From the NCBI RefSeq assembly GCF_020906275.1, contig NZ_CP086727.1, positions 3,403,001 to 3,467,000 of the forward strand: 64,000 bases of DNA, read 5' to 3'. Below, piece by piece: positions 1 to 64,000 of the stretch. The stretch is from Parasphingorhabdus litoris DSM 22379. GTDB lineage: Bacteria; Pseudomonadota; Alphaproteobacteria; Sphingomonadales; Sphingomonadaceae. The stretch's first letter is position 1, and every line of letters begins with the position of its first letter. A model generated the notes under the pieces. That model saw only the letters and a list, made by a program, of their open reading frames with translations. It made no database searches and was not told where the DNA came from. A program made the translations under genes and the position numbers.

Positions 1-114
1 TGACTATTTCGCTCAGCTCGATAAAACCACGGAGACAAGACGGGGAAGAGTGCCATCAAACTGACACAGCGCTACGGCAGGCTAGGACTAACAGCATAGA
101 AGGGATTCGTTTTC

Positions 115-1710
115 ATGGTTGATGCACGCTCTCGCAGACTCGAAATGAGTCGGCGCTATGCCATCAAGGCGTTTGGCAGCAGCGCTGTTGCTGCACTTTC
201 CTTGACATTGGGAGCTCCCATCCTGGCAGCTCCCATTTTCCGCACCTATCCCTTTCAACTGGGTGTGGCTTCTGGCGAGCCTGCTCCTGACGGTTTCGTC
301 ATTTGGACGCGGCTTGCCCCGGACCCGCTGGCAGTAGGCCATGGCATGCCAGCGGCCGCGGTGGAAGTGGCGTGGATCGTTGCGCGCGATCAGAGAATGC
401 GGGATGTCGTGGCCCGTGGAACCGCTTTTGCGCGCCCTGAACTGGGCCATGCCGTTCATGTGGAGGTAGGCGACCTCGAACCCGATAGACCCTATTGGTA
501 CCGATTTGTGGCTGGTCGGGAAAGGAGCGCCATCGGCCGCGCCAGAACCACTCCTGCAATCGGGCAACCCTTGGATCGACTTCGATTTGCGGTCGCAGGA
601 TGCCAGAATTATGAAGAAGGTTATTATACCGCTCACCGTTTCATGGCGCAGGAGGATCCCGATTTCGTCTATTGTTATGGCGATTATGTTTACGAATACC
701 GAGAGAACCGTTTTCGCAACTGGTCGAGCGGCCCAAGTGAGGTTGTTCGCCAGCATGTCGGAGATGAAATCTATACGCTGGACGACTATCGACGGCGCTA
801 CGCACAATATAAGATGGATGTCGATCTGCAGGCGGCCCATGCTGCCGCTCCCTGGTTCATGACATGGGACGATCATGAAATCGACAATAATTGGGCCAGC
901 GCCGCCGACCAAGACGATACACCGCAGGCCATATTCAATCTACGCCGCCAAATGGCGGTTCAGGCCTATTATGAGCATATGCCATTTCGGCCATCTGCCT
1001 TACCCGTGGGTCCAGCGATGCAGCTTTATCGCCAAGCACAATATGGAAACCTGTTAGATTTCAATCTCCTCGACACCAGGCAATACCGGACGGATCAGCC
1101 TTGCGAGGATGAATGGGGCAAACCTTGCGGCGAGATAAACCTTGAGAATGCGCAGATGCTCGGCCGTCAGCAGGAGCGCTGGCTCTTTGACAAGCTGGGT
1201 TCTTCAAAATCCCGTTGGCAGGTACTGGCACAGCAAGTGATGATGATGGACCTGGACCGCATGCCGGGCGCTGAGCAAACAGAAAATCTCGATAGCTGGG
1301 CGGGATATCGGGTACCGCGCGGACGTGTATTGGAACAGGTCAGCCGTCTCGGTTTGAACAGTGTTGTTGTTCTAACCGGGGACGAGCACCAGAATTATGC
1401 AGGGGAATTACATCTGGATGGCAAGCGTCCAGGTCCCAAGCCCATCGCCACCGAATTTGTCGCCACGTCCATCTCGTCGGGTGGTGACGGCGAAGATCAG
1501 CGCGAAAGCACAAAGGCCATCCAAAACGAAAATTCCAGCCTGAAATGGCATAATTCTCAGCGCGGATATGTAATCTGTGATGTAACCGCCGACCAATGGA
1601 CAACAGAATTCAAAACGGTTGATCGTGTTACCGAACGTGGCGGGCAGTTGAGAACCCGAAAACGGATGGCTGTGGAACATGGATCGCCCGACTCGCTGGG
1701 TGATGCCTGA
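115..1710 (+). CDS. phoD: Alkaline phosphatase D (PhoD family), Tat-exported
   Basis: A periplasmic or secreted metallophosphoesterase that releases phosphate from phosphodiesters and monoesters. The 531-residue length fits the family. The N-terminus carries a twin-arginine signal (SRRYAIK at about residues 12-18, then a hydrophobic stretch ending near AAP), as expected for PhoD, which is exported folded with its metals. An N-terminal PhoD domain (about 45-140) is followed by the catalytic domain with metal-ligand motifs AGCQNYEEGYY, YGDYVYEY, WDDHEIDNNW and LTGDEHQNYAG. ATG at 115 has AAGGGA 11 nt upstream; an in-frame ATG at 145 would also keep the RR motif. It stands alone and faces the glycerate kinase gene. 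The family call is secure; the substrate is not shown by sequence. Confidence 0.93.
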   Translation: MVDARSRRLEMSRRYAIKAFGSSAVAALSLTLGAPILAAPIFRTYPFQLGVASGEPAPDGFVIWTRLAPDPLAVGHGMPAAAVEVAWIVARDQRMRDVVARGTAFARPELGHAVHVEVGDLEPDRPYWYRFVAGRERSAIGRARTTPAIGQPLDRLRFAVAGCQNYEEGYYTAHRFMAQEDPDFVYCYGDYVYEYRENRFRNWSSGPSEVVRQHVGDEIYTLDDYRRRYAQYKMDVDLQAAHAAAPWFMTWDDHEIDNNWASAADQDDTPQAIFNLRRQMAVQAYYEHMPFRPSALPVGPAMQLYRQAQYGNLLDFNLLDTRQYRTDQPCEDEWGKPCGEINLENAQMLGRQQERWLFDKLGSSKSRWQVLAQQVMMMDLDRMPGAEQTENLDSWAGYRVPRGRVLEQVSRLGLNSVVVLTGDEHQNYAGELHLDGKRPGPKPIATEFVATSISSGGDGEDQRESTKAIQNENSSLKWHNSQRGYVICDVTADQWTTEFKTVDRVTERGGQLRTRKRMAVEHGSPDSLGDA

Positions 1711-1798
1711 TCGCAATTTTTAAAAGCCAAAAGGGAATGATCAGCGGAAGCTACACCGGAAACTGAATGCCCAGGATATCCGACGCGCAACGCTTCGA

Positions 1799-3073
1799 TC
1801 ATTCCACGAGCAGAATTCTCAAATCGTTCACGTTGGTGCCGGATGGTCCCGTCAGATACAATGCATCGGCTTGTTGAAAAGCCAAATAGCTGTTGTCGTT
1901 TTCCAGAGAATCAAGCGCCTGTTTCCGCCCGCCCATGGCCGTCAGCACCTCTGGCCAGAGGAATGCTCCTGCATTATCTTCCGAACCATCAATGCCGTCA
2001 CTGTCGGCTGCAAAACCGCAAATATGCTCTGTCCCGTCCAAAGCGATGGCGCAGGCAAGCAGATAGGCGGAGCAGCGGCCGCCCCGCCCCTTGGGATTGC
2101 GAATGTTAACCGTTGCCTCACCGCCCGATATCAAGGCACATTTTCGCCCTTGGGACTGCAGTTTCAGCGCCAGATCAGCATGCTCGCGGCCCAGCTGAAG
2201 GGCGTCTCCTTCGAGCGCATCGCCAAGCATCACGGCTTCATAGCCATGGGCCTCGACTGCCACTTTGGCCGCCTCACACATATCTGCTGGGCGGGCGCAA
2301 AGGCTTGCCGAAACTTTCTGCATTCGGCGATCGCCAGGCTTGGGCGTTTCGAAAATCCCATTTTCAAGGCCGATCCGTATCGCTGAAGGAATATCAATCT
2401 TATATCGTTGGATTATCTCCAGCGCATCAGCACAGGTGGAGGGATCGGCTATGGCCGGCCCAGAACCGATCATGCCAATCTCATCACCGGGAATATCGGA
2501 AATCGCAATCATATGTGTCGCAGCCGGAAAGGCTCTTGCGGCAAGGCGCCCACCCTTGATTGCAGACAGATGTTTTCGAACGATATTCATCTGATCAATC
2601 GGTGCGCCGCTGTGCAGCAGCGCCTTTGTGATTGCCTGTTTCTCAGTCAGAGAAAGCCCATCGACCGGCGCGGGCAACAGCGCGCTGGCCCCGCCGGACA
2701 TCAGAACGATCAGCAGATCATCTTCACCCAGCGCATCGACTGCCGACAAAACGGTTTGAGCGGCCTTCGCCCCGACATCATCCGGTACGGGATGGGATGC
2801 CTCGATGATCGCCATATTATCCGGCTTGAAATCGGATTGCGCATAACCTTGCCGAGTCACAATCACACCCTCCGCTCGTTCAGGAAGGCGGTCGTGAATT
2901 GCCGCGGCCATCTGTGTAGCCGCCTTTCCAACGGACAAGACGAAGGTACGCCCGGCTACTACTGGCCAATCCTGCCCTTTCATCGCCTTGTGCGGCAGTG
3001 CAGGCGCAAGCGCATCTGAATAAATACCGCTCAAAAAGGCTTTTATTGACTCAGGATTTGATGTTTTATGCAC
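1799..3073 (-). CDS. Glycerate kinase (GckA/MOFRL type)
   Basis: Phosphorylates D-glycerate, in this family usually to 2-phosphoglycerate. The 424-residue protein shows the DUF4147 N-terminal domain (SVGKAA; LMSGGASALLPAP; the IVRKHLSAIKGGRLA helix; SDIPGDE; GSGPAIADPS) and the C-terminal MOFRL domain (LISGGEATVNI, then GRGGR). The start is GTG at 3073. The divergent phosphorylase gene begins only about 60 bp away, so the two probably share a promoter region. Context suggests it consumes the glycerate released when glucosylglycerate is phosphorolysed. Glycerate from other routes (serine cycle, tartronate) is an alternative substrate source. Confidence 0.9.
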   Translation of the reverse strand: MHKTSNPESIKAFLSGIYSDALAPALPHKAMKGQDWPVVAGRTFVLSVGKAATQMAAAIHDRLPERAEGVIVTRQGYAQSDFKPDNMAIIEASHPVPDDVGAKAAQTVLSAVDALGEDDLLIVLMSGGASALLPAPVDGLSLTEKQAITKALLHSGAPIDQMNIVRKHLSAIKGGRLAARAFPAATHMIAISDIPGDEIGMIGSGPAIADPSTCADALEIIQRYKIDIPSAIRIGLENGIFETPKPGDRRMQKVSASLCARPADMCEAAKVAVEAHGYEAVMLGDALEGDALQLGREHADLALKLQSQGRKCALISGGEATVNIRNPKGRGGRCSAYLLACAIALDGTEHICGFAADSDGIDGSEDNAGAFLWPEVLTAMGGRKQALDSLENDNSYLAFQQADALYLTGPSGTNVNDLRILLVE

Positions 3074-3135
3074 TGCACTATGGGGCCCGAATGTTCTGTC
3101 CGGGTCAAGTGCTTTCGGGAGCTTTTGACCAAATC

Positions 3136-4899
3136 ATGAATGACCCAGCGACAATCGAGCATCTGCATCACCGTATTTCCGCCCAGTTAAAGCCGCTCTA
3201 TCCTGATCATGATGCCGAAAAACTGGCCAATGATATTATCGACACGTTTTGGTCCAATCGCGATCAGATCTTGGCGCGAAACGATATTGCCGCCAAGCAT
3301 CTGTGGGATGAGAGCGATGTCGCGCTGATAACGTACGGAGGGACCGTCCGGTCCGAAGGCGAAGCACCGTTAAAGACACTTCATCGTTTTTTACGCGAAC
3401 ATCTGGGCCAAACCATTGGCATGGTGCATATCTTGCCCTTCTTTCCCTATAGTTCAGACGATGGCTTTGCCGTTATTGACTATCTTGCGGTCGATGAGGA
3501 TCTGGGTGACTGGTCTGATGTTGAGGCCATCGCGGCGGACCATCGCCTGATGGCTGATCTCGTTATCAACCATGGTTCCAGCAAGTCAAAATGGTTCCAA
3601 CAATTCCTGTCGGACCAGGAACCTGGCAAAGATTATTATGTTACCGCGGACCCCACTGCTGATTTGGGACGAGTGGTGCGCCCACGGTCGCATCCGCTAC
3701 TGACCCACTTTCGAACCGCCGCTGGCGACCGGCATGTCTGGAGCACGTTCAGCGCCGACCAGCTGGACTTTGATTTTGCCAATCCTGACGTGCTGCTCGA
3801 ATTCATCAAGATCATCGCTTCCTATATCGACCATGGCGTGCGCATATTCCGGCTAGATGCCGTGGCGTTCCTCTGGAAGAAAATCGGCACATCTTCAATC
3901 AATCTGGATGAGACACACGAGATTATTCGCCTGCTCAGGGTCTTGATGGATCACCATGCAGAAACACTGGTCATCATTACCGAAACCAACATACCCAATC
4001 ATGAGAATTTGACTTATTTCGGCAACCAGAACGAAGCCCATATCATCTATAATTTCTCGCTGCCGCCTCTTCTTGTCCATGCCCTCCTGACTGGAAATGC
4101 GCTGTATTTGAAGCGATTGACGCGCAGTAATCCGCCAGCACTTACCGGATGTACCTATCTGAATTTTACCGCCAGTCATGATGGCATCGGCTTACGGCCA
4201 ACCGAAGGTGTGTTACCGCAGGGCGAAGTCGATCAAATGCTTACCGCCATGCAGAAATTTGGCGGGCGGATATCGATGCGGCGGGGTCCCGGCGGAACCG
4301 AGAAACCCTATGAGATGAATATCTCTTATTTCGAAGCGATGCAGGGCACATTAGATGGTCCCGATGACCATCAGATTGACCGCTTCATGGCGGCGATGGC
4401 CATCATGTTGGCGCTTGAGGGTATTCCGGCCATCTATATTCATAGCTTGTTGGCCACGACCAACGGTTACGAAGAAGTCAACATGACGGGCCATAATCGT
4501 TCTATCAACCGAAGGCAGCTTGAATATAGCGATATCAGTGCAAAACTGGCGGATCAGAACAGCATGGAATCGAAGGTATTCACTCGTTTTCTGTGGCTGA
4601 TTGAATGCCGCAAACAGCAGCCTGCCTTTCACCCTAATGCCGTACAATTTACTTTGGCTTTGCCAGAAGGGTTGTTCGGTATTTGGCGGCAAAGTCTGGA
4701 CCGGAAGCAAAGTATTTTTGCGGTGACCAATGTCAGCAAAGAAGCCAAGACGCTGGCGCTGGCCGACATTAACTTGATTGCCGGGGATCCCTGGTGGGAT
4801 TTGATATCCGGCCAGTCCATTGAAGATATTGAGGGTGATTTCCCACTCGAACCCTATCAAACCGTTTGGATCAGCAATGTGAACGCGAACGTAGCCTAA
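3136..4899 (+). CDS. GH13_18 sucrose-phosphorylase-like enzyme, probable glucosylglycerate phosphorylase
   Basis: Cytoplasmic retaining phosphorylase expected to split glucosylglycerate plus phosphate into glucose 1-phosphate and glycerate. From ATG 3136 it has 587 residues, normal for the subfamily; the frame is open further upstream (to 2998) but that part overlaps the divergent gene and looks non-coding. Catalytic residues are visible: nucleophile D241 in FRLDAVAF, acid/base E283 in ITETN, and transition-state Asp D349 in TASHDGIG. Substrate assignment rests on neighbours: glucosyl-3-phosphoglycerate synthase and phosphatase next door and a glycerate kinase on the other side. Sucrose phosphorylase and glucosylglycerol phosphorylase are homologous alternatives. 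Its stop overlaps the convergent gpgS stop by 4 bp. Confidence 0.85.
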   Translation: MNDPATIEHLHHRISAQLKPLYPDHDAEKLANDIIDTFWSNRDQILARNDIAAKHLWDESDVALITYGGTVRSEGEAPLKTLHRFLREHLGQTIGMVHILPFFPYSSDDGFAVIDYLAVDEDLGDWSDVEAIAADHRLMADLVINHGSSKSKWFQQFLSDQEPGKDYYVTADPTADLGRVVRPRSHPLLTHFRTAAGDRHVWSTFSADQLDFDFANPDVLLEFIKIIASYIDHGVRIFRLDAVAFLWKKIGTSSINLDETHEIIRLLRVLMDHHAETLVIITETNIPNHENLTYFGNQNEAHIIYNFSLPPLLVHALLTGNALYLKRLTRSNPPALTGCTYLNFTASHDGIGLRPTEGVLPQGEVDQMLTAMQKFGGRISMRRGPGGTEKPYEMNISYFEAMQGTLDGPDDHQIDRFMAAMAIMLALEGIPAIYIHSLLATTNGYEEVNMTGHNRSINRRQLEYSDISAKLADQNSMESKVFTRFLWLIECRKQQPAFHPNAVQFTLALPEGLFGIWRQSLDRKQSIFAVTNVSKEAKTLALADINLIAGDPWWDLISGQSIEDIEGDFPLEPYQTVWISNVNANVA

Positions 4900-6110
4900 T
4901 CCGCGTTGTCCAATCGGACAGCTTCTTGGAACCGCTTTGTAAAATCGGGTACGGCGCTATTGATCCGGTTCCAGTTGGCCATGAAGGGGGTCTCATGCGG
5001 CGATTCCAGAAAGGCTTCGCCCGCCTTCATGATATTCTGGGCAAACAGCTCAACTGTCGTTTCTTCTTCATGCCGGTCAAGCGACAGGCCGTTCATGATC
5101 GCATCATTGTGGAATGTTTCGATACGGTCGAGCGCGATGCGGAAATAAGTCGCCTTTAGCGTTCGAAAAGCACCCTGCGAGAAGATCTGTCCGTCGGTGG
5201 CAAGCTTGCGAAAGAGAGATTTGGTAATGTCGATACTCATCTTGGACAGGCCAGTTTCCGGATTTTCATGCGAGACGGATTGATGCTTGTGATCATAATT
5301 ATCCGCTATTTCGACCTGGCAAATGGTCTTGGTCGACTGATTGCGCCACACTTCCGATAACACGCCCACTTCCAATCCCCAGTCCGAGGGAATACGAATA
5401 TTTTTTACGACCTGCCGCCCCATTGCAAACTCACCGGCCAGCGCATAGCGAAAGCTGTTCAGGTAAGTGATATAGTCATTGGGCTCACAGACCTTTCCAA
5501 GGGCCGCAAGCAGAGGTCCGATAAGCAGGCGAACGACTCGTCCATTAAGTTTTTCTTCTGTCGTCCTTGCATAATAGCCTTTGGAAAATACGTAAGGAAA
5601 TGTCGGGTTGGCCACCGGATACATCAATCGTGCCAGCATCGCACGGTCATAGGTTAAAATGTCGCAATCATGCAGGCCGACCATTTGTGCATTGGTCGCG
5701 GACAGGAAATAGCCAAAGCAAAACCAGACATTGCGCCCTTTCCCTGGCTGCGCAGGCGACAGGCGATGTTCCCTGAGTTCTTCATCTAATGCTGTCAGCC
5801 GTGGGCCACTATTCCACAAGATGTGATGGCGCTGGGGTAACCGGGAAAAATAGTTTTTCGCATATTCAAACTGGTCTCTGTCCGCCTGGTCCAGTCCGAT
5901 AATGATGTCATCCAGATAAGGCACATCACATAGTTCGTCGACTATATGTTCCAGCGCTGGCCCTTCCAGCTCGGAAAACAGGCTTGGTAAAACCAGAGCC
6001 ATGGGATTGGCTGAACGGAAACTCATCAATTCTGCTTCCAGAGATTCGACCGAGCGGTCCGTCAGGTTATGTAAAGTTGAAATTATACCATTTTGATGAA
6101 AATCGGACAT
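4896..6110 (-). CDS. gpgS: Glucosyl-3-phosphoglycerate synthase (GT-A/GT81-like)
   Basis: Transfers glucose from an NDP-glucose to 3-phosphoglycerate, the first step of glucosylglycerate synthesis. The 404 residues show an N-terminal nucleotide-sugar region (LVLPSLF, DIIIGLDQADRDQ), the metal-binding DxD motif as H-D148-C-D150 (GLHDCDILTYDR), and a central YFFSKGYYAR-like segment (here YVFSKGYYART) typical of GpgS/mannosylglycerate-type synthases. ATG at 6110 has GGAGA 6-7 nt upstream. It follows the phosphatase gene by 32 bp on the same strand, so the two are co-transcribed. Acceptor specificity is inferred from the pairing with a phosphoglycosyl phosphatase and the adjacent phosphorylase. 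Confidence 0.85.
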   Translation of the reverse strand: MSDFHQNGIISTLHNLTDRSVESLEAELMSFRSANPMALVLPSLFSELEGPALEHIVDELCDVPYLDDIIIGLDQADRDQFEYAKNYFSRLPQRHHILWNSGPRLTALDEELREHRLSPAQPGKGRNVWFCFGYFLSATNAQMVGLHDCDILTYDRAMLARLMYPVANPTFPYVFSKGYYARTTEEKLNGRVVRLLIGPLLAALGKVCEPNDYITYLNSFRYALAGEFAMGRQVVKNIRIPSDWGLEVGVLSEVWRNQSTKTICQVEIADNYDHKHQSVSHENPETGLSKMSIDITKSLFRKLATDGQIFSQGAFRTLKATYFRIALDRIETFHNDAIMNGLSLDRHEEETTVELFAQNIMKAGEAFLESPHETPFMANWNRINSAVPDFTKRFQEAVRLDNAD

Positions 6111-6142
6111 GCGTTCTCCGTGTTTTTCCGGTTGAAATCTAG

Positions 6143-6979
6143 TTAGAAATCCGGGACGTTGAAACCTAGTTCATCAAGTATTTGCGAAACGGAAGCAACC
6201 CACCCTTTTGGCCCCGGCGCTGATGCCACCTGAACGTGCGCTTTGTTTGAAGAAATCGCCGCGCCATCGGGATTGGGCATAATCACGCCATGATCTGCTG
6301 CCTCAATCATCTTCAGGTCATTGGGACCGTCGCCCAAGGCAATAGTGACATAGCTGGTCTGGGGATTGCTCTTTTGATAGGCTTCAAGAACTTGTTGCAC
6401 GGCAAAAATCTTTGTCGCTTCGCCAGTAAAATGGAAAAACCGTCCACCCTGCTGGATCTTTATGCCGGCAGCGTTCATTGTCGACTGTAATTCTGACATT
6501 TCGCTATTGGACCCCGACCATAAAAATGGCTCGGTTGCCTCTCGCTGTTTCGCTGCGCGCGCGCTATCGATGGAAAGTCCTGTTGAATCTGCAATTTCCG
6601 CCACAGACATATCGTTAAAGCCCTGGATATGCTTGCGTAGCGATGCGGGTAGTGAGGCGATTCTATTCAAAATCTCTTGATAGCTAACACCTAGAACCAA
6701 GGTGGGGCTTTGGCCGGACCGGAAGAATGGGAACCGATCCGCTCCACCAACTACAGAACCATTTTCAAAGACCGCGGGCGCGGCGCACAAAACCCTCAAC
6801 TCTTCCATTAGTTCCAATTCAGCACGGGTTTTACTGGTTACTGGAATAACCTGGACATTTAGCTGTGTCTGTATCTGCTCGATCAAAAGATTTGCCGGCA
6901 CCGCTGAATAGTTGTGATGGTCAAGCAGGGTACCATCAAGATCGGTAAAGATTAGAACATCAGGAAATGATTGTGGCAT
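6143..6979 (-). CDS. Glucosyl-3-phosphoglycerate phosphatase (HAD, MPGP family)
   Basis: A HAD-superfamily phosphatase of the mannosyl-3-phosphoglycerate phosphatase type, removing phosphate from glucosyl-3-phosphoglycerate to give glucosylglycerate. HAD motif I is FTDLDGTLLD (nucleophile D13, D15), motif II lies at PVTSKTRAEL, and motif IV at ALGDGPNDLKMIEAAD; the cap domain occupies roughly residues 85-200. Length (278) is normal for the family. It is first in a two-gene operon with the synthase. No clear ribosome site is visible before ATG 6979. Other sugar-phosphate HAD enzymes look similar, but the operon partner makes this assignment likely. Confidence 0.85.
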   Translation of the reverse strand: MPQSFPDVLIFTDLDGTLLDHHNYSAVPANLLIEQIQTQLNVQVIPVTSKTRAELELMEELRVLCAAPAVFENGSVVGGADRFPFFRSGQSPTLVLGVSYQEILNRIASLPASLRKHIQGFNDMSVAEIADSTGLSIDSARAAKQREATEPFLWSGSNSEMSELQSTMNAAGIKIQQGGRFFHFTGEATKIFAVQQVLEAYQKSNPQTSYVTIALGDGPNDLKMIEAADHGVIMPNPDGAAISSNKAHVQVASAPGPKGWVASVSQILDELGFNVPDF

Positions 6980-7068
6980 GAGATAGATGGGTAGTTATCA
7001 TATTCTGGGCCACGCAGAAACTGAATTGCGTTAACGCTCAATCTCACACCCATAATAACCAATAATAT

Positions 7069-7106
7069 CAAAACAAAAGAGCCCCGGAAGCAGACCCGGA
7101 GCCCTT
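7069..7106 (-). terminator. Rho-independent terminator after the MaoC gene
   Basis: Read on the minus strand, a 9-bp stem (arms 7096-7104 and 7079-7087, with two G-U pairs) encloses an 8-nt loop and is followed by a T-rich run (TTTTGTTTTG). It lies 25 bp past the MaoC stop codon and should end the SDR-MaoC transcript. Confidence 0.75.
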
Positions 7107-7128
7107 CTTAAACAATAGCGACCAGCGT

Positions 7129-7587
7129 CTAACCAACCACAATCATCGCCAGTGACCGCGCGATCAGCGCGGGTGTTTCGATGCCGTCAATTTCCACCGT
7201 GACATCATAGGTCATCAGCCAGCGGCCGGGCTGTTTTTCCACCGCATCAACCAGCACGTGGCGGGCGCGGACTTTTGATCCGGCGCGGACGGGGTTGAGG
7301 AAGCGGACTTTATCATAGCCATAGTTGATACCCATCACCGCGCCTTCGAGGCCCAGGGTGCAGCCATAGGACATGGCCGGCATCAATGAGAGTGTCAGCA
7401 GACCATGGGCGATGGTGCCGCCAAAGGGTGTGTTCTTGGCTTTTTCTTCGTCGACATGAATGAACTGGTGATCTTCGGTGCAATCGGCAAATTTGTTGAT
7501 CCGGTCCTGGCTGGCTTCAAACCATTCGGACACGCCGACTTCCTTACCCTTCCAGTCGTCAAGTTCGCTTGCATTAATTACTGGCAT
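7129..7587 (-). CDS. MaoC-like enoyl-CoA hydratase
   Basis: A single hot-dog-fold hydratase of 152 residues, probably acting on (R)-3-hydroxyacyl/enoyl-CoA. The family's catalytic Asp/His pair appears in the segment ADCTEDHQFIHVD (A-D-x-T-x-D-x-x-x-x-H). GGAGAAACAAA precedes ATG 7587. It lies 25 bp after the SDR gene on the same strand, so the two form an operon. The pair resembles the two halves of a peroxisomal-type multifunctional beta-oxidation enzyme (hydroxyacyl-CoA dehydrogenase plus hydratase 2) encoded separately. The exact acyl substrate cannot be told. Confidence 0.88.
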   Translation of the reverse strand: MPVINASELDDWKGKEVGVSEWFEASQDRINKFADCTEDHQFIHVDEEKAKNTPFGGTIAHGLLTLSLMPAMSYGCTLGLEGAVMGINYGYDKVRFLNPVRAGSKVRARHVLVDAVEKQPGRWLMTYDVTVEIDGIETPALIARSLAMIVVG

Positions 7588-7612
7588 TTTGTTTCTCCTT
7601 TTTTGGGGTCTT

Positions 7613-8527
7613 TTAGCCCTTCATGACTTCCTGCATCCGGCGGAAAAATTTGCCGCCCTGGCCGCCGCCATTGGCATATTCCTGCATCCCGGTTTCATCG
7701 AGAATCTGGTCGATATTCTCGGCAATGGCTTCGGCATTGCGATTGGCTTCCGGCAGCCAGATACCCTCGGTCTCAAGGATTTTTGCGGCTGCGAAACCGC
7801 CGGCACCGGCCGTCAAAATCGTCTTGGATGGCGCGCCATCGCTGCACAGATAGACCACAGCAGGTGTCACCGCTTCGGGAACGAGCAATTTCAGCGCTTC
7901 TTCCGGCATGATGTCTTCGGTCATGCGGGTGGCCGCGACCGGAGAGATGCAATTGGTGTGAATGCCCTTGCCCGCGCCTTCCTGATGCAGGCTGTTCATC
8001 ATGCCAACCAGCGCCAGTTTCGCGGCACCATAGTTGACCTGGCCGAAATTGCCATAGAGCCCCGTGGACGAGGTCGTCATCACGATCCGGCCATATTGGC
8101 GCTCGCGCATATGGTCCCAGACCGCCTTGGTGCAATTGGCACTACCGGTTAGATGGACATCCATGACAAACTGGAAGTCTTCCATGCCCATTTTGTGAAA
8201 GCTCTTATCGCGCAGCACGCCGGCATTATTGACGAGAATATCGACATGGCCCCATTTGGCAATTGCATCAGCAACCATTTTTTCGACCGCGGGCATATCA
8301 GTGACGCTGCACCCGGCTGCCATAGCTTCGCCGCCCTCGGCTTCGATTTCTGCAACAACCTGCTCGGCCACGGTCGCAGAACCGCCAGTGCCATCACGCG
8401 CGCCGCCGAAATCATTGACGACAACCTTCACACCGCGCCGCGCGAGTTCCATCGCATGCTGCTTGCCAAGCCCGGCACCGGCGCCGGTGACAATGGCTAC
8501 GCGGTCATTAAATTCTACTGTGCTCAT
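7613..8527 (-). CDS. SDR-family 3-hydroxyacyl-CoA dehydrogenase-like protein
   Basis: Classical short-chain dehydrogenase of 304 residues, long enough to match the dehydrogenase unit of MFE-2/17beta-HSD4-type proteins. The dinucleotide motif TGAGAGLG is at residues 14-21, followed by NDFGG, typical of this subgroup; NNAG and the Ser-Tyr-Lys triad (TTSSTGLYG...NYGAAK) follow. ATG 8527 has GAGAGG about 10 nt upstream. Paired with the MaoC hydratase downstream, it suggests fatty-acyl-CoA beta-oxidation or supply of hydroxyacyl-CoA. The substrate is inferred from this pairing only. Confidence 0.9.
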   Translation of the reverse strand: MSTVEFNDRVAIVTGAGAGLGKQHAMELARRGVKVVVNDFGGARDGTGGSATVAEQVVAEIEAEGGEAMAAGCSVTDMPAVEKMVADAIAKWGHVDILVNNAGVLRDKSFHKMGMEDFQFVMDVHLTGSANCTKAVWDHMRERQYGRIVMTTSSTGLYGNFGQVNYGAAKLALVGMMNSLHQEGAGKGIHTNCISPVAATRMTEDIMPEEALKLLVPEAVTPAVVYLCSDGAPSKTILTAGAGGFAAAKILETEGIWLPEANRNAEAIAENIDQILDETGMQEYANGGGQGGKFFRRMQEVMKG

Positions 8528-8641
8528 GGGAGTTTCGCCTCTCGCTTTTTATAGGGATGAATTGATTGCGCCGATGGATGCGCAATCAAATCAAGCGAGT
8601 CAAGCGAAGGCGTGCAGATTCACGTCCCAGATATCGAGCGA

Positions 8642-10177
8642 TTATTTAGCGGTCTTCCTGCGACCCTTGCCTGCCGTAGCGGAAGGTGTGGTCAGGCGCT
8701 TTTTCGGTTTTTTTGCTGCTGCCTTTTTCGGCTTGGCTTTTTTGGCCGCTGCCGCATTCGCTTTCTTCGCTGCCGCCAGCAGGGCCTTGAAGCTTTTCTC
8801 GGCAAAATCTGCATAGGTAGCAGGATCAGGCAGCATCTCTCGACATGCCGTGATCGTCAGCATAACTTCACCATGATAGCTGGTGACGATGTGGAAAACC
8901 CCCATGCCGTCAGTCGGTAATCCCATGCCAAAGCTGCGTTTGAGTTCGGCGCCGGCAAAATACATCGAGACCGGCGGTCCCGGCACGTTGGTGACGACCG
9001 TGTTCATCTGCGGCGCGACGGTCTGCCCCAGACCCATGCGCGCGGCCAGTTTCGTGGCAGCTGCCGTCAGGCCCGCTGGCATCGCGCCGCTCAGTTCCAT
9101 CAATGTCCGCGCACCGACCGCTTCAACCATATGCTTGGACCGGTTGGTTTCCTTGGCGACAAATTCCAGCCGCTTCGCCGGGTCGGCAATATGTGTGCCG
9201 AGGCCAACCGTCATCATCGATACCTGGTTCCCGCCAGCCGCTTCGCCATTGTCATCGCGTACCGAAATCGGTGCACCCGCTTTTAACGTGTTATTCGGCA
9301 GCTCACCCTTGCTTTCAAGATAGGCACGCATGGTTCCGCCGACGATGCTCAACATCACATCATTAACGGTCACACCGGGAAAGGCAGTGCGTATTGTTTT
9401 GATGTCGGAGAGCGAGAATATCTTGCCGTCAAACACACGGTGCGGCGTCAACCGGTCACCAAAGCGTGTCTTGGGAATGCCGGTTGAAGCGTCCTTTTGT
9501 TGCTTATTCTCTCTCGCAAAATCGAACATGCGCTTCGGCACAGGAAGCAGCTTGCCCAGCGTCTGCAGACCGCGCACCGGATTGGCGATATTATTCACCT
9601 GCGCCCGCATCAGCAGGTTCAGGTCATTAGGCTTTGTTTCTGGCCGCCATTGCTTGTCCCATTTGCGCGGCTTCATTTTCGCATCAAGATCATGCAGCGC
9701 CAGGGTCATCTGCAATCCGGATTGCCCGTCCACCGCCGCATGGTGGAATTTGTGCACCAAGGCAAAACTACCCTTGGGGATGCCTTCGACATTGTCGAGA
9801 CCTTCGATGACCGTAAACTCCCACAGCGGGCGATTCATGTCCAAAGGCCGCGCATAGATCCGTGCCGCCTGAATACAAAGCTGCCGCCAGTCACCAGGCT
9901 GCGGCAAGGCGATATGACGGACATGATATTCGAGATCGAAATTGTCATCTTCGATCCAATAGGGGTGATCAAGGTCGAGCGGCACCCGCACCAGTTTCTG
10001 ACGGAAAATCCGCGCGCCATCGAGCCGGCCTTCAATATAGTGCAAAATATCTTTGAACCCGACCTTGCCGCCAGGAGCCGTCGATGGATCATAGATGAGC
10101 AGCTGGCCAATATGCATCGGCGTATTGCGTGTTTCCGTATAGGCAAACATCGCATCGAGCGCACCTAATTGTTCCAT
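8642..10177 (-). CDS. Wax ester synthase/acyl-CoA:diacylglycerol acyltransferase (WS/DGAT)
   Basis: Makes storage lipid by transferring acyl groups from acyl-CoA to fatty alcohols or diacylglycerol. The catalytic HHxxxDG motif is present as H145-H146-AAV-D150-G151, and the C-terminal WS/DGAT domain (NVPGPP, GMGVFHIVTSYHG) is intact. The start is placed at ATG 10177 because a strong GAGGGGG lies 6 nt upstream; the frame extends 12 codons further but without support. The protein has 511 residues, somewhat longer than usual because of a final ~45 residues made almost wholly of Lys, Ala, Pro and Arg. The upstream SDR-MaoC genes fit acyl-CoA metabolism. Confidence 0.92.
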   Translation of the reverse strand: MEQLGALDAMFAYTETRNTPMHIGQLLIYDPSTAPGGKVGFKDILHYIEGRLDGARIFRQKLVRVPLDLDHPYWIEDDNFDLEYHVRHIALPQPGDWRQLCIQAARIYARPLDMNRPLWEFTVIEGLDNVEGIPKGSFALVHKFHHAAVDGQSGLQMTLALHDLDAKMKPRKWDKQWRPETKPNDLNLLMRAQVNNIANPVRGLQTLGKLLPVPKRMFDFARENKQQKDASTGIPKTRFGDRLTPHRVFDGKIFSLSDIKTIRTAFPGVTVNDVMLSIVGGTMRAYLESKGELPNNTLKAGAPISVRDDNGEAAGGNQVSMMTVGLGTHIADPAKRLEFVAKETNRSKHMVEAVGARTLMELSGAMPAGLTAAATKLAARMGLGQTVAPQMNTVVTNVPGPPVSMYFAGAELKRSFGMGLPTDGMGVFHIVTSYHGEVMLTITACREMLPDPATYADFAEKSFKALLAAAKKANAAAAKKAKPKKAAAKKPKKRLTTPSATAGKGRRKTAK

Positions 10178-10272
10178 CTTAATCCCCCTCGCGAGTCTTG
10201 TTGAGGCAAGCATAAATCAGATTGGTTAAAGAAGCGAATCAGTTAAACAATCGGGGCTAGCGCAAGACTAGG

Positions 10273-12423
10273 TTAATTGGTCAGGGAAGCTTCGCTTCTG
10301 AAGAGACGCGTCACTTTGTCGAGCAAACCGCCAGCAACCGACCGGCCGGTTGCCGCGATTTCAACACTGCCGGGGGTGAGCTGCAAAGCCTCACCATCCT
10401 TATAGACTTTTTTCGAGGCGATCAGGCGCACACGGTAAAGGGCGGCGCGGGGCCGCAGGACATTCTCATCCTTGTCCGAGGCGATCGGCCCGCCATTGAC
10501 GGAAGCCAATATCGGCTGATCAATTCTCTCCACTGCATTGGTCGACTTCTCGACCAGCATGGCGGCCCGGGATGCCTGTACCGGATCATCCGGAACAAAG
10601 CGGCCGCGCGCGTCTTTGGATATGCGCCAGATATCATCTTCACTGACATAGGCTTGAATATCATAGTCATCGGATGTCACAATATAGGCAATGGGCTCCG
10701 CCCCGCCGAGCCAACGCCCGCTGTGAATATCCGGCGACAAATCCGTCACAATCCCGGCAATCGGCGCGCGCAGGATGAGGCGCTCGCTGCGCAGTTCAAG
10801 GCCAGCAAGCTGGTCCTGCTCCTGCTTCAATTCGCGTTCGAGGACCATGCGATTGGACAGATCAATCTCGTCCGCCGCACCGCGACCAAATTGCAGTTGC
10901 AGGTTGGCTATTCTGACCTTGGTGGCCGCGATGGACTGTTCCAGCTCGGGAGCAGAGAGTTGAACCAGTGGCGCGCCGGCCGCAACTCTCTGGCCATTCT
11001 CAACAAACAGCTTTTCCACCTTGCCCGGGTCACCGGCGACAATCGGAGACGCCCCAATTGGAGTGAGCACGGCAGGTGCGCTGATATGGCGATCGAGCGG
11101 CAACAGGCAGAGCAGCAGCGCTATGCCGCTTCCAATCAACAGCAACCGCGTCCGTGAAGTGGCCAAGATCCGATCCTTCATGCTCGCCCAGACCTTGAAT
11201 TCCGAAAGCACCGGACGGGCAATGAACACGGCAATTTCAACAACGAACAGGATCACCCCGAGCAATTTGAAAAACAGCGTGTAGACCAACAGCGCGATAC
11301 CGATAAAAAGGAACAGGCGGTAGACCCACGTCATCCACGCATAGACGATCATCCCGCGGCGCAATCGGTCGGGCACCTGTTCGGGTGCCTCATCACCCAA
11401 TGCGAATAGCATCTCACGCAGCCGCCAGCGGCCCAGTGCGAAGGCGCGCGGTTGCAGATTGGGCACGCCGAGCCAGTCGGACAAGACATAATAGCCATCA
11501 AAACGCATGAACGGATTGAGGTTGATCGCAAGGCTCATCACCCAGCTGGTGGTGGCAAGAATGAAGGCGACGCTGCGGAGCATACCGTCGGGCAGCAGCA
11601 CCCAGGCCATGGTCGCAAGGCCCGCGATCATCAGCTCGACCGTGACACCGGCACAATCGATCATCAGCCGCTGCTTGCGCGAGGTCAGCCGCCACGCGCC
11701 GGATGTATCGGTATAGAGAACGGGCATCATCACCAGAAAGCTGACCCCCATGCTCGGCACCCGGCAGCCAAAGCGGGTGGCGGTATAGGCGTGGCCCAGC
11801 TCATGGAGAATCTTGATCACAAACAGGCCGATCCCATAGGCGATGAGACCCTGCCAACTGAAGAAATAGAGAAAGGATGCAAGGAAGCTGTCCCACTGGC
11901 GCGAAACCAGAAACAGGCCGGTGAGGGCCAGCAAGGCGAAGAAGGTCAGGGCCGGATAGGACCAGAGCGGCGCAACCTTGTCGATCGTTCGTTCCAGAAA
12001 AGCCGCCGGTTTGACAATCGGGATGCGGATGAACAGATAATTATCCAGCATCCATTTCCACCAGGCTTTTTTGGCGGTTTCCCGCTGCTCCGTAAAGCTC
12101 GCAACCGTGTCACCCATCGGCGTCACGGTGAGGCTGTTGGTCAGGGAAAAGTCGACGACCTGACCAAAGGCGTTATTGATTTCTTCCTCGTCCAGACCTT
12201 CAGCGACAAGATCATCATTGACCTTCGCCAGATCACCGGATGCCCAGCGGGAGAGGATGCGATATTCAATTCTGCCCAATTGAAAGAACAGATGCCGCAC
12301 CGGGTCAAACAGAGTCCAGCTGGGTGCACCGGTGACCAGAGCCGCGCCCGGCTCAATCCGCAATTCTTGCCGCAATGGCGGCAATAAGGGCCGTTCCGGT
12401 TCGACAGGCACAGCAGCGGTCAT
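10273..12423 (-). CDS. Membrane M50 (site-2-type) peptidase fused to HlyD-type adaptor
   Basis: Last gene of the giant-protein export operon; 716 residues. In order: an N-terminal ~100-residue domain (ELRIEPG, SWTLFDPVRHLFFQLG) that resembles the PqqD-like domains attached to such peptidases; a multi-pass membrane M50 domain with the zinc motif H207-E-L-G-H211 and the second motif NPFMRFDG (N303, D309); further membrane helices to about residue 440; then a periplasmic HlyD-like lipoyl/coiled-coil part (AGDPGKVEKLFVENGQRV, RAPIAGIVTDL). Both peptidase motifs are intact, so it could be active. It overlaps the preceding gene by ATGA. I infer a role in processing or moving the giant protein; no ABC ATPase is encoded nearby. 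Confidence 0.85.
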   Translation of the reverse strand: MTAAVPVEPERPLLPPLRQELRIEPGAALVTGAPSWTLFDPVRHLFFQLGRIEYRILSRWASGDLAKVNDDLVAEGLDEEEINNAFGQVVDFSLTNSLTVTPMGDTVASFTEQRETAKKAWWKWMLDNYLFIRIPIVKPAAFLERTIDKVAPLWSYPALTFFALLALTGLFLVSRQWDSFLASFLYFFSWQGLIAYGIGLFVIKILHELGHAYTATRFGCRVPSMGVSFLVMMPVLYTDTSGAWRLTSRKQRLMIDCAGVTVELMIAGLATMAWVLLPDGMLRSVAFILATTSWVMSLAINLNPFMRFDGYYVLSDWLGVPNLQPRAFALGRWRLREMLFALGDEAPEQVPDRLRRGMIVYAWMTWVYRLFLFIGIALLVYTLFFKLLGVILFVVEIAVFIARPVLSEFKVWASMKDRILATSRTRLLLIGSGIALLLCLLPLDRHISAPAVLTPIGASPIVAGDPGKVEKLFVENGQRVAAGAPLVQLSAPELEQSIAATKVRIANLQLQFGRGAADEIDLSNRMVLERELKQEQDQLAGLELRSERLILRAPIAGIVTDLSPDIHSGRWLGGAEPIAYIVTSDDYDIQAYVSEDDIWRISKDARGRFVPDDPVQASRAAMLVEKSTNAVERIDQPILASVNGGPIASDKDENVLRPRAALYRVRLIASKKVYKDGEALQLTPGSVEIAATGRSVAGGLLDKVTRLFRSEASLTN

Positions 12424-13847
12424 AGGCCGATAGTTTGTCTAAAGCTCGCAATCGGGCGCTTGAGCAGCGAATAGATGAGCGGCACCCACTCGCCATAAAG
12501 CTTGGCGGTGCCGCGCGAGCCAATGCGCGGATTGTCCGACGTCGGTTGGGCTGTCACCGCAAAAGCCAAAATGCCTTCTGCAGTCTGCCGTGCCTGATAG
12601 CTGGCATGTTCAACCTTGCCTTCGATGGCCCAGAGTGGTTGTGCATCTAGCCAGACTTTTACGCGCGATCCATTTTCCAGCGCCATTTGTTCCGCAGCGG
12701 GCAAATCAATCCGCAGTGCGATCTCGCCCGGGTCGGCGACCTGCAATATCGGATCGCCGACATTGACGGCCCGCCCTTCCCAGTCACGGCGGTCGCTATA
12801 AATTGCCATCCCGCCACGTGGGGCTTTGATCTGCGACAAGCCCATAACATCATTGGCGAAATTATAGTCGGCCTGGGCCAGTTCATATTCCGCGCGCAGG
12901 GTTGCGATCTCACGGGTTTCATCATCCTCCCCAAAGGCGGTACTGGTCGACCGGTCTACGCGCGCCTTGGCCACGGCCAGTTTTTCCTGCGCCAGCTTCA
13001 GTTCGTTCGACAGCTTCACGTCATCAAAGGACACGAGCAATGCGCCTTCTTCGACCGCTGCATTGGGTGCCACATGGATACGCGAAATCACGCCGGAAAA
13101 GGGGGCAGCAACCATGAACGGACGTGCGGCCACAACCTCCACAGGTGCCAAGGCGGTCATACGTACCGGGAAGAGCGCGATCACCAACAGCGCGACCAAT
13201 ATGCCGATTTTCTCTTTGCGGCCAAAGCGGCCAATGCGCTTGACCGGCTTGTCTCCGGTCAGCGCTCGCCAGCTATGCGAAACGGTTTCGGAAAGCCGTG
13301 TCAGCCGATAGCCTTCACCTTCGCGAAACGGCGCTTCACGCATCACCAGCAGCCCGCCAAACACCTTGCCCTCGCTGTCCAGCAACGGCTGCCAGCGGCA
13401 TTCGCTATAGGGATATTCCGCCAGCGCGGAATCTTCGCTCATCGCCCCGAGGGTGAAATCATGCGGCCGGTCCAGACCATCATTTTTGGCCAGTTTAGCA
13501 ATCAGCTTTTCCATCGCCTGAATCAGCGGAGCGTTGCGATCGACCGATGATATGCTCGACGCACAGACGATGTGAAAATCATCACCAATACGCGGCTGCC
13601 GCGCGATGAACATCTGCTCATAGGGCAGGATGCGGCGCAATTCATTGGCAACATGATAATGAAGCTCGGCCACCCCCGGCTTGCGACGCACTTCCGCTTC
13701 AAATTGCAGCAAGCTGGCGAGCATATTGGCATCACCGGATATCGGTGCTGCCCCCGAGGCTACAGGTAATATCGCAATGGGCGCGGGGTCGGAATCAGGA
13801 GGGCTGGCGGCCATCGGCTTTTGCTGCTTCTGATTTAGCTGGGGCAT
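12420..13847 (-). CDS. HlyD-family adaptor with N-terminal GAF-like domain
   Basis: 475 residues. A cytoplasmic region at about 45-195 has the look of a GAF domain (LLQFEAEVRRKPGVAELHYHVANEL, then FGGLLVM before a closing helix). A single membrane segment follows at about 213-228 (ILVALLVIALFPV), then a periplasmic adaptor with lipoyl halves (ISRIHVAPNAAVEEGALLVSFDD and the repeat after the hairpin) and a beta-barrel region. So a cytosolic sensor-like domain is tied to a periplasmic duct subunit. The start overlaps the end of the preceding adaptor gene by 53 bp (20 bp if ATG 13814 is used); neither ATG has a strong ribosome site, implying coupled translation. Confidence 0.82.
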   Translation of the reverse strand: MPQLNQKQQKPMAASPPDSDPAPIAILPVASGAAPISGDANMLASLLQFEAEVRRKPGVAELHYHVANELRRILPYEQMFIARQPRIGDDFHIVCASSISSVDRNAPLIQAMEKLIAKLAKNDGLDRPHDFTLGAMSEDSALAEYPYSECRWQPLLDSEGKVFGGLLVMREAPFREGEGYRLTRLSETVSHSWRALTGDKPVKRIGRFGRKEKIGILVALLVIALFPVRMTALAPVEVVAARPFMVAAPFSGVISRIHVAPNAAVEEGALLVSFDDVKLSNELKLAQEKLAVAKARVDRSTSTAFGEDDETREIATLRAEYELAQADYNFANDVMGLSQIKAPRGGMAIYSDRRDWEGRAVNVGDPILQVADPGEIALRIDLPAAEQMALENGSRVKVWLDAQPLWAIEGKVEHASYQARQTAEGILAFAVTAQPTSDNPRIGSRGTAKLYGEWVPLIYSLLKRPIASFRQTIGL

Positions 13848-14769
13848 CGGACGATGCTTTTTCCGCCGCGCTCTGTGCTGGTTTGTCCGACGGTTTCACA
13901 AACACGCCGGTACCGCTCATCCCCGGCAGGACCAGGCTTTCGGTTTTGTCGACATTGCCGGTCACGCGGATGGTCTTGCTCACCGGATCTACCGACGCGC
14001 CTAACCGGGTGATCTGGCCCGTGACATCTGCACCGGTTTCGTCGATCTTGAAAGTGAAGTCCGCGCCGGGACGAAGCCATGTGAGCCAGTTACTCGGTAC
14101 GATCAGCTCTACCTCTAGATCGCCGCCACTCTGAATCGTCAGCAACGGCTGCCCGCTTGCCGCAATCTCTCCGCGACCCGCAATTTCCTCAACCACTGTG
14201 CCAGAAAATGGCGCGTAGACAGCGCAATCGGTCAGGTTTGCCTTGATCGCATTGGCCTCGGCATTGGCTTTGCCGAGATTGGCTTTGGCCACCGCGACCT
14301 CATTCTTGCCAATCGCTTCATACTGGTCGAGCTCGACATTGGTTTTGTAAGTGACATTATAGGCATTGGCCGCCGCTTGCGCAGCTTTCAGCTCTGCACG
14401 AATGGCTGAACAATCAAATTGCGCGAGCAGAGCGCCTTTGCGGAAACTCTGACCCTTGCCAAAGGGCATGGACGTAATCCGGGCAGTCATCCGCGAGGCG
14501 ACCGTTGATTCCTGCTTGGGCTTGATAACGCCACGCACGTCAGGATCCGGACTGGGTTCCGGTTTCTCGGCCTGTGCCTCGGCTGTTTCCTCAGCCTGTT
14601 CCTCGGCCGCGCCCGCAGCTGCTTCGTTGCTGGACCAGTCCGTACCGTCACCGCTGCTGGCAACGGCCACGCCAATGACAGCGGCAAGCGCAATGCCGCC
14701 ACCCCATAGCCATGGCGCCTTTGATTTTTCCCCGGTGTCCGAGGCTTCATCCTCGGGTGCGTCACTCAT
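13795..14769 (-). CDS. HlyD/RND-type periplasmic adaptor (membrane fusion protein)
   Basis: 324 residues. A short cytoplasmic head, one membrane anchor (about 19-39, LWGGGIALAAVIGVAVA), an acidic Glu/Ala/Gln-rich linker (about 50-75), then lipoyl and alpha-hairpin segments (GVIKPKQESTVASRM, LLAQFDCSAIRAELKAAQ, VYAPFSGTVVEEIAGRGEIAASGQPLL) and a beta-barrel domain. The Ala/Lys/Ser-rich tail is low complexity. It sits between the TolC gene and the GAF-HlyD gene, so it probably links the inner-membrane parts to TolC. Confidence 0.85.
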   Translation of the reverse strand: MSDAPEDEASDTGEKSKAPWLWGGGIALAAVIGVAVASSGDGTDWSSNEAAAGAAEEQAEETAEAQAEKPEPSPDPDVRGVIKPKQESTVASRMTARITSMPFGKGQSFRKGALLAQFDCSAIRAELKAAQAAANAYNVTYKTNVELDQYEAIGKNEVAVAKANLGKANAEANAIKANLTDCAVYAPFSGTVVEEIAGRGEIAASGQPLLTIQSGGDLEVELIVPSNWLTWLRPGADFTFKIDETGADVTGQITRLGASVDPVSKTIRVTGNVDKTESLVLPGMSGTGVFVKPSDKPAQSAAEKASSDAPAKSEAAKADGRQPS

Positions 14770-14792
14770 TGAACGTACTTTCTATTGCTCGG

Positions 14793-16286
14793 CTATTGAT
14801 CCAGTTTCATCGCCGCTTCGCGTTCCTGCCACAGGTTCGTTAGGGATGCAGTCAATGTGCTGACATCCTCGCGACCTGTCAGATCGGGGGCAAAATCATC
14901 TATGCCCATCGATGCGAACAGATTGGCATAGGCATTTTGCGCCTCGGCATAGGCTATATCATATTTCACCTCTGCAACCAGCGTGTTCATTTCCTCGCGC
15001 AGCAAGGTTTGTTGGCTCATTGCGCCAGCCTTGTGGCCCGCACGAATCTGATAGAGGATCTTATCCTGCACCCGGTGTTGATGTTCGGCGGTCTGCAATT
15101 CTTCCTGCAAATGACCAAAGCGCGCCCGCGAGACATGGACCTGCGTCATCACCGCCATGGTCAGCGCCAGTTCGCGCTGCCGCAACAGGTCATCCTGTGC
15201 CCGCACCGCCTTTTTCTTCGGACCCAGCTTGAACAGGTTGAGCACGTTCCAGCTCGCCTGCGCGCCATATTGGAACCAGTTATTGTTGAACAGGAAGTCG
15301 TTGGAATCGACATTCACACCTAAGATACCGCGGAAACTGGGTAGAGCTGAGAGCAGGGCCGCATCTAGTTCCTTGCTGTTAATCCGCTGACGATAGCTAA
15401 CCTCACGCAGTTCGGCGCGATTTTTCAGCGCCGTCATCATCATATCTTCGCCGGAATATTTGACGGCGGGCAAATTGTCCGTCCGGTCTGGCAATACCAG
15501 CGAGAAGTTGGTGCCTGGACGCAGGTTCATAAGCGCTGCGAGTTGCGCCTTGGCAACCACAAGTTCACGCTGCAACTTCCGGATCTCGGCCTGAATCTGC
15601 ACCAGTTCGCGCTGATAGGTCAGTGCTGTCAGCGGCGCGGATAGGCGGCGTTCCGCCAGCCGTTCGCTATTATCCAGCGTGGTGCTGACATTGCCTTCCA
15701 GTTCCTTGAGCTTGGTCAGCAGGCGTTCGGCGCTCACTGCGCGCCAATAAGAGGTGCGGACATCTTCGATAATCCGGTTCGCCACTTTCCGCCGGCGTTC
15801 CTGCGAGATCAAAAATTCATCGGCCTTTTGCTGCGAACGGACATAGGACAAGCCGAAGTCGAGCACATCCCAGCTAAGCGACAAGTCGCCCGTGAAAATA
15901 TCCCGCTCGGCGGAAGTTGATGGTTCGAGCGACTGACGCCGCGTTATCAAGGACAGCGAGCTGGCACCGGAGAAATTATTGCGCCCGGCATAGCCTGCAT
16001 TGGCAACCAATTGCGGCAGCATGTCATAGCGCGACAGATTAAGCTCCCGGTTCTTGAGGGCCTCTTCCATCAGCTCGACTTTATAATCGAGATTATATTT
16101 GAGCGCCCGCGCCATGGCTTCATAGAGATTGATCGGAGCTGTTACGGGCTCCTGATCCGCATCCACCGCAACAATATTTTCACGCGCAGTCGTATCGATT
16201 TGCGTTGGTGTCAGTGGTTTGGGATTGACCGCACAGCCTGCCAGTAAGACCAGTGCCGAAATACTCAGAGTCTGTTTCATGTACAT
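14793..16286 (-). CDS. TolC-family outer-membrane efflux/secretion channel, lipoprotein
   Basis: The outer-membrane exit duct of the operon. From ATG 16286 it has 497 residues, with a lipoprotein signal (lipobox L-A-G-C18) and two OEP repeats with long helical stretches. The start is chosen because GGGGAAG lies 6 nt before this ATG; an earlier in-frame ATG directly abuts the stop of the giant gene (TAG-ATG) and a later one lies two codons on. Its position directly behind the giant gene implies co-expression and use in its export. Confidence 0.88.
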   Translation of the reverse strand: MYMKQTLSISALVLLAGCAVNPKPLTPTQIDTTARENIVAVDADQEPVTAPINLYEAMARALKYNLDYKVELMEEALKNRELNLSRYDMLPQLVANAGYAGRNNFSGASSLSLITRRQSLEPSTSAERDIFTGDLSLSWDVLDFGLSYVRSQQKADEFLISQERRRKVANRIIEDVRTSYWRAVSAERLLTKLKELEGNVSTTLDNSERLAERRLSAPLTALTYQRELVQIQAEIRKLQRELVVAKAQLAALMNLRPGTNFSLVLPDRTDNLPAVKYSGEDMMMTALKNRAELREVSYRQRINSKELDAALLSALPSFRGILGVNVDSNDFLFNNNWFQYGAQASWNVLNLFKLGPKKKAVRAQDDLLRQRELALTMAVMTQVHVSRARFGHLQEELQTAEHQHRVQDKILYQIRAGHKAGAMSQQTLLREEMNTLVAEVKYDIAYAEAQNAYANLFASMGIDDFAPDLTGREDVSTLTASLTNLWQEREAAMKLDQ

Positions 16287-16301
16287 ATTCTGCTTCCCCA
16301 T

Positions 16302-19300
16302 CTAAGCCTTGAACGCAGCAAGCAACTGCGCTGTTTCATCTGCAGCGCTGGCATCTGCCATTGCCATGACACTGCCCAGGGGAGCAGCGCCGTTCATGTT
16401 CTGAGAAAGCTTCAGCTTCTCATCAATCTGGATCTCACCCGTTGCACCTTGAATTACAACAGGAATTTCAATCACTTGTCCATCTGCGCGGATGGCCCGT
16501 ACGATCAAGCGAACGGTTTCCGCGTCCACTGGTCGTTCAATAATCGCGAGGCCGCGCGCATCCATGCGGATCCAGCCAGGCAGCGGACTGCCATCACGGG
16601 TGCGCAGCTGATATTCGGTTATGCGCGGATCACTCTCGGCCCCGATATCGCGAACTTCCATATAGATGACCCGGTCGCGGACGACAGATTCGATCATCAC
16701 CTGATCACTGCCGGTCGACAGCTGGCGCACCGAGAAGCCGGTGAGACCTTCCACAAGGAAATCACCGAAGCGCGGATCAAACAGACGGTCCGCACCAAAA
16801 CGCAGATCGCGAATTTTGTCGAGTTGGTCGACCACATCGCTGATTGGATTGCCATTCACATCAAAGGCCCCAACGCCGTTTAGCGAACGCAGTCCGTTCA
16901 CGGCTGTCAGCAACGGTCTGTCTCCGCCCAGATCCGGCGTGTTGTTCAGCGAGCGGAAGCTGTTGACCGTATCGTCGATAATCAGTGGTGTCGTGATGAA
17001 CTCCATGTTCGGATCGATCGTGGTACTTGGCGGTTCGCTATCGGGATAACCGATGCCCGGATTGCCCAGCAATTCGTTCACATTGGCATTGGCCTGCGTC
17101 ACAATCACAGTGGCGGTGGATTCCACAAAGCCGCCCTGCCCGTCGCTGACAATATAGGTGATGGTCGCGACGCCCTGAAACTCGGCTGGCGCAAAATGGG
17201 AAATCGTACCGTCGGGATTGATCACCACGGTTCCGATATCAACCTTGGCGGTGAACACACTTAGCGGGTCACCATCCGGATCACTGCCATTGGCGAGCAC
17301 ATCGATAATCGTTTCCGCGCCACCAATGCCGAATACTTGTTCATCCCCATCAACCGGCACTTCATTGACGTTGCGGACTGTGACCGCCACGGTCGCACTA
17401 GACGTACCACCATTACCATCGCTAATGGTATAAGTGATTGTATCTGTACCAAAAAAGTCAACATTCGGTGTGTAAGTAATCGTTCCATCCGGATTGATCG
17501 TAACTGTACCGTTGGCCGCAATGGCGTTGGTAACGGTCAGCGGATCACCATCCAAATCGACATCATTGGCAAGCACTGGAATGACCAGCGGCACCTCTTC
17601 ATCCGTATCGGCAATATCATTTGCCGCGACCGGCGGGTCATTAACCGGTGTAACGGTTACAGTGATCGTCTGGGTCGTGAAACCGCCATTGCCGTCACTG
17701 ACCTGGTAAGTAATCACATCGGTACCATTGAAATTTGGATCAGGCGTATAGGTGATTGTGCCATCGGGGTTGATCGTCACCGTGCCATTGGGCGAGGTCG
17801 CGCTGGTAATGGTCAACGGATCGCCATCGACATCGGTCGCGTTGTCGAGCGGCGACAAGGTGACAGGCGTATCTTCCGGCGTCTCTGCAACGCTAGGCGT
17901 TACCACCGGCGGATCGTTGACCGGCGTGACATCAACTGTCACGGTTGCCGTGGATGTCCCGCCCTGACCATCGCTAATCGTGTAGGTGATGGTTGTCGGA
18001 CCGTTGAAATCCGGATTGGGCGTGAACGTCACCGTGCCATCAGGATTGATAACCACCGTTCCGTCCGGCGAGCTGGCGTCCGTTACGGTCAGCGGATCGC
18101 CATCGGCATCGGTATCATTGCCAAGCACAGGAATCGTGACCGGTGCGTCCTCGGGTGTCGTAACATTGTCATTTACCGCCACGGGTACATCATTTACCGG
18201 ATTAACGGTGACGGTTGCAGTGGTCGTTGCAAAGCCACCATTGCCGTCAGAGACCGTATATGTGATCGTATCGATGCCGTTGAAATTCGGGTCTGGCGTG
18301 TAAGTCACAGTGCCATCAGGGTTGATGACCACTGTCCCATTGGGCGCGCTGGCCGCCGTAACCGTCAATGGATCGCCATCAGCATCACTATCATTGTCAA
18401 GCACCGATACCGTCACCGGCGTGTCCTCGTCCGTTTGAGCTATATCCGGAGTGGCCACTGGCGCGTCATTGACCGGATCAACTGTCAAGGTAACCGTTGC
18501 CGTAGCCGTGCCGCCATTGCCGTCACTAATGGTATAGGTCACGGTCGTTGTGCCATTGAAATTCGGATTGGGCGTGAACGTCACGGCGCCATCAGGATTG
18601 ATCGTAACCTGGCCATCTGGCGAGGTTGCTCCCGTCACGATGAGAGGATCGCCATCCACATCCGTGTCATTGCCAAGCACGTTCAGCGTGACCGGCGTGT
18701 CTTCTGGCGTGGTTGCGACATCATCATTTGCGACCGGCGGATCGTTCACCGGATTGACCGTTACATTAACAGTCGCAGTTGCTGTCCCGCCCTGCCCATC
18801 GCTAATCGTATAGGCGATAGTCGTTTGACCGTTGAAATCCGGATTGGGTGTGAATGTCACAGTGCCATCAGGATTGATCACCACCGTACCGTCTGGCGAA
18901 CTGGCATTGGTGACGGTCAGCGGATCGCCATCAACGTCACTGTCATTAGCCAGTACCGGAATGGTAACCGGCGTTTCTTCATCCGTTACCGTCGCATCAT
19001 TCACAGCAACCGGTGGATCGTTCACAGGGCCAACAGTGACTGTAACCGTCGCGGTTGATGTCCCGCCATTGCCGTCACTGATGGTATAGGTAATCGTATC
19101 CGTACCGTTGAAATCCTGGTTGGGCGTGTAGTCAATCGTGCCGTCCGGCCGGATAACCACAGTACCATTAGCGGCGCTAGCGGTTGTCACAGAGAGCGTA
19201 TCACCATCAGGATCATTGTCGTTAGCAAGAACCGCTATGTTGACCGGCAGGTCTTCTGATGTCGATGCTGTATCATTTACGGCAATCGGCGGCGGATTGG

Positions 19301-22300
19301 TAATCGTCCAGGTGAAGTCCTGATCCACCGTGCCGCCATTGCCATCGTCGGCAGTGATGGTGACGGTATAAACACCACCGTTTACTTGGCTCGCACCACT
19401 GTCAATTGTGCCGGTGATCAAGCCATTAGCGTCAATGGACAGACCAGCGGGAAGGCCGCTCGCCGTAAAGGTTAGCGGATCGCCATCAACGTCTGAGAAA
19501 TTCGCAGCGACCGAGACCGAAACAGTCGCACCATCGACATTGTCACGCGGTGCGATCGGACTCGCTACCGGGTCATCATTAACCGAGCCGACATTGATTT
19601 CCACTGTTGCTGTTGATGTACCGCCATTGCCATCGCTGATCGTGTAGGTAATCGTATCGGGACCGTTATAGTCCGGATCCGGCGCATAGTTGATCGTGCC
19701 ATCGGGATTGATCGTGACATCGCCGTGGCCAGCCGTGGCCAGAGTGACGGTCAGGGTATCACCATCGGGGTCGGTGTCATTACCCAGAACATCGATATCC
19801 AGCGGCGTATCTTCGGTCACCGCAATTGGGCCATCATTCGCAGCAACCGGTGGTGGATTTGTAACCGTCCAGCTAAAAGTGCTGGAAACCGTTCCACCAT
19901 TGCCATCGTCAGCAGTGATGGTGACGGAATAGATGCCATCGCCATTTGGCCCACCCTGCGAAGCAGAAGGATCAATAGTGCCGGTAATGTTACCTGCCGC
20001 ATCAATTGATAGACCGGGCGGCAAGCCGGTTTGACTGAAAGTCAGCGTGTCACCATCCAGGTCATCGAAATTGCCGCTAACGTCCAGTGCAATGACATCC
20101 GCGTCGGCATTGCCCAATGCGGCCAGCGGTGTCACAGTCGGATCATCATTTTCAGCACCAACAGTCACCGTAACCGTCGATGTGGAAGTACCACCCTGAC
20201 CGTCACTAATCTCATAAGTGATCGTATCCGTGCCGTTGAAATTGGCATCCGGCGTATAGGTCAATGTTCCATCCGGATTGATGACAACCGTCCCGTTGGG
20301 TGCGCTCGCCGTTGTTACCGTTAACGCGTCACCATCCGGGTCATTGTCGTTAGTCAGTACATCGATGGGTGCGGTCGGCGTGTCTTCTGTTGTCGAAGCC
20401 GTATCCGCATTGGCCGTTGGACCGGGATTGCCGATCGTCCAGATAAAGCTCTGGGTCGTTTCCAGTCCGCCATCATCGGTCGCGGTTATTTCCACTTGGT
20501 AGACACCGCCATTGGTCTGGCTGGCATCAGCGTCGATCGTGCCGGTGATAAGACCATTGGCGTCAATGGATAGCCCAGCCGGCAGATTAGCAGCGGTAAA
20601 GGTGAGCACGCCACCTTCCGGATCGCTGAACAGCGGCCCGAAATCCTCACTCACAGCATCACCGTCCAGACCATCGCGGTTAGGTAATATGGTGGCATCT
20701 GGCGCGTCATTAACAGGGGCTATGACAATTGTTGCAACAGCCGTCGCAAATTCACCATTGGCGTCTTGAATTGTGTAGGTAACAGTCGCCGTTCCGTTGA
20801 AATCAGGGTCGGGCGTAAAATCGATTGTACCATCCGGCAAAATGACAGCTGTACCATTTGTTGCCACAGCTGATGTGATCACGATCGGCGTCGTCGGATC
20901 GCCATCAGGATCAACATCATTGGCGAGTACATCAAGATTGATCGGCGTATCTTCCGTACCGACAAAATTATCGTTGTTCGCCCGGGGTGGTTCGTTGGTG
21001 ATGGTCCACGTAAAGGTCGTGCTGACGTTTAGCCCGGCAGCATCAGTAGCGGTAACCGTTACCGTATATTCGCCGTTCGGAACATCCGAAGACGCAGTCG
21101 CACCGGTTGTTCCGGTGACCTGGCCCGTCGCAGGATCAAAAGTCAGCCCGGTTGGCAGGCCAGTAACATTATAAGTCAGCGTCGCATCATCAACATCGCT
21201 GAAGGCTGAGCCCAGTGGGACCGAGATAACTTCATTGTTGGAATCAAACAGGTCCGGCAATCCAACGGTTTCGGGTGCATCGTTTACAGCCGTCACGGTC
21301 ACTTCAACCGTCGCGGTCGCAGTGCCACCATTGCCGTCGCTGATTGTATAGACAATCGTATCCGTGCCGTTGAAATTCGGATCAGGCTGATAGGTCAATG
21401 TCCCGTCAGCTTCGATTACAATCGTGCCGTTTTCACTATTTGCGGAAATTACCGTCAGCGTATCTCCGTCGGGATCATTATCATTGGTCAGTACAGGGAT
21501 GTTTACCGATGTGTCTTCGGTCGTGCTGGCCGTATCATTGGCAGCGACAGGTGCCGGGTTGTTCACGGTCCAGGTAAAGGTTGAATCCACGGTGCCGCCA
21601 TTGCCGTCATCGGCGGTTACGGTCACAGTATAGACGCCGCCGTTTACCTGGCTGGCATCCGGATCAATCGTGCCGGAAATCAAGCCATTGGCATCGATCG
21701 ACAGACCAGCGGGCAGGCCGGTTGCGGTGAAGGTCAGTGTGTCACCGTCGAGATCTTCAAAACTGCCACTGACATCAACCGAGACCATATCGGCATCGTC
21801 ATTGGTCTGATTGTTAAGCGGTGGGTCGGCGGTCGGTGCATCATTGACTGGCGTCACCGTAACTTCAACCGTAGCAGTAGATGTGCCGCCCTGACCGTCG
21901 CTGATCGCATAGGTGATGGTGTCGGTCCCATTGAAATTGGCATTTGGCGTATAGATCAAAGTGCCGTCCAGATTGATCGCTACAGTGCCATTAGGGGCCG
22001 TAGCGCTGGTGACTGTCAGAGTGTCGCCATCCGGATCATTGTCGTTGGCAAGTACGGCAATGGGTGCGCTGGGCGTATCTTCATTAGTCGTGGCGGTGTC
22101 ATTGACCGCTGTTGGCGCGGGGTTGGTAACGGTCCATGTAAACGTTCCATCCACCGTGCCACCATTGCCGTCATCCGCCGTAATCGTGACCGTGTAAACA
22201 CCGCCGTTGATCTGGCTCGCGCCGGGATCAATCGTGCCGGTGATTACCCCATTGGCGTCAATCGACAATCCTGCGGGCAAACCTGTGGCGGTGAAGGTCA

Positions 22301-25300
22301 GCGTGTCGCCATCAAGGTCGCTGAACTTGTCGCTGACATCAACCGAGATGACATCAGCATCTTCATTGTTGAGATCCGAAATCGGGATATCGACTTCCGG
22401 TGCATCATTAACTGGCGCAACCGTCACTTCGACTGTCGCGGTGGATGTACCGCCATTGCCGTCACTGATCGTATAAGTGATCGTGTCCGTGCCGTTGAAA
22501 TCCTGATTAGGCGTATAAGTGATCGTACCATCTGGATTGATCACGACTGTGCCATTGGGTGCGGTAGCCACGGTGACTGTCAGATCATCGCCATCGGGAT
22601 CATTGTCATTGGCCAACACCGGAATAGTAACAGGGGTATCTTCATCGGTTGTGGCCGTGTCATTGGTAGCTGTCGGTGCCGGGTTTGTAACCGTGTAGGT
22701 GAAGGTGGTCGAGACCGTGCCACCATTGCCGTCATCTGCGGTAACCGTGACAGAATAGACACCGCCATTAACCTGGCTCGCCTGGTTATCAATCGTGCCG
22801 GTTATCAGTCCGGTATTTGGATCGATCGATAATCCGGCCGGCAGCCCGGCAGCCGTAAACGTCAAGGTATCACCATCGACATCGCTGAAATTACCGGCGG
22901 TTGGTATCGAAACGGTCTCGCCATCAATGCCGGTCACGTTGGGCAGCGGGCTATCCGCAACCGGTGCATCATTTACCGGGGTAACGGTGACATCAACTGT
23001 CGCAGTCGATGTGCCGCCATTCCCATCACTGATCGTATAGGTAATTGTATCGGTACCGTTGAAATCCTGATTGGGCGTGTAGGTGATCGTGCCATCCGGA
23101 TTGATTACGACTGTGCCATTTGAAGCCGTCGCCGAGGTTACGCTAAGCGCATCGCCATCGGGATCGCTGTCATTGGCCAGCACCGGAATAGTGACAGGGG
23201 TATCTTCATCAGTTGTGGCTGTATCATCGGTGGCTACAGGTGCAGGGTTATTCACTTCCCAGACAAATGTCTGGCTCACCGTTCCGCCATTGCCATCATC
23301 TGCGGTAACCGTAACGCTGTAAATACCGTTAGAACCGGGGCCACCCTGCGAAGCATCGGGATCGATAGTACCCGTGATATTGCCGGCAGCATCAATGGAC
23401 AGACCAGGCGGCAAGCCAGTTGCGGTAAAGGTTAGCGGATCGCCATCCACATCGGTGAAATTACCTGCAACCGAGACATTGATAACATCTGCATCATTGT
23501 CGTTTTGCGGCGCGATTGGCGTGGCAACCGGCGCATCATTCACCGCATTAACTGTCACTTCGACCGTTGATGTCGCGAAACCACCTTGACCATCGCTGAT
23601 CGTATAAGTGATCGTGTCCGTGCCATTAAAGTCCGGATCAGGGACATAGGTCACGGTGCCGTCTGGATTTATCGTCACCGTGCCATTGGGGGCATCGGCT
23701 GCCGTTACCGTTAGTGGATCGCCATCAACATCTGTGTCATTGGCGAGTACCGCAATATCCACCGGCGTATCTTCGTCTGTGGTTGCACTGTCCATATTGG
23801 CGACCGGGGGATCGTTGACCGCATCAACGGTGACCGCAACCGTTGCCGTCGACGTACCGCCATTGCCATCGCTGATGGTATAAGTGATTGTTGTCGGACC
23901 GTTGAAATTCGGGTTTGGTGTGAAGGTGATCGTACCGTCGGGGTTGATCACCACTGTGCCATCTGGTGATGTCGCAGCCGTAACCGTAAGCGGATCACCA
24001 TCGATATCCGTATCATTGCCGAGTACGCCAATGGTGACAGGCGTGTCTTCATTGGTGGTTGCGCTATCATCAACCGCTACCGGCGGATCGTTGACAGCAT
24101 TGACCGTTACATCAACCGCCGCCGTGGAAGTGCCGCCATTGCCGTCACTGATCACATAGGTAATCGTGTCCATGCCGTTGAAGTCGGCATCGGGTACATA
24201 GGTCAGCGTGCCATCCGGATTGATCGTAACTGTGCCGTTGAGCGCTGTCGCCATGGTCACCGTCAGCGGATCGCCATCTGGATCAGTATCATTGGCGAGC
24301 ACAGTCACATTGACTGGTGTATCTTCATTGGTGGTAGCACTGTCGTTCACCGCGGTCGGTGCCGGGTTTGTGACCGTCCAGGTAAAGGTCTGACTGCTGG
24401 TCAGGCCATCGGGATCCGTGCCAGTGATGGTTACAGAATAGACCCCGCCATTGGGTTGGCTGGCATCGCGGTCAATAGTACCGCTAACAATCCCTGTAGC
24501 AGGATCGATACTGAGCCCTGCCGGTAAACCAGTTGCACTGAAGGCCAGAGTATCGCCATCCACGTCACTGAAGAATTTACCGACATCGACAGAAACCGAT
24601 TGATTATCTTCATTGATGACATCCGGTATTGCCAGCGATTCAGGCGCATCATTGACTGCCGTCACATCAACGGTAAGCGTTGCTGTCGCGGTACCGCCCT
24701 GTCCGTCGGATACGGTATAGGTGACGACTGCCTGGCCATTGAAATTCTCGGCCGGGGTGAAAGTCAGTGTACCGTCGGGATTAACTACAACCGTTCCATC
24801 AGGCGTGCTAGCCGCTGTGATGGTCAGCGGATCACCGTCCGGATCGCTGTCATTGGTCAACACTGCCACCGTGACAGGCGTATCTTCTGGGGTGGTGGCT
24901 GTATCATTCACTGCGATCGGCGGAACATTCTGAATCGAATAGACAAAGGTTGTCGATACGGATTCACCGGACGGATCGGTGGCCGTTACCGTAACAATGA
25001 ATGGTCCGTTGACCGAACTGTCCGAAGCGAGCGTGCCAGTGATCAGGCCTGTATCGGGGTCGATCGCCAAAGAAGGTGGCAAGCCGGAAGCACTAAAGGT
25101 CAGATCATCACCATCAACGTCATCAAATCCCTGTGCCGTTGGGATGGAGACCGTTCCCCCGTCTTCACCATTTTGATTGGCCAGGCCAACAGTGGTTGGA
25201 CCGTCATTAACCGGCGTGACCGTAACCGTGACTGTTGCGGTCGAGAAACCGCCTTCGCCATCACTAATGGTATAGATGATCGTATCTTCACCATTGAAAT

Positions 25301-28300
25301 TGGCATTTGGTGAATAAGCAAGCGTGCCGTCTGGATTGATAGTAACCGTGCCGTTGCCGGCCTCTGCCTCAGTGACGGTCAGCGGATCACCGTCGGAATC
25401 GACATCATTGCTCAGCACCGCAATATTGACGTCTGTATCCTCGTTCGTTGTGATACTGTCATTGCTGGCCACCGGTGCAGGATTGGTAACGGTCCATGTA
25501 AAGGTCGTGGATACCGTGCCGCCACGACCATCATCGGCCGTCACGGTTATGGAATATACGCCGCCATTTACCTGGCTGGCGCTGCGATCAATTGTGCCGG
25601 AGATAACACCTGTGGAGGGGTCAATCGTCAAGCCAGCGGGCAGGCCGGAAGCGGTGTAGGACAGCGTATCGCCATCCGGGTCACTGAATGCCCCCGCCAC
25701 CGGCAAATTGATAACCTGGCTGTCCAGATTGGTCTGATCGCCGATGCTGTTATTCGATATCGGTACGTCATTGACATCAGCAACGGTCACGGTGATTTCG
25801 GCCATTGATGTACCGCCCTCACCGTCTGAAATTTCATATGTGATTGTATCGGTACCATTAAATCCGGGGTTCGGTGTATAGGTAACCGTACCATCAGGAT
25901 TGATCACCACACTGCCATTCAAGGCGCTGGCAGCCGTTATTGTGAGATCGTCCCCATCGGGATCACTGTCGTTGGCTAGAGGCGAGATGGTTACCGGCAC
26001 ATCTTCATCGGTCGATGCACTATCATCAACGGCTGTTGGGCCGGGGTTGGCGACATTGAACGTAATGGTCTGGGTTGTTGTGCCGCCATTACCGTCCGAG
26101 ACAGTGATGGTTGCCGTATATGTGCCACCATTGGTTTGGCTGGCCGAATTATCAATCGTGCCGGATATCACGCCGGTATCAGGATCAATCGACAGGCCTG
26201 GCGGCAGGTCGGTCGCCGCGAAGGTCAGTGTATCGCCATCAACATCACTGAAATTGCCAGCAACCGGAACGGAAATAACCGCACCGTCTTCGGTATCCTG
26301 CGGCGGCAGCGGCGTGCCCACTGGCGCATCATTAACCGGCGCAACCGTAACAGTGATCGTCGCTGTTGCCGTACCACCTTCACCGTCACTGATCGTGTAG
26401 GTGATGGTCGCCGTACCGTTGAAATTGGCTGGCGGCACATAATTTACCTGATTGCCCACCACCGTTGCCTGGCCCACTGATGCCGCCGCAGCAATCAAAG
26501 TAATCGGATCACCATCGGGATCGCTGTCATTAGGCAGCACATCGATCAACACGGGCGTGTCTTCGTTGGTTGTGGCGGTATCGTCCACCGCCACAGGTCC
26601 CGGATTGGTAACGGTCCAGCTAAATTCCTGCGTCGTACTGAGCCCGCCCGCATCTGTTGCCGTGACAGTTACCGTGTAAACACCGTTGGAACCACCTTGG
26701 CTGGCGGATCGATCAATCGTACCAGTGATCTCGCCAGTGGCAGAATCTATGCTTAGGCCAGCAGGAAGGCCAGACACGCTATAGGTCAGGGTTGCATCAT
26801 CGCTATCTGTGAAGCCGCCTGCGGTTGCAACGCTGATACCCGCATCCGCATCGACATTGACCTGTGGCGGCAATGAACCAACCGGTGTCGGCGCGTCGTT
26901 GACCGCAGCAACGGTGACGTCGACGGTTGCAGTGGATGTTCCACCTTCTCCGTCACTAATCGTATAGGTGATCGTGTCGGTACCGTTAAAGTCAGCATTG
27001 GGCGTATAGGTGATGGTCCCATTCGGATTTATCACCACCGTGCCATTATTAGCACTTGCTGTGGTTACCGTCAGATCATCACCATCAGGATCATTGTCAT
27101 TGCTCAGCACATCAACGGTGACAGCTGTGTCCTCATTGGTAGACGCGCTGTCATTGGCAGCCGTTGGTCCAGGATTGGTGACGGTCCATGAGAATGTCTG
27201 GGTCGCAGGTGTTCCTTGGAAATCCGTTGCCGTAATCGTGACTGTATAGACGCCATTCGTGCCGCCCTGACTGGCACTATTGTCAATCGTTCCGGTAATC
27301 TCTCCGGTGGTGGAGTTGATCGACAATCCGGGCGGCAATCCAGTAGCACTATAGCTTATTGTTGGGCCATCAATATCAGTAAAGCCACCTGCAGTTGCGA
27401 CACTGACACCCGCATCGGCATCGACATTAACCTGTGGTGGCAGCGTTCCGACCGGCTGCGGCCCGTCATTTACCGCCACCACAGTCATGTTAAAGACTGC
27501 GGTATCTGTCCCACCTTCGCCATCGCTAATGGTGTAAGTAATCACATCATTGCCATTGAAATTGGCATTGGGTGTGTATGTGAGTGTGCCGTCAGGATTG
27601 ATAACAACCGTGCCATTGGACGCGCTGGCCGAAATGACGGTCAAGTCATCGCCATCCGGGTCCTGATCATTGGCTAGCACATTGACTGTAATCGGCGTGT
27701 CTTCATTGGTCGAACCGCCGTCATCATTAGCCTGTGGCCCCGGATTGGTGATTGTCCAGGCGAAGCTTTGCGTCGCAGATTCTCCATCAGGGTCAGTCGC
27801 GGTAACGACGATATTATAAACCCCGCCAGAGCCACCCTGGCTGGCGCTATTGTCAATCGTTCCGGTAATGGCACCAGTATTGGCGTTGATCGAAAGGCCC
27901 GGCGGCAAGCCGGTTGCCGAGTAGCTGAGTTCACCAAAGCCATTGTCCGGATCGCTAAATCCCTGGGAGGTACTTACGAAAATACCTTGGGCCGCATCGA
28001 CATTAGTCTGGGGCGGCAGGTTACCGACCGGTACCGGCGGATCATTCACCGCTGCTATTGTCACATCGAAGGTTGCCGTCGACGTTCCACCGCGCCCGTC
28101 GCTAATCGTATAAGTGACCGTGTCAGTGCCGGAAAACCCGCTATTGGGCGTATAGTTTAAGGTACCATTGGCATTGATTGTCACAGTGCCATTATTGGCA
28201 TTAGCGGCCGTAACCGTCAGCGGATCACCATCGCCATCAAAATCATTGGCCAGCACATTGATGCCGGTTATCGCGGTACCTTCATTTGTCGCCTGCGTCG

Positions 28301-30713
28301 CATCATTGACCGCTGTCGGCGGGTCATTAATCTCAACCACGCTGATGGTGGAAACCGCGACATTGGAACTCAGCGCAGCATTGGCAAAGCTAACAGTGAT
28401 GTTACGATCCGTCTCCGAAGGTCGTTCTGTTGTATTCTCAAAGGTGATCGCTTTGAGCGCATTTTCATAAGCCGCTGCAGTTGCTCCACCGGTCAGTGAA
28501 ACACCAGTATCCGTTCGAGTATAGCTTATACCACCAGCCAACGTACCCGATGCTGCGGCAGAGCCGTTGACCAGCAAACGGTCACCGGTCTGTGCATTGG
28601 TTAATGTTACAGTAGCATTTTGAACCGTGCCGTCTGGATTTGTAATACGAACGTCGCCGTCAACGATAGCGGTACCGGCCGCATTTTCGACATAGGTTCC
28701 TCGATAAGCCGAACCGCCAGCAGTGCTATCATTCCTATCGAGATCCAGCCTGGGAATAGAGACTGTTGTACCACCCGACCCCAGGTTGAAATCCAGATCA
28801 CCATCATGCCTGAAACCTGCTGCACGGGCGCCTGACGCCGGATCAAGATTATAGGTGATGGTAAAGCTGCTAGTGTCTAGCCAATTAAACCGGGCTGCTG
28901 AACTTGCATCGCCTGACTCATTCAGGGTGCCTGAAGCGGTGACTTCGCCGGGTATCGAGATATCAAAATCAATATCCGATACTCCGGCATTTTCAAACGA
29001 GGATAGGGTATCTGTATCGACCGTTACCCACTCTCGGCTGCGCGGATTATTGCCCACTCCGTCGATATCAGCAACGGTGAACGAAATATCGATATTCACC
29101 GGCGCGCCGCTAGCGGCGTAGAAAACATCCCAGCGAATTTCGGTCGTAGCAATGCCAGACGCACCGCGCTCCCTCATCAGAAAATTCGGATCATCTCCTA
29201 TGGTGCTGAACCGAATATCATCGCCTGCGGTTAGAGATATGACGGTTGCGCGCAGGCTGATTTGTTGACCATTAAACGTCCCGACGTCGGTCCATGTTGC
29301 CGTTGCACCTTGCCCGACACGCGTATTACTTCCAACCGGATTGCCAGCACCGTTGACGACATCGGGGGCACCTGATTGCACAGATATGGCAGTCGAAGCC
29401 AACAACCCATCCCAATTTCGCGCTATCAAAGATGCAGACTCCACCTGACCGACGCGGCTCTCAAGCGTCCAGTCGCCGCCACGCACTATGCTACCGGTAT
29501 CGTCGATCGACGCAGCTATATCTGCGCCGGTTACCGCCGCCAGCGTGTTCATCAGCTGTTGACCCGCCTGATCTGCGCCAACGTCGCAGCCGTAGATTAG
29601 AATATCACCGTCAGCCGATAGCTTTGCGCCGATTGACGCCAGTGAGGAAGCAAGCGCTCCGGTTACGGATGCGCTGTCAATCCGCGTCGTGCCTAACCAG
29701 AACACCCCTTCATCACCATGACTGACAATGTGAATGGCCCCGATCTCACTGGCGCCAGCCAGGGCAGTCATCATTTGGTCAAGGCCATCGCTATTGCCGT
29801 CGATGAAGACGATTGTGCCTTTGCCGGCCCAGGTATCGGCAAGCTCTTGATAATTTTCGACACTGGTGTCGATGAATATGAAATCCTGCCCAGTAGCCGC
29901 CACGTTTTGCGCAACCAAAGCATCTTCTGAAATTTCCGGATCGCCTACGAGCGGCACCCGATTCATAACAAATCGGGAGTCATTATCGTCGATGATGAAA
30001 TAGTCCTGAAAATTGGTAGGCCGAACGCCGGGCTCCCGAAAATCATAAGAAGCCGGTTCACTCCGCACTTCGACTTGCTGGACAACATTATCTTGAACGG
30101 TTCCAGCATCAAATCCTTCATCAGCAATGACAGCGCCACCAGAACCGCCTGTAACAGCGTCCTTTGCAACCACCTGCTCTTTTACAGTAATATTTTCTGA
30201 AATATTTGAAGAATATCCAGGCGCGCTATCCGGCAGAAGCACAGCATCATTGTTCACAGAATTGGTAAGTAGGGCTTCACCAGATGACGCAGATGCCTCC
30301 GACCCGACTGCAGCAATAGAAAGCGCCTCAACACCATCAGCCTCAAGCCCGCCATCCAAGCCATCAAGCACGGCCGAACCCGCCATATCGCTATCGGCAG
30401 AGTCAGGACCAGGGCCAGTTGGAAACGCGCTATCGCCGTCCCGCATAGCGATATCAACTGCAACCATGTCCGGACGGCCATTTTCCGCATAACGCTCGGA
30501 TGTCGTGGGTGGCGCGAGACCAATATTCGGGATCGTATCGCCTACGGAGCCGCCCTTGCCAGAGCCAAAGAAACTGGGAGAAACAGAGCCATTTTCCAGT
30601 GCATCAGCGGCTGCCACAGTCGCAACCGCAGTTACCACAGCAGCGCCATCAAACATCATGCGCGGCTCAAGAGCAATGAGATGGGTTTGCGGTTTTTTAT
30701 TTTGCTTGGCCAT
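16302..30713 (-). CDS. Giant LEPR/DUF4347 tandem-repeat surface protein (4803 aa)
   Basis: Predicted exported adhesin-like protein. The N-terminus has no classical Sec signal but carries the LEPR motif (LEPRMMFDGAA, residues 15-25). After a disordered stretch comes a DUF4347 domain (about 276-438) with conserved SHG (H332) and YGC (C376). Residues 440-797 hold beta-rich, cadherin-associated domains. About 798-4545 is an array of some 40 Ig-like units with DPDGD calcium-type motifs. A unique 258-residue C-terminus ends the protein. No RTX nonapeptides are seen. ATG 30713 has GGAGAG 4-5 nt upstream. It is the first gene of an operon with TolC, HlyD adaptors and M50-HlyD. Roles in attachment or biofilm are inferred from the architecture. 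Confidence 0.9.
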   Translation of the reverse strand: MAKQNKKPQTHLIALEPRMMFDGAAVVTAVATVAAADALENGSVSPSFFGSGKGGSVGDTIPNIGLAPPTTSERYAENGRPDMVAVDIAMRDGDSAFPTGPGPDSADSDMAGSAVLDGLDGGLEADGVEALSIAAVGSEASASSGEALLTNSVNNDAVLLPDSAPGYSSNISENITVKEQVVAKDAVTGGSGGAVIADEGFDAGTVQDNVVQQVEVRSEPASYDFREPGVRPTNFQDYFIIDDNDSRFVMNRVPLVGDPEISEDALVAQNVAATGQDFIFIDTSVENYQELADTWAGKGTIVFIDGNSDGLDQMMTALAGASEIGAIHIVSHGDEGVFWLGTTRIDSASVTGALASSLASIGAKLSADGDILIYGCDVGADQAGQQLMNTLAAVTGADIAASIDDTGSIVRGGDWTLESRVGQVESASLIARNWDGLLASTAISVQSGAPDVVNGAGNPVGSNTRVGQGATATWTDVGTFNGQQISLRATVISLTAGDDIRFSTIGDDPNFLMRERGASGIATTEIRWDVFYAASGAPVNIDISFTVADIDGVGNNPRSREWVTVDTDTLSSFENAGVSDIDFDISIPGEVTASGTLNESGDASSAARFNWLDTSSFTITYNLDPASGARAAGFRHDGDLDFNLGSGGTTVSIPRLDLDRNDSTAGGSAYRGTYVENAAGTAIVDGDVRITNPDGTVQNATVTLTNAQTGDRLLVNGSAAASGTLAGGISYTRTDTGVSLTGGATAAAYENALKAITFENTTERPSETDRNITVSFANAALSSNVAVSTISVVEINDPPTAVNDATQATNEGTAITGINVLANDFDGDGDPLTVTAANANNGTVTINANGTLNYTPNSGFSGTDTVTYTISDGRGGTSTATFDVTIAAVNDPPVPVGNLPPQTNVDAAQGIFVSTSQGFSDPDNGFGELSYSATGLPPGLSINANTGAITGTIDNSASQGGSGGVYNIVVTATDPDGESATQSFAWTITNPGPQANDDGGSTNEDTPITVNVLANDQDPDGDDLTVISASASNGTVVINPDGTLTYTPNANFNGNDVITYTISDGEGGTDTAVFNMTVVAVNDGPQPVGTLPPQVNVDADAGVSVATAGGFTDIDGPTISYSATGLPPGLSINSTTGEITGTIDNSASQGGTNGVYTVTITATDFQGTPATQTFSWTVTNPGPTAANDSASTNEDTAVTVDVLSNDNDPDGDDLTVTTASANNGTVVINPNGTITYTPNADFNGTDTITYTISDGEGGTSTATVDVTVAAVNDAPTPVGSLPPQVNVDADAGISVATAGGFTDSDDATLTYSVSGLPAGLSIDSATGEITGTIDRSASQGGSNGVYTVTVTATDAGGLSTTQEFSWTVTNPGPVAVDDTATTNEDTPVLIDVLPNDSDPDGDPITLIAAAASVGQATVVGNQVNYVPPANFNGTATITYTISDGEGGTATATITVTVAPVNDAPVGTPLPPQDTEDGAVISVPVAGNFSDVDGDTLTFAATDLPPGLSIDPDTGVISGTIDNSASQTNGGTYTATITVSDGNGGTTTQTITFNVANPGPTAVDDSASTDEDVPVTISPLANDSDPDGDDLTITAASALNGSVVINPDGTVTYTPNPGFNGTDTITYEISDGEGGTSMAEITVTVADVNDVPISNNSIGDQTNLDSQVINLPVAGAFSDPDGDTLSYTASGLPAGLTIDPSTGVISGTIDRSASQVNGGVYSITVTADDGRGGTVSTTFTWTVTNPAPVASNDSITTNEDTDVNIAVLSNDVDSDGDPLTVTEAEAGNGTVTINPDGTLAYSPNANFNGEDTIIYTISDGEGGFSTATVTVTVTPVNDGPTTVGLANQNGEDGGTVSIPTAQGFDDVDGDDLTFSASGLPPSLAIDPDTGLITGTLASDSSVNGPFIVTVTATDPSGESVSTTFVYSIQNVPPIAVNDTATTPEDTPVTVAVLTNDSDPDGDPLTITAASTPDGTVVVNPDGTLTFTPAENFNGQAVVTYTVSDGQGGTATATLTVDVTAVNDAPESLAIPDVINEDNQSVSVDVGKFFSDVDGDTLAFSATGLPAGLSIDPATGIVSGTIDRDASQPNGGVYSVTITGTDPDGLTSSQTFTWTVTNPAPTAVNDSATTNEDTPVNVTVLANDTDPDGDPLTVTMATALNGTVTINPDGTLTYVPDADFNGMDTITYVISDGNGGTSTAAVDVTVNAVNDPPVAVDDSATTNEDTPVTIGVLGNDTDIDGDPLTVTAATSPDGTVVINPDGTITFTPNPNFNGPTTITYTISDGNGGTSTATVAVTVDAVNDPPVANMDSATTDEDTPVDIAVLANDTDVDGDPLTVTAADAPNGTVTINPDGTVTYVPDPDFNGTDTITYTISDGQGGFATSTVEVTVNAVNDAPVATPIAPQNDNDADVINVSVAGNFTDVDGDPLTFTATGLPPGLSIDAAGNITGTIDPDASQGGPGSNGIYSVTVTADDGNGGTVSQTFVWEVNNPAPVATDDTATTDEDTPVTIPVLANDSDPDGDALSVTSATASNGTVVINPDGTITYTPNQDFNGTDTITYTISDGNGGTSTATVDVTVTPVNDAPVADSPLPNVTGIDGETVSIPTAGNFSDVDGDTLTFTAAGLPAGLSIDPNTGLITGTIDNQASQVNGGVYSVTVTADDGNGGTVSTTFTYTVTNPAPTATNDTATTDEDTPVTIPVLANDNDPDGDDLTVTVATAPNGTVVINPDGTITYTPNQDFNGTDTITYTISDGNGGTSTATVEVTVAPVNDAPEVDIPISDLNNEDADVISVDVSDKFSDLDGDTLTFTATGLPAGLSIDANGVITGTIDPGASQINGGVYTVTITADDGNGGTVDGTFTWTVTNPAPTAVNDTATTNEDTPSAPIAVLANDNDPDGDTLTVTSATAPNGTVAINLDGTLIYTPNANFNGTDTITYAISDGQGGTSTATVEVTVTPVNDAPTADPPLNNQTNDDADMVSVDVSGSFEDLDGDTLTFTATGLPAGLSIDANGLISGTIDPDASQVNGGVYTVTVTADDGNGGTVDSTFTWTVNNPAPVAANDTASTTEDTSVNIPVLTNDNDPDGDTLTVISANSENGTIVIEADGTLTYQPDPNFNGTDTIVYTISDGNGGTATATVEVTVTAVNDAPETVGLPDLFDSNNEVISVPLGSAFSDVDDATLTYNVTGLPTGLTFDPATGQVTGTTGATASSDVPNGEYTVTVTATDAAGLNVSTTFTWTITNEPPRANNDNFVGTEDTPINLDVLANDVDPDGDPTTPIVITSAVATNGTAVILPDGTIDFTPDPDFNGTATVTYTIQDANGEFATAVATIVIAPVNDAPDATILPNRDGLDGDAVSEDFGPLFSDPEGGVLTFTAANLPAGLSIDANGLITGTIDADASQTNGGVYQVEITATDDGGLETTQSFIWTIGNPGPTANADTASTTEDTPTAPIDVLTNDNDPDGDALTVTTASAPNGTVVINPDGTLTYTPDANFNGTDTITYEISDGQGGTSTSTVTVTVGAENDDPTVTPLAALGNADADVIALDVSGNFDDLDGDTLTFSQTGLPPGLSIDAAGNITGTIDPSASQGGPNGDGIYSVTITADDGNGGTVSSTFSWTVTNPPPVAANDGPIAVTEDTPLDIDVLGNDTDPDGDTLTVTLATAGHGDVTINPDGTINYAPDPDYNGPDTITYTISDGNGGTSTATVEINVGSVNDDPVASPIAPRDNVDGATVSVSVAANFSDVDGDPLTFTASGLPAGLSIDANGLITGTIDSGASQVNGGVYTVTITADDGNGGTVDQDFTWTITNPPPIAVNDTASTSEDLPVNIAVLANDNDPDGDTLSVTTASAANGTVVIRPDGTIDYTPNQDFNGTDTITYTISDGNGGTSTATVTVTVGPVNDPPVAVNDATVTDEETPVTIPVLANDSDVDGDPLTVTNASSPDGTVVINPDGTVTFTPNPDFNGQTTIAYTISDGQGGTATATVNVTVNPVNDPPVANDDVATTPEDTPVTLNVLGNDTDVDGDPLIVTGATSPDGQVTINPDGAVTFTPNPNFNGTTTVTYTISDGNGGTATATVTLTVDPVNDAPVATPDIAQTDEDTPVTVSVLDNDSDADGDPLTVTAASAPNGTVVINPDGTVTYTPDPNFNGIDTITYTVSDGNGGFATTTATVTVNPVNDVPVAVNDNVTTPEDAPVTIPVLGNDTDADGDPLTVTDASSPDGTVVINPDGTVTFTPNPDFNGPTTITYTISDGQGGTSTATVTVDVTPVNDPPVVTPSVAETPEDTPVTLSPLDNATDVDGDPLTITSATSPNGTVTINPDGTITYTPDPNFNGTDVITYQVSDGNGGFTTQTITVTVTPVNDPPVAANDIADTDEEVPLVIPVLANDVDLDGDPLTVTNAIAANGTVTINPDGTITYTPNVDFFGTDTITYTISDGNGGTSSATVAVTVRNVNEVPVDGDEQVFGIGGAETIIDVLANGSDPDGDPLSVFTAKVDIGTVVINPDGTISHFAPAEFQGVATITYIVSDGQGGFVESTATVIVTQANANVNELLGNPGIGYPDSEPPSTTIDPNMEFITTPLIIDDTVNSFRSLNNTPDLGGDRPLLTAVNGLRSLNGVGAFDVNGNPISDVVDQLDKIRDLRFGADRLFDPRFGDFLVEGLTGFSVRQLSTGSDQVMIESVVRDRVIYMEVRDIGAESDPRITEYQLRTRDGSPLPGWIRMDARGLAIIERPVDAETVRLIVRAIRADGQVIEIPVVIQGATGEIQIDEKLKLSQNMNGAAPLGSVMAMADASAADETAQLLAAFKA
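17079..28322 (-). repeat. Coding tandem array: 25 tandem-95 cadherin-like and 15 He_PIG-like units
   Basis: Hand parsing of the protein gives two unit types of about 92-97 residues. Type B (NEDTPV...VLAND.DPDGD..TVT...NGTVVINPDGT..YTP..NFNGTDTITYTISDG) matches tandem-95/Big_9 modules; type H (GLPPGLSID..TG.ITGTID.SASQ.NGGVY.VT) matches He_PIG/dystroglycan-type modules. The order is seven B-H pairs, then B-B-B-H, then seven more B-H pairs, then a run of eight B units before the C-terminus. Reading from the N-terminus, the total is 25 B and 15 H. Confidence 0.88.
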
Positions 30714-30987
30714 CTAACTCTCCGATATGAGCATTTAATTGCTATTATAATGCTTCAAGCCTGCAACGACTTGAAACAAAACAAATAGTCAATGCCCCAG
30801 ACCGATTTGTTAGTGCTTATGGTTAACAGAGATGCGCAGCGGCCCGCAACCCCAAAAAGCCCATAGTTTCAGGGATTTTGTAAAATTTGGTCTCGCTTGG
30901 AGCCGAAATTTTGGCGAAGCATGCGTCATGCAATATTATGTATTTCTCTCTCTATATTTTGTATAGTGCAACAATAAATCAATTAAT

Positions 30988-31007
30988 ATAGAATTATATA
31001 ATTCTAT
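30988..31007. promoter_or_regulatory. Perfect AT-rich 20-bp palindrome
   Basis: Each half reads ATAGAATTAT; an extra half-site (ATAGAATT) recurs at 31017-31024. It lies about 275 bp upstream of the giant gene in an AT-rich tract. It could be a repressor or nucleoid-protein site; the binding factor is unknown. Confidence 0.45.
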
Positions 31008-31299
31008 TTATAAAATATAGAATTCTTGATGATTCCCGCCATCCAGTGAGACACCAGATTCCAAAGGCGAAGTGAGGTATCTCATCTCAGCCGTACCGGT
31101 GATTCAATCGTCCTTCATACCCATTCTCACTTTTCTCCATGAAAACTTCCTTTTGATGAAGGAACGGATCGAGCATCCACTCAACGGCAGAGACCCATGA
31201 AATTTGTACATAAGTGCCTGACTTAACCGGTCATCTATCTGCACGAATTTTGGCGCTGTACAAAAACTCTCGCTTTGAATTCATAGCCTTAATGCTAAT

Positions 31300-31318
31300 G
31301 ATAATGATTCTTATTTAC
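31300..31318 (+). promoter_or_regulatory. Fur-box-like iron-response operator
   Basis: By hand alignment, GATAATGATTCTTATTTAC matches 14 of 19 positions of the classical Fur consensus GATAATGATAATCATTATC. It ends 54 bp before the receptor start codon, a usual place for Fur repression of siderophore receptors. Confidence 0.75.
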
Positions 31319-31371
31319 ATATGACCGGTGGCCGACTATTCCGCTCCGCGAACAGGAACAGAGGGCTCAAA

Positions 31372-33516
31372 ATGATAAGAAAATTACTCCTTCTTACGTC
31401 AGCTTTCGCGATGCCATCCGCGGCTTTTGCTCAAAATGACGACGATACTCGCAATGACACGACCGATGATGAAGATGTGATCATTGTTACCGGTCAGCTA
31501 TCGGACTTTGGCGCACTGAAATCAGCAACACCGATCGTTGAAACGGCGCGCTCCGTTACTATCGAGACCGAAGAACAGTTTCGCGACAAAGGCGCTCTGA
31601 CATTGGATGATGTCCTGAACTATGTGCCCGGGGTAGTTGGGGATACGTTCGGCTTCGCTACGCGCGGTGACTTTCCCCAGGTGCGCGGCTTCGATGCAGC
31701 GGAATATCGCGACGGCCAACAGGTGCTATTTGGTTTTTATAACAACACACGGTCTGATGTTTATGTGCTGGAGCAGGTTGAGGTGCTGAAAGGACCAGCG
31801 TCTGTACTCTACGGCAAGGGCACACCCGGCGGCATCGTTAACGCCGTTTCAAAGTTGGCAGGTCCAGACAAGCAAAGTGAAGTTGTTTTTGATGTTGGCA
31901 CATTTGATCGTTACCAGGCCGCAGCCGACTTGAATGCAGAGCTTGCCGACAATCTCTTTGTGCGGTTTGTTGGCCTATACCGGAATGCCGATACGCAGAT
32001 TAACTTCGTAAACGACGATGCCGTCGTGGTCATGCCTTCCATCACCTATGATGACGGCCGGACGAGGCTAACCGCGATGCTCGAATATGTCGATCGCGAT
32101 AGTGATACTGCCCAGCAATTCCTCCCGCTCACCGGAACCGGCTGTGTTAGCAGCGATGTGAAGATCACACCCGCAGCGGTTTGTGTAAATGCAACGGGCG
32201 ACCAGGTTGAGTTGGACACTTATCTCGGCGATCCTGCATTGAACCGCTACAATACAAACTCGACGCTGGTGAGCTTGCTCGCCAGCCATGCATTTACTGA
32301 AAATTTCTCTGTTGACGGTATTTTCCGATATAAGGATGCTGACGTCGACTACCGGCAGTCTTATATTGATTTTCTAGGCGAATTTGGTCCCCCCCGGGTC
32401 GATGCGAATGGAGATGGCGGACGGACATTTATCCGCAGCGATGCTTTTTCAGAACAGGCCGCCTTTGATCTTCGCGCGCGCTGGGCGTTCAATACCGGAC
32501 CTGTAGAGCACGAACTTTTTGCCGGCTTTGCTTATCAAAATGTCACAACTGGCAACCAGTTCATTTCCCGTAGTGATCCGGTTACACGCCGCTTTGGTGC
32601 TATAAATATCTATAACCCGGTTTATGGCAACGTACCGACAGATCTTTTCGACGACGCCAACTTGATAGATATAGGGGATACCGAAACTAACGACTACGGG
32701 CTCTACCTGAACAATCAAATGTCAATCGGCGACCTCAAGCTGAATTTTGGGCTGCGTTATGACGATAGCAAAACGGAAAGCCGGGGCAATGTTCAGAAGG
32801 ATGATGCGGTTTCATTCAGTGCAGGTGCTCTATATGCCTTTGAAAATGGCATTTCACCCTACGTCAGCTTCGCAGATTCTTTTGAACCGGTGATCGGAAC
32901 AGACGGCCTGACCAACAATCCGCTCAAACCAAGGGAAGGAAAGCAATGGGAGGCCGGGTTAAAATATCAACCGCCCGGAACGCAAACTTACATCACCCTC
33001 GCTTATTTCGACATTGAAGAATCCAACCTGCCCAATCCCTCTTCCTTGATCAATCAGCCAGACAGTCAACAAGAGGGCGTTGGCACCGTCAAAGGGTTTG
33101 AACTGCAGGCCCAAACCACCCTTGGCGATTGGTATCTCGAATTTAACGGCAGCATATTGGATACGGAAACAGCGGACGGCGTCCCATTTGCCTCCATCCC
33201 GGAAGAACAAGCCTCGGCATGGGTACAATATCAACCGTCCATGGGCTTGTGGGATGGCTTTAAGCTCGGGTTCGGCTTACGCTATGTTGGTGACAATGAA
33301 AGCAACGGCACAGGAGCCGTCGGTCCCATCCGTGTCGTAACCGATGGCAATATTCTCGGTGATTTTCTGCTGGGCTATGAAACAGAACATTGGGATGTCA
33401 CTTTTAACGTCCGCAACATCACGAACGAGCGTTATTTCTCTACCTGCCTGGCGCGCGGCGACTGTTTCGTGGCTGAAGAACGAACCGCAGTGGTTCGCGT
33501 CGGATATAAGTTCTGA
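31372..33516 (+). CDS. TonB-dependent siderophore receptor
   Basis: Outer-membrane ferric-siderophore transporter of 714 residues. It has a signal peptide (cut after AAFA, residue 20), a TonB-box-like DVIIVTG, the plug domain (VRGFDAAEYRDGQQV, VEVLKGPASVLYGKGTPGGIVN) and a 22-strand barrel ending in VGYKF, the usual terminal aromatic. ATG 31372 is chosen because GAGGG lies about 7 nt upstream and the signal peptide begins there; the open frame to 31321 lies in the leader after the Fur-like site. It leads a three-gene operon with a small membrane protein and a PepSY protein, pointing to iron uptake with reduction at the inner membrane. Confidence 0.93.
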   Translation: MIRKLLLLTSAFAMPSAAFAQNDDDTRNDTTDDEDVIIVTGQLSDFGALKSATPIVETARSVTIETEEQFRDKGALTLDDVLNYVPGVVGDTFGFATRGDFPQVRGFDAAEYRDGQQVLFGFYNNTRSDVYVLEQVEVLKGPASVLYGKGTPGGIVNAVSKLAGPDKQSEVVFDVGTFDRYQAAADLNAELADNLFVRFVGLYRNADTQINFVNDDAVVVMPSITYDDGRTRLTAMLEYVDRDSDTAQQFLPLTGTGCVSSDVKITPAAVCVNATGDQVELDTYLGDPALNRYNTNSTLVSLLASHAFTENFSVDGIFRYKDADVDYRQSYIDFLGEFGPPRVDANGDGGRTFIRSDAFSEQAAFDLRARWAFNTGPVEHELFAGFAYQNVTTGNQFISRSDPVTRRFGAINIYNPVYGNVPTDLFDDANLIDIGDTETNDYGLYLNNQMSIGDLKLNFGLRYDDSKTESRGNVQKDDAVSFSAGALYAFENGISPYVSFADSFEPVIGTDGLTNNPLKPREGKQWEAGLKYQPPGTQTYITLAYFDIEESNLPNPSSLINQPDSQQEGVGTVKGFELQAQTTLGDWYLEFNGSILDTETADGVPFASIPEEQASAWVQYQPSMGLWDGFKLGFGLRYVGDNESNGTGAVGPIRVVTDGNILGDFLLGYETEHWDVTFNVRNITNERYFSTCLARGDCFVAEERTAVVRVGYKF

Positions 33517-33518
33517 TC

Positions 33519-34103
33519 ATGGAAAGTGTCTTGCTCTGGCAATTGACCGGCATCGTGTCTGCCATCGGCGGGGTATATTTGCTGCACAAGGCTTGGCACA
33601 AACGGTTTGGCGCCAATCTGGAGATTATCGGCGGTGTGCTGCTCATCCTGTTCTCGATTATTGCTTGGGTCCAAACCAGCGGCGCTGACAAAGGTACAGC
33701 TTTGGGAATCATCGTCCTCATTATTGTAGGCGGGCTGGCAGTATTGATCAGCGCGTTGCAGACACCCAAACGTAAGGCCAAAGAGGGGCGCAGTCCTTCC
33801 GAACATGTGCTTAGTGCCTCGTCCGCTGGGGCCATGGTTTGGCTGCAGCGGATTTACCATGGGCTACTGCTTTTTCTCCTTTCAGGATTGGCCGCCGTTT
33901 CAGTATCATCAGCTTTGTTCATGATGTTCCGGTGGTTGGGGATGGAACATAGTGTCAATCTGACGATCGCCGCTTTCGCGTTTTCGATCCTTTGGGCGAG
34001 TCTTGCTGTCTATGTCGGATCGCAGCGAGCGACGATGCGCAAATCAATAATCATCCTGGGGCTGGCGATCATACCCGCAGCTGCCCTGGCATTCAAAAGC
34101 TAA
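33519..34103 (+). CDS. Small integral membrane protein of the siderophore operon
   Basis: 194 residues with about five membrane segments (roughly 5-22, 37-52, 61-79, 110-135, 145-190) and a short basic loop near 82-95. It starts 2 bp after the receptor stop and ends 10 bp before the PepSY gene start, so it is co-transcribed. Similar unnamed membrane proteins accompany PepSY genes in siderophore receptor operons. I do not recognise a defined family and give no function beyond a probable accessory role in ferric-siderophore handling. Confidence 0.75.
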   Translation: MESVLLWQLTGIVSAIGGVYLLHKAWHKRFGANLEIIGGVLLILFSIIAWVQTSGADKGTALGIIVLIIVGGLAVLISALQTPKRKAKEGRSPSEHVLSASSAGAMVWLQRIYHGLLLFLLSGLAAVSVSSALFMMFRWLGMEHSVNLTIAAFAFSILWASLAVYVGSQRATMRKSIIILGLAIIPAAALAFKS

Positions 34104-34113
34104 GGTGTTGATT

Positions 34114-35601
34114 ATGCCGGATAAGGCCCAACCAAAAAAATCTACCTTGCGCGTTTTGCGATCCCTTGAGGCACACAGCTTGCTCGCCATTATTTTTGGT
34201 GGGCTGATTTATATATTGGCGGTCACGGGAACACTGTCCGTCTTCAACCATGAGCTTCAGCGATGGGAACAACCCAATGCGCCGGAAATGCAAAGCATTA
34301 GCGCGGCGGCGGCCGAACGGGCAGCCTATTCCGTCTTCCGCAGCGAAGCCGTTCCGACGACTCATCTTTATGTCACTTTCCCCCGTCCGGATTTGCCCAG
34401 GACCGTTATTACAACCGACACGCAGGCCTTTTTCGCCGACGAGGATGGGAATATTGTAGCAGAAGAAACCTTTCCATGGACGCAATTCCTGCTCGATCTG
34501 CATTATTATCTGCATATGCCGCAAATATTGGGTCTGACGATCGTCGGCGCCCTGGGCATAATGCTCATTGGCCTTTCACTATCAGGCATACTCGCCCACC
34601 CCCGGATCTTTCGGGACGCCTTTACGTTTCGACGTGGGGCAGGCCGGCTGACAACCGTTGATCTACATAACAGGCTGAGTGTCTGGACATTGCCGTTCCA
34701 TTTTTCGAACGCGCTAACCGGCTCCATATTGGGCGTCGCCAGTGTCCTTGCGTTCGCCATTGCAGCGGCTGGCTTTGATGGCGATACTGAACAAGTCTTC
34801 GCGCCGATTTTTGGCAGTGAGCCAGCGCCAAATTCTGCGCCAGCCGATATTGCGACCATCGCGAAACCGATACAACATATAGAGGAAAATTTTCCTGATA
34901 TCGATCCAACTTACTTCATAATGCACGATCCGGGCACCGCCGGACAGAATTCCCAAATCGTGGGCGAACATGGTGATCGGCTGATTTTTGGCGACTATTA
35001 TACCTATGATGCAAGCGGCAATTACAACGGCAATGTCGGCATCTCGGATGGCACGATCGGGCAGCAAATCATCGGATCTGTCTATAACGTACATTTCGGC
35101 AATTGGGGCGGATTGCCAGTCAAGCTCGCCTATCTGCTATTCGGCATTGGGCTTTGCGTGATTGTTGCATCTGGGTTGAAAATCTATTTCGCCAAACGCC
35201 GAGACAAAGGCAATTCGGCACCACGTCTGGAAGGCGCCTGGACCGCAATAATCTGGGGTACTCCTGCTGCATTGGCGCTGACATTGGTAATTGCCCTCGC
35301 GGATGTTGTGCCAGAATCTGGTCTGGTTGCCCTCTTCTGGTTGTCGCTTGTTGCAATGATTACATATGGCAGCCGCATCGGTAGCACCCGCATAAAGCCA
35401 ATACTTTTGGTGGCAACCGGGATGCTACTCACTTTGGCCATGTTCGCCCATGCCGTGCGCTATAAGGAAGCTGTTATCAGCTCGGCTGGCCTACCTATCT
35501 CGCTGAGTCTCTTTGTCTTGGCTATCGCAGCCTTTTTGCAAGCGAGTCTAGGACGCAAAAATGCTCATGCAAAGCAGGGCATCATGTTCCCAGCCGAATA
35601 G
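34114..35601 (+). CDS. PepSY-associated membrane protein, putative ferric-siderophore reductase
   Basis: 495 residues. An N-terminal membrane helix (about 24-45) begins the PepSY-TM fold, a periplasmic PepSY-like part follows, and further helices lie near 145-170 and 190-215 with a cluster of four or five at the C-terminus. Conserved histidines (LDLHYYLHMPQ, DLHNRLSVWTLPFHF) could hold heme or metal. ATG 34114 is preceded by AAGG 8 nt upstream; an in-frame GTG at 34105 lies within the ribosome site. Relatives of this family act in inner-membrane reduction of siderophore-bound iron, which fits its place behind the receptor. Activity is inferred. Confidence 0.85.
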   Translation: MPDKAQPKKSTLRVLRSLEAHSLLAIIFGGLIYILAVTGTLSVFNHELQRWEQPNAPEMQSISAAAAERAAYSVFRSEAVPTTHLYVTFPRPDLPRTVITTDTQAFFADEDGNIVAEETFPWTQFLLDLHYYLHMPQILGLTIVGALGIMLIGLSLSGILAHPRIFRDAFTFRRGAGRLTTVDLHNRLSVWTLPFHFSNALTGSILGVASVLAFAIAAAGFDGDTEQVFAPIFGSEPAPNSAPADIATIAKPIQHIEENFPDIDPTYFIMHDPGTAGQNSQIVGEHGDRLIFGDYYTYDASGNYNGNVGISDGTIGQQIIGSVYNVHFGNWGGLPVKLAYLLFGIGLCVIVASGLKIYFAKRRDKGNSAPRLEGAWTAIIWGTPAALALTLVIALADVVPESGLVALFWLSLVAMITYGSRIGSTRIKPILLVATGMLLTLAMFAHAVRYKEAVISSAGLPISLSLFVLAIAAFLQASLGRKNAHAKQGIMFPAE

Positions 35602-35956
35602 CTGCAGGACGATTCAGAAGTTTATATTTTGGGATCAAAAACCGGAGTCTGTCGAAAATATCTGGTGCAGAAGAGGACTCGCTTCTTAATACTATATAGT
35701 TATATTCAAAAGACTATTTCAATTTCATATTGAAAGAGGCCCCCAATGTGGCCCCCAACTTCGCTGTCCTAGAAATTGGTTGTTGAAAAGCGTCTATCAG
35801 TGTTGGTCACAAATACACTTTCAGCCTACTAATCGCAATATTCAATATCAGCGCTGTGGAAAATAGGGAGGGTAACGCTCTAATCGACAATTACTTATCA
35901 ACTTGGCTTCCCGGTTAATGCAATGCCCTCCCTGCTCAACTAATTGCACTCTTTTT

Positions 35957-36229
35957 TTATTCGCGAGTCACCTTACCAGCACTGCGCCCAGAATTGTTTA
36001 TCGCCCTGGAAGGAGTCTTTTGTTGGCCCAAATTAGGGTTTTTAGGTCGTGAATTTTTCAAGCAACGTGAGTAGTTTTTTGATCGAGCAGAACAACTTTG
36101 CGCTGCCGCTCCGCCACAATTTTGCTTCAAGATATAATCACATGGACCGCGCGCTTGTGAGGCCGTCGACGGAACCATTATGATTCCAATCGCGAATACT
36201 GACGATACAATTAATTTAGTCTGTTTAAT
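35957..36229 (-). CDS. Possible small secreted Cys-rich peptide without canonical start
   Basis: Read from 36229 the frame begins with ATT and gives a signal-peptide-like stretch (IKQTKLIVSSVFAIGIIM) ending at an ASQA-type cleavage site. A mature part with four cysteines follows (CDYILKQNC, SCSARSKNYSRC) and then a basic tail, about 90 residues in all. A TAGGAG ribosome-site-like sequence lies at 36231-36236, but no ATG, GTG or TTG occurs in frame before the in-frame ATG at 36178, which would lose the signal. It is either a real gene with a rare start or a decayed one. I recognise no family. Confidence 0.35.
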   Translation of the reverse strand: MKQTKLIVSSVFAIGIIMVPSTASQARGPCDYILKQNCGGAAAQSCSARSKNYSRCLKNSRPKNPNLGQQKTPSRAINNSGRSAGKVTRE

Positions 36230-36261
36230 TCTCCTAATACCAGACCAAATTTAGTCTGTTT
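36213..36261. repeat. Duplicated 14-mer AATTTAGTCTGTTT
   Basis: Exact copies at 36213-36226 and 36248-36261, 35 bp start to start. They overlap the presumed leader of the small Cys-rich frame and could be operator half-sites. Confidence 0.5.
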
Positions 36262-36490
36262 CGAGACTTTATTGGAGATGATTATTTTGCACCCGTGATG
36301 GAAATCACGCTCAGATATCTTGGATAAGAAACAAGGTATAAAATTAAAATGAGTCAAACTATTCCATCTGACACGAGACACCCAAGTTATTGTTTAAAAA
36401 ACGTGACAACTCGAAAATTGAGTCATATTATTTCGACTATTAGTAAAGTTCGTGGCCAAAGTGATTGAAGAATGAGGATGACGTATAGGG

Positions 36491-38068
36491 GTGGTTATTA
36501 GATCCGAATTGGAAAGTACGGAATTTCGTGCGTTTGTTAGCTACAGCCACTCTGATGCGGCGATTGCAAAAAAAATCCACCGGAAAATGGAAGCCTACAA
36601 GCTTCCCAAATTGCTGCGCGACATGCAATCGGGCGGTACCAAAGACGGCAGATTGGGTCAGCTGTTCCGCGACCGGGAGGATTTGCCAGCGGCTCTGGAT
36701 CTTTCGAAATCGGTGAAGGCGGCTTTGGCACAATCCCAAGTACTCATAGTCCTGTGCTCACCCAATGCCAAAAACTCACCCTGGGTTGCAAAAGAGATTG
36801 AACTTTTTCGCGAGTTGCATCCGGATCGCCCGATATTGGCAGCGTTGGTTGCAGGTGAACCAGACGAAGCATTCCCGCCAGCCTTGATACAAGAAGGCGA
36901 ACCTCTTGCAGCTGATTTGCGCAAAGAAGGCGATGGCTGGCGACTAGGGTTGTTCAAGCTGATTGCGGGGGTTGCAGAAGTCCCTCTTGACGCCCTCGTT
37001 CAACGCGATGCCCAGCGCCAGTTTCGTAGCGTGATGGCCGTCACGCTCGCTACCACAATTGGCCTGCTAACAATGATTGGAATGACATACTACGCAATCC
37101 AACAGCGCAATGAAGCGCAGCATCAACAAGCCCAAGCCGAAGCGTTGATCGAGTTCATGCTGACCGATCTACGCGGGAGTCTGAAGGGTGTTGGGCGGCT
37201 TGATATCATGACTGCCGTTAATGAAAAAACGATGGACTACTATGAGGCGCAAGGCGATCTATCGACCCTGTCAGCCGAGAGCCTTGCTCTGCGCGCACGC
37301 AATCTGCACGGCTGGGGTGAGATTGATGAAAAACGGGGAGATATGAACGCTGCTTTTGAAAAATTCAGCGAAGCGCACCGTGTTACCGAAGCTTTGCTGG
37401 CAAAGGATCCATCCAATCACGAACGTATTTTCACTCATGCACAGAGCGAAAATTGGCTTAGCCATCTGGCTTATTGGGGAAAGGACTTTGAAGAGGCTAA
37501 ATCACGAACAGCCAAAAACAAAGCACTCATTTCCAGATTGATGAAGGCACCCCAAAAGAAGCCCGATTGGGCACGTCATGCTGGTTATAGCTATGGTGCA
37601 GATTGTGCCCGGCTTGTTGCCGCAGATGACAAACCGAAGGCCGCGCTCAAGGAATGCTCTCAGGCATTGGATCATATCAAGACGCTCATCAAAATTGCGC
37701 CGGATGACAAACAAGCGATATCCGACCTCGCTAATCGCCACGCATGGCTATCAGATGCCTATTTCGCCGATGGCCAGGATGACAAGGGATTTGTTCATCG
37801 CGGTGAGCAGCTGCGGCTTGTCAAATCACTGGTTGAAGGTAATCCCGAAAATCGAAGCTGGCAGGAACAATGGGCCGCAACACAAATGAGCTATGCCCAG
37901 CTACTGATGGGTCATCAGCGAGATTCAGAAGCATTAGAATATGCAAAGAGAGCGTACAAGATTGCCAACGAATTGGCCTCGCTTGACCCTGACAATAGCA
38001 GATACATGATCTGGAAAGAGCGTACAGAGAAGTTGATAAAATTGAAGGAGATAGAGAATGACAAGTGA
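36491..38068 (+). CDS. TIR domain protein with membrane anchor and TPR-like C-terminus
   Basis: 525 residues. The TIR domain spans about 11-135 (AFVSYSHSDAAIA, FRDREDLPAA, VLIVLCSPNAKNSPWVAKEIE); the glutamate expected to be catalytic in NAD-cleaving TIR domains is present (E102 in WVAKEI). A membrane helix lies at about 181-203, followed by a helical region with TPR-like repeats to the end. The start is taken as GTG 36491; its ribosome site is poor. It overlaps the next gene by 11 bp and leads a three-gene operon. Known bacterial TIR proteins act in phage defence by NAD cleavage or as signalling adaptors; which applies here is not shown. Confidence 0.85.
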   Translation: MVIRSELESTEFRAFVSYSHSDAAIAKKIHRKMEAYKLPKLLRDMQSGGTKDGRLGQLFRDREDLPAALDLSKSVKAALAQSQVLIVLCSPNAKNSPWVAKEIELFRELHPDRPILAALVAGEPDEAFPPALIQEGEPLAADLRKEGDGWRLGLFKLIAGVAEVPLDALVQRDAQRQFRSVMAVTLATTIGLLTMIGMTYYAIQQRNEAQHQQAQAEALIEFMLTDLRGSLKGVGRLDIMTAVNEKTMDYYEAQGDLSTLSAESLALRARNLHGWGEIDEKRGDMNAAFEKFSEAHRVTEALLAKDPSNHERIFTHAQSENWLSHLAYWGKDFEEAKSRTAKNKALISRLMKAPQKKPDWARHAGYSYGADCARLVAADDKPKAALKECSQALDHIKTLIKIAPDDKQAISDLANRHAWLSDAYFADGQDDKGFVHRGEQLRLVKSLVEGNPENRSWQEQWAATQMSYAQLLMGHQRDSEALEYAKRAYKIANELASLDPDNSRYMIWKERTEKLIKLKEIENDK

Positions 38069-38609
38069 AGCCTACAATCCGTATCTAACAATTTATCTTG
38101 AGGTCAGAGAAGACAAGGCCGGAATCTATTACAAGAATTTTCTACCAGAACCTTATCTATCAGAGCCCGAATTCAAGGATGGTCTTAAGAAAATTATAAT
38201 GAACAATGGGCATACCGGGGCGGTTCGAAGTCCAAGGCCCAACCTGGATAGTCGAAGGAACACGACAAGAGCATCGATATTATGCAACGGTACGGATACA
38301 GAATTCGTTCTCTACATACCAAAAGGCACAGGTTCCTTTGACCTGAATATCGTGCCATTTTCCAATTTCGATAACGATATAATTGGAAATCTGAGATTGT
38401 ATTATGTTGATAGTGGAAAGTTGCACGAGGTTAGTACATTTTCTGGAAACCCAGATGTGCAGTCCCAATTGGCTGTTTTCTCCTACTCCGGAAAGAAGGC
38501 TTCAAGCGATAGGGGCACGCCTTATACGAAGGTGTTTGACATCAATGCAAAGGACCCTCGATTATTTCCCGGAAGCGGTGATATCGGACACCCTGGTGGC
38601 AACGACTAA
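38058..38609 (+). CDS. Unknown protein encoded within the TIR operon
   Basis: 183 residues, no signal peptide or membrane segment. AAGGAGAT lies 6 nt before ATG 38058 inside the end of the TIR gene, so translation is probably coupled. The sequence is beta-rich with a Gly/Asp-rich end (LFPGSGDIGHPGGND). I recognise no family. Tight packing between the TIR gene and the TPR/SLOG-like gene suggests it is a component of the same system, perhaps a sensor, effector or substrate. Confidence 0.7.
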   Translation: MTSEAYNPYLTIYLEVREDKAGIYYKNFLPEPYLSEPEFKDGLKKIIMNNGHTGAVRSPRPNLDSRRNTTRASILCNGTDTEFVLYIPKGTGSFDLNIVPFSNFDNDIIGNLRLYYVDSGKLHEVSTFSGNPDVQSQLAVFSYSGKKASSDRGTPYTKVFDINAKDPRLFPGSGDIGHPGGND

Positions 38610-40118
38610 TTGACCAGAACGATTCCCACCACCCTATCCCAAATCCTATCCCTAGCCCGTGCCGGATCTCCGGGGCAGGCTTGGGCTTTGTTTGTGGCGG
38701 AGGGTTGGGAACGCGAAACTAGTGATCCAAAAGCGCTGACGCTAAAAGGCCGCTTGCTTAAAGATCAAGCCAAAGCGGCAGATGGTGCGGATCGCCATAG
38801 GCTTTATGAAAAAGCCGCTGCAGCTTATGTAGCTGCGGCGGACATCCGCACTGACAGCTATCCGCTCATTAACGCAGCAGCGCTGGCTCTGCTTGGCGAT
38901 GATCCAGCACGCTCCGCGGAGCTCGCCGCACAAGTGCTGGCCATGGTCGATGGTGACCCTGACGAAGGCGAAAACGCCTATTGGCGGGAGGCGACACGAG
39001 CAGAAGCATTGCTGCTCATGGGCCTTGAAGATCAAGCACAACGATCGCTGGCTGAGGGCATTGCCAGGTTGCCTCATGCATGGGAAGATCATGCTGCGAC
39101 TATCGGCCAATTTGCACTAATCCTATCCGAAAAAAATCGTGATTCCAGTTGGTTAGACCGATATCGGCCGCCCTGCAGTGTTCATTTTAGCGGGATGATC
39201 AGGCTACAAGAAAATGACAATGGGGCGCTGCGGGCAATCCGCAATTTTATTGAAGAGGAACAACCCGGCTTTGCCTATGGCGCCCTCGCCGCTGGATCAG
39301 ACCTATTATTCGCGCAAGCCTTTCTGGATCATACAGACAAAAATCAAACCGCAGCAGAATTGCACGTCATTCTCCCCTTCCCGATTGACCAGTTCCGCGA
39401 TCTGTCGGTTCGCCCCTTTGGCGATGAATGGCTTACCAAATTTGATGCAGCATTGGCGCGAGCCGAAACAATAGAGATTTTGGGTCTTGATGACCCACCT
39501 TTAGAACTCGCAGTGGAAATTGCCGATCGCATGGCGATGGGGCTGGCTGTTCGCAATGCGCGCAACCTTCAAAGCACGGCTAAAGCTGTTACTATTGCCG
39601 GCGCCAGCGAAAAGTTGCCGTCGCAACTGACGTTATGGGGAGATTCCGGAAAGGAATTGATTGTCATTGAAGGCAAAAGAAAACGAACGTCAGTCGGCGA
39701 GTTTGAGCCTGAGCAAACCAGCCAGTCATTGGGTACATTGATTTGGATTAGTAACAGTGATTCTGCCGAGATCATGCGGCTACTAGGGTATAACCTAACC
39801 TTGCACTCCCAAGGAAAGGGACATTGGTTTGCGTCTAACGATCAAAATCAAGCTTATGATCTGGGGATGTTGATCGCTCAGTCCAAACAGGAAGAAGTGC
39901 GGGTAGCGATGGTGTACGATATCATGGATACTGGCCTTCCTTCTCAGAATCTGTTGCGCCGAGCGGAGGTTTTAGCCAGCGTTTCACAATCCGGCGTGCT
40001 CATAACCGATCAACTCGGCGCAATGTCCCTGACATTGATCGGCTGTGCGCAATCGATCGAGGAAATTGGTGAGTTAAAAACCGTCTGGGGCTCTCAGCCG
40101 CTTTGGCGAATCTTCTAA
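38610..40118 (+). CDS. TPR / SLOG-like / degenerate cyclase-like protein
   Basis: 502 residues starting at TTG directly behind the previous stop (TAA-TTG). Residues about 10-175 are helical and TPR-like. About 185-300 contain FSGMIRLQEN, YGALAAGSDLLFAQAFLD, ELHVILPFPIDQFRDLSV and a closing RAE segment, the pattern of the Rossmann-like SLOG/LOG-type domain often found next to nucleotide cyclases in such proteins. The last ~150 residues resemble a class III cyclase homology domain (RRAEVLASVSQSGVLITDQLGAM...PLWRIF), but the usual metal-binding aspartates at its start are absent (IWISNSDSAEI). It may sense a nucleotide made by a partner. Domain calls are by eye. Confidence 0.7.
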   Translation: MTRTIPTTLSQILSLARAGSPGQAWALFVAEGWERETSDPKALTLKGRLLKDQAKAADGADRHRLYEKAAAAYVAAADIRTDSYPLINAAALALLGDDPARSAELAAQVLAMVDGDPDEGENAYWREATRAEALLLMGLEDQAQRSLAEGIARLPHAWEDHAATIGQFALILSEKNRDSSWLDRYRPPCSVHFSGMIRLQENDNGALRAIRNFIEEEQPGFAYGALAAGSDLLFAQAFLDHTDKNQTAAELHVILPFPIDQFRDLSVRPFGDEWLTKFDAALARAETIEILGLDDPPLELAVEIADRMAMGLAVRNARNLQSTAKAVTIAGASEKLPSQLTLWGDSGKELIVIEGKRKRTSVGEFEPEQTSQSLGTLIWISNSDSAEIMRLLGYNLTLHSQGKGHWFASNDQNQAYDLGMLIAQSKQEEVRVAMVYDIMDTGLPSQNLLRRAEVLASVSQSGVLITDQLGAMSLTLIGCAQSIEEIGELKTVWGSQPLWRIF

Positions 40119-40130
40119 GTCATGTGATAT

Positions 40131-40787
40131 TTATACGACCAAAGACTCCAACAGGCCTCTTGAGATAATTTCTAAACGCCTCTTGTCACGCTCTATTATT
40201 CCTCGGCGCACCAATGCGTTAATGGCCCTGGATGCTGTCTCTCTAGTTGTTTGCGCGGTCAAAGCGAGCGCCGCAATAACGGGCGGCGGTGATGCTTGAT
40301 CATTTTCATCGACTAGCCGCAGTAGTTCCCGGTAAACACGGCCGGTTGCAGTCAACGTTACATGCGAAGCCAAACGGTCTAATATGGCGTTAAACTGATT
40401 ACCCAATATCTTGGATAGGCCGGCACCAAGACTAGGATAGGTCCGCAGCAATTCATGCAGATCGTTAGAAGGGATTTGCAAGGCGGTAAGGCTGCCATAA
40501 ACTTTTATGTCCATATTACTCTCGGTTTCTTCTGGAAATGCGCCCAATATTTCGCCAGGACCATGGGTGGCCAAAAGCGTAATTTGGCCTTCATATCCGA
40601 TTATCTGTAGCTGAGCTTTTCCATCAAGAATGAGCCAGATCTGCGAATTTTTGTCGCCCTGATGCACAAGAATATCTTTGTGGTCGAAAGCCTGGGGCGC
40701 CATTGCGGCATCCAGCGCTTGTGCGACTTCCGGCGTGCAATTCAAGAAAGCCATTAGTGCCGATACTTGCTCGCTATTTTGCATCAT
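40131..40787 (-). CDS. Crp/Fnr-family transcriptional regulator
   Basis: 218 residues: an N-terminal cyclic-nucleotide-binding-type beta barrel (LVHQGDKNSQIWLILDGKAQLQ, HGPGEILGAFPEE) and a C-terminal winged helix (LTAQTTRETASRAINALVRRGII) with the recognition helix. No cysteine cluster of the FNR type is visible, and the phosphate-binding-cassette residues are not clearly those of Crp. ATG 40787 or 40784 is preceded by GGGGG; the frame extends to a TTG at 40796 lacking a ribosome site. It faces the TIR operon tail to tail with 12 bp between stops, so a link is possible but unproven. Confidence 0.88.
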   Translation of the reverse strand: MMQNSEQVSALMAFLNCTPEVAQALDAAMAPQAFDHKDILVHQGDKNSQIWLILDGKAQLQIIGYEGQITLLATHGPGEILGAFPEETESNMDIKVYGSLTALQIPSNDLHELLRTYPSLGAGLSKILGNQFNAILDRLASHVTLTATGRVYRELLRLVDENDQASPPPVIAALALTAQTTRETASRAINALVRRGIIERDKRRLEIISRGLLESLVV

Positions 40788-41052
40788 CCCCCACAACTAT
40801 TAGATAAACTGTGATCATTGTAGAATGGACTATACTTACAGTGCCTATGTCTTCGCGCAACAATGATGAACTTATTGAATCTGCATCGCATCATAATTTA
40901 TCGAACTAGCCCCATTTTGAAAAAGCAATCTAGTTCCAAATATGGCCTCGAAACCGTGATTTGTATCACGAGTTCACGACCAACATTTCCCGTAGTGAAC
41001 ATTGATATCAATACAACGCAATATGCTTGTCTTGACTTGAAGGGGAAAATTT

Positions 41053-42756
41053 ATGGGGTGCAATGTCACAGGATCAAAGCCAACGGGTGGGTGCAATCGA
41101 GCAGCAGGATTGTTGCGCAGTTCTTCCATTTTGGCGGCAGCGTTTCTAATATGTTCAGGAGCGGCTGCAAAACCATCCGAAAGTAAAAATCAAGATGTCG
41201 CTCAAAGGATAGAAGCTCTTGAGAAAGCTATCGAGGCTCTAAAGGCAGATCTCCCTCAAAAAAACGACAAAGTTGGTCAGGTTGATAATGCGTCGTTAGT
41301 CAGCAATGAAGTAGATGACACCAAAAACCGAGTTGGTATTTGTGGGATGGCGAGTAAACGAGATTTCGATCTTGCCTTTGCTGATCCTAACAAAATCGTA
41401 GAGTGTGATTTCAATTCGGAAGTGGCGCGAACTAAAGTCGAGCAAGCTAGGCGTGAAGCGACTCTTCTAAGTCAACAATTAGACAATTACTCTGGAATAT
41501 CTGGGCGCGTGAACCAAGCCTTGGGATTTCGAGGCGCAGTAAATTTCAACGGCGGCGATGAAGCTTCTATTTCATACAGTCACGGCATTAAGGGCCGCAA
41601 AATAGGAAAGGACAATGACTATCAACGGCCGATTCTGAAGAAAATAACAGGCATAATTTCAACACCGATTAGCAGTGGAAAAAACAGGTTGATCGACCTT
41701 AACAATGGGTTCGATGTTACGCCCGGAACTTCTTTTAAATTGGCATTTGATTATCAGGCTTATGAAAAAGAATCCAATCCAGATGTCTATATAAGAACCG
41801 TAAAGTTTCTCAACTCAGCTCGTGAAGCTTGTGAAAAAAGTAAAGCACCAGCCGTTACTTCTCAAGTCTGGGAGAAACGCAGGTCCTTCGTATCGCAATA
41901 TACCGATCAAGACGTCCATGAGGTTTTGAAATTAGCAAAACCGGGAACACAAAAATGTATGGATCATCACTTGATCAACTGGATTTTCAAAACAAAGACA
42001 GTCAAGAAAAAAGAAGTCCTGATCAACAAAGAATTGGCAGGACAGTACATCAACCTTTTTTGGACTGCTGCAGATGAAGTACCAATTCCTCAGTTGGGGT
42101 GGGGAGTCTCTGTTGAATATGCCCCGAGAGATTTCAACTATTTGCAAGCTACATTTCCTGTTGATGCAGACGGAAATCGTTCGTTTGATCGGACAACAAC
42201 GTTGATCAAAGATCCGGCAACCGACAAAGCGTTCAAACAATCGACGGATAACTGGGTTTTAGAAGGATATGGGTCTGCATTCAAAAAGCTATATGGATCA
42301 AAGCGCCCTAAAATTGGCGTTTACGCCGAAGGCATCATGGGAATTGCATCAGTTAAATACTCGAGCGCATATGATTTTCCTGCAGATGCGAAAGGTATCA
42401 CCGTCTGCAATATTGAAAATCCCTTAATAATATTAGCGGATTGCAATTCCTTAAACATCGACAAGCCTAGAAAACGGAGCGGATTTTCAGGGGGGCTGGA
42501 AGGAAGATTGATTTTCAGGAATTTCCCGGTTGTCGATTTGGTCGGCTTCGCACCCAAGTTTGAATATCGGTTTGATGATGGCTTGAAGTCACTTGACCTT
42601 CCTCTTTATGTGTCCGCGAATGACAAAGGGCTCGGTACCAGCGGTATCAGGGTTCAGGGAAATTGGGGTGGAAGAGATTTACTAGGAAATTCTAGAAAGA
42701 AGGATTGGGGGCTTTCCATATTCTATAGTGCTTCACTCGATTTTCTGGTCAATTAG
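41053..42756 (+). CDS. Putative outer-membrane beta-barrel protein with coiled coil
   Basis: 567 residues. A hydrophobic signal-like segment (about 21-39, LRSSSILAAAFLICSGAAA), a short coiled coil (about 47-65, RIEALEKAIEALKADL), then a long region of alternating polar and hydrophobic strands typical of an outer-membrane or secreted beta protein. GAAGGGGA lies 7 nt before ATG 41053. The gene is AT-rich with codon use unlike the metabolic genes around, suggesting recent acquisition. I do not recognise the family. Confidence 0.65.
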   Translation: MGCNVTGSKPTGGCNRAAGLLRSSSILAAAFLICSGAAAKPSESKNQDVAQRIEALEKAIEALKADLPQKNDKVGQVDNASLVSNEVDDTKNRVGICGMASKRDFDLAFADPNKIVECDFNSEVARTKVEQARREATLLSQQLDNYSGISGRVNQALGFRGAVNFNGGDEASISYSHGIKGRKIGKDNDYQRPILKKITGIISTPISSGKNRLIDLNNGFDVTPGTSFKLAFDYQAYEKESNPDVYIRTVKFLNSAREACEKSKAPAVTSQVWEKRRSFVSQYTDQDVHEVLKLAKPGTQKCMDHHLINWIFKTKTVKKKEVLINKELAGQYINLFWTAADEVPIPQLGWGVSVEYAPRDFNYLQATFPVDADGNRSFDRTTTLIKDPATDKAFKQSTDNWVLEGYGSAFKKLYGSKRPKIGVYAEGIMGIASVKYSSAYDFPADAKGITVCNIENPLIILADCNSLNIDKPRKRSGFSGGLEGRLIFRNFPVVDLVGFAPKFEYRFDDGLKSLDLPLYVSANDKGLGTSGIRVQGNWGGRDLLGNSRKKDWGLSIFYSASLDFLVN

Positions 42757-42793
42757 TCAGAAACATAAACAAACAATCTGTTTTGAAAGAGGG

Positions 42794-42967
42794 GTGATTA
42801 TAAGTTTTCCTGAGATCATAGCTGCATTGATTGCCGCCGACATAGGGTTTAAACATTTGAAAACCGTGCAATGTACGGAAGCTATTTGGGAAAGCGGTCG
42901 TGGCAGCCCGACTTTATTCCGACAACAACTCAATCGCTACTCTCGCACGGCAGACTTGATTGAATGA
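42794..42967 (+). pseudogene. Possible fragment of a glucosaminidase/lysozyme-like gene
   Basis: A short frame of about 57 codons reads ...AALIAADIGF...VQCTEAIWESGRGSPTLFRQQLN..., which resembles the active-site region of bacterial or phage glucosaminidase domains (A-x-x-E-S-G-x-G), then stops. No ribosome site is spaced properly and the rest of such an enzyme is missing. It may be debris of a phage or mobile-element lysis gene. Weak call. Confidence 0.3.
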
Positions 42968-43093
42968 GATTCTACCATTGGGCATCTCAATATTGGATTT
43001 CCGCCAATTTCCTGCTCGCCTGTTCGATACGAAGTGCTGAATCGCTTCAATCTATTAGGCCAATATGCGCCAGCTGATGTATGCATCGGGGCG

Positions 43094-43828
43094 ATGACGA
43101 AATCACTATCAGCCCGCTTTGAGCTAACCCAAAAAGAGACACGTGCTTTTCTTGCGATAGATGAGCGGCTGGAGCCTAAGCTAGATTTGATCGCAGAAGC
43201 GATTGATCGTTTTCAAGAAAAGTCTGAAAAAGCTCGACAGGAAAGATTTGCCAATATGGCCCAGCGGACAGACCTTCGCGATTGGAAGGGAGAACTCATC
43301 TCTCAGCTTGGCGATAAGTCACAGTTTGATTCCGTCGCCAAAAGCGCAAGATCAGTGATCGATGCGATTGGAAAACTTGTTCCGTGGCAACAAGAACAGT
43401 TTGCTTCGCTGTTGGAAGCGTATGGCCACCCGCAGATCGATGCACGGCAATCGCACGAGCACATCCACCCAGAACTGCGAAACTACATTTCAATCTTGGA
43501 GCGAATAGCCCAAGAGGCAGAAGACCTGCGGCCTCAAAAAAATGCTGGTCAGCCTCAGCTTTACACCAGTCTTGTTGAAAGCCTTATTCTCGTTTGTGCG
43601 GCGGTTGGGATAGTCGATGACCTAAACGTTATGCCAACTGGCAGCAAAGGGATCATCGGGAGGCTCTTGAGTTTGTGTCTCGAAGTTGCCGGAGTTCCAG
43701 ATGCAAGCCACCCCGATCACGGCAAGGCCGTTCGAAACGCGCTAGCCTACATCGATGATGGTGAAGCTAAAGCCATTGCCGAATACGCTGAGTGGGAAGA
43801 GTCAGTGAGAAAGAATCGCGGGAAATAG
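43094..43828 (+). CDS. Unknown mainly helical protein
   Basis: 244 residues from ATG 43094; the frame is open back to a GTG at 43034. It is mostly alpha-helical and charged, with a His-rich spot (QSHEHIHPELR) and one hydrophobic helix near the middle (LVESLILVCAAVGIV). No family was recognised. It lies in the AT-rich island before two DNA-binding genes of mobile-element type, and is best regarded as element cargo. Confidence 0.6.
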   Translation: MTKSLSARFELTQKETRAFLAIDERLEPKLDLIAEAIDRFQEKSEKARQERFANMAQRTDLRDWKGELISQLGDKSQFDSVAKSARSVIDAIGKLVPWQQEQFASLLEAYGHPQIDARQSHEHIHPELRNYISILERIAQEAEDLRPQKNAGQPQLYTSLVESLILVCAAVGIVDDLNVMPTGSKGIIGRLLSLCLEVAGVPDASHPDHGKAVRNALAYIDDGEAKAIAEYAEWEESVRKNRGK

Positions 43829-43937
43829 AACACTGTTTCTTTCTCCGTCGTTTGGTTGAAGCAATCGGATTCATGCGTATTCAAGAGAACGGCTAACGAG
43901 CCGCCATCATCCAAGGCTCGCAACCCGGAGCCTTTCT

Positions 43938-44114
43938 GTGACCAAGAAACTACTTACCGTCCGCCAATTCTGCTACCTCTATGGGATTGGGAGAACCACA
44001 TTTTATGCGGAGGTTAAGCAAGGTCGAATCCCGATCCTAAAGATCGGCAAAGCAACCAGAGTAGCGCGTGAAGATGCAGAAAAATGGGTTGAAAACCTTC
44101 GGGAAGCCCAGTGA
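43938..44114 (+). CDS. AlpA/excisionase-like helix-turn-helix protein
   Basis: A 58-residue gene starting at GTG 43938. The sequence LLTVRQFCYLYGIGRTTFYAEVK followed by GRIPILKIGKATRVAREDAEKWV is the typical layout of small MerR-like/HTH_17 proteins such as AlpA and excisionases: helix-turn-helix, beta wing with a K-I-G-x-x-x-R strand, then a final helix. Such proteins control integrase or excision genes of prophages and integrative elements. It lies 15-33 bp before the next HTH gene in the same direction. No integrase is seen within the window. Confidence 0.8.
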   Translation: MTKKLLTVRQFCYLYGIGRTTFYAEVKQGRIPILKIGKATRVAREDAEKWVENLREAQ

Positions 44115-44147
44115 GTTTAGATAGCTAACTTGAATCGAGACGCCACG

Positions 44148-44798
44148 ATGGGCTGGAAGCTGATTCAAATGTCAAATAAGGTTGCCACAGGGTCGCCTGC
44201 AAACAAAGCTGTCTTGAACCAACTCGCGTTTGCAGCACGCGATGACTCTCCGGTCACTTGGATCGGAAATGGGTTTATGGCTCAGCAGAGCGAATACAGC
44301 ACGAAGACTGTTGAACGCGCCCTTCCCTGCCTGGTTGAGGCCGGTCACGTCAGCATCTTGCGGATCCAAGGAGTGATCAACATTCACGCGGTCCATCCAG
44401 ACGGAAAATGGTGTGCGAAACCAGAACGAGCCGCGTTAGAGGCACATTTGCGCGGATGGACGAAAGGCGGTCCACCATTGATAGAGATCGTGATGGGTTG
44501 GCTATTGAATCTCAATCCAATGCTCGGAGGACAAGCCCAAGAGTTTCGGCCCACCCCGGACAAGCTGTCGGGGGTCGACAAATCCACCCCCCGACATCGT
44601 GGGAAAGAATCCCCGGCACAGTGTCTAAAAACCCTCGGCACGATGTCGCACGAACATAAAGGATCCAAAAAAAGAAAAGGATCAGATGCTCGGCCGATCG
44701 GCGATGTTTTGAGTGGTATGCCTTTGCCATCAGGGATGACTGACGCCTTAGGGGGAGGGGGTCATATTGCTGATGTCTGCAATGAACCGGACCGGTAA
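44148..44798 (+). CDS. Helix-turn-helix protein of mobile-element replication type
   Basis: 216 residues from ATG 44148 (frame open to TTG 44130). The first ~85 residues form an HTH_36-type domain (NKAVLNQLAFAARDDSPVTWIG, then STKTVERALPCLVEAGHVSIL), common in replication or regulatory proteins of prophages and integrative elements. The remainder is proline- and charge-rich, probably disordered. Placed directly after the excisionase-like gene, it supports an element remnant. The molecular function is not established. Confidence 0.65.
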   Translation: MGWKLIQMSNKVATGSPANKAVLNQLAFAARDDSPVTWIGNGFMAQQSEYSTKTVERALPCLVEAGHVSILRIQGVINIHAVHPDGKWCAKPERAALEAHLRGWTKGGPPLIEIVMGWLLNLNPMLGGQAQEFRPTPDKLSGVDKSTPRHRGKESPAQCLKTLGTMSHEHKGSKKRKGSDARPIGDVLSGMPLPSGMTDALGGGGHIADVCNEPDR

Positions 44799-44904
44799 GG
44801 GGACAGAAATTTGCGCTGCCAAAATAAAATTTCGAGGCCTAATAAATTTTCAAAAGAGAGGACGTGAAGTATGCGCTTTACGTTTAGTGCGCTCGGGAAA
44901 GGTA

Positions 44905-44986
44905 AGCGGGGGTAGCTTGTTTGGCAGCTTTGCGCCCCAATATCAGACATTCCTAGCGAGACCGCTTCATTCCAAAAGCGGTCGTT
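44905..44986 (+). repeat. Dispersed intergenic hairpin repeat, copy A
   Basis: Contains GCGCCCCAA at 44932-44940 and an 8-bp perfect stem (GACCGCTT at 44960-44967, AAGCGGTC at 44976-44983). It aligns with copies near 50.9 and 60.1 kb; the 5' part is shorter or diverged. Confidence 0.65.
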
Positions 44987-45159
44987 AGAGGGCTAAATTT
45001 CATCAGTGTGATTAGGCACTCTGGGGAATGGAGCGAAACAGAGATCCTTAACAGAGAAGCAGCCATCGGGTTCAGCTACCAAGGTTCTCACATTCACTAA
45101 CCAATTGCTTCTTATGCCATCCTGCAATCTGCTGCGGAGACCACAAATACGATATTTTA

Positions 45160-45174
45160 TATGCGCGACGCACA
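45160..45174. promoter_or_regulatory. MarR-type operator, site 1 (NTF2-like gene promoter)
   Basis: TATGCGCGACGCACA, one mismatch from a symmetric TATGCG-n3-CGCATA site. Its centre is 31 bp from site 2, about three helical turns, 86 bp upstream of the start codon. Confidence 0.6.
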
Positions 45175-45190
45175 TTTTTCAATTGCAATA

Positions 45191-45205
45191 TATGCGTAGC
45201 GCATA
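45191..45205. promoter_or_regulatory. MarR-type operator, site 2 (NTF2-like gene promoter)
   Basis: TATGCGTAGCGCATA, symmetric apart from the central three bases and flanked by A/T to 17 bp. The same motif lies at the marR promoter 4.3 kb away. Confidence 0.65.
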
Positions 45206-45245
45206 TAAACTGGAGCAGTAATCAACAACCGCTGCGGAGAGCAAC

Positions 45246-45644
45246 ATGACCGGCACAAACCTCACCTCTGAACAACACGATTTCTATGAGCGTTTCAAAT
45301 CGTTCTGGGCCGAACCTTCAGGTGCTCGAGTACCTGAAGTGATTGCGCCTGACGCGAAAATTCATTTCACTGGCGCAGGAATAATGTCCGGTACCACCTA
45401 TGCAGAATGGATGACCGAGACATTGGCCACGATGGAGGACATGACAGTGACTCCGCTCGACTGCGCTGGGAATGGAGATATGTTATACATTGCTTGGGAA
45501 ACGTCGGCCTTGATCCATGGGGAGCGGCGTACCTATCGGGGCGTAGATCGTTTCCGCCTTAAAGATGGAATGGCGATAGAAGAGCATGTGATTTTCGATT
45601 CAGCGGTGCTCACACCAGAAGGGCGAGGCGGTATTGAACAGTGA
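45246..45644 (+). CDS. NTF2-like (SnoaL-type) protein
   Basis: 132 residues with the cone-shaped NTF2 fold pattern: an N-terminal helix (HDFYERFKSFWAEP), VIAPDAKIHFTG, then strands ending in DRFRLKDGMAIEEHVIFD. These proteins act as small hydrolases, isomerases or binding proteins; no specific activity can be assigned. GGAGA lies 5-6 nt before ATG 45246. Two operators just upstream match those at marR, so it is probably the main target of that regulator. Confidence 0.8.
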   Translation: MTGTNLTSEQHDFYERFKSFWAEPSGARVPEVIAPDAKIHFTGAGIMSGTTYAEWMTETLATMEDMTVTPLDCAGNGDMLYIAWETSALIHGERRTYRGVDRFRLKDGMAIEEHVIFDSAVLTPEGRGGIEQ

Positions 45645-45668
45645 TCATCAACTCCTTAGCAACGACTC

Positions 45669-46235
45669 GTGACCGACTTTAAGACCAAACCGCTCAACGA
45701 AAAAACTTGGCCGGACTTCGCGCGACTAGTTGACGCAAACAACGGCGTCTGGGGTGGGTGCTGGTGTATGTGGTATCACGGAAAGGGTGCAAGTGCAGAA
45801 GATGCAGCTGAAAAGCGCAAGGCGAAAGAATGTCTTGTTCGCCAAGGCCGAGCGCATGCCGCGCTTGTATATGAAGGCGAGGATTGCGTAGGGTGGTGTC
45901 AATTTGGATCGCCAAATGAGCTCCCGCGCATCCACAACCAGCGTGCCTATCAAAAGACCGATCCAGTATTACCCGACTGGCGGATCACTTGTTTTTTCTC
46001 TGGCAAGGGACATCGCGGAAACGGCGTTGCTTCGGTTGCGCTTGAAGGTGCAATCGAAGAAATTCGAAAGCTTGGTGGTGGAATTGTCGAGGCTTATCCG
46101 GAGGATATTGAGGGTAGGAAGGCATCGTCGGCCTTTCTGTTCAATGGTGCTTTACATATGTTCGAACGACAAGGTTTCGAGAGATCAAGGCAGATCGGAA
46201 AGCATAAATGGGTGATGGTAAAAACCGTCAGATGA
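45669..46235 (+). CDS. GNAT-family N-acetyltransferase
   Basis: 188 residues. The acetyl-CoA-binding segment is at GKGHRGNGVASVALEGAIEEIRKLGGG (Q/RxxGxG/A pattern), with the C-terminal FERQGFERSRQ strand-helix typical of GNAT enzymes. Several Trp/Cys residues (GGCWCMWYHG) near residue 30 mark a subgroup common in soil and marine bacteria. The start is GTG 45669, 24 bp after the NTF2-like stop, without a clear ribosome site. Probably co-transcribed with that gene. Substrate unknown. Confidence 0.82.
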   Translation: MTDFKTKPLNEKTWPDFARLVDANNGVWGGCWCMWYHGKGASAEDAAEKRKAKECLVRQGRAHAALVYEGEDCVGWCQFGSPNELPRIHNQRAYQKTDPVLPDWRITCFFSGKGHRGNGVASVALEGAIEEIRKLGGGIVEAYPEDIEGRKASSAFLFNGALHMFERQGFERSRQIGKHKWVMVKTVR

Positions 46236-46252
46236 TCAAAAGCTGTTGAAAA

Positions 46253-46831
46253 TCAATCCTGCGGCTTAGTCGCGAGTGGAAGATCATCAAACAAGGACGG
46301 TGGATCGGCAATTTGTGCCCCTTCAATTGAGAGCATCTTGAGCTTGGTTTCAGTTCCGCCGGGCGCTGAAAAACCGACAAGCTTGCCGTTTGCGCCCACA
46401 ACACGGTGGCAAGGAATAATAATCGGGAAAGGGTTACGTCCCAGAGCCTGACCGACCCTTTGTGCGTATAGTTTGTCGCCAAGCTGCAAGGCAACATCTC
46501 CGTAAGTAAGCGTCTCGCCAACCGGAATTGTCCGAGTGACGGAGTAGACCTTCATTGAGAATGGGTCGATCCCATGTAAGTCGCAGGTGATAAATGATAA
46601 GTCTGCTTTTTCACCTTCAAGCAGCGCAGAGATCGATTGAATGGCGAGCTCTATAGCCGCTATCGGCTTGCCCTTTTTCGCTCCTGTTCGCTTCAATAGG
46701 CGGGCTTCTGTCGCAGCGGGCGTCTTCTCCGGCAAAAAGGTGGCAACGACCGTATCGCCACGCCATGCGATACCGCAGTCGCCGACCGCTGTCGGGAAAA
46801 GAGTAAACTGCACTGTTTCCAAAAGCATCAA
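46253..46831 (-). CDS. ogt: Methylated-DNA--protein-cysteine methyltransferase
   Basis: Suicide repair protein removing alkyl groups from O6-alkylguanine in DNA. The active site is P-C141-H-R-V, preceded by the helix-turn-helix (TYGDVALQLG) and the arginine-finger region (VGQALGRNPFPIIIPCHRV), all intact; 192 residues. The start overlaps the preceding PEP-mutase-like stop by ATGA, so it is the third gene of an operon with that gene and the MFS gene. Confidence 0.92.
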   Translation of the reverse strand: MMLLETVQFTLFPTAVGDCGIAWRGDTVVATFLPEKTPAATEARLLKRTGAKKGKPIAAIELAIQSISALLEGEKADLSFITCDLHGIDPFSMKVYSVTRTIPVGETLTYGDVALQLGDKLYAQRVGQALGRNPFPIIIPCHRVVGANGKLVGFSAPGGTETKLKMLSIEGAQIADPPSLFDDLPLATKPQD

Positions 46832-47649
46832 TCCTTAAGAATGGTATTAAAGTCTACAGCAGTCGTCCGGTCAATATAGTCGAACGTGCCTTTGTCTTGT
46901 ATTTCCTTAGCGGCTTCATGCATTGCCGTGATCGCATAGGTGTAAAGCGACGTTGCGAGGCTGATACGCTTAACGCCTGCAGCGGCAAGGTCGGCTTTTG
47001 AAAAAGACTGACCTGGAATACCCGCCATGAAGTTTACCGGTTTTGTTACACAGGAACATACTTGGCGCACCGCATCGAGACTTGGCAATCCCGGCGACAT
47101 TAATACATCAGCACCTGCTTTCTCGAAAGCTTGAAGTCGCTCTATGGTATCATCGAAATCATCGACGCCGCGCACAAAATTCTCAGCTCGCGCCGTAAGG
47201 GTGAATTTGAATGGCAATTCACGCGCTGCTTCAACCGCAGCTTCCACTCTTTCTGCCGCATGGACGATATCATAAATAGCCGCAGAGGGATCGCCGGTGG
47301 CATCCTCAATCGAGCCCCCAACAAGACCTACGGCACCAGCCTCCCGTATCGTTGCAGCTGCGTCTTCTGGTGTATCACCAAAACCTTTTTCTAGATCGGC
47401 GGATACTGGAAGGTCTGTTGCACCCACAATTGGCGCAGCGTGTGCAAGCGCCTCTTCTCGCGTGGTATTGCCATCCATTTTGCCGAGTAAAGCGGCTTGC
47501 ACCCAACTCGATGTAGCAATGGCATTGAAACCAAGCGCATCCAACATACGTGCCGAGCAGCCATCAAAAGCATTGGCGATGACGAAAATTTCCGATCCTT
47601 GATGCAAAGCAGCGAAGGCATTGGCTTTTTCTGACTGACTGATTGGCAT
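46828..47649 (-). CDS. Isocitrate lyase/PEP mutase-superfamily protein
   Basis: 273 residues, (beta/alpha)8 fold. Recognisable segments: VIANAFDGCSARMLDALGFNAIATSSW, DLPVSADLEKGFGDTPEDAA, GLVGGSIEDATG and FTLTARAENFVRG, all typical of the PEP_mutase (PF13714-type) group. It lacks the KKCGH-type isocitrate lyase motif, so it is a different C-C or C-P lyase/hydrolase acting on an oxaloacetate-like acid. ATG 47649 has GGAGAT 7 nt upstream; the frame extends 27 codons further into the MFS gene. It follows the MFS gene by 2 bp. Confidence 0.85.
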   Translation of the reverse strand: MPISQSEKANAFAALHQGSEIFVIANAFDGCSARMLDALGFNAIATSSWVQAALLGKMDGNTTREEALAHAAPIVGATDLPVSADLEKGFGDTPEDAAATIREAGAVGLVGGSIEDATGDPSAAIYDIVHAAERVEAAVEAARELPFKFTLTARAENFVRGVDDFDDTIERLQAFEKAGADVLMSPGLPSLDAVRQVCSCVTKPVNFMAGIPGQSFSKADLAAAGVKRISLATSLYTYAITAMHEAAKEIQDKGTFDYIDRTTAVDFNTILKD

Positions 47650-47651
47650 AA

Positions 47652-48923
47652 TTAAATCTCCATACCTAATTCTGGGTTGGGGGTTTTTTTGAGAGAGTGA
47701 CGTAAATTTGGTGGCCAGGGCAAAAGCCAAAATGCGAGGGTGCCTAGGGCAAGCACTCCGCAGATCAATAACAATGCTGCGCTTACTGGGTCGAAATGCA
47801 GATCAGGTGCTATTGAAGCTGCAAGGCCGCTCACCCATTGCATCCCTGATACGCCTGCAAACATGGCCATCGTAAAAACGCTGAGTGCGCGTCCAGTCAT
47901 GTCGGCGGGATATGCGGATCGCAAATCGGCATATTGCAAAGTAATGTATCCTGACAAAAAACAGCTCAAGATAACCAAAGCTACGTCAAGAAATGCGCTC
48001 GCACCAAAGGCATGCAGCACGAAGAATGCAGCATAAACTGCACTGCATCCGATAATGACTGTGCGCCGCGAGCGATTGCCTGGATCAAGCCAACCAAAGA
48101 CGAGCGGCCCGAGCATCGCAGCAATGGAGACAACAAAGGCAACGTGGCCAACCTCGATTAAAGAGAATGCATGGCGCTCGGAAAATAATGGACCCAGCCA
48201 TAATCCGCGCAGAGCGAGGAACGCAGCATAGCTGGTAGCGGCCAGACAGCAAATTCCTGCCGTATAGGGTTGGCGCACAATGGATCGAAGATCACGAATG
48301 GCATCGCTGATGGGTTGGTGCTCAGTGCCAGATGGAGCTGGCTCTTTTTCTACTAGCCAGAACACTGCGATCCAACTCAGGGTTGCGAGGATCCCGAGCG
48401 CAACGAAGCCTGCGCGCCAAGACCAAGTCTCAACGATCCAAGCAAGCGGAGTACCTGTAATAAGCATTCCGGCCCCACCTGCCGAAAATACAATGCCCGA
48501 CAATAGTGCGAAGCGATTGGGAGGGTAGCGCCGCGAAATGAATACCATCGCAGCAAGTAGAGAGGGCGCACAGCCAAAACCAATCATCCATTCACCGGCT
48601 ATGAGCGTGATTGCACCGTTTGCACTTGCCGAAACCGCACTGCCAAGAATTGCGAGTACGAAGGCAACCGCGACTGTGTTGCGCGGACCGTATCTATCAA
48701 GCGCAACCCCGACTACTGGCTGTGCGACAGCAAAAGCGATATTGAAGGCTCCTGCAACCGCCCCGATACCATGCGCCGATACGCTAAGTTCGGCAATCAG
48801 AGGATCTGACGCGATGGCAATTGTGGTTCTAAAGGCATGACTTAAGACGAAGCCGGTGGTTAGCGCAGCCAACATCAACCAGACAGGAATGGATTCTCGT
48901 ACGATTTTGGAATCATTGGCCAA
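47652..48923 (-). CDS. Major facilitator superfamily transporter
   Basis: 423 residues with about 12 membrane helices and the loop motif DRYGPRNT (GxxxDRxGxR-like) between helices 2 and 3, plus a second-half counterpart GWLDPGNRSRR. It is a 12-TM carrier of the organic-acid/drug-type MFS group. The start is TTG 48923 with AGAAGA nearby; the next in-frame Met would remove the first helix. It leads the MFS-PEP mutase-ogt operon. The substrate is unknown; an organic acid used by the lyase is a possibility. Confidence 0.88.
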   Translation of the reverse strand: MANDSKIVRESIPVWLMLAALTTGFVLSHAFRTTIAIASDPLIAELSVSAHGIGAVAGAFNIAFAVAQPVVGVALDRYGPRNTVAVAFVLAILGSAVSASANGAITLIAGEWMIGFGCAPSLLAAMVFISRRYPPNRFALLSGIVFSAGGAGMLITGTPLAWIVETWSWRAGFVALGILATLSWIAVFWLVEKEPAPSGTEHQPISDAIRDLRSIVRQPYTAGICCLAATSYAAFLALRGLWLGPLFSERHAFSLIEVGHVAFVVSIAAMLGPLVFGWLDPGNRSRRTVIIGCSAVYAAFFVLHAFGASAFLDVALVILSCFLSGYITLQYADLRSAYPADMTGRALSVFTMAMFAGVSGMQWVSGLAASIAPDLHFDPVSAALLLICGVLALGTLAFWLLPWPPNLRHSLKKTPNPELGMEI

Positions 48924-48970
48924 AATAATAATCTTCTATTGAGAACCTATCACCGTCTCACGCAAAGCCA

Positions 48971-49114
48971 TCAAAGCGCTGTTGATTGTGGTGCTGTGTT
49001 GAAGATATTCTTCCGCTTGCCATAAATGGAGACACCTGACTGAGCAGCTACATCCTGACGGCTCTTTGCTAGGCCCAAACCATGGGCGAGTTGATATATT
49101 CTTTCTGTCTTCAT
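48971..49114 (-). CDS. Possible small protein (47 aa)
   Basis: A short frame (MKTERIYQLAHGLGLAKSRQDVAAQSG...) with a helix resembling the N-terminus of small bacterial regulators of the DUF6626 kind, but shorter. No well-spaced ribosome site before ATG 49114. Might be a truncated gene. Confidence 0.3.
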   Translation of the reverse strand: MKTERIYQLAHGLGLAKSRQDVAAQSGVSIYGKRKNIFNTAPQSTAL

Positions 49115-49161
49115 CAGCGCGTTTCTTTCACTCCTAAAAATTATGAGCGGCCTGATAAAGC

Positions 49162-49482
49162 TCACCTGATTTTGCTGTTGCAGTTCGCGAGGGCATCGGC
49201 GCTAAATGGCTTGCCGCGATGACTGAAGCTTTTGAGTTTTCCAATTTCACGTGCCAGACGAACGCAAATATATCGGGCCGAACTATTGGACTTTTTTGCG
49301 ACGCATTCGCCACCAGCGCAGCGCCAGACCGTCTGCCTGACGATTATCGTATCACTGATTGGTTCGATTGCCGTTGCTCGATAGTCCGGTTCTTTGTTTC
49401 TCGCTTCAGCTCGCACAGGGCTTAACATGCCAAGCGCGGCGATCATCGAAACCGTGGCGTAGCTGTTGAATTGTCGGATCAT
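49162..49482 (-). CDS. Small secreted protein, CC_3452-like
   Basis: 106 residues: signal peptide (cut near PVRA, residue 25) and a mature part with W-R-C-A-G-G-E-C, a basic Ser-rich stretch, then C-V-R-L-A-R-E-I-G-K-L-K-S-F and a final LANCN, giving four cysteines. This arrangement recurs in small periplasmic proteins of Caulobacter and sphingomonads (CC_3452-like). Start ATG 49482 has GAGGAG 7 nt upstream, better than ATG 49497, which lies before it. It is divergent from marR with a shared operator between them. Function unknown. Confidence 0.75.
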   Translation of the reverse strand: MIRQFNSYATVSMIAALGMLSPVRAEARNKEPDYRATAIEPISDTIIVRQTVWRCAGGECVAKKSNSSARYICVRLAREIGKLKSFSHRGKPFSADALANCNSKIR

Positions 49483-49525
49483 AAGTTTTCTCCTCAAGCG
49501 CCAATAGTTATCGGTTGATCAGTTA

Positions 49526-49540
49526 TATGCATAACGCATA
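49526..49540. promoter_or_regulatory. MarR-type operator, site 3 (between secreted-protein gene and marR)
   Basis: TATGCATAACGCATA, matching the shared palindrome; 44 bp upstream of the secreted-protein start and 44 bp (about four turns) from site 4. Confidence 0.6.
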
Positions 49541-49569
49541 CATATTAGTCAATCTGCAATTGCATTTTT

Positions 49570-49584
49570 TATGCGGAGCGCATA
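49570..49584. promoter_or_regulatory. MarR-type operator, site 4 (marR start region)
   Basis: TATGCGGAGCGCATA, ending 10 bp before the probable marR start codon, so binding would block its own transcription. Confidence 0.65.
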
Positions 49585-49594
49585 CATTGCTGGC

Positions 49595-50089
49595 ATGGAC
49601 CGCACGACAAATCTGCTTGGAGCGCTTGCTCTGGCTCTTACCGACCGGATTAGCTCTGGTATGAAAGAGACCCTTGACCGCTCCGGTGAAACGGCTGCGG
49701 CAATTATCGTTATTGGATATGTGCCGGGTCTGTCCGTTCAAATTCTTCGGCAGGTTCTTGAGCTTTCACATCCCGGCGCAGTACGTGTGATTGACCGGTT
49801 GGAAGAAGATGGTCTTGTCGAGCGGCGTAAGGCCACAGATGGCCGGGCAGTAGCGCTGCACCTAACGCGAAAAGGCAGCAAGCTACGTCAACAGCTCATG
49901 GACAGCCGTCTTGATACGCTAGAAGCGGCCCTGGAGGGGTTTACTGTTGATGAGCGACTTGTTTTGGGTGACTTGCTTTCCAAGGTTCTCACGAATCTGC
50001 CCGAAACCGAAATGGGCAAACATCGCATATGCAGACTCTGTTCGGTTCAGACTTGCAATGATTGTCCAATTCCGGGGCACGCGATCTAA
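49595..50089 (+). CDS. MarR-family transcriptional regulator with Cys-rich tail
   Basis: 164 residues. A winged helix (LSVQILRQVLELSHPGAVRVIDRLEEDGLVERRKATDGRAVALHLT) with the family DxRxxxxxLT wing and dimerisation helices at both ends. The C-terminus ends in CRLC...CNDCPIPGH, four cysteines and two histidines that could bind metal or sense oxidants; similar tails occur in one MarR subgroup. ATG 49595 is preferred over ATG 49571, which lies inside operator site 4; no strong ribosome site is seen, so the mRNA may have a very short leader. It probably represses itself, the divergent secreted-protein gene and the NTF2-GNAT genes. Confidence 0.87.
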   Translation: MDRTTNLLGALALALTDRISSGMKETLDRSGETAAAIIVIGYVPGLSVQILRQVLELSHPGAVRVIDRLEEDGLVERRKATDGRAVALHLTRKGSKLRQQLMDSRLDTLEAALEGFTVDERLVLGDLLSKVLTNLPETEMGKHRICRLCSVQTCNDCPIPGHAI

Positions 50090-50118
50090 ACAACCACAGT
50101 GTTTGTTCGCTCGCCAAA

Positions 50119-50679
50119 TCACTCGCGATCCGACGAAGATGCCCTTTTCTGCAGCGCTGCCAACTGCTCGGGGGTCAGCCGTTCTGCTCCCTTCGCATAA
50201 TTGCGAGCGATAGTTTCATAGAAACGGGCATTGAAAATAGTGCGGTCTGAGTTATCATTTTCACCTATGATTTTTCCCGGAACCCCGGCAATGATTGAGT
50301 TTTCTGGGAAGACCTTATTCTCGTTTACAATAGTGTGCCCCGCAATAATGGAGTTGGCACCAATTTTGGCTCCATCCATAATCGTAGCGTTTATTCCGAT
50401 CAGGCACTGGTCGCCAATCTCGCATCCATGCAAAGTGACATGGTGCGTGATAGAGCAATCGTCACCAACGATAGTCGGCGTGGTACTCCCGACATGAACC
50501 ATCACGAAGTCCTGAATATTGGTGCGAGCACCGATTTTGATTTCATGCATTTCAGCGCGCATCACTACGTTAGGCCATATGGAGGAGCCAGGCCCAACAT
50601 AGACCTTGCCATAAAGATGTGCAGTCTCATGAACAAAAGCCGGATCATCTAAATCTACTTGGGGACCAATGTGACTCAT
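50119..50679 (-). CDS. Gamma-class carbonic anhydrase-like protein
   Basis: 186 residues built of left-handed beta-helix hexapeptides (VYVGPGSSIWPNVVMRAE, IGARTNIQDF, IVGDDCSITHHVTLHGC, IGINATIMDGAKIGANSIIAG). The metal-binding histidines of the family are seen at VMVHVGS and ITHHVTLHG. This is the YrdA/CaiE-type group, whose members bind zinc but often have low or no carbonic anhydrase activity. No operon partner: the gap upstream is about 450 bp on the minus strand. Confidence 0.9.
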   Translation of the reverse strand: MSHIGPQVDLDDPAFVHETAHLYGKVYVGPGSSIWPNVVMRAEMHEIKIGARTNIQDFVMVHVGSTTPTIVGDDCSITHHVTLHGCEIGDQCLIGINATIMDGAKIGANSIIAGHTIVNENKVFPENSIIAGVPGKIIGENDNSDRTIFNARFYETIARNYAKGAERLTPEQLAALQKRASSSDRE

Positions 50680-51135
50680 GCCGACGAGTACTAAGCCTCT
50701 AGTTCAACAAAATCAAAGGTAAGCTCCTTTATAGGTATTTCATCACCATGAGTAGCTTTTGTAGAAGCCAGCCTGTTGATCAAGCGTACGGCAAGATTGG
50801 CAACAACAGGTTTACCTAAGTTGGGCTAGAAATGGTAATTTGCCATAGCCATTGATGCGGAAAATTGAAGTCTCGTTTTGCGCTCAGAGCGGTCAGAACC
50901 AGACCGTCTGCCATCGGCCCAGTTTTTGAACTTCCGGAAATGATGTGAGCGGTCATTCAGCAATGCGCCCCAATTTCCGACGTTCCTACGGTTTCCGCTT
51001 TATCCCAAATGCGGACATTGGTGAATTTAAGGCCTGATGAACCATGTGGATAGAAAATCTGTTGGACAGCACCCTCGCTCATGAAAAAGGCGAGGCTGCG
51101 AACAGCCCCGCCTCTGAATTTCAGATTTCCAATTT
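50680..51135. other. Intergenic region with dispersed repeat copy B
   Basis: No gene seen. Most of 50870-51018 is the second copy of the dispersed hairpin repeat; the remainder is unremarkable. Confidence 0.6.
50870..51018 (+). repeat. Dispersed intergenic hairpin repeat, copy B
   Basis: Aligns along its length with copy C: a CAGACCGTCTGCC-like segment, CGGCCCA, AGCAATGCGCCCCAATTT, GACGTTC and a hairpin (TCCGCTT at 50994-51000, AATGCGGA at 51008-51015). Same orientation as the other copies. Confidence 0.7.
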
Positions 51136-53610
51136 CTATTGAAACTTGAACTTTGCCCGCAGACCGATGGAACGCGGTGGCAGAACATTGGTTCGGAAAC
51201 GCCGGACATTGTGCGTCAGGATCATCTGGTTGTTGAGCGGCGTGTTGGAAGCGCTCGATTCCGAGAAGTCGTTGAACAGATTGTTCGCATATGCCGTTAT
51301 GGACCATCTTTCCGCTTGATAGCCAAGGGCAATGTCTGCACGGCCATAGCTAGGCAGCGTAAAACTGCCGCCGCGCCCGCCGATTACGGTTAGTACATTG
51401 CCTTGCCATGCATAGCTGCCGTTAAATATGATGTCCGCACCGTTGTTGAGCGGCAGGCGGTATTCTCCGAAAATTGAATATTGTGTTTTGGGAGAACCAG
51501 GCAATCGGTCTCCATCCTGGCCGGCTTCCAGCGATGTACCAAACCCTGGTGGCTGGATCGTTTGTACCAGTCCAGGGACATCAGCAGTCAGCTTGGCATC
51601 CGTGTAGCTGAAATTTCCGCTCAGCCTGAAATTATCGGTAACACGCCAGCTGCCTGAAAGCTCAAATCCCTTGGATTCTGCCGACACGCCATTGACGGTT
51701 ATACTGGTGCCCGCATTGATCGACGTCGCTGCGATTTGCGGGTCTTTCCAGTCAATGAAGAACAAAGCGCCGTTCAAAATCAAATCGCCGTTGAGCCAGG
51801 TCGTTTTCGCGCCAATTTCGTAGCTGTTCACAGTGTCTGGCTCAAAAAACCTTTCGTTTCCTGGGAAAATGTCATTCGGATCAGGACTGAATTGTTGTCC
51901 CGGCCCGAGCAGACACAGACCTTGTCCACCCGGCATAAACATATCAGGACAAGGTTGTCCGCCATTGGTTTCACCAACACGGAAGCCCTGACTGAAGGTT
52001 GCGTACACTGTATTTCCGTCACCGAATTTGTAAGCCGTGTTGATTTTGAACAACTCGCCGTTACGCGACTGGTTTGGGGTGAGTGTCAGCTGGTTTTCAA
52101 TATCTGACAGTGGATAAGGGTTGAATTCAGGCCCCGCGAAAAGTGGGAAATCCGTGGAGTTGGCTGTATCGAGAGAATAGTCATAATATCGACCGCCCAC
52201 CGTGACCGACCAAGCGTCCGTGATATTATATCCAATTTCACCAAATACAGCGAATTCTTCAAGCCTGGTCCGGTCAGCTTCGAAATATTCGAGATCATTC
52301 AGATCGGGGCGCGCTCCAACCAATGCACCATAACCAGGCGTGAACTCAGATGACAGTGCGTTATACTTGTTCTTGTTGTAAAATGCCCCAACGATCCAGC
52401 TCAACGGGCTATCGCCCTTGGAAACGAGGCGTAATTCCTGATTAAAAACCTCGGTTTCTTCATCTTCGAATGTAAATGCTGTGAATGTGGGGAATGTCTC
52501 GTAGGAATATTCAAGCGAGATCAGCAGATCGGTCTGATCGCGCTGACCATTTTCCTTGACCGTCGCATATCCTGTCGCAGAGGTCAGTTCGGCAAATCCA
52601 AGATCAGCAGTGACTTCCAATGCCAAAAGTTGGGTGTCACGTTCATTTGGTTCTGCAACCCGACCGCCGAACTCATATCGGCCAGAGGGAATGGTAGTAG
52701 TGCGGAAGGAAGAGGTATTGCGCCCACCATATTCGCTCAATTGAAAATAATAGGTGAGAGTAGCATCAATGGCATCTATTGGTTGCCAGCGCGCTGCGAT
52801 CCGTCCACCCAAAATTTCTTCGGTATTCGCGTCTTCAATGGGGTCGAAATTTGCCTCCCTTTCGGCAGCATTGTTGAAATCAGGGTCCGGATTAGAAACC
52901 CCCGGCTCCCGAACAACAAAAGGATAATCGATAAAGCCCTGATCATTCAAATAATCGAACGAACCCCGAATGGCGAAGTTGTCAGAGAATGGTAGATTAA
53001 ATGTAAACCCAACATCGCTGCTAATCCCGTCGCCTTCCTTGTAAGTATAGGCGTCCGCGCGTGCCTCAAATTGAACGCCGGAAAAATCTGGCTTGTTAGG
53101 AATATAGCGAATAGCACCACCCAATGTACCCGCTCCATAAAGCGTGCCTTGTGGCCCCAGCAAAACTTCCACGCGCTGGAGGTCGTTGAGACGCAAATCG
53201 ACAAATAGCGGAATATCGCCAACATAGGTTGCGACGCTGCCGCCGCCATCTTCCTGGCCAAACGCGCTGGCAATTGGATCGGCATTTAGCCCGCGGACGA
53301 CAATACGGTTTCCGTCACGGCCACCCTGATCGGCAACGTTAATACCCGGAACAAAGGCAACAAGTTCGGAAATGTCATCAAATCCCTGTTCCTCGATTTG
53401 GTCGCCACCAACTGCCGCGATATTGATTGGAATATCCTGCACTGATTCCGCGCGCCGTGTAGCGGTTACGATGATGACATTGCTGTCATCTTCTTCGGCG
53501 GACACCTCTTGAGCAAATGCCGGAGCCGCCACTATGGCGGTACCAATTGGCAAGGTTAAAAGACTTGCCGTCATTTTCAAACGACTCTTGAAAGTTGAAA
53601 TATACGCCAT
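51136..53610 (-). CDS. TonB-dependent receptor
   Basis: Outer-membrane receptor of 824 residues. Signal peptide (cut after PAFA, about residue 33), TonB-box-like VIIVTATRRAES, plug domain (VRGLNADPIASAFGQEDGG, VEVLLGPQGTLYGAGTLGGAIRY) and barrel ending in AKFKFQ. ATG 53610 has GGGAG 8 nt upstream; a longer frame to 53652 has no support. The VLLGPQGTLYGAGTLGG plug sequence is that of the large sphingomonad receptor group that takes up organic compounds rather than classical siderophores; no Fur box was seen. It is divergent from a TPR-sulfotransferase gene. Substrate unknown. Confidence 0.92.
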   Translation of the reverse strand: MAYISTFKSRLKMTASLLTLPIGTAIVAAPAFAQEVSAEEDDSNVIIVTATRRAESVQDIPINIAAVGGDQIEEQGFDDISELVAFVPGINVADQGGRDGNRIVVRGLNADPIASAFGQEDGGGSVATYVGDIPLFVDLRLNDLQRVEVLLGPQGTLYGAGTLGGAIRYIPNKPDFSGVQFEARADAYTYKEGDGISSDVGFTFNLPFSDNFAIRGSFDYLNDQGFIDYPFVVREPGVSNPDPDFNNAAEREANFDPIEDANTEEILGGRIAARWQPIDAIDATLTYYFQLSEYGGRNTSSFRTTTIPSGRYEFGGRVAEPNERDTQLLALEVTADLGFAELTSATGYATVKENGQRDQTDLLISLEYSYETFPTFTAFTFEDEETEVFNQELRLVSKGDSPLSWIVGAFYNKNKYNALSSEFTPGYGALVGARPDLNDLEYFEADRTRLEEFAVFGEIGYNITDAWSVTVGGRYYDYSLDTANSTDFPLFAGPEFNPYPLSDIENQLTLTPNQSRNGELFKINTAYKFGDGNTVYATFSQGFRVGETNGGQPCPDMFMPGGQGLCLLGPGQQFSPDPNDIFPGNERFFEPDTVNSYEIGAKTTWLNGDLILNGALFFIDWKDPQIAATSINAGTSITVNGVSAESKGFELSGSWRVTDNFRLSGNFSYTDAKLTADVPGLVQTIQPPGFGTSLEAGQDGDRLPGSPKTQYSIFGEYRLPLNNGADIIFNGSYAWQGNVLTVIGGRGGSFTLPSYGRADIALGYQAERWSITAYANNLFNDFSESSASNTPLNNQMILTHNVRRFRTNVLPPRSIGLRAKFKFQ

Positions 53611-53641
53611 GATGATACTCCCGACCAGATTATGCTTTACA

Positions 53642-53662
53642 GCACGTTGCAAACGAACGTGC
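53642..53662. promoter_or_regulatory. Perfect 7-7-7 inverted repeat upstream of TonB receptor
   Basis: GCACGTT and AACGTGC separated by 7 nt, 31 bp before the receptor start codon. It could be an operator or a hairpin in the mRNA leader. Confidence 0.5.
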
Positions 53663-53804
53663 CCCCAGTTACTGCTTAGTCTATAAGATAACCTAAAAGA
53701 TAGTAGGCAAAATTGGCTATTGAAAGCAGCTAATTCAGCTCAATAATTTCGCTTAATTCGGTACTGGAGCAAAATTTGATTTCTAGGAACAAGTTTGCGG
53801 CAAT

Positions 53805-55391
53805 ATGGGGGCCAGAGCTCAGGATATGAACGATTTAACGCTGGCCACCGGTCTTAAGCTGTTGCGGAATAAGCATTATGAAGATGTTCATGCCCGATCG
53901 ATTGAACTTATCAAAAAAGATGTGAACAATCCGCTACCCTATTTTCTGCTCGGCGTTGTTGCGGAGGAGCATAAAAATTACAGCAAGGCACCGGAGCTGT
54001 TTGCCAAGGCTGCTGAACTGGGTCCCGATGTTGTGCATTTTCAAATTTACCACGCGAGAATTTTATCGACCATAGGGCAACAAAATGCGGCAAAAGCCAG
54101 CGCTGACAAGGCCGCTGCGCTGAACATAGATGATGCCTCGCTGGCCGATACAATTGGTGTCGTATATAGCCGCGCTGGATATCATCAGCTGGCTATTCCG
54201 TTCTTCGAAAAAGCAGTTTCCTTAAAGCAGGATCGTGCCAATTATCACTATAATCTGGCTGCATCGGCGCAGTTTGTTGGTGATTTCGAAACCGCAAAGC
54301 AAGCCTATAGTCGGGCCCTTAAAATGGATGACGGTCATTATCGCGCCTGGTCATCCCTGACTTCGCTGGAAAAACAAAATGCAGAAAATAACCGGCTGCC
54401 CAAATTGAAGGCGCTTTTCAAGCAGGCCGAAGGGGATGCAGAAGGCAGGCTGCAAATCGGACATGCGATTGCCAAGACTCTGGAAGATTTACAGGAATAT
54501 GAAGAGAGCCTCGCCTGGTTGTTGAAAGCCAAAGAGGCCAAGCGCGAACAGTTGCGTTATGATCGCGCAGCGGGTCAAAAGCTGTTTGAGAGTGCCAAGC
54601 AGACTTTCAAAACTGGCACCAACCTCGCGGCAACGTCAGCGGACAATATACCGATTTTCGTCGTCGGCTTGCCGCGAACAGGCACAACGCTTGTCGACAG
54701 GATATTATCGTCCCACCCCATGGTCGTTTCGGGTGGCGAGCTCAATATTTTTGCGGAACTGATCAAGGCGGCGGTGAACACACCTTCCAACATGGTTATG
54801 GATGCCGAGACATTTCAATTGGCGGCGTCATCAGATCTATCCGGAATTGGCGAAGCCTATATCCAAAATACCCAGGAACGTGCAAATGGATCACGGTATA
54901 TGGTCGACAAGATGCCGCTGAATTTCTTTTATGCCGGCCTAATATCCAGAGCATTACCCAATGCCCGGATAATATCCCTCCGGCGCGGTGCGATGGATAG
55001 TTGCCTTTCCAATTTCCGTCAGCTTTTCTCGACCCGCTATTCCTATTATAATTATACGTTTGATCTCGAAGATACGGCGATATTCTATCGGTTATATGAC
55101 GATCTGATGTCCCATTGGCGCAGCGTTTTGCCACCAGAACGGTTCTTGGAAATCCGCTACGAGGATATTGTTTACGATCAAGAAAATCAGACGCGCAAAT
55201 TGCTCAAATTTTGCGAATTAAAATGGGACGAAGCCTGTATGCGCTTTCATGAAAATACCGCGCCTGTGTCAACCGCCAGCTCCGTTCAAGTGCGACAACC
55301 ACTCTATTCGGGGTCGATCGGTCGCTGGAAAAGATATGGAGACAAGTTGGACATATTGAAAAATGCGCTTGGTGATCTCGTTCAGGATTAG
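53805..55391 (+). CDS. TPR-repeat sulfotransferase-family protein
   Basis: 528 residues. The first ~260 form tandem TPRs (YFLLGVVAEEHKNYSKAPELFAKAAELGP, then DTIGVVYSRAGYHQLAIPFFEKAVSL and YHYNLAASAQFVGDFETAKQAYSRAL). The rest is a sulfotransferase domain with the 5'-phosphosulfate loop FVVGLPRTGTTLVDRIL and the 3'-phosphate region IISLRRGAMDSCLSNFR. Such fusions are widespread in sphingomonads near TonB receptors; their acceptors are mostly unknown. Start at ATG 53805 or 53826, neither with a well-spaced ribosome site. The stop overlaps the convergent DUF917 stop by 4 bp. Confidence 0.88.
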   Translation: MGARAQDMNDLTLATGLKLLRNKHYEDVHARSIELIKKDVNNPLPYFLLGVVAEEHKNYSKAPELFAKAAELGPDVVHFQIYHARILSTIGQQNAAKASADKAAALNIDDASLADTIGVVYSRAGYHQLAIPFFEKAVSLKQDRANYHYNLAASAQFVGDFETAKQAYSRALKMDDGHYRAWSSLTSLEKQNAENNRLPKLKALFKQAEGDAEGRLQIGHAIAKTLEDLQEYEESLAWLLKAKEAKREQLRYDRAAGQKLFESAKQTFKTGTNLAATSADNIPIFVVGLPRTGTTLVDRILSSHPMVVSGGELNIFAELIKAAVNTPSNMVMDAETFQLAASSDLSGIGEAYIQNTQERANGSRYMVDKMPLNFFYAGLISRALPNARIISLRRGAMDSCLSNFRQLFSTRYSYYNYTFDLEDTAIFYRLYDDLMSHWRSVLPPERFLEIRYEDIVYDQENQTRKLLKFCELKWDEACMRFHENTAPVSTASSVQVRQPLYSGSIGRWKRYGDKLDILKNALGDLVQD

Positions 55392-56476
55392 AGCTTTTCC
55401 AAAGGCACATAGTCGATATCAAATCCGAAACAGCGCGGCGCGACCACTTTGAGTGCGGCCTCTGACCGGTAAAATTCCGGGCAACCGGTTGCAAAGACAG
55501 AAACACGCTGACCATAGCGCAATCGCTCGGCATTAATCGGCGTGCCGGTCTCATAGTCGACAATGGTTATGAGGTCCGGAACGCTCGCAGCCACCTTGTC
55601 GCCCAGTTTCGCCATCAAATATTCGTTTTTGATACTAACGGTCAGATTGTCACCCTTGCCGTCAAAGGCTTCGATTGTTGCCTCGCCGATATCATATCCG
55701 CCGATAATCCGGGTAGCTTTGTCGATCACTTTGCCGCTATGGATCAAGCGGCACTCGCCATAAATCGAGTCTGCAAAAATCTTCTGCAAAGGTTCCAGAA
55801 GACTATCGGCCTGCCCGCGATTTTCCCGCAATGTCCGACCCAGGCCAACAGAAAAGCTAAGGGTTTCGGGAATTATGGACCGTTTTAGCTCTTCTCCCGT
55901 CATCGGATGCTCGGCAGCTGTAATCATGCCGCCGGCTGCCATGGAGTAGCTGCGGATATGTCGCTCGTAGATAGCAGTGGTGGAAACTTCGAATATGGCC
56001 GTATTCCCGGCATAGTCGAATGCTACGGCGGGTGTTGGCCTGATCCCGGCTATCGGATAGGACATCATTTGCGCCTCAGGCAGCGCCCGTCCCATTCCAT
56101 CACCGTCAATGACAGGTATCCCTTTGCCAGTTGCTGCAACCAACGGGATCAACGAGTTCCCGCCTCCAATTTCAAAGGAAGCAACAGCGTCAACCTTTCG
56201 TCCGACATGCTTCTCAAATGCCTCGAGCGTGCGCGCGGCATCGTCAATTGACGGTAATAATTCCAAGCTGACAGTTGGTGCACCAACGCTGCCTATTGTT
56301 ACGACATAAGCGTCATTGTCGAGTTTGTCCGGTTTGATTACCGATACGGGGCCATATTGCTTTATCGCCTCATGTGCGATGAGCTTGGGCACATGCGGAT
56401 CTCCGCCGCCGCCCGTGGCCAGGAATACAGATCCGAGCGCCAAATCATTAAGATGCTCCAGGTCGATGAACTTCAT
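55388..56476 (-). CDS. DUF917-family protein (thiohydantoin desulfurase-like)
   Basis: 362 residues. FLATGGGGDPHVPKLIA near the start, EIGGGNSLIPLVAATGKGIPVIDGDGMGRALPEAQM and the C-terminal DLITIVDYETGTPINAERLRYGQRVSV are characteristic of DUF917 (S-methyl-thiohydantoin desulfurase-like). GGAGG lies 7 nt before ATG 56476, and the start overlaps the preceding hydantoinase gene by ATGA. DUF917 genes typically travel with hydantoinase-type genes and transporters for cyclic amides or modified pyrimidines, as here. Reaction unproven. Confidence 0.85.
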   Translation of the reverse strand: MKFIDLEHLNDLALGSVFLATGGGGDPHVPKLIAHEAIKQYGPVSVIKPDKLDNDAYVVTIGSVGAPTVSLELLPSIDDAARTLEAFEKHVGRKVDAVASFEIGGGNSLIPLVAATGKGIPVIDGDGMGRALPEAQMMSYPIAGIRPTPAVAFDYAGNTAIFEVSTTAIYERHIRSYSMAAGGMITAAEHPMTGEELKRSIIPETLSFSVGLGRTLRENRGQADSLLEPLQKIFADSIYGECRLIHSGKVIDKATRIIGGYDIGEATIEAFDGKGDNLTVSIKNEYLMAKLGDKVAASVPDLITIVDYETGTPINAERLRYGQRVSVFATGCPEFYRSEAALKVVAPRCFGFDIDYVPLEKL

Positions 56477-58023
56477 GATGATCCTCCAGTGGCAAGATCA
56501 CCGATAACTTTCACCCGAATCCGCGTGGCGCCTTCATCCATATAGGGGACAGCCGTTTCCTCTATATCGACGGCTTTTATCGATGAACTTTCGGCACCGG
56601 CCTCAACCGCACGCCCTTTGGCTTCGTCGGTCACTTTCTTGATTGCCTCCTCACGCGGCGTTTCGCGATATGACATCAAGCGTTCGGCTTCACCGCCAAT
56701 TTGCGCAATTGCGGCTCCGATGGCATTGGCAACCCCGGAATTTTCCGGACGATGGAGCTGCGATGCAGCCCTTAGTCCACCGGTCACCAATATCGCTCCG
56801 CCGCCGACCAGAATGACGGGCATTTCCTTGCCGCCGGGTTTCATCATTTCGATGCTTTGATCGAGTTTTTCGTGCATCGTAAAACCGGCCTGCTCGACAG
56901 TGGTTTTTGGAATATGGGCAACCTTGGAAGCATCGCCAATATCAGCGGCACCGCTTGCCACGAGGATATCGGTTGTGGTCAATGTCTCACCGCCGAAAAC
57001 CAACCCCTCGGTCACCAGATTATGGCCGACCGATTGCGGCCCGATGGTTCGGCCTTCGTCGAGAACGAGGCTGCCGCCGCCAAGACCAATTGCCAATATG
57101 TCCGGCATGCGGAAATTTGTGCGCACACCGCCAATCTCGATGACGACATTGGACTCGCGCGGGAAACCGCCTTGCAATACACCAATATCCGATGTCGTCC
57201 CACCAATATCAACGACAATGGCTTCTTGCAGCCCGGTTAGCTTATGGGCACCGCGTAGCGAGTTAGTCGGTCCGGAAGCAAAAGTCAGCGCGGGATAAGC
57301 CCGCACGAAATCTGCGCTCATCAAAGTGCCATCATTCTGGCTGATATAAGTAGGGCTATGCAGTCCGCGATTGGCAAGTGCGTCAAGAAAGGAGCTGACG
57401 ACCTTGTCCGCAAAGGGGAGCAAAGTTGTATTCATAATGGCCGCATTCTCGCGCTCCATCAGGCCGAGCCTTCCGAAGCTATGCGACACCGTGATCCGCG
57501 CATCGGGAATGGCAGCGCGGATTTTCGCGGCGACAATTTTCTCTGGCTCGGCATTCATTGGCGAGAAGGCCGAGGCGATGGCGATATTCTTGATACTCTT
57601 TTTCAAAAGATCTTTGATCAACGATGCAATTTCGTCATCCCGAATGTCTGCAACCGGGAAACCGTCGTAAAGATATCCGCCATGCAGCGTGTAGATATGA
57701 CCGCCCATTGCTTCTGCAATATCGGCAGGCCAGTCGACCATCGGCGGCATTCCGCGCCCAGAAGGCAGGGAAATGCGAACCGCAGCGACAGGCGACAATT
57801 CGCGCCGCTGCACGATCGCATTGGTGAATTGCGTCGTGCCGATCATCACGGTTTGGATCATATCCTGCGATACGGCACCATCTTTCAGCAAGCTGTCCAA
57901 GGCGTCCGTGATGCCGCCAACAACATCCGCAGATGTCAGGGCCTTGGTGGCCGCTATGACATGATCGCCATCTAATATCACAGCATCCGTATGTGTGCCG
58001 CCCACATCAATACCAATTCTCAT
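56473..58023 (-). CDS. HyuA-like hydantoinase/oxoprolinase subunit
   Basis: 516 residues from ATG 58023. It has the actin-like ATPase fold of the hydantoinase A/oxoprolinase family: IGIDVGGTHTDAVIL (phosphate 1), MIGTTQFTNAIVQR, SHSFGRLGLMERENAAIMNTTLLPF, VVDIGGTTSDIGVLQGGFP (phosphate 2), AIGLGGGSLV. It is shorter than full-length HyuA (about 700), a form often seen with DUF917. No HyuB follows. The frame continues upstream to 58167 inside the permease gene, but the ATGA overlap with the permease stop marks the true start. ATP-dependent opening of a cyclic amide ring is inferred. Confidence 0.87.
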   Translation of the reverse strand: MRIGIDVGGTHTDAVILDGDHVIAATKALTSADVVGGITDALDSLLKDGAVSQDMIQTVMIGTTQFTNAIVQRRELSPVAAVRISLPSGRGMPPMVDWPADIAEAMGGHIYTLHGGYLYDGFPVADIRDDEIASLIKDLLKKSIKNIAIASAFSPMNAEPEKIVAAKIRAAIPDARITVSHSFGRLGLMERENAAIMNTTLLPFADKVVSSFLDALANRGLHSPTYISQNDGTLMSADFVRAYPALTFASGPTNSLRGAHKLTGLQEAIVVDIGGTTSDIGVLQGGFPRESNVVIEIGGVRTNFRMPDILAIGLGGGSLVLDEGRTIGPQSVGHNLVTEGLVFGGETLTTTDILVASGAADIGDASKVAHIPKTTVEQAGFTMHEKLDQSIEMMKPGGKEMPVILVGGGAILVTGGLRAASQLHRPENSGVANAIGAAIAQIGGEAERLMSYRETPREEAIKKVTDEAKGRAVEAGAESSSIKAVDIEETAVPYMDEGATRIRVKVIGDLATGGSS

Positions 58024-59297
58024 GACGCCTGTACCTCGCGATTGCGCCAAGCCAGCCCGGTATAGACAAGTCCAGCCAAGATCACGGCGTCCATGGCGGC
58101 AATACCCGTTAGCGTTGGGAGCAGTTCTTCTGATGCCAGTACCGCAAAAGCCGCACCTATCGCCCACGCGATCAATCCCGGAGTGTTAACGGAACCATTT
58201 TGATCCAATGTGCTTAGACTATAGGCTTTGGGCCGAATGAGCATCCAGTCAATTATGATGACACCCGCCACCGGAATGAAGATAACCGAGAGATAGAATA
58301 AAAATGTCACGAAGCTATCAAGAATATTCAGAAGCGCGGTGATGACACCTACTGCCCCCAATCCAACCGCAAGCCAGCTGCTGTTTGATTTCGGGAATGT
58401 CGCCTTGACACTCAATATTGTGCTGTAAAGATTCAGCGAGTTCAGCACCCAGCTTCCGGCGATGACAATTGCAAATGCCCCGAGCCCCAAATTCAAATCA
58501 ATCATAATATCGAGAATATCGGTTTTCCCCGAAACAGAGCCGGCCAGGCTAGCGGCACCCATTACGATCAGCTGTACAATCATATAGGCGATGATGGCGG
58601 TGTAGACGGCTCCGCTCCAGTGACGCACGAAACGCGTGATGTCCGGCAATATGATGGCACCAATTATGATCGCACCGACGATAGCGGAAATGCCGTCACC
58701 GATCGTCAATGTCGGCGTCTTATCTATTGCCAAAATCTGGCCAAAAGTCTGTGCATCCAATGCGGATTGAGCGAGCAGGAAGGTAACAAAAGCCAAGATG
58801 GGCACCATCAGGGTCGCCAGTAAATTGATTGCTTTGAAACCAACCAATGTCGTCAGTGTCATGCAAATGCTGGCAAATATTGCCAGACCCACAGTGGATA
58901 GGTTTGTCCCCCAAACTTCCAATGCCAGACGTGAAACTGCGCCAGCGAACAAGTTGATATTTATTCCAAACCAGCCGAGCAGAGAGATGGCAAAGGCGAT
59001 ATTGACCAGGCTTGCCCCGACATCTCCAAAGGCGACGCGCACGAGAAGGTAGGAACTCATTCGGCTGTTCGCGCCAATCGCCCCCATGATTGCACCGATA
59101 ATCAGGATGATGGCTGAGCCTGCTAGCAATGCCCAGAGAGCATCAATTGCTGACAGGCCCTGAGAGACCTCCAGTCCGGTGATGAAGGTGGGAAGCGAGA
59201 AAGAAACCATTGCCGCAACCGCAGCCACACGTGGCCAGGGGACCAGCTGGTCGTCAGTGATCGCTGCCGCTGAAAACTCGTTTGTCTCTCCCGACAT
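58020..59297 (-). CDS. NCS1-family permease (cytosine/purine/hydantoin type)
   Basis: 425 residues with about 12 membrane helices. Signature segments: VAAMVSFSLPTFITGLEVSQGLSAIDAL, SSYLLVRVAFGDVGASLVNIAFAISLLGWFGININLF and, further on, DITRFVRHWSGAVYT. It resembles CodB-like NCS1 carriers for nucleobases and hydantoins. ATG 59297 sits just after GGGGGG; the open frame extends 48 codons further without support. First gene of the permease-HyuA-DUF917 operon, so it probably imports the ring compound these enzymes degrade. Confidence 0.87.
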   Translation of the reverse strand: MSGETNEFSAAAITDDQLVPWPRVAAVAAMVSFSLPTFITGLEVSQGLSAIDALWALLAGSAIILIIGAIMGAIGANSRMSSYLLVRVAFGDVGASLVNIAFAISLLGWFGININLFAGAVSRLALEVWGTNLSTVGLAIFASICMTLTTLVGFKAINLLATLMVPILAFVTFLLAQSALDAQTFGQILAIDKTPTLTIGDGISAIVGAIIIGAIILPDITRFVRHWSGAVYTAIIAYMIVQLIVMGAASLAGSVSGKTDILDIMIDLNLGLGAFAIVIAGSWVLNSLNLYSTILSVKATFPKSNSSWLAVGLGAVGVITALLNILDSFVTFLFYLSVIFIPVAGVIIIDWMLIRPKAYSLSTLDQNGSVNTPGLIAWAIGAAFAVLASEELLPTLTGIAAMDAVILAGLVYTGLAWRNREVQAS

Positions 59298-59435
59298 ATT
59301 CCCCCCAAATTTTGCCGCGAACATGAATCGGTTCTTTAGCAATATCAGCAGGAGCCTAGTCCAACAGGCTCCAAATATGATTTTGAAGATGCGTCCTGGT
59401 TCAAACCAAAATTTTGTAGTTAGCCAAAATAGAAA

Positions 59436-59455
59436 TGCCAATTATAGGATTGGCA
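59436..59455. promoter_or_regulatory. Inverted repeat before Lrp/AsnC gene
   Basis: TGCCAAT and ATTGGCA separated by 6 nt, ending 19 bp before the regulator start, in the divergent region with the permease. A candidate self-operator. Confidence 0.5.
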
Positions 59456-59474
59456 AACAGGACAAAAAAGAAAA

Positions 59475-59975
59475 ATGAAAAAACGCGCCATCAAGCTGGA
59501 CAAGATCAACCGCAAAATATTGTCGATCACCCATTTAGACTCGGATATATCAAATCAGGATCTTGCAGAGCAGGTCGGCCTTTCAAACAGTGCCTGTTTC
59601 CAGCGCATGAAGGCGCTGAAGGAAGCCGGATATTTCGTCAGCTTTCACACCGACTTGGATCTCGACCGGATGGTCAAACATGTGCTCGCCTATGTTGAAT
59701 TCACGCTGGAGAATAACAGTCCGCAATCGCGCAAAGCTTTTGAAGCGGTCATCGAAGACATTCCGGAGTTCATGGATTGTCTAAGAGTGACTGGCGGCGT
59801 TGACTATATCTCGTTTACATGCTGCTCGAACACACAGGCTCTAAATGCCCTGGTTGACAGGGTCAGTGGAGACGAAACACTGGGCGTCAAAACAGTAAAA
59901 ACACGGATCATATTGGAGCGGGCAAAATGGTATCTCGGCTATCCGCTCGCCAATCTGGAATGGCTGGATGATTGA
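59475..59975 (+). CDS. Lrp/AsnC-family transcriptional regulator
   Basis: 166 residues: an N-terminal helix-turn-helix (LDKINRKILSITHLDSDISNQDLAEQVGLSNSACFQRMKALKEAG) and a C-terminal RAM-type ligand domain (DCLRVTGGVDYISFTCCSN, ALNALVDRVSGDETLGVKTVKTRIIL). Divergently transcribed from the permease-HyuA-DUF917 operon, so it probably controls it in response to an amino acid or the degraded compound. The ATG at 59475 has an A-rich leader with AAGAAAA. Confidence 0.9.
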   Translation: MKKRAIKLDKINRKILSITHLDSDISNQDLAEQVGLSNSACFQRMKALKEAGYFVSFHTDLDLDRMVKHVLAYVEFTLENNSPQSRKAFEAVIEDIPEFMDCLRVTGGVDYISFTCCSNTQALNALVDRVSGDETLGVKTVKTRIILERAKWYLGYPLANLEWLDD

Positions 59976-60094
59976 TTTGGACTACTAACCGGTTAGCGTT
60001 TGTCCAACATCCAACACTGCACTTAGTTTGATTCGCTGAGACAAGGTCAATCGTCACGCAACCCAATTCATAAACGGTTTTCTAGCTTGGCGGT

Positions 60095-60236
60095 AATTTT
60101 CTAGTGTCCGCTTTTGCTCCAAAACAGGGCCACAGCCAGACAGTCCGCAAACGGCCCATAAGCAGCTTGTCTGCAACGCGCCCCAGTTTAGGACGTTTGG
60201 GTGGTGTCCGTTATATCCCGAAAGCGGACGTTAAAA
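60095..60236 (+). repeat. Dispersed intergenic hairpin repeat, copy C
   Basis: The longest and clearest copy: TGTCCGCTTTTG at the start, CAGACAGTCCGCAAACGGCCCATAAGCAGC-type middle, GCGCCCCAGTTT, GGACGTTTGGG and a hairpin (GTCCG at 60206-60210, CGGAC at 60225-60229). It fills the gap between the Lrp gene and the end of the GST gene; a 65-codon frame in it is not considered real. Confidence 0.7.
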
Positions 60237-60863
60237 GGATTGTTGTTTTGGTAGGTCTGACAGCGCTTTTTGAAACGCCGGGCGTGACGCCAGTCGATTG
60301 AAATAGGCTCCAACGGTTTCAGAAAACTTTGTGCCAGTACAAGCTTGAGCAAAAAACAAGGTGTATCCCAATGAAATATCCGCTGCACTAAAGCCGCTTT
60401 CCAAAAGATACTCCCGGTCTTTCAATTGAATTTCCAGCATTTCGAGCGCTTTTGTGATTTGAAAGCGGCAATAGGTATCAAACTGTTCCGAGACCTTATA
60501 CGGGTCTTTTCCGTACGTTTGGCCAAAACTCACAGAGATGTAGTTAGCCATGCCGCTTTCCGCCATATGCAACCACTGCAGATAAGTCGCATATTCAGGA
60601 TTTTCCGACGAAACGCTCAGTGAGCTTGGACCGTGACGATGCAGCAAATATTCCATGATTGCTGTTGATTCTATAACTAACTCTCCATCATCATACAGCG
60701 CTGGAACTTTTCCCATTGGATTGATGGACCGATATTGATCTGATGCAAAATATGCACCATTATATTCCATGCTCTTCAACTCATAAGGTAATCCCATTTC
60801 CTCAAGTAACCAAAGCGCGCGGATTGATCTTGTGCCTGGCGAATGAAAAAGTTTTAGAGTCAT
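60231..60863 (-). CDS. Glutathione S-transferase family protein
   Basis: 210 residues. N-terminal thioredoxin-like domain (LKLFHSPGTRSIRALWLLEEMGLPYEL, NPMGKVPALYDDGELVIESTAIMEYL, with cis-Pro and the glutathione-binding E-S) and a helical C-terminal domain. The N-terminal Ser-Pro...Ser suggests a Ser- or Cys-less catalytic type. GGAGA lies 7 nt before ATG 60863. Stands alone. Substrate unknown; detoxification or dehalogenation are typical. Confidence 0.9.
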   Translation of the reverse strand: MTLKLFHSPGTRSIRALWLLEEMGLPYELKSMEYNGAYFASDQYRSINPMGKVPALYDDGELVIESTAIMEYLLHRHGPSSLSVSSENPEYATYLQWLHMAESGMANYISVSFGQTYGKDPYKVSEQFDTYCRFQITKALEMLEIQLKDREYLLESGFSAADISLGYTLFFAQACTGTKFSETVGAYFNRLASRPAFQKALSDLPKQQSF

Positions 60864-61058
60864 TATATTCTCCGATAATAAAAACTTGAGAGCGATGATT
60901 TAGTGTCACAACACTGGGCTGTCGAATTTCAGATTGATTTGCAATGACCGCTTTTGCGTCCTTGGCAGTCATGTCTGCTTCATCCCGATACCGTGCGACA
61001 CACTGTGGAACGGCCTTTCCGGAAATTTCTCTCCTAACGGAGGACTCGCCCCACGCGG

Positions 61059-61964
61059 CTAATCTGCCGCTATCGGCAATTCTAGACGTTTCGCCCCGGC
61101 ACTGACATATTCCGTATCAGCTTTTGGCTCGAGTGATTCTCGAACATCACGATAGTCAGCGGTCCATAGAACCGGCCAATCAGGCAGAAATGTCTTGTGT
61201 GAATAATAGCCCAGCATATGCTGCACCCGCGGTGAGAAGTTCCGTGCCACTTCCCATGGTATGGTAATAGGATGCGCTTCTTCCGGCGTGAGTTGCGCTA
61301 GAATGTAGCTCATCTGTATACCAAAACGCCATTTGTCATTAGAAATATTGGCGCCTGCGCCATGAATGGCCTTTCCCGTATAAAGCAGCGCTGATCCGGC
61401 AGGCATGACTGCTTGCACCACCTGCTTTTCATCCGCTTCTACCGAAAAGTCCTCCCAAAGATGGCTGCCGGGAACAACGCGGGTCGCCCCATTTTCTTCT
61501 GTAAAATCAGTGATCGCGAGCATGATGCTCAGCGTACCTTCGGGGCCATCTTTACCCAGATTGTGGACCACTGGCCAATTGCCAACGTCCCGGTGCAACA
61601 TTTGTTCGGTTGAACCAGGGCCGATAATCATCGCCTGACCAGTGTTCAGCCAATAATCATTTGCAAACGATTGTTCAGCCCATTGGTGCAGGAGATCATT
61701 ATCGATCAGATTGGCAAATGATGGGGCCTTGGTTGCTAGTCCTGCAAATCTTTTGGTCTGTGCACCGCAAAACATCTGTTTGATCGCGCCGCCGGACATT
61801 CCGGGCTCAAAACCATCCGCATGCGGTTTAAGTTCAGAAACCAAGGTACTAAGAAGCTCATTCCCAATGAAGTTTTCAACGATAATCGCTCCGTCTTCAT
61901 TGATCGCAGCAATAATATTTTCTGCCGTATCGCTGCTGTCGAAATGTCTAAGTTGCGCTGTCAT
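61059..61964 (-). CDS. Phytanoyl-CoA dioxygenase-family Fe(II)/2-oxoglutarate oxygenase
   Basis: 301 residues. The facial triad is visible as H-x-D in MLHRDVGNWP and a distal His in GKAIHGAGANIS, followed by WRFGIQMSY where the 2-oxoglutarate-binding Arg lies. Such enzymes hydroxylate varied small molecules or lipids. AAAGGAGAAGG lies just before ATG 61964. It follows the reductase gene by 23 bp on the same strand, and the SDR gene before that by 47 bp, so the three probably act in one catabolic pathway. Confidence 0.87.
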   Translation of the reverse strand: MTAQLRHFDSSDTAENIIAAINEDGAIIVENFIGNELLSTLVSELKPHADGFEPGMSGGAIKQMFCGAQTKRFAGLATKAPSFANLIDNDLLHQWAEQSFANDYWLNTGQAMIIGPGSTEQMLHRDVGNWPVVHNLGKDGPEGTLSIMLAITDFTEENGATRVVPGSHLWEDFSVEADEKQVVQAVMPAGSALLYTGKAIHGAGANISNDKWRFGIQMSYILAQLTPEEAHPITIPWEVARNFSPRVQHMLGYYSHKTFLPDWPVLWTADYRDVRESLEPKADTEYVSAGAKRLELPIAAD

Positions 61965-61987
61965 TATGTCCTTCTCCTTTTATATAC

Positions 61988-63172
61988 TCAGCTATTGGTT
62001 GAAACTTCTGTCTCGAATTTCAGCACGCCGGTATCACCAAGCCGATCGACCAGTTTTTCACCTAGGCCAGTCGCCGGAGTCCAGAAACCGCCAGCAGTTT
62101 CGACATCGTCTTTCAGTAAGCACAGGGCTGCTTGAGAAATCATTTTCGACGTACAGCCATAGCCAGGGTCCTGAAATCCGCTGACGCGCACAAGTCCGTA
62201 CTGATCGGCGCTGTTTGTGCCGTGATAAGCGATGGTAAAATGACCGGCCTCACGCTCCTCAGGAGATGGTCCTTCGCCCGGTTGTGGCGGACCGCCTTCT
62301 GGATTCAGCATCGCACCCGGATCGGCCATTTGCGTGGCCAGCTCTTTGCCTTCGTCGCCGGGGCCGGTCATCGTCATTTCATCATAGCCGAAATCTGTTC
62401 CGTAACGGTGGCTCTGCAGAAAGTTCGACCGATGCACTGTCTTGGTGTTGATCGCCGCCATAATGAACGGCGCGGCCCAGCTGTTCAGATCCTCATCAAA
62501 TTTCACTGAGTCGCCATCGGGCTGCTCCGGACCCGCAAATCCCGGCGCAAGAGCATAGGGACTGCCGATGAGTTCAGCCACAGCTGGGTCCTGGGCGGCC
62601 ACGCCCATTTCAGCCATGATGCTGGCGACGGTACCACCAGATGCCACCCCTTGCATGGCTTCAACACGACCCTTTACGCGAGTGAAAGGCTGTTTCTGAT
62701 GTTTTGCAGCAAGATTTTGCAGATGCAAGATGCCCAAGTCGGATGGTATGGAATCGAAACCGGAGCTGTTTATGATACGTGCGCCGGAAGCTTTTGCTGT
62801 CGCATCATATTTGTCGATCATCGCGCGGATCCAATTGGATTCACCGCACAAATCAAGATAGTCTGTGCCTTCCTCGGCGCAGGCGGCGATCAGATTTTCG
62901 CCATAATGCTGATAAGGTCCTGCCGCTGCTATGACCACTTGCGCCCGACGAGCGAGCTCGGTCAGTGCCGATTTGTCGCTGGCGTCAGCAACGATGGTTT
63001 CAGTATCCTCGGACAGGCCAAGATCGGACTTCACCTTTGTCAATTTGTCACCATTGCGACCAGCAATGGCAACTTTCACACCATCCTGCTGGCCGAGATA
63101 CTCGGCAATGAGCTGTCCGGTGAAGCCCGTGGCGCCAAAAACGGCGATATCGATATCTTTTACGGTTGTCAT
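61988..63172 (-). CDS. Saccharopine dehydrogenase-like / trans-acting enoyl reductase-like protein
   Basis: 394 residues. N-terminal Rossmann motif IAVFGATGFTGQLIAEYLGQQ, then VIAAAGPYQHYGENLIAACAEEGTDYLDLCGE, the family core of saccharopine dehydrogenase-like oxidoreductases that includes mycobacterial trans-acting enoyl reductases. A Pro/Glu/Gly-rich loop lies near residue 300 (PEGGPPQPGEGPSPEE). Probably NAD(P)-dependent reduction of a lipid or isoprenoid-type intermediate. Second gene of the SDR-reductase-dioxygenase operon. Confidence 0.85.
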   Translation of the reverse strand: MTTVKDIDIAVFGATGFTGQLIAEYLGQQDGVKVAIAGRNGDKLTKVKSDLGLSEDTETIVADASDKSALTELARRAQVVIAAAGPYQHYGENLIAACAEEGTDYLDLCGESNWIRAMIDKYDATAKASGARIINSSGFDSIPSDLGILHLQNLAAKHQKQPFTRVKGRVEAMQGVASGGTVASIMAEMGVAAQDPAVAELIGSPYALAPGFAGPEQPDGDSVKFDEDLNSWAAPFIMAAINTKTVHRSNFLQSHRYGTDFGYDEMTMTGPGDEGKELATQMADPGAMLNPEGGPPQPGEGPSPEEREAGHFTIAYHGTNSADQYGLVRVSGFQDPGYGCTSKMISQAALCLLKDDVETAGGFWTPATGLGEKLVDRLGDTGVLKFETEVSTNS

Positions 63173-63219
63173 ATTATCATTCTCTCATGTGTAGTTGCGA
63201 AAAAAGTGCCAGGGTTTGT

Positions 63220-64000
63220 TTATGCATCGGCTACCAAACGCGCAGCGATAGCAGGCAGATTGGGTTGGCCGGTATGGGCGGTTAAGCCTCCGTCGGCTGT
63301 CACAATGGAACCTGTCATATAGGATGCATCATCTGAGGCCAGAAAAGCGGCAATAGCGGCAATTTCCTCCGGCTCGCCCCAACGGCCCATTGGCACGACG
63401 TCGCACCACGCTTGATCCGCCGCAGGGACCGATTTGGCTTGAGCGATGATGGCTGTGGAAATGGGACCGGGAGAAATTGCATTCACACGAATATTCTCGC
63501 GCGCATGATCGATAGCCAGGGCGCGGGTGTAGTTGATCACGCCGCCCTTGGCCGCATTATAGGCAGTAAAGGCATAATCGGCGCCGCTTCCTGAAATCGA
63601 AGCCGTGTTCACAATGGCACCGCCGCCAACCGCTCGCATATACGGAATGGCTGCTTTGCAACCGAAGAAAACAGCGTCGAGATCGATGGCAATGACACGC
63701 CGCCAATCCTCAACAGACAAATCCGGAGTCAGACCGAAGCATCCAATACCTGCATTGTTGAACAGGACATCGAGCCTGCCGAATGCTTCCACAGCGGTGC
63801 CCATTAGCACTTCGACCTGATCATATTCGGCAACATTCGTCTTCTGAAACAGTGCGCGCTCGCCTAGTTCATTGGCCAGCGCCGTTCCCAGTTCATCATT
63901 CAGATCGGCGATAACAACAGCAGCACCTTCGGCATGAAAGCGCCGCGCGCTCGCCGCTCCGATCCCGGACGCTCCGCCGGTTATCACCACAGATTTAGCT
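63220..64000 (-). CDS. SDR-family oxidoreductase, 5' end beyond the window
   Basis: The frame runs off the right edge: codons upstream of the GTG at 63990 remain open (AKS before VVITGG), so the true start lies outside. Visible are the cofactor loop TGGASGIG, NNAG, and the Ser-Tyr-Lys triad (TASISGSGADYAFTAYNAAKGG); the C-terminus is complete with ASDDASYMTGSIVTADGG. This is a classical SDR of about 260 residues. First known gene of the three-gene operon leading to the dioxygenase. Confidence 0.9.
   Translation of the reverse strand, partial: AKSVVITGGASGIGAASARRFHAEGAAVVIADLNDELGTALANELGERALFQKTNVAEYDQVEVLMGTAVEAFGRLDVLFNNAGIGCFGLTPDLSVEDWRRVIAIDLDAVFFGCKAAIPYMRAVGGGAIVNTASISGSGADYAFTAYNAAKGGVINYTRALAIDHARENIRVNAISPGPISTAIIAQAKSVPAADQAWCDVVPMGRWGEPEEIAAIAAFLASDDASYMTGSIVTADGGLTAHTGQPNLPAIAARLVADA

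Follow-up and report, generated by a model that had tools for sequence, protein, structure and literature searches.

A five-gene operon of Parasphingorhabdus litoris for a giant repeat protein, a TolC-like channel and three adaptors, and a proposed leader-guided route of export

In classical type I secretion systems (T1SS), including those that serve large adhesins of the LapA/SiiE type, recognition of the substrate resides in the ABC exporter. Other described systems tie recognition to proteolysis. According to the accessible text of a report on daptides, MpaP is an intramembrane site-2 protease with an RRE at its N-terminus and removes the leader in an RRE-dependent manner, the precursors sharing the leader motif ELExMEAP (PMC10036551). 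The available portion of a second source describes lasso RREs with a cleft that accommodates [Y/W]xxPx[hydrophobic] leaders (PMC13381572), and in the accessible sections of a third, a single inner-membrane protein, the ABC exporter with a C39 peptidase (PCAT), links recognition of the leader to its cleavage and to export (PMC8277102). Here we describe an operon of P. litoris, contained in a 64-kb stretch of DNA that was analysed as a whole (the window), in which a giant protein is encoded together with a TolC-like channel and adaptors and with no gene for the usual pump; export of this kind may be an undescribed way of secreting very large proteins.

Organization and distribution of the gene set

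The operon, located in a complete genome of 3.61 Mb, occupies positions 10273-30713 of the window on the minus strand and comprises five adjoining genes, encoding the giant, a TolC-like protein, an RND-type adaptor, a GAF-HlyD adaptor and an M50-HlyD protein (Table 1). Three of the four junctions overlap or abut. This arrangement, which a preliminary description had already given, is confirmed by gene coordinates and by family scans, which returned OEP (TolC), three HlyD-type adaptors, and M50 together with HlyD in the last gene. Genes for a wax ester synthase/diacylglycerol acyltransferase and a short-chain dehydrogenase lie downstream on the same strand (7613-10213); divergent from the start of the giant (31321-35601) are a siderophore-type TonB receptor, a 194-aa ORF without family match and a PepSY_TM protein. 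A defence role for the operon was considered and set aside, PADLOC having given no match for the M50-HlyD and GAF-HlyD proteins.

Table 1. Features of the operon, with positions in the window
Feature	Position	Strand	Remarks
Giant cargo, 4803 aa	16302..30713	-	N-terminal LEPR leader, DUF4347, about 40 Ig/cadherin-like tandem repeats
Leader motif LEPRMMFDGAA	30639..30671	-	Giant residues 15-25
DUF4347	29424..29879	-	Giant residues 279-430, SHG...GC motif
C-terminal tail of giant	16305..16394	-	Last 30 residues; no match to tail regex
TolC-family outer-membrane factor, 502 aa	14793..16301	-	Lipobox-like N-terminus LLAGC, read off the sequence
RND-type periplasmic adaptor	13795..14769	-	RND_mfp 109.4 bits (cut-off 94.9)
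GAF-HlyD adaptor	12420..13847	-	N-terminal GAF fold, one hydrophobic helix, HlyD/MacA-like part
GAF domain	13254..13739	-	GAF-HlyD residues 37-198; GAF fold in structure model
M50-HlyD, 716 aa	10273..12423	-	RRE, site-2-type protease and HlyD adaptor
RRE (PqqD-like) domain	12112..12387	-	Residues 13-104
M50 core	11494..11832	-	HELGH (207-211) and NxxPxxxFDG (301-310)
HlyD/MacA-like periplasmic adaptor part	10339..11094	-	Residues 444-695

Relatives of the M50-HlyD protein are present in at least 580 of the 595 stretches returned by a scan of genome contigs, and the best 80 were examined. The closest among the matches listed is from an uncultured Sphingomonadaceae bacterium, whose M50-HlyD is 98% identical. 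The best 80, many of them MAGs, include Sphingomonadales, Azospirillum, Rhizobiaceae, Hyphomicrobium, Pelagibacteraceae, Pectobacterium, Serratia and Pantoea, as well as Marinobacterium, Burkholderiales, Zetaproteobacteria, Desulfovibrio and Nitrospira; the gene set as such recurs in Proteobacteria, in Nitrospirota and on E. coli plasmids. Within a class sample of 240 genomes, 11 encode an M50-HlyD protein. Partners were counted in the 62 loci from the best 80 with 5 kb or more of sequence upstream of M50-HlyD (17 shorter loci and L099 were left out): a GAF-HlyD gene is found there in 60, a second adaptor in 54, a TolC in 51, and all three in 50. At least one partner is missing nearby in the other 12, which speaks against the model proposed below. 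L034 and L099 show the motif HELAH/HELSH, and the former, with adaptors and no TolC match, is included in the 62. Gene order varies as well. It is TolC-giant-RND-GAF-M50 in G028, and the giant lies downstream in G091; two adaptor genes flank the giant in L087, whereas in L090 both lie downstream of it. Eleftheria has the full set in another order.

Plasmid records matching the search number 79, and nine of the ten examined carry a leader-bearing giant, TolC, both adaptors and M50-HlyD. L021 and L022 are near-identical, and the Niveispirillum plasmid L020, equal in replicon length to G175 of the class sample, is not independent of it. The exception, Phyllobacterium (L177, 13755-29053), has only GAF-HlyD and M50-HlyD, with a 1412-aa HrpK-domain protein upstream; against the model proposed below, it has no leader, TolC or RND gene locally, and a T1SS ABC/HlyD pair is situated at a distance of about 5 kb. 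Of 5426 E. coli genomes, 22 possess all four machinery genes, with identities of 99% or higher over no less than 80% of the query; the genes occur at 25 places, 21 of them plasmid-borne. In the one E. coli plasmid examined, the five-gene block is flanked by IS elements and includes no pump gene. Several loci show local peculiarities. In A. lipoferum a MazEF-type pair lies on the opposite strand between GAF-HlyD and M50-HlyD (L019, 19121-19722), and the GAF-HlyD gene of the Citrobacter plasmid L022 is annotated as two overlapping ORFs. Annotated tail fiber genes, possibly encoding a second, small cargo, adjoin the operon in Niveispirillum, Azospirillum, Burkholderia anthina and Kosakonia, in the last case three in a row (L174, L175, L176 at 5409-6023, and L178 at 22074-24181).

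ABC transporter genes near the operon and in the genomes

No ABC ATPase is encoded within the operon, and none of the 34 ABC_tran matches of the genome falls inside the window. Around the related operons, eight ABC-like ORFs were found, spread over 6 of 80 loci (1.365 Mb), where about 13 would be expected in the same length from the 34 ABC_tran matches in 3.61 Mb, a rough control in that loci and genome were scored by different detection methods. ABC genes are thus not enriched near the operon, and the counts support the conclusion that operons of this type typically come without an ABC partner. Two loci run against a pump-less model: in Serratia (L076) an adaptor lies 2.9 kb, and a 700-aa ABC protein 4.2 kb, from the start of M50-HlyD, and in L071 a 542-aa ABC protein is found near the operon.

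At the genome level, no T1SS ABC protein of P. litoris passes the curated HlyB, LssB or PrtD cut-offs (725.55, 693.1 and 510.15 bits), its three ABC_membrane proteins reaching at most 364.6, 313.9 and 223.9 bits, respectively. Among the 11 genomes with M50-HlyD, six encode a T1SS ABC that exceeds one or more of the three cut-offs (G033, G050, G091, G147, G162, G175) and five encode none that exceeds any (G000, G028, G070, G109, G193), the complete genome of P. litoris included; of the five, G193 is only 64% complete and G028 shows a near miss (572 versus 693 bits), and in several genomes the scoring covered the best 46-57 candidates. In P. litoris the nearest ABC pair, an ABC ATPase with a MacB-like permease bearing a His-rich loop (L203, 2732-7418), lies outside the window, about 14 kb from the operon, and adjoins a His-rich TonB receptor. 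As a candidate for the operon's pump it was rejected, since by eye its loop and its neighbour look zinc-related.

Leader, cargo domains and the M50-HlyD protein

The giants of related operons share, near the N-terminus, a motif approximating LE[P/A/S]Rx[M/L][F/Y/L]D[G/A]A, which lies 3-88 residues into the protein. The giant of E. coli has S in place of P, a departure that counts against the leader model. A regex partly shaped on the same data in which it was counted matched 25 of 6972 ORFs (at least 60 aa, from 85 loci), the shortest of them not below 588 aa. The LEPR-XLL model NF012209 scores 17.3 bits on residues 14-31 of the window's giant (cut-off 17), and exceeds its cut-off in 16 of the 240 class-sample genomes, a count from which sub-threshold matches are mostly excluded. 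Convincing matches, in G000, G033, G050, G162 and G175, all come from genomes with M50-HlyD (in G050 on a separate contig); G028 has the leader motif within its operon at a score below the cut-off (16.0), and in G091 a leader variant, LEARIAFDAAGAA, was found by eye. Giants with LEPR and the machinery go together, both in the convincing cases of the class sample and on the plasmids. All nine genomes with a match over the cut-off and no M50-HlyD were inspected. Five of these matches (L104, L105, L114, L115, L119) look spurious, falling in the interior of frames or in a frame of 31 aa, as by eye do two from M50-HlyD genomes, L116 (G070) and L117 (G028). The remaining four (L106, L108, L112, L113) are ambiguous short frames with LExR-like letters, so that LEPR-like proteins may also occur without M50-HlyD.

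The peak hydrophobicity of the leader region has a median of 1.5, with one value at 2.5, over 34 entries in which the E. coli giant appears twice beside a near-identical Citrobacter one and Cupriavidus (L179) is left out. The signals of 61 TolC proteins have a median of 2.49, and their lowest tenth, below about 1.39, overlaps the range of the giants. On the whole, the leader region of the giants is less hydrophobic than Sec signals, with overlapping ranges. The window's own giant carries after LEPR a stretch, AAVVTAVATVA, that reaches 2.22, compared with 1.85 for the signal of the window's TonB receptor and 2.44 for that of its TolC, so entry by Sec is conceivable here. At the other end of the protein, where a T1SS substrate would carry its uncleaved secretion signal, a recurring tail motif occurs in 12 of 35 giants versus 4 of 778 other ORFs, under a regex picked post hoc and with the 35 tails, related giants included, being those left after a Cys and Arg+His filter. 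The giants can be very large, that of Variovorax spanning 48,720 bases by annotation.

Within DUF4347 lies C376, the dyad cysteine and the sole Cys among the 4803 residues of the window's giant. The giants of E. coli, B. anthina and Kosakonia likewise have a single Cys, at the equivalent motif; those of Eleftheria and Pectobacterium (L054) have none. In 29 of 33 giants, partial ones counted, a Cys motif of the DUF4347 type (YGC or a variant) is located after the leader, both motifs stand at the expected spacing in 20 of 33, and H66-G67 and G109-C110 (alignment numbering) are kept in all nine aligned domains. The Peptidase C80 model matches weakly, in two of the nine domains and below its cut-off (best E 0.00093; E 0.13 for the window's domain), on a par with the unrelated model DUF5919, which matches one domain at E 0.00072; the sole clear sequence match in the PDB is 9qpe_G, another DUF4347 protein, and no clan-CD structure is among the PDB matches. 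Because the His-Cys dyad motifs are conserved and the giant has no cysteine besides C376, the sequence suggests a putative self-cutting domain of clan-CD-like (C80-like) type.

In the M50-HlyD protein, the Pfam M50 model scores 30.3 bits (cut-off 27.2), and the residues of a site-2-type protease, HExxH and NxxPxxxxDG on membrane helices, are intact in all 86 relatives. The daptide metalloprotease model NF041824 reaches 151.6 bits on the M50 part, below its cut-off of 300. The structure model of the N-terminus contains the beta3-alpha3 winged-helix fold of an RRE; a Pfam search of the window's own RRE region returned no match, even at E 10. A PqqD model matches at the RRE position in 3 of the 11 M50-HlyD genomes (E 0.02, 0.066 and 0.17; 15.1-16.6 bits against a cut-off of 23.4), but it scores alike at unrelated places (E 0.04-0.05), which weakens the RRE call. 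L162 and L171 yielded one and the same PqqD sequence, which was entered once. Foldseek matches were rechecked with VIA-align, in which a fold that is missing may still be present.

Proposed export route, its alternatives and known systems

We consider it rather probable that the operon constitutes a dedicated, leader-guided export system for one giant surface protein, resembling a RiPP pathway in its use of a leader. The RRE of M50-HlyD, on the cytosolic side, would bind the giant by its conserved LEPRxMFDGAA leader, the intramembrane metalloprotease part of M50-HlyD would cut in or just past the leader at the inner membrane, and M50-HlyD, GAF-HlyD and the RND-type protein would act as three inner-membrane adaptors docking the TolC-like channel, by which the giant would exit; DUF4347 perhaps cuts itself later. 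Recognition, cleavage and docking would be combined in the single protein M50-HlyD. It is from the daptide parallel, an RRE-protease with a short leader motif, that the LEPR leader is proposed as the docking and cleavage signal. Leader binding by the RRE, leader cleavage, secretion itself and export in one step are all inferred. M50-HlyD probably takes over the substrate recognition and leader cleavage of an ABC exporter. The preliminary description had it either take the place of the ABC transporter or work with an ATPase encoded elsewhere; the first view is supported in part, in that the RRE and the intact protease could replace recognition and cleavage, whereas for the role of motor the parts give no sign of an energy source or a conduit. 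More tentatively, and at somewhat less than even confidence, we suggest that the system has no ATP-driven transporter of its own, RRE recognition and intramembrane proteolysis launching proteins of about 1,500-16,000 residues through a three-adaptor TolC conduit powered otherwise than by a dedicated ABC protein, in a form common to Proteobacteria, Nitrospirota and plasmids. Energy for such export might come, for example, from the membrane potential or from folding of the repeats outside.

The adaptors could instead recruit a housekeeping ATPase or pump (MacB-like, MsbA-like ABC, or RND) encoded at an unlinked gene, the whole being then an ordinary tripartite exporter. The lack of ABC enrichment near the operon, the zinc-related look of the nearest ABC pair, and the E. 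coli plasmid block that sits between IS elements without a pump gene, though its host has ABC proteins of its own, all argue against a borrowed motor, which we regard as a possible but unlikely arrangement. Less likely again is a two-step route, in which the leader and the alanine-rich stretch would serve Sec entry, M50-HlyD would remove the signal anchor, and the adaptors and TolC would export the protein from the periplasm. Site-2 proteases often act on membrane-spanning segments, and the hydrophobic stretch of the window's giant exceeds the TonB receptor signal and comes near that of TolC, both of which fit such a route; yet the giants as a group have a lower median than the TolC signals, albeit with overlapping ranges, their leader is a sharp motif 3-88 residues in, unlike a Sec signal, and an RRE fold would hardly make sense for a Sec substrate.

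It is quite improbable that M50-HlyD is a regulator or quality-control protease while the giant leaves by an unrelated T1SS. A T1SS ABC over a cut-off in 6 of 11 genomes, and the presence of one near the operon in Phyllobacterium and Serratia, would accord with that idea, but no such protein exceeds a cut-off in the other five genomes, P. litoris among them, and in nine of the ten plasmid loci examined the giant is accompanied by the TolC and adaptors of its own operon.

Should leader-guided export by M50-HlyD and its partners prove true, giant surface proteins of many environmental and enteric bacteria would leave the cell by a machine not described in the open-access literature searched, RiPP leader peptides would be joined with adhesin secretion, and the LEPR-XLL motif would gain a role. 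The proposal also makes testable whether a TolC-type conduit can export a protein without a dedicated energised transporter. A search of the open-access literature (subscription journals and preprints were outside its scope) found no description of the five-gene set, in keeping with the earlier statement that no characterised example was known; one article that contains the words (PMC12661370) is, in its accessible part, unrelated to the gene set. LEPR-XLL/LEPR-8K (NF012209) and DUF4347 (PF14252), both represented in the giant, are purely sequence-family names.

Like the T1SS of large adhesins, the operon combines a giant cargo of tandem repeats with a TolC-type channel and adaptors of the HlyD type, and in part it shares a recurring C-terminal cargo motif, in the 12 of 35 giants counted above, post hoc and with related ones included. 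It differs in being without an ABC transporter, in having three different adaptors, one of them fused to an RRE and an intact intramembrane protease, and in the conserved N-terminal leader of its cargo. The PCAT exporters, as far as the accessible sections describe them, employ a cysteine peptidase and an ATP-driven pump, whereas here a metalloprotease and no ATPase are found. LEPRxM is alike in kind to the lasso leader of the source portion cited, but is not a [Y/W]xxPx[L/V/I/A/F/Y] motif. The likeness to MpaP, within the accessible text on that protein, consists in an RRE placed N-terminal to an M50-type protease and in short leader motifs, ELExMEAP in daptides and LEPRxMFDGAA here; unlike MpaP, the system described in this study has a cargo of thousands of residues, an added C-terminal HlyD adaptor, and no daptide tailoring genes among its five.
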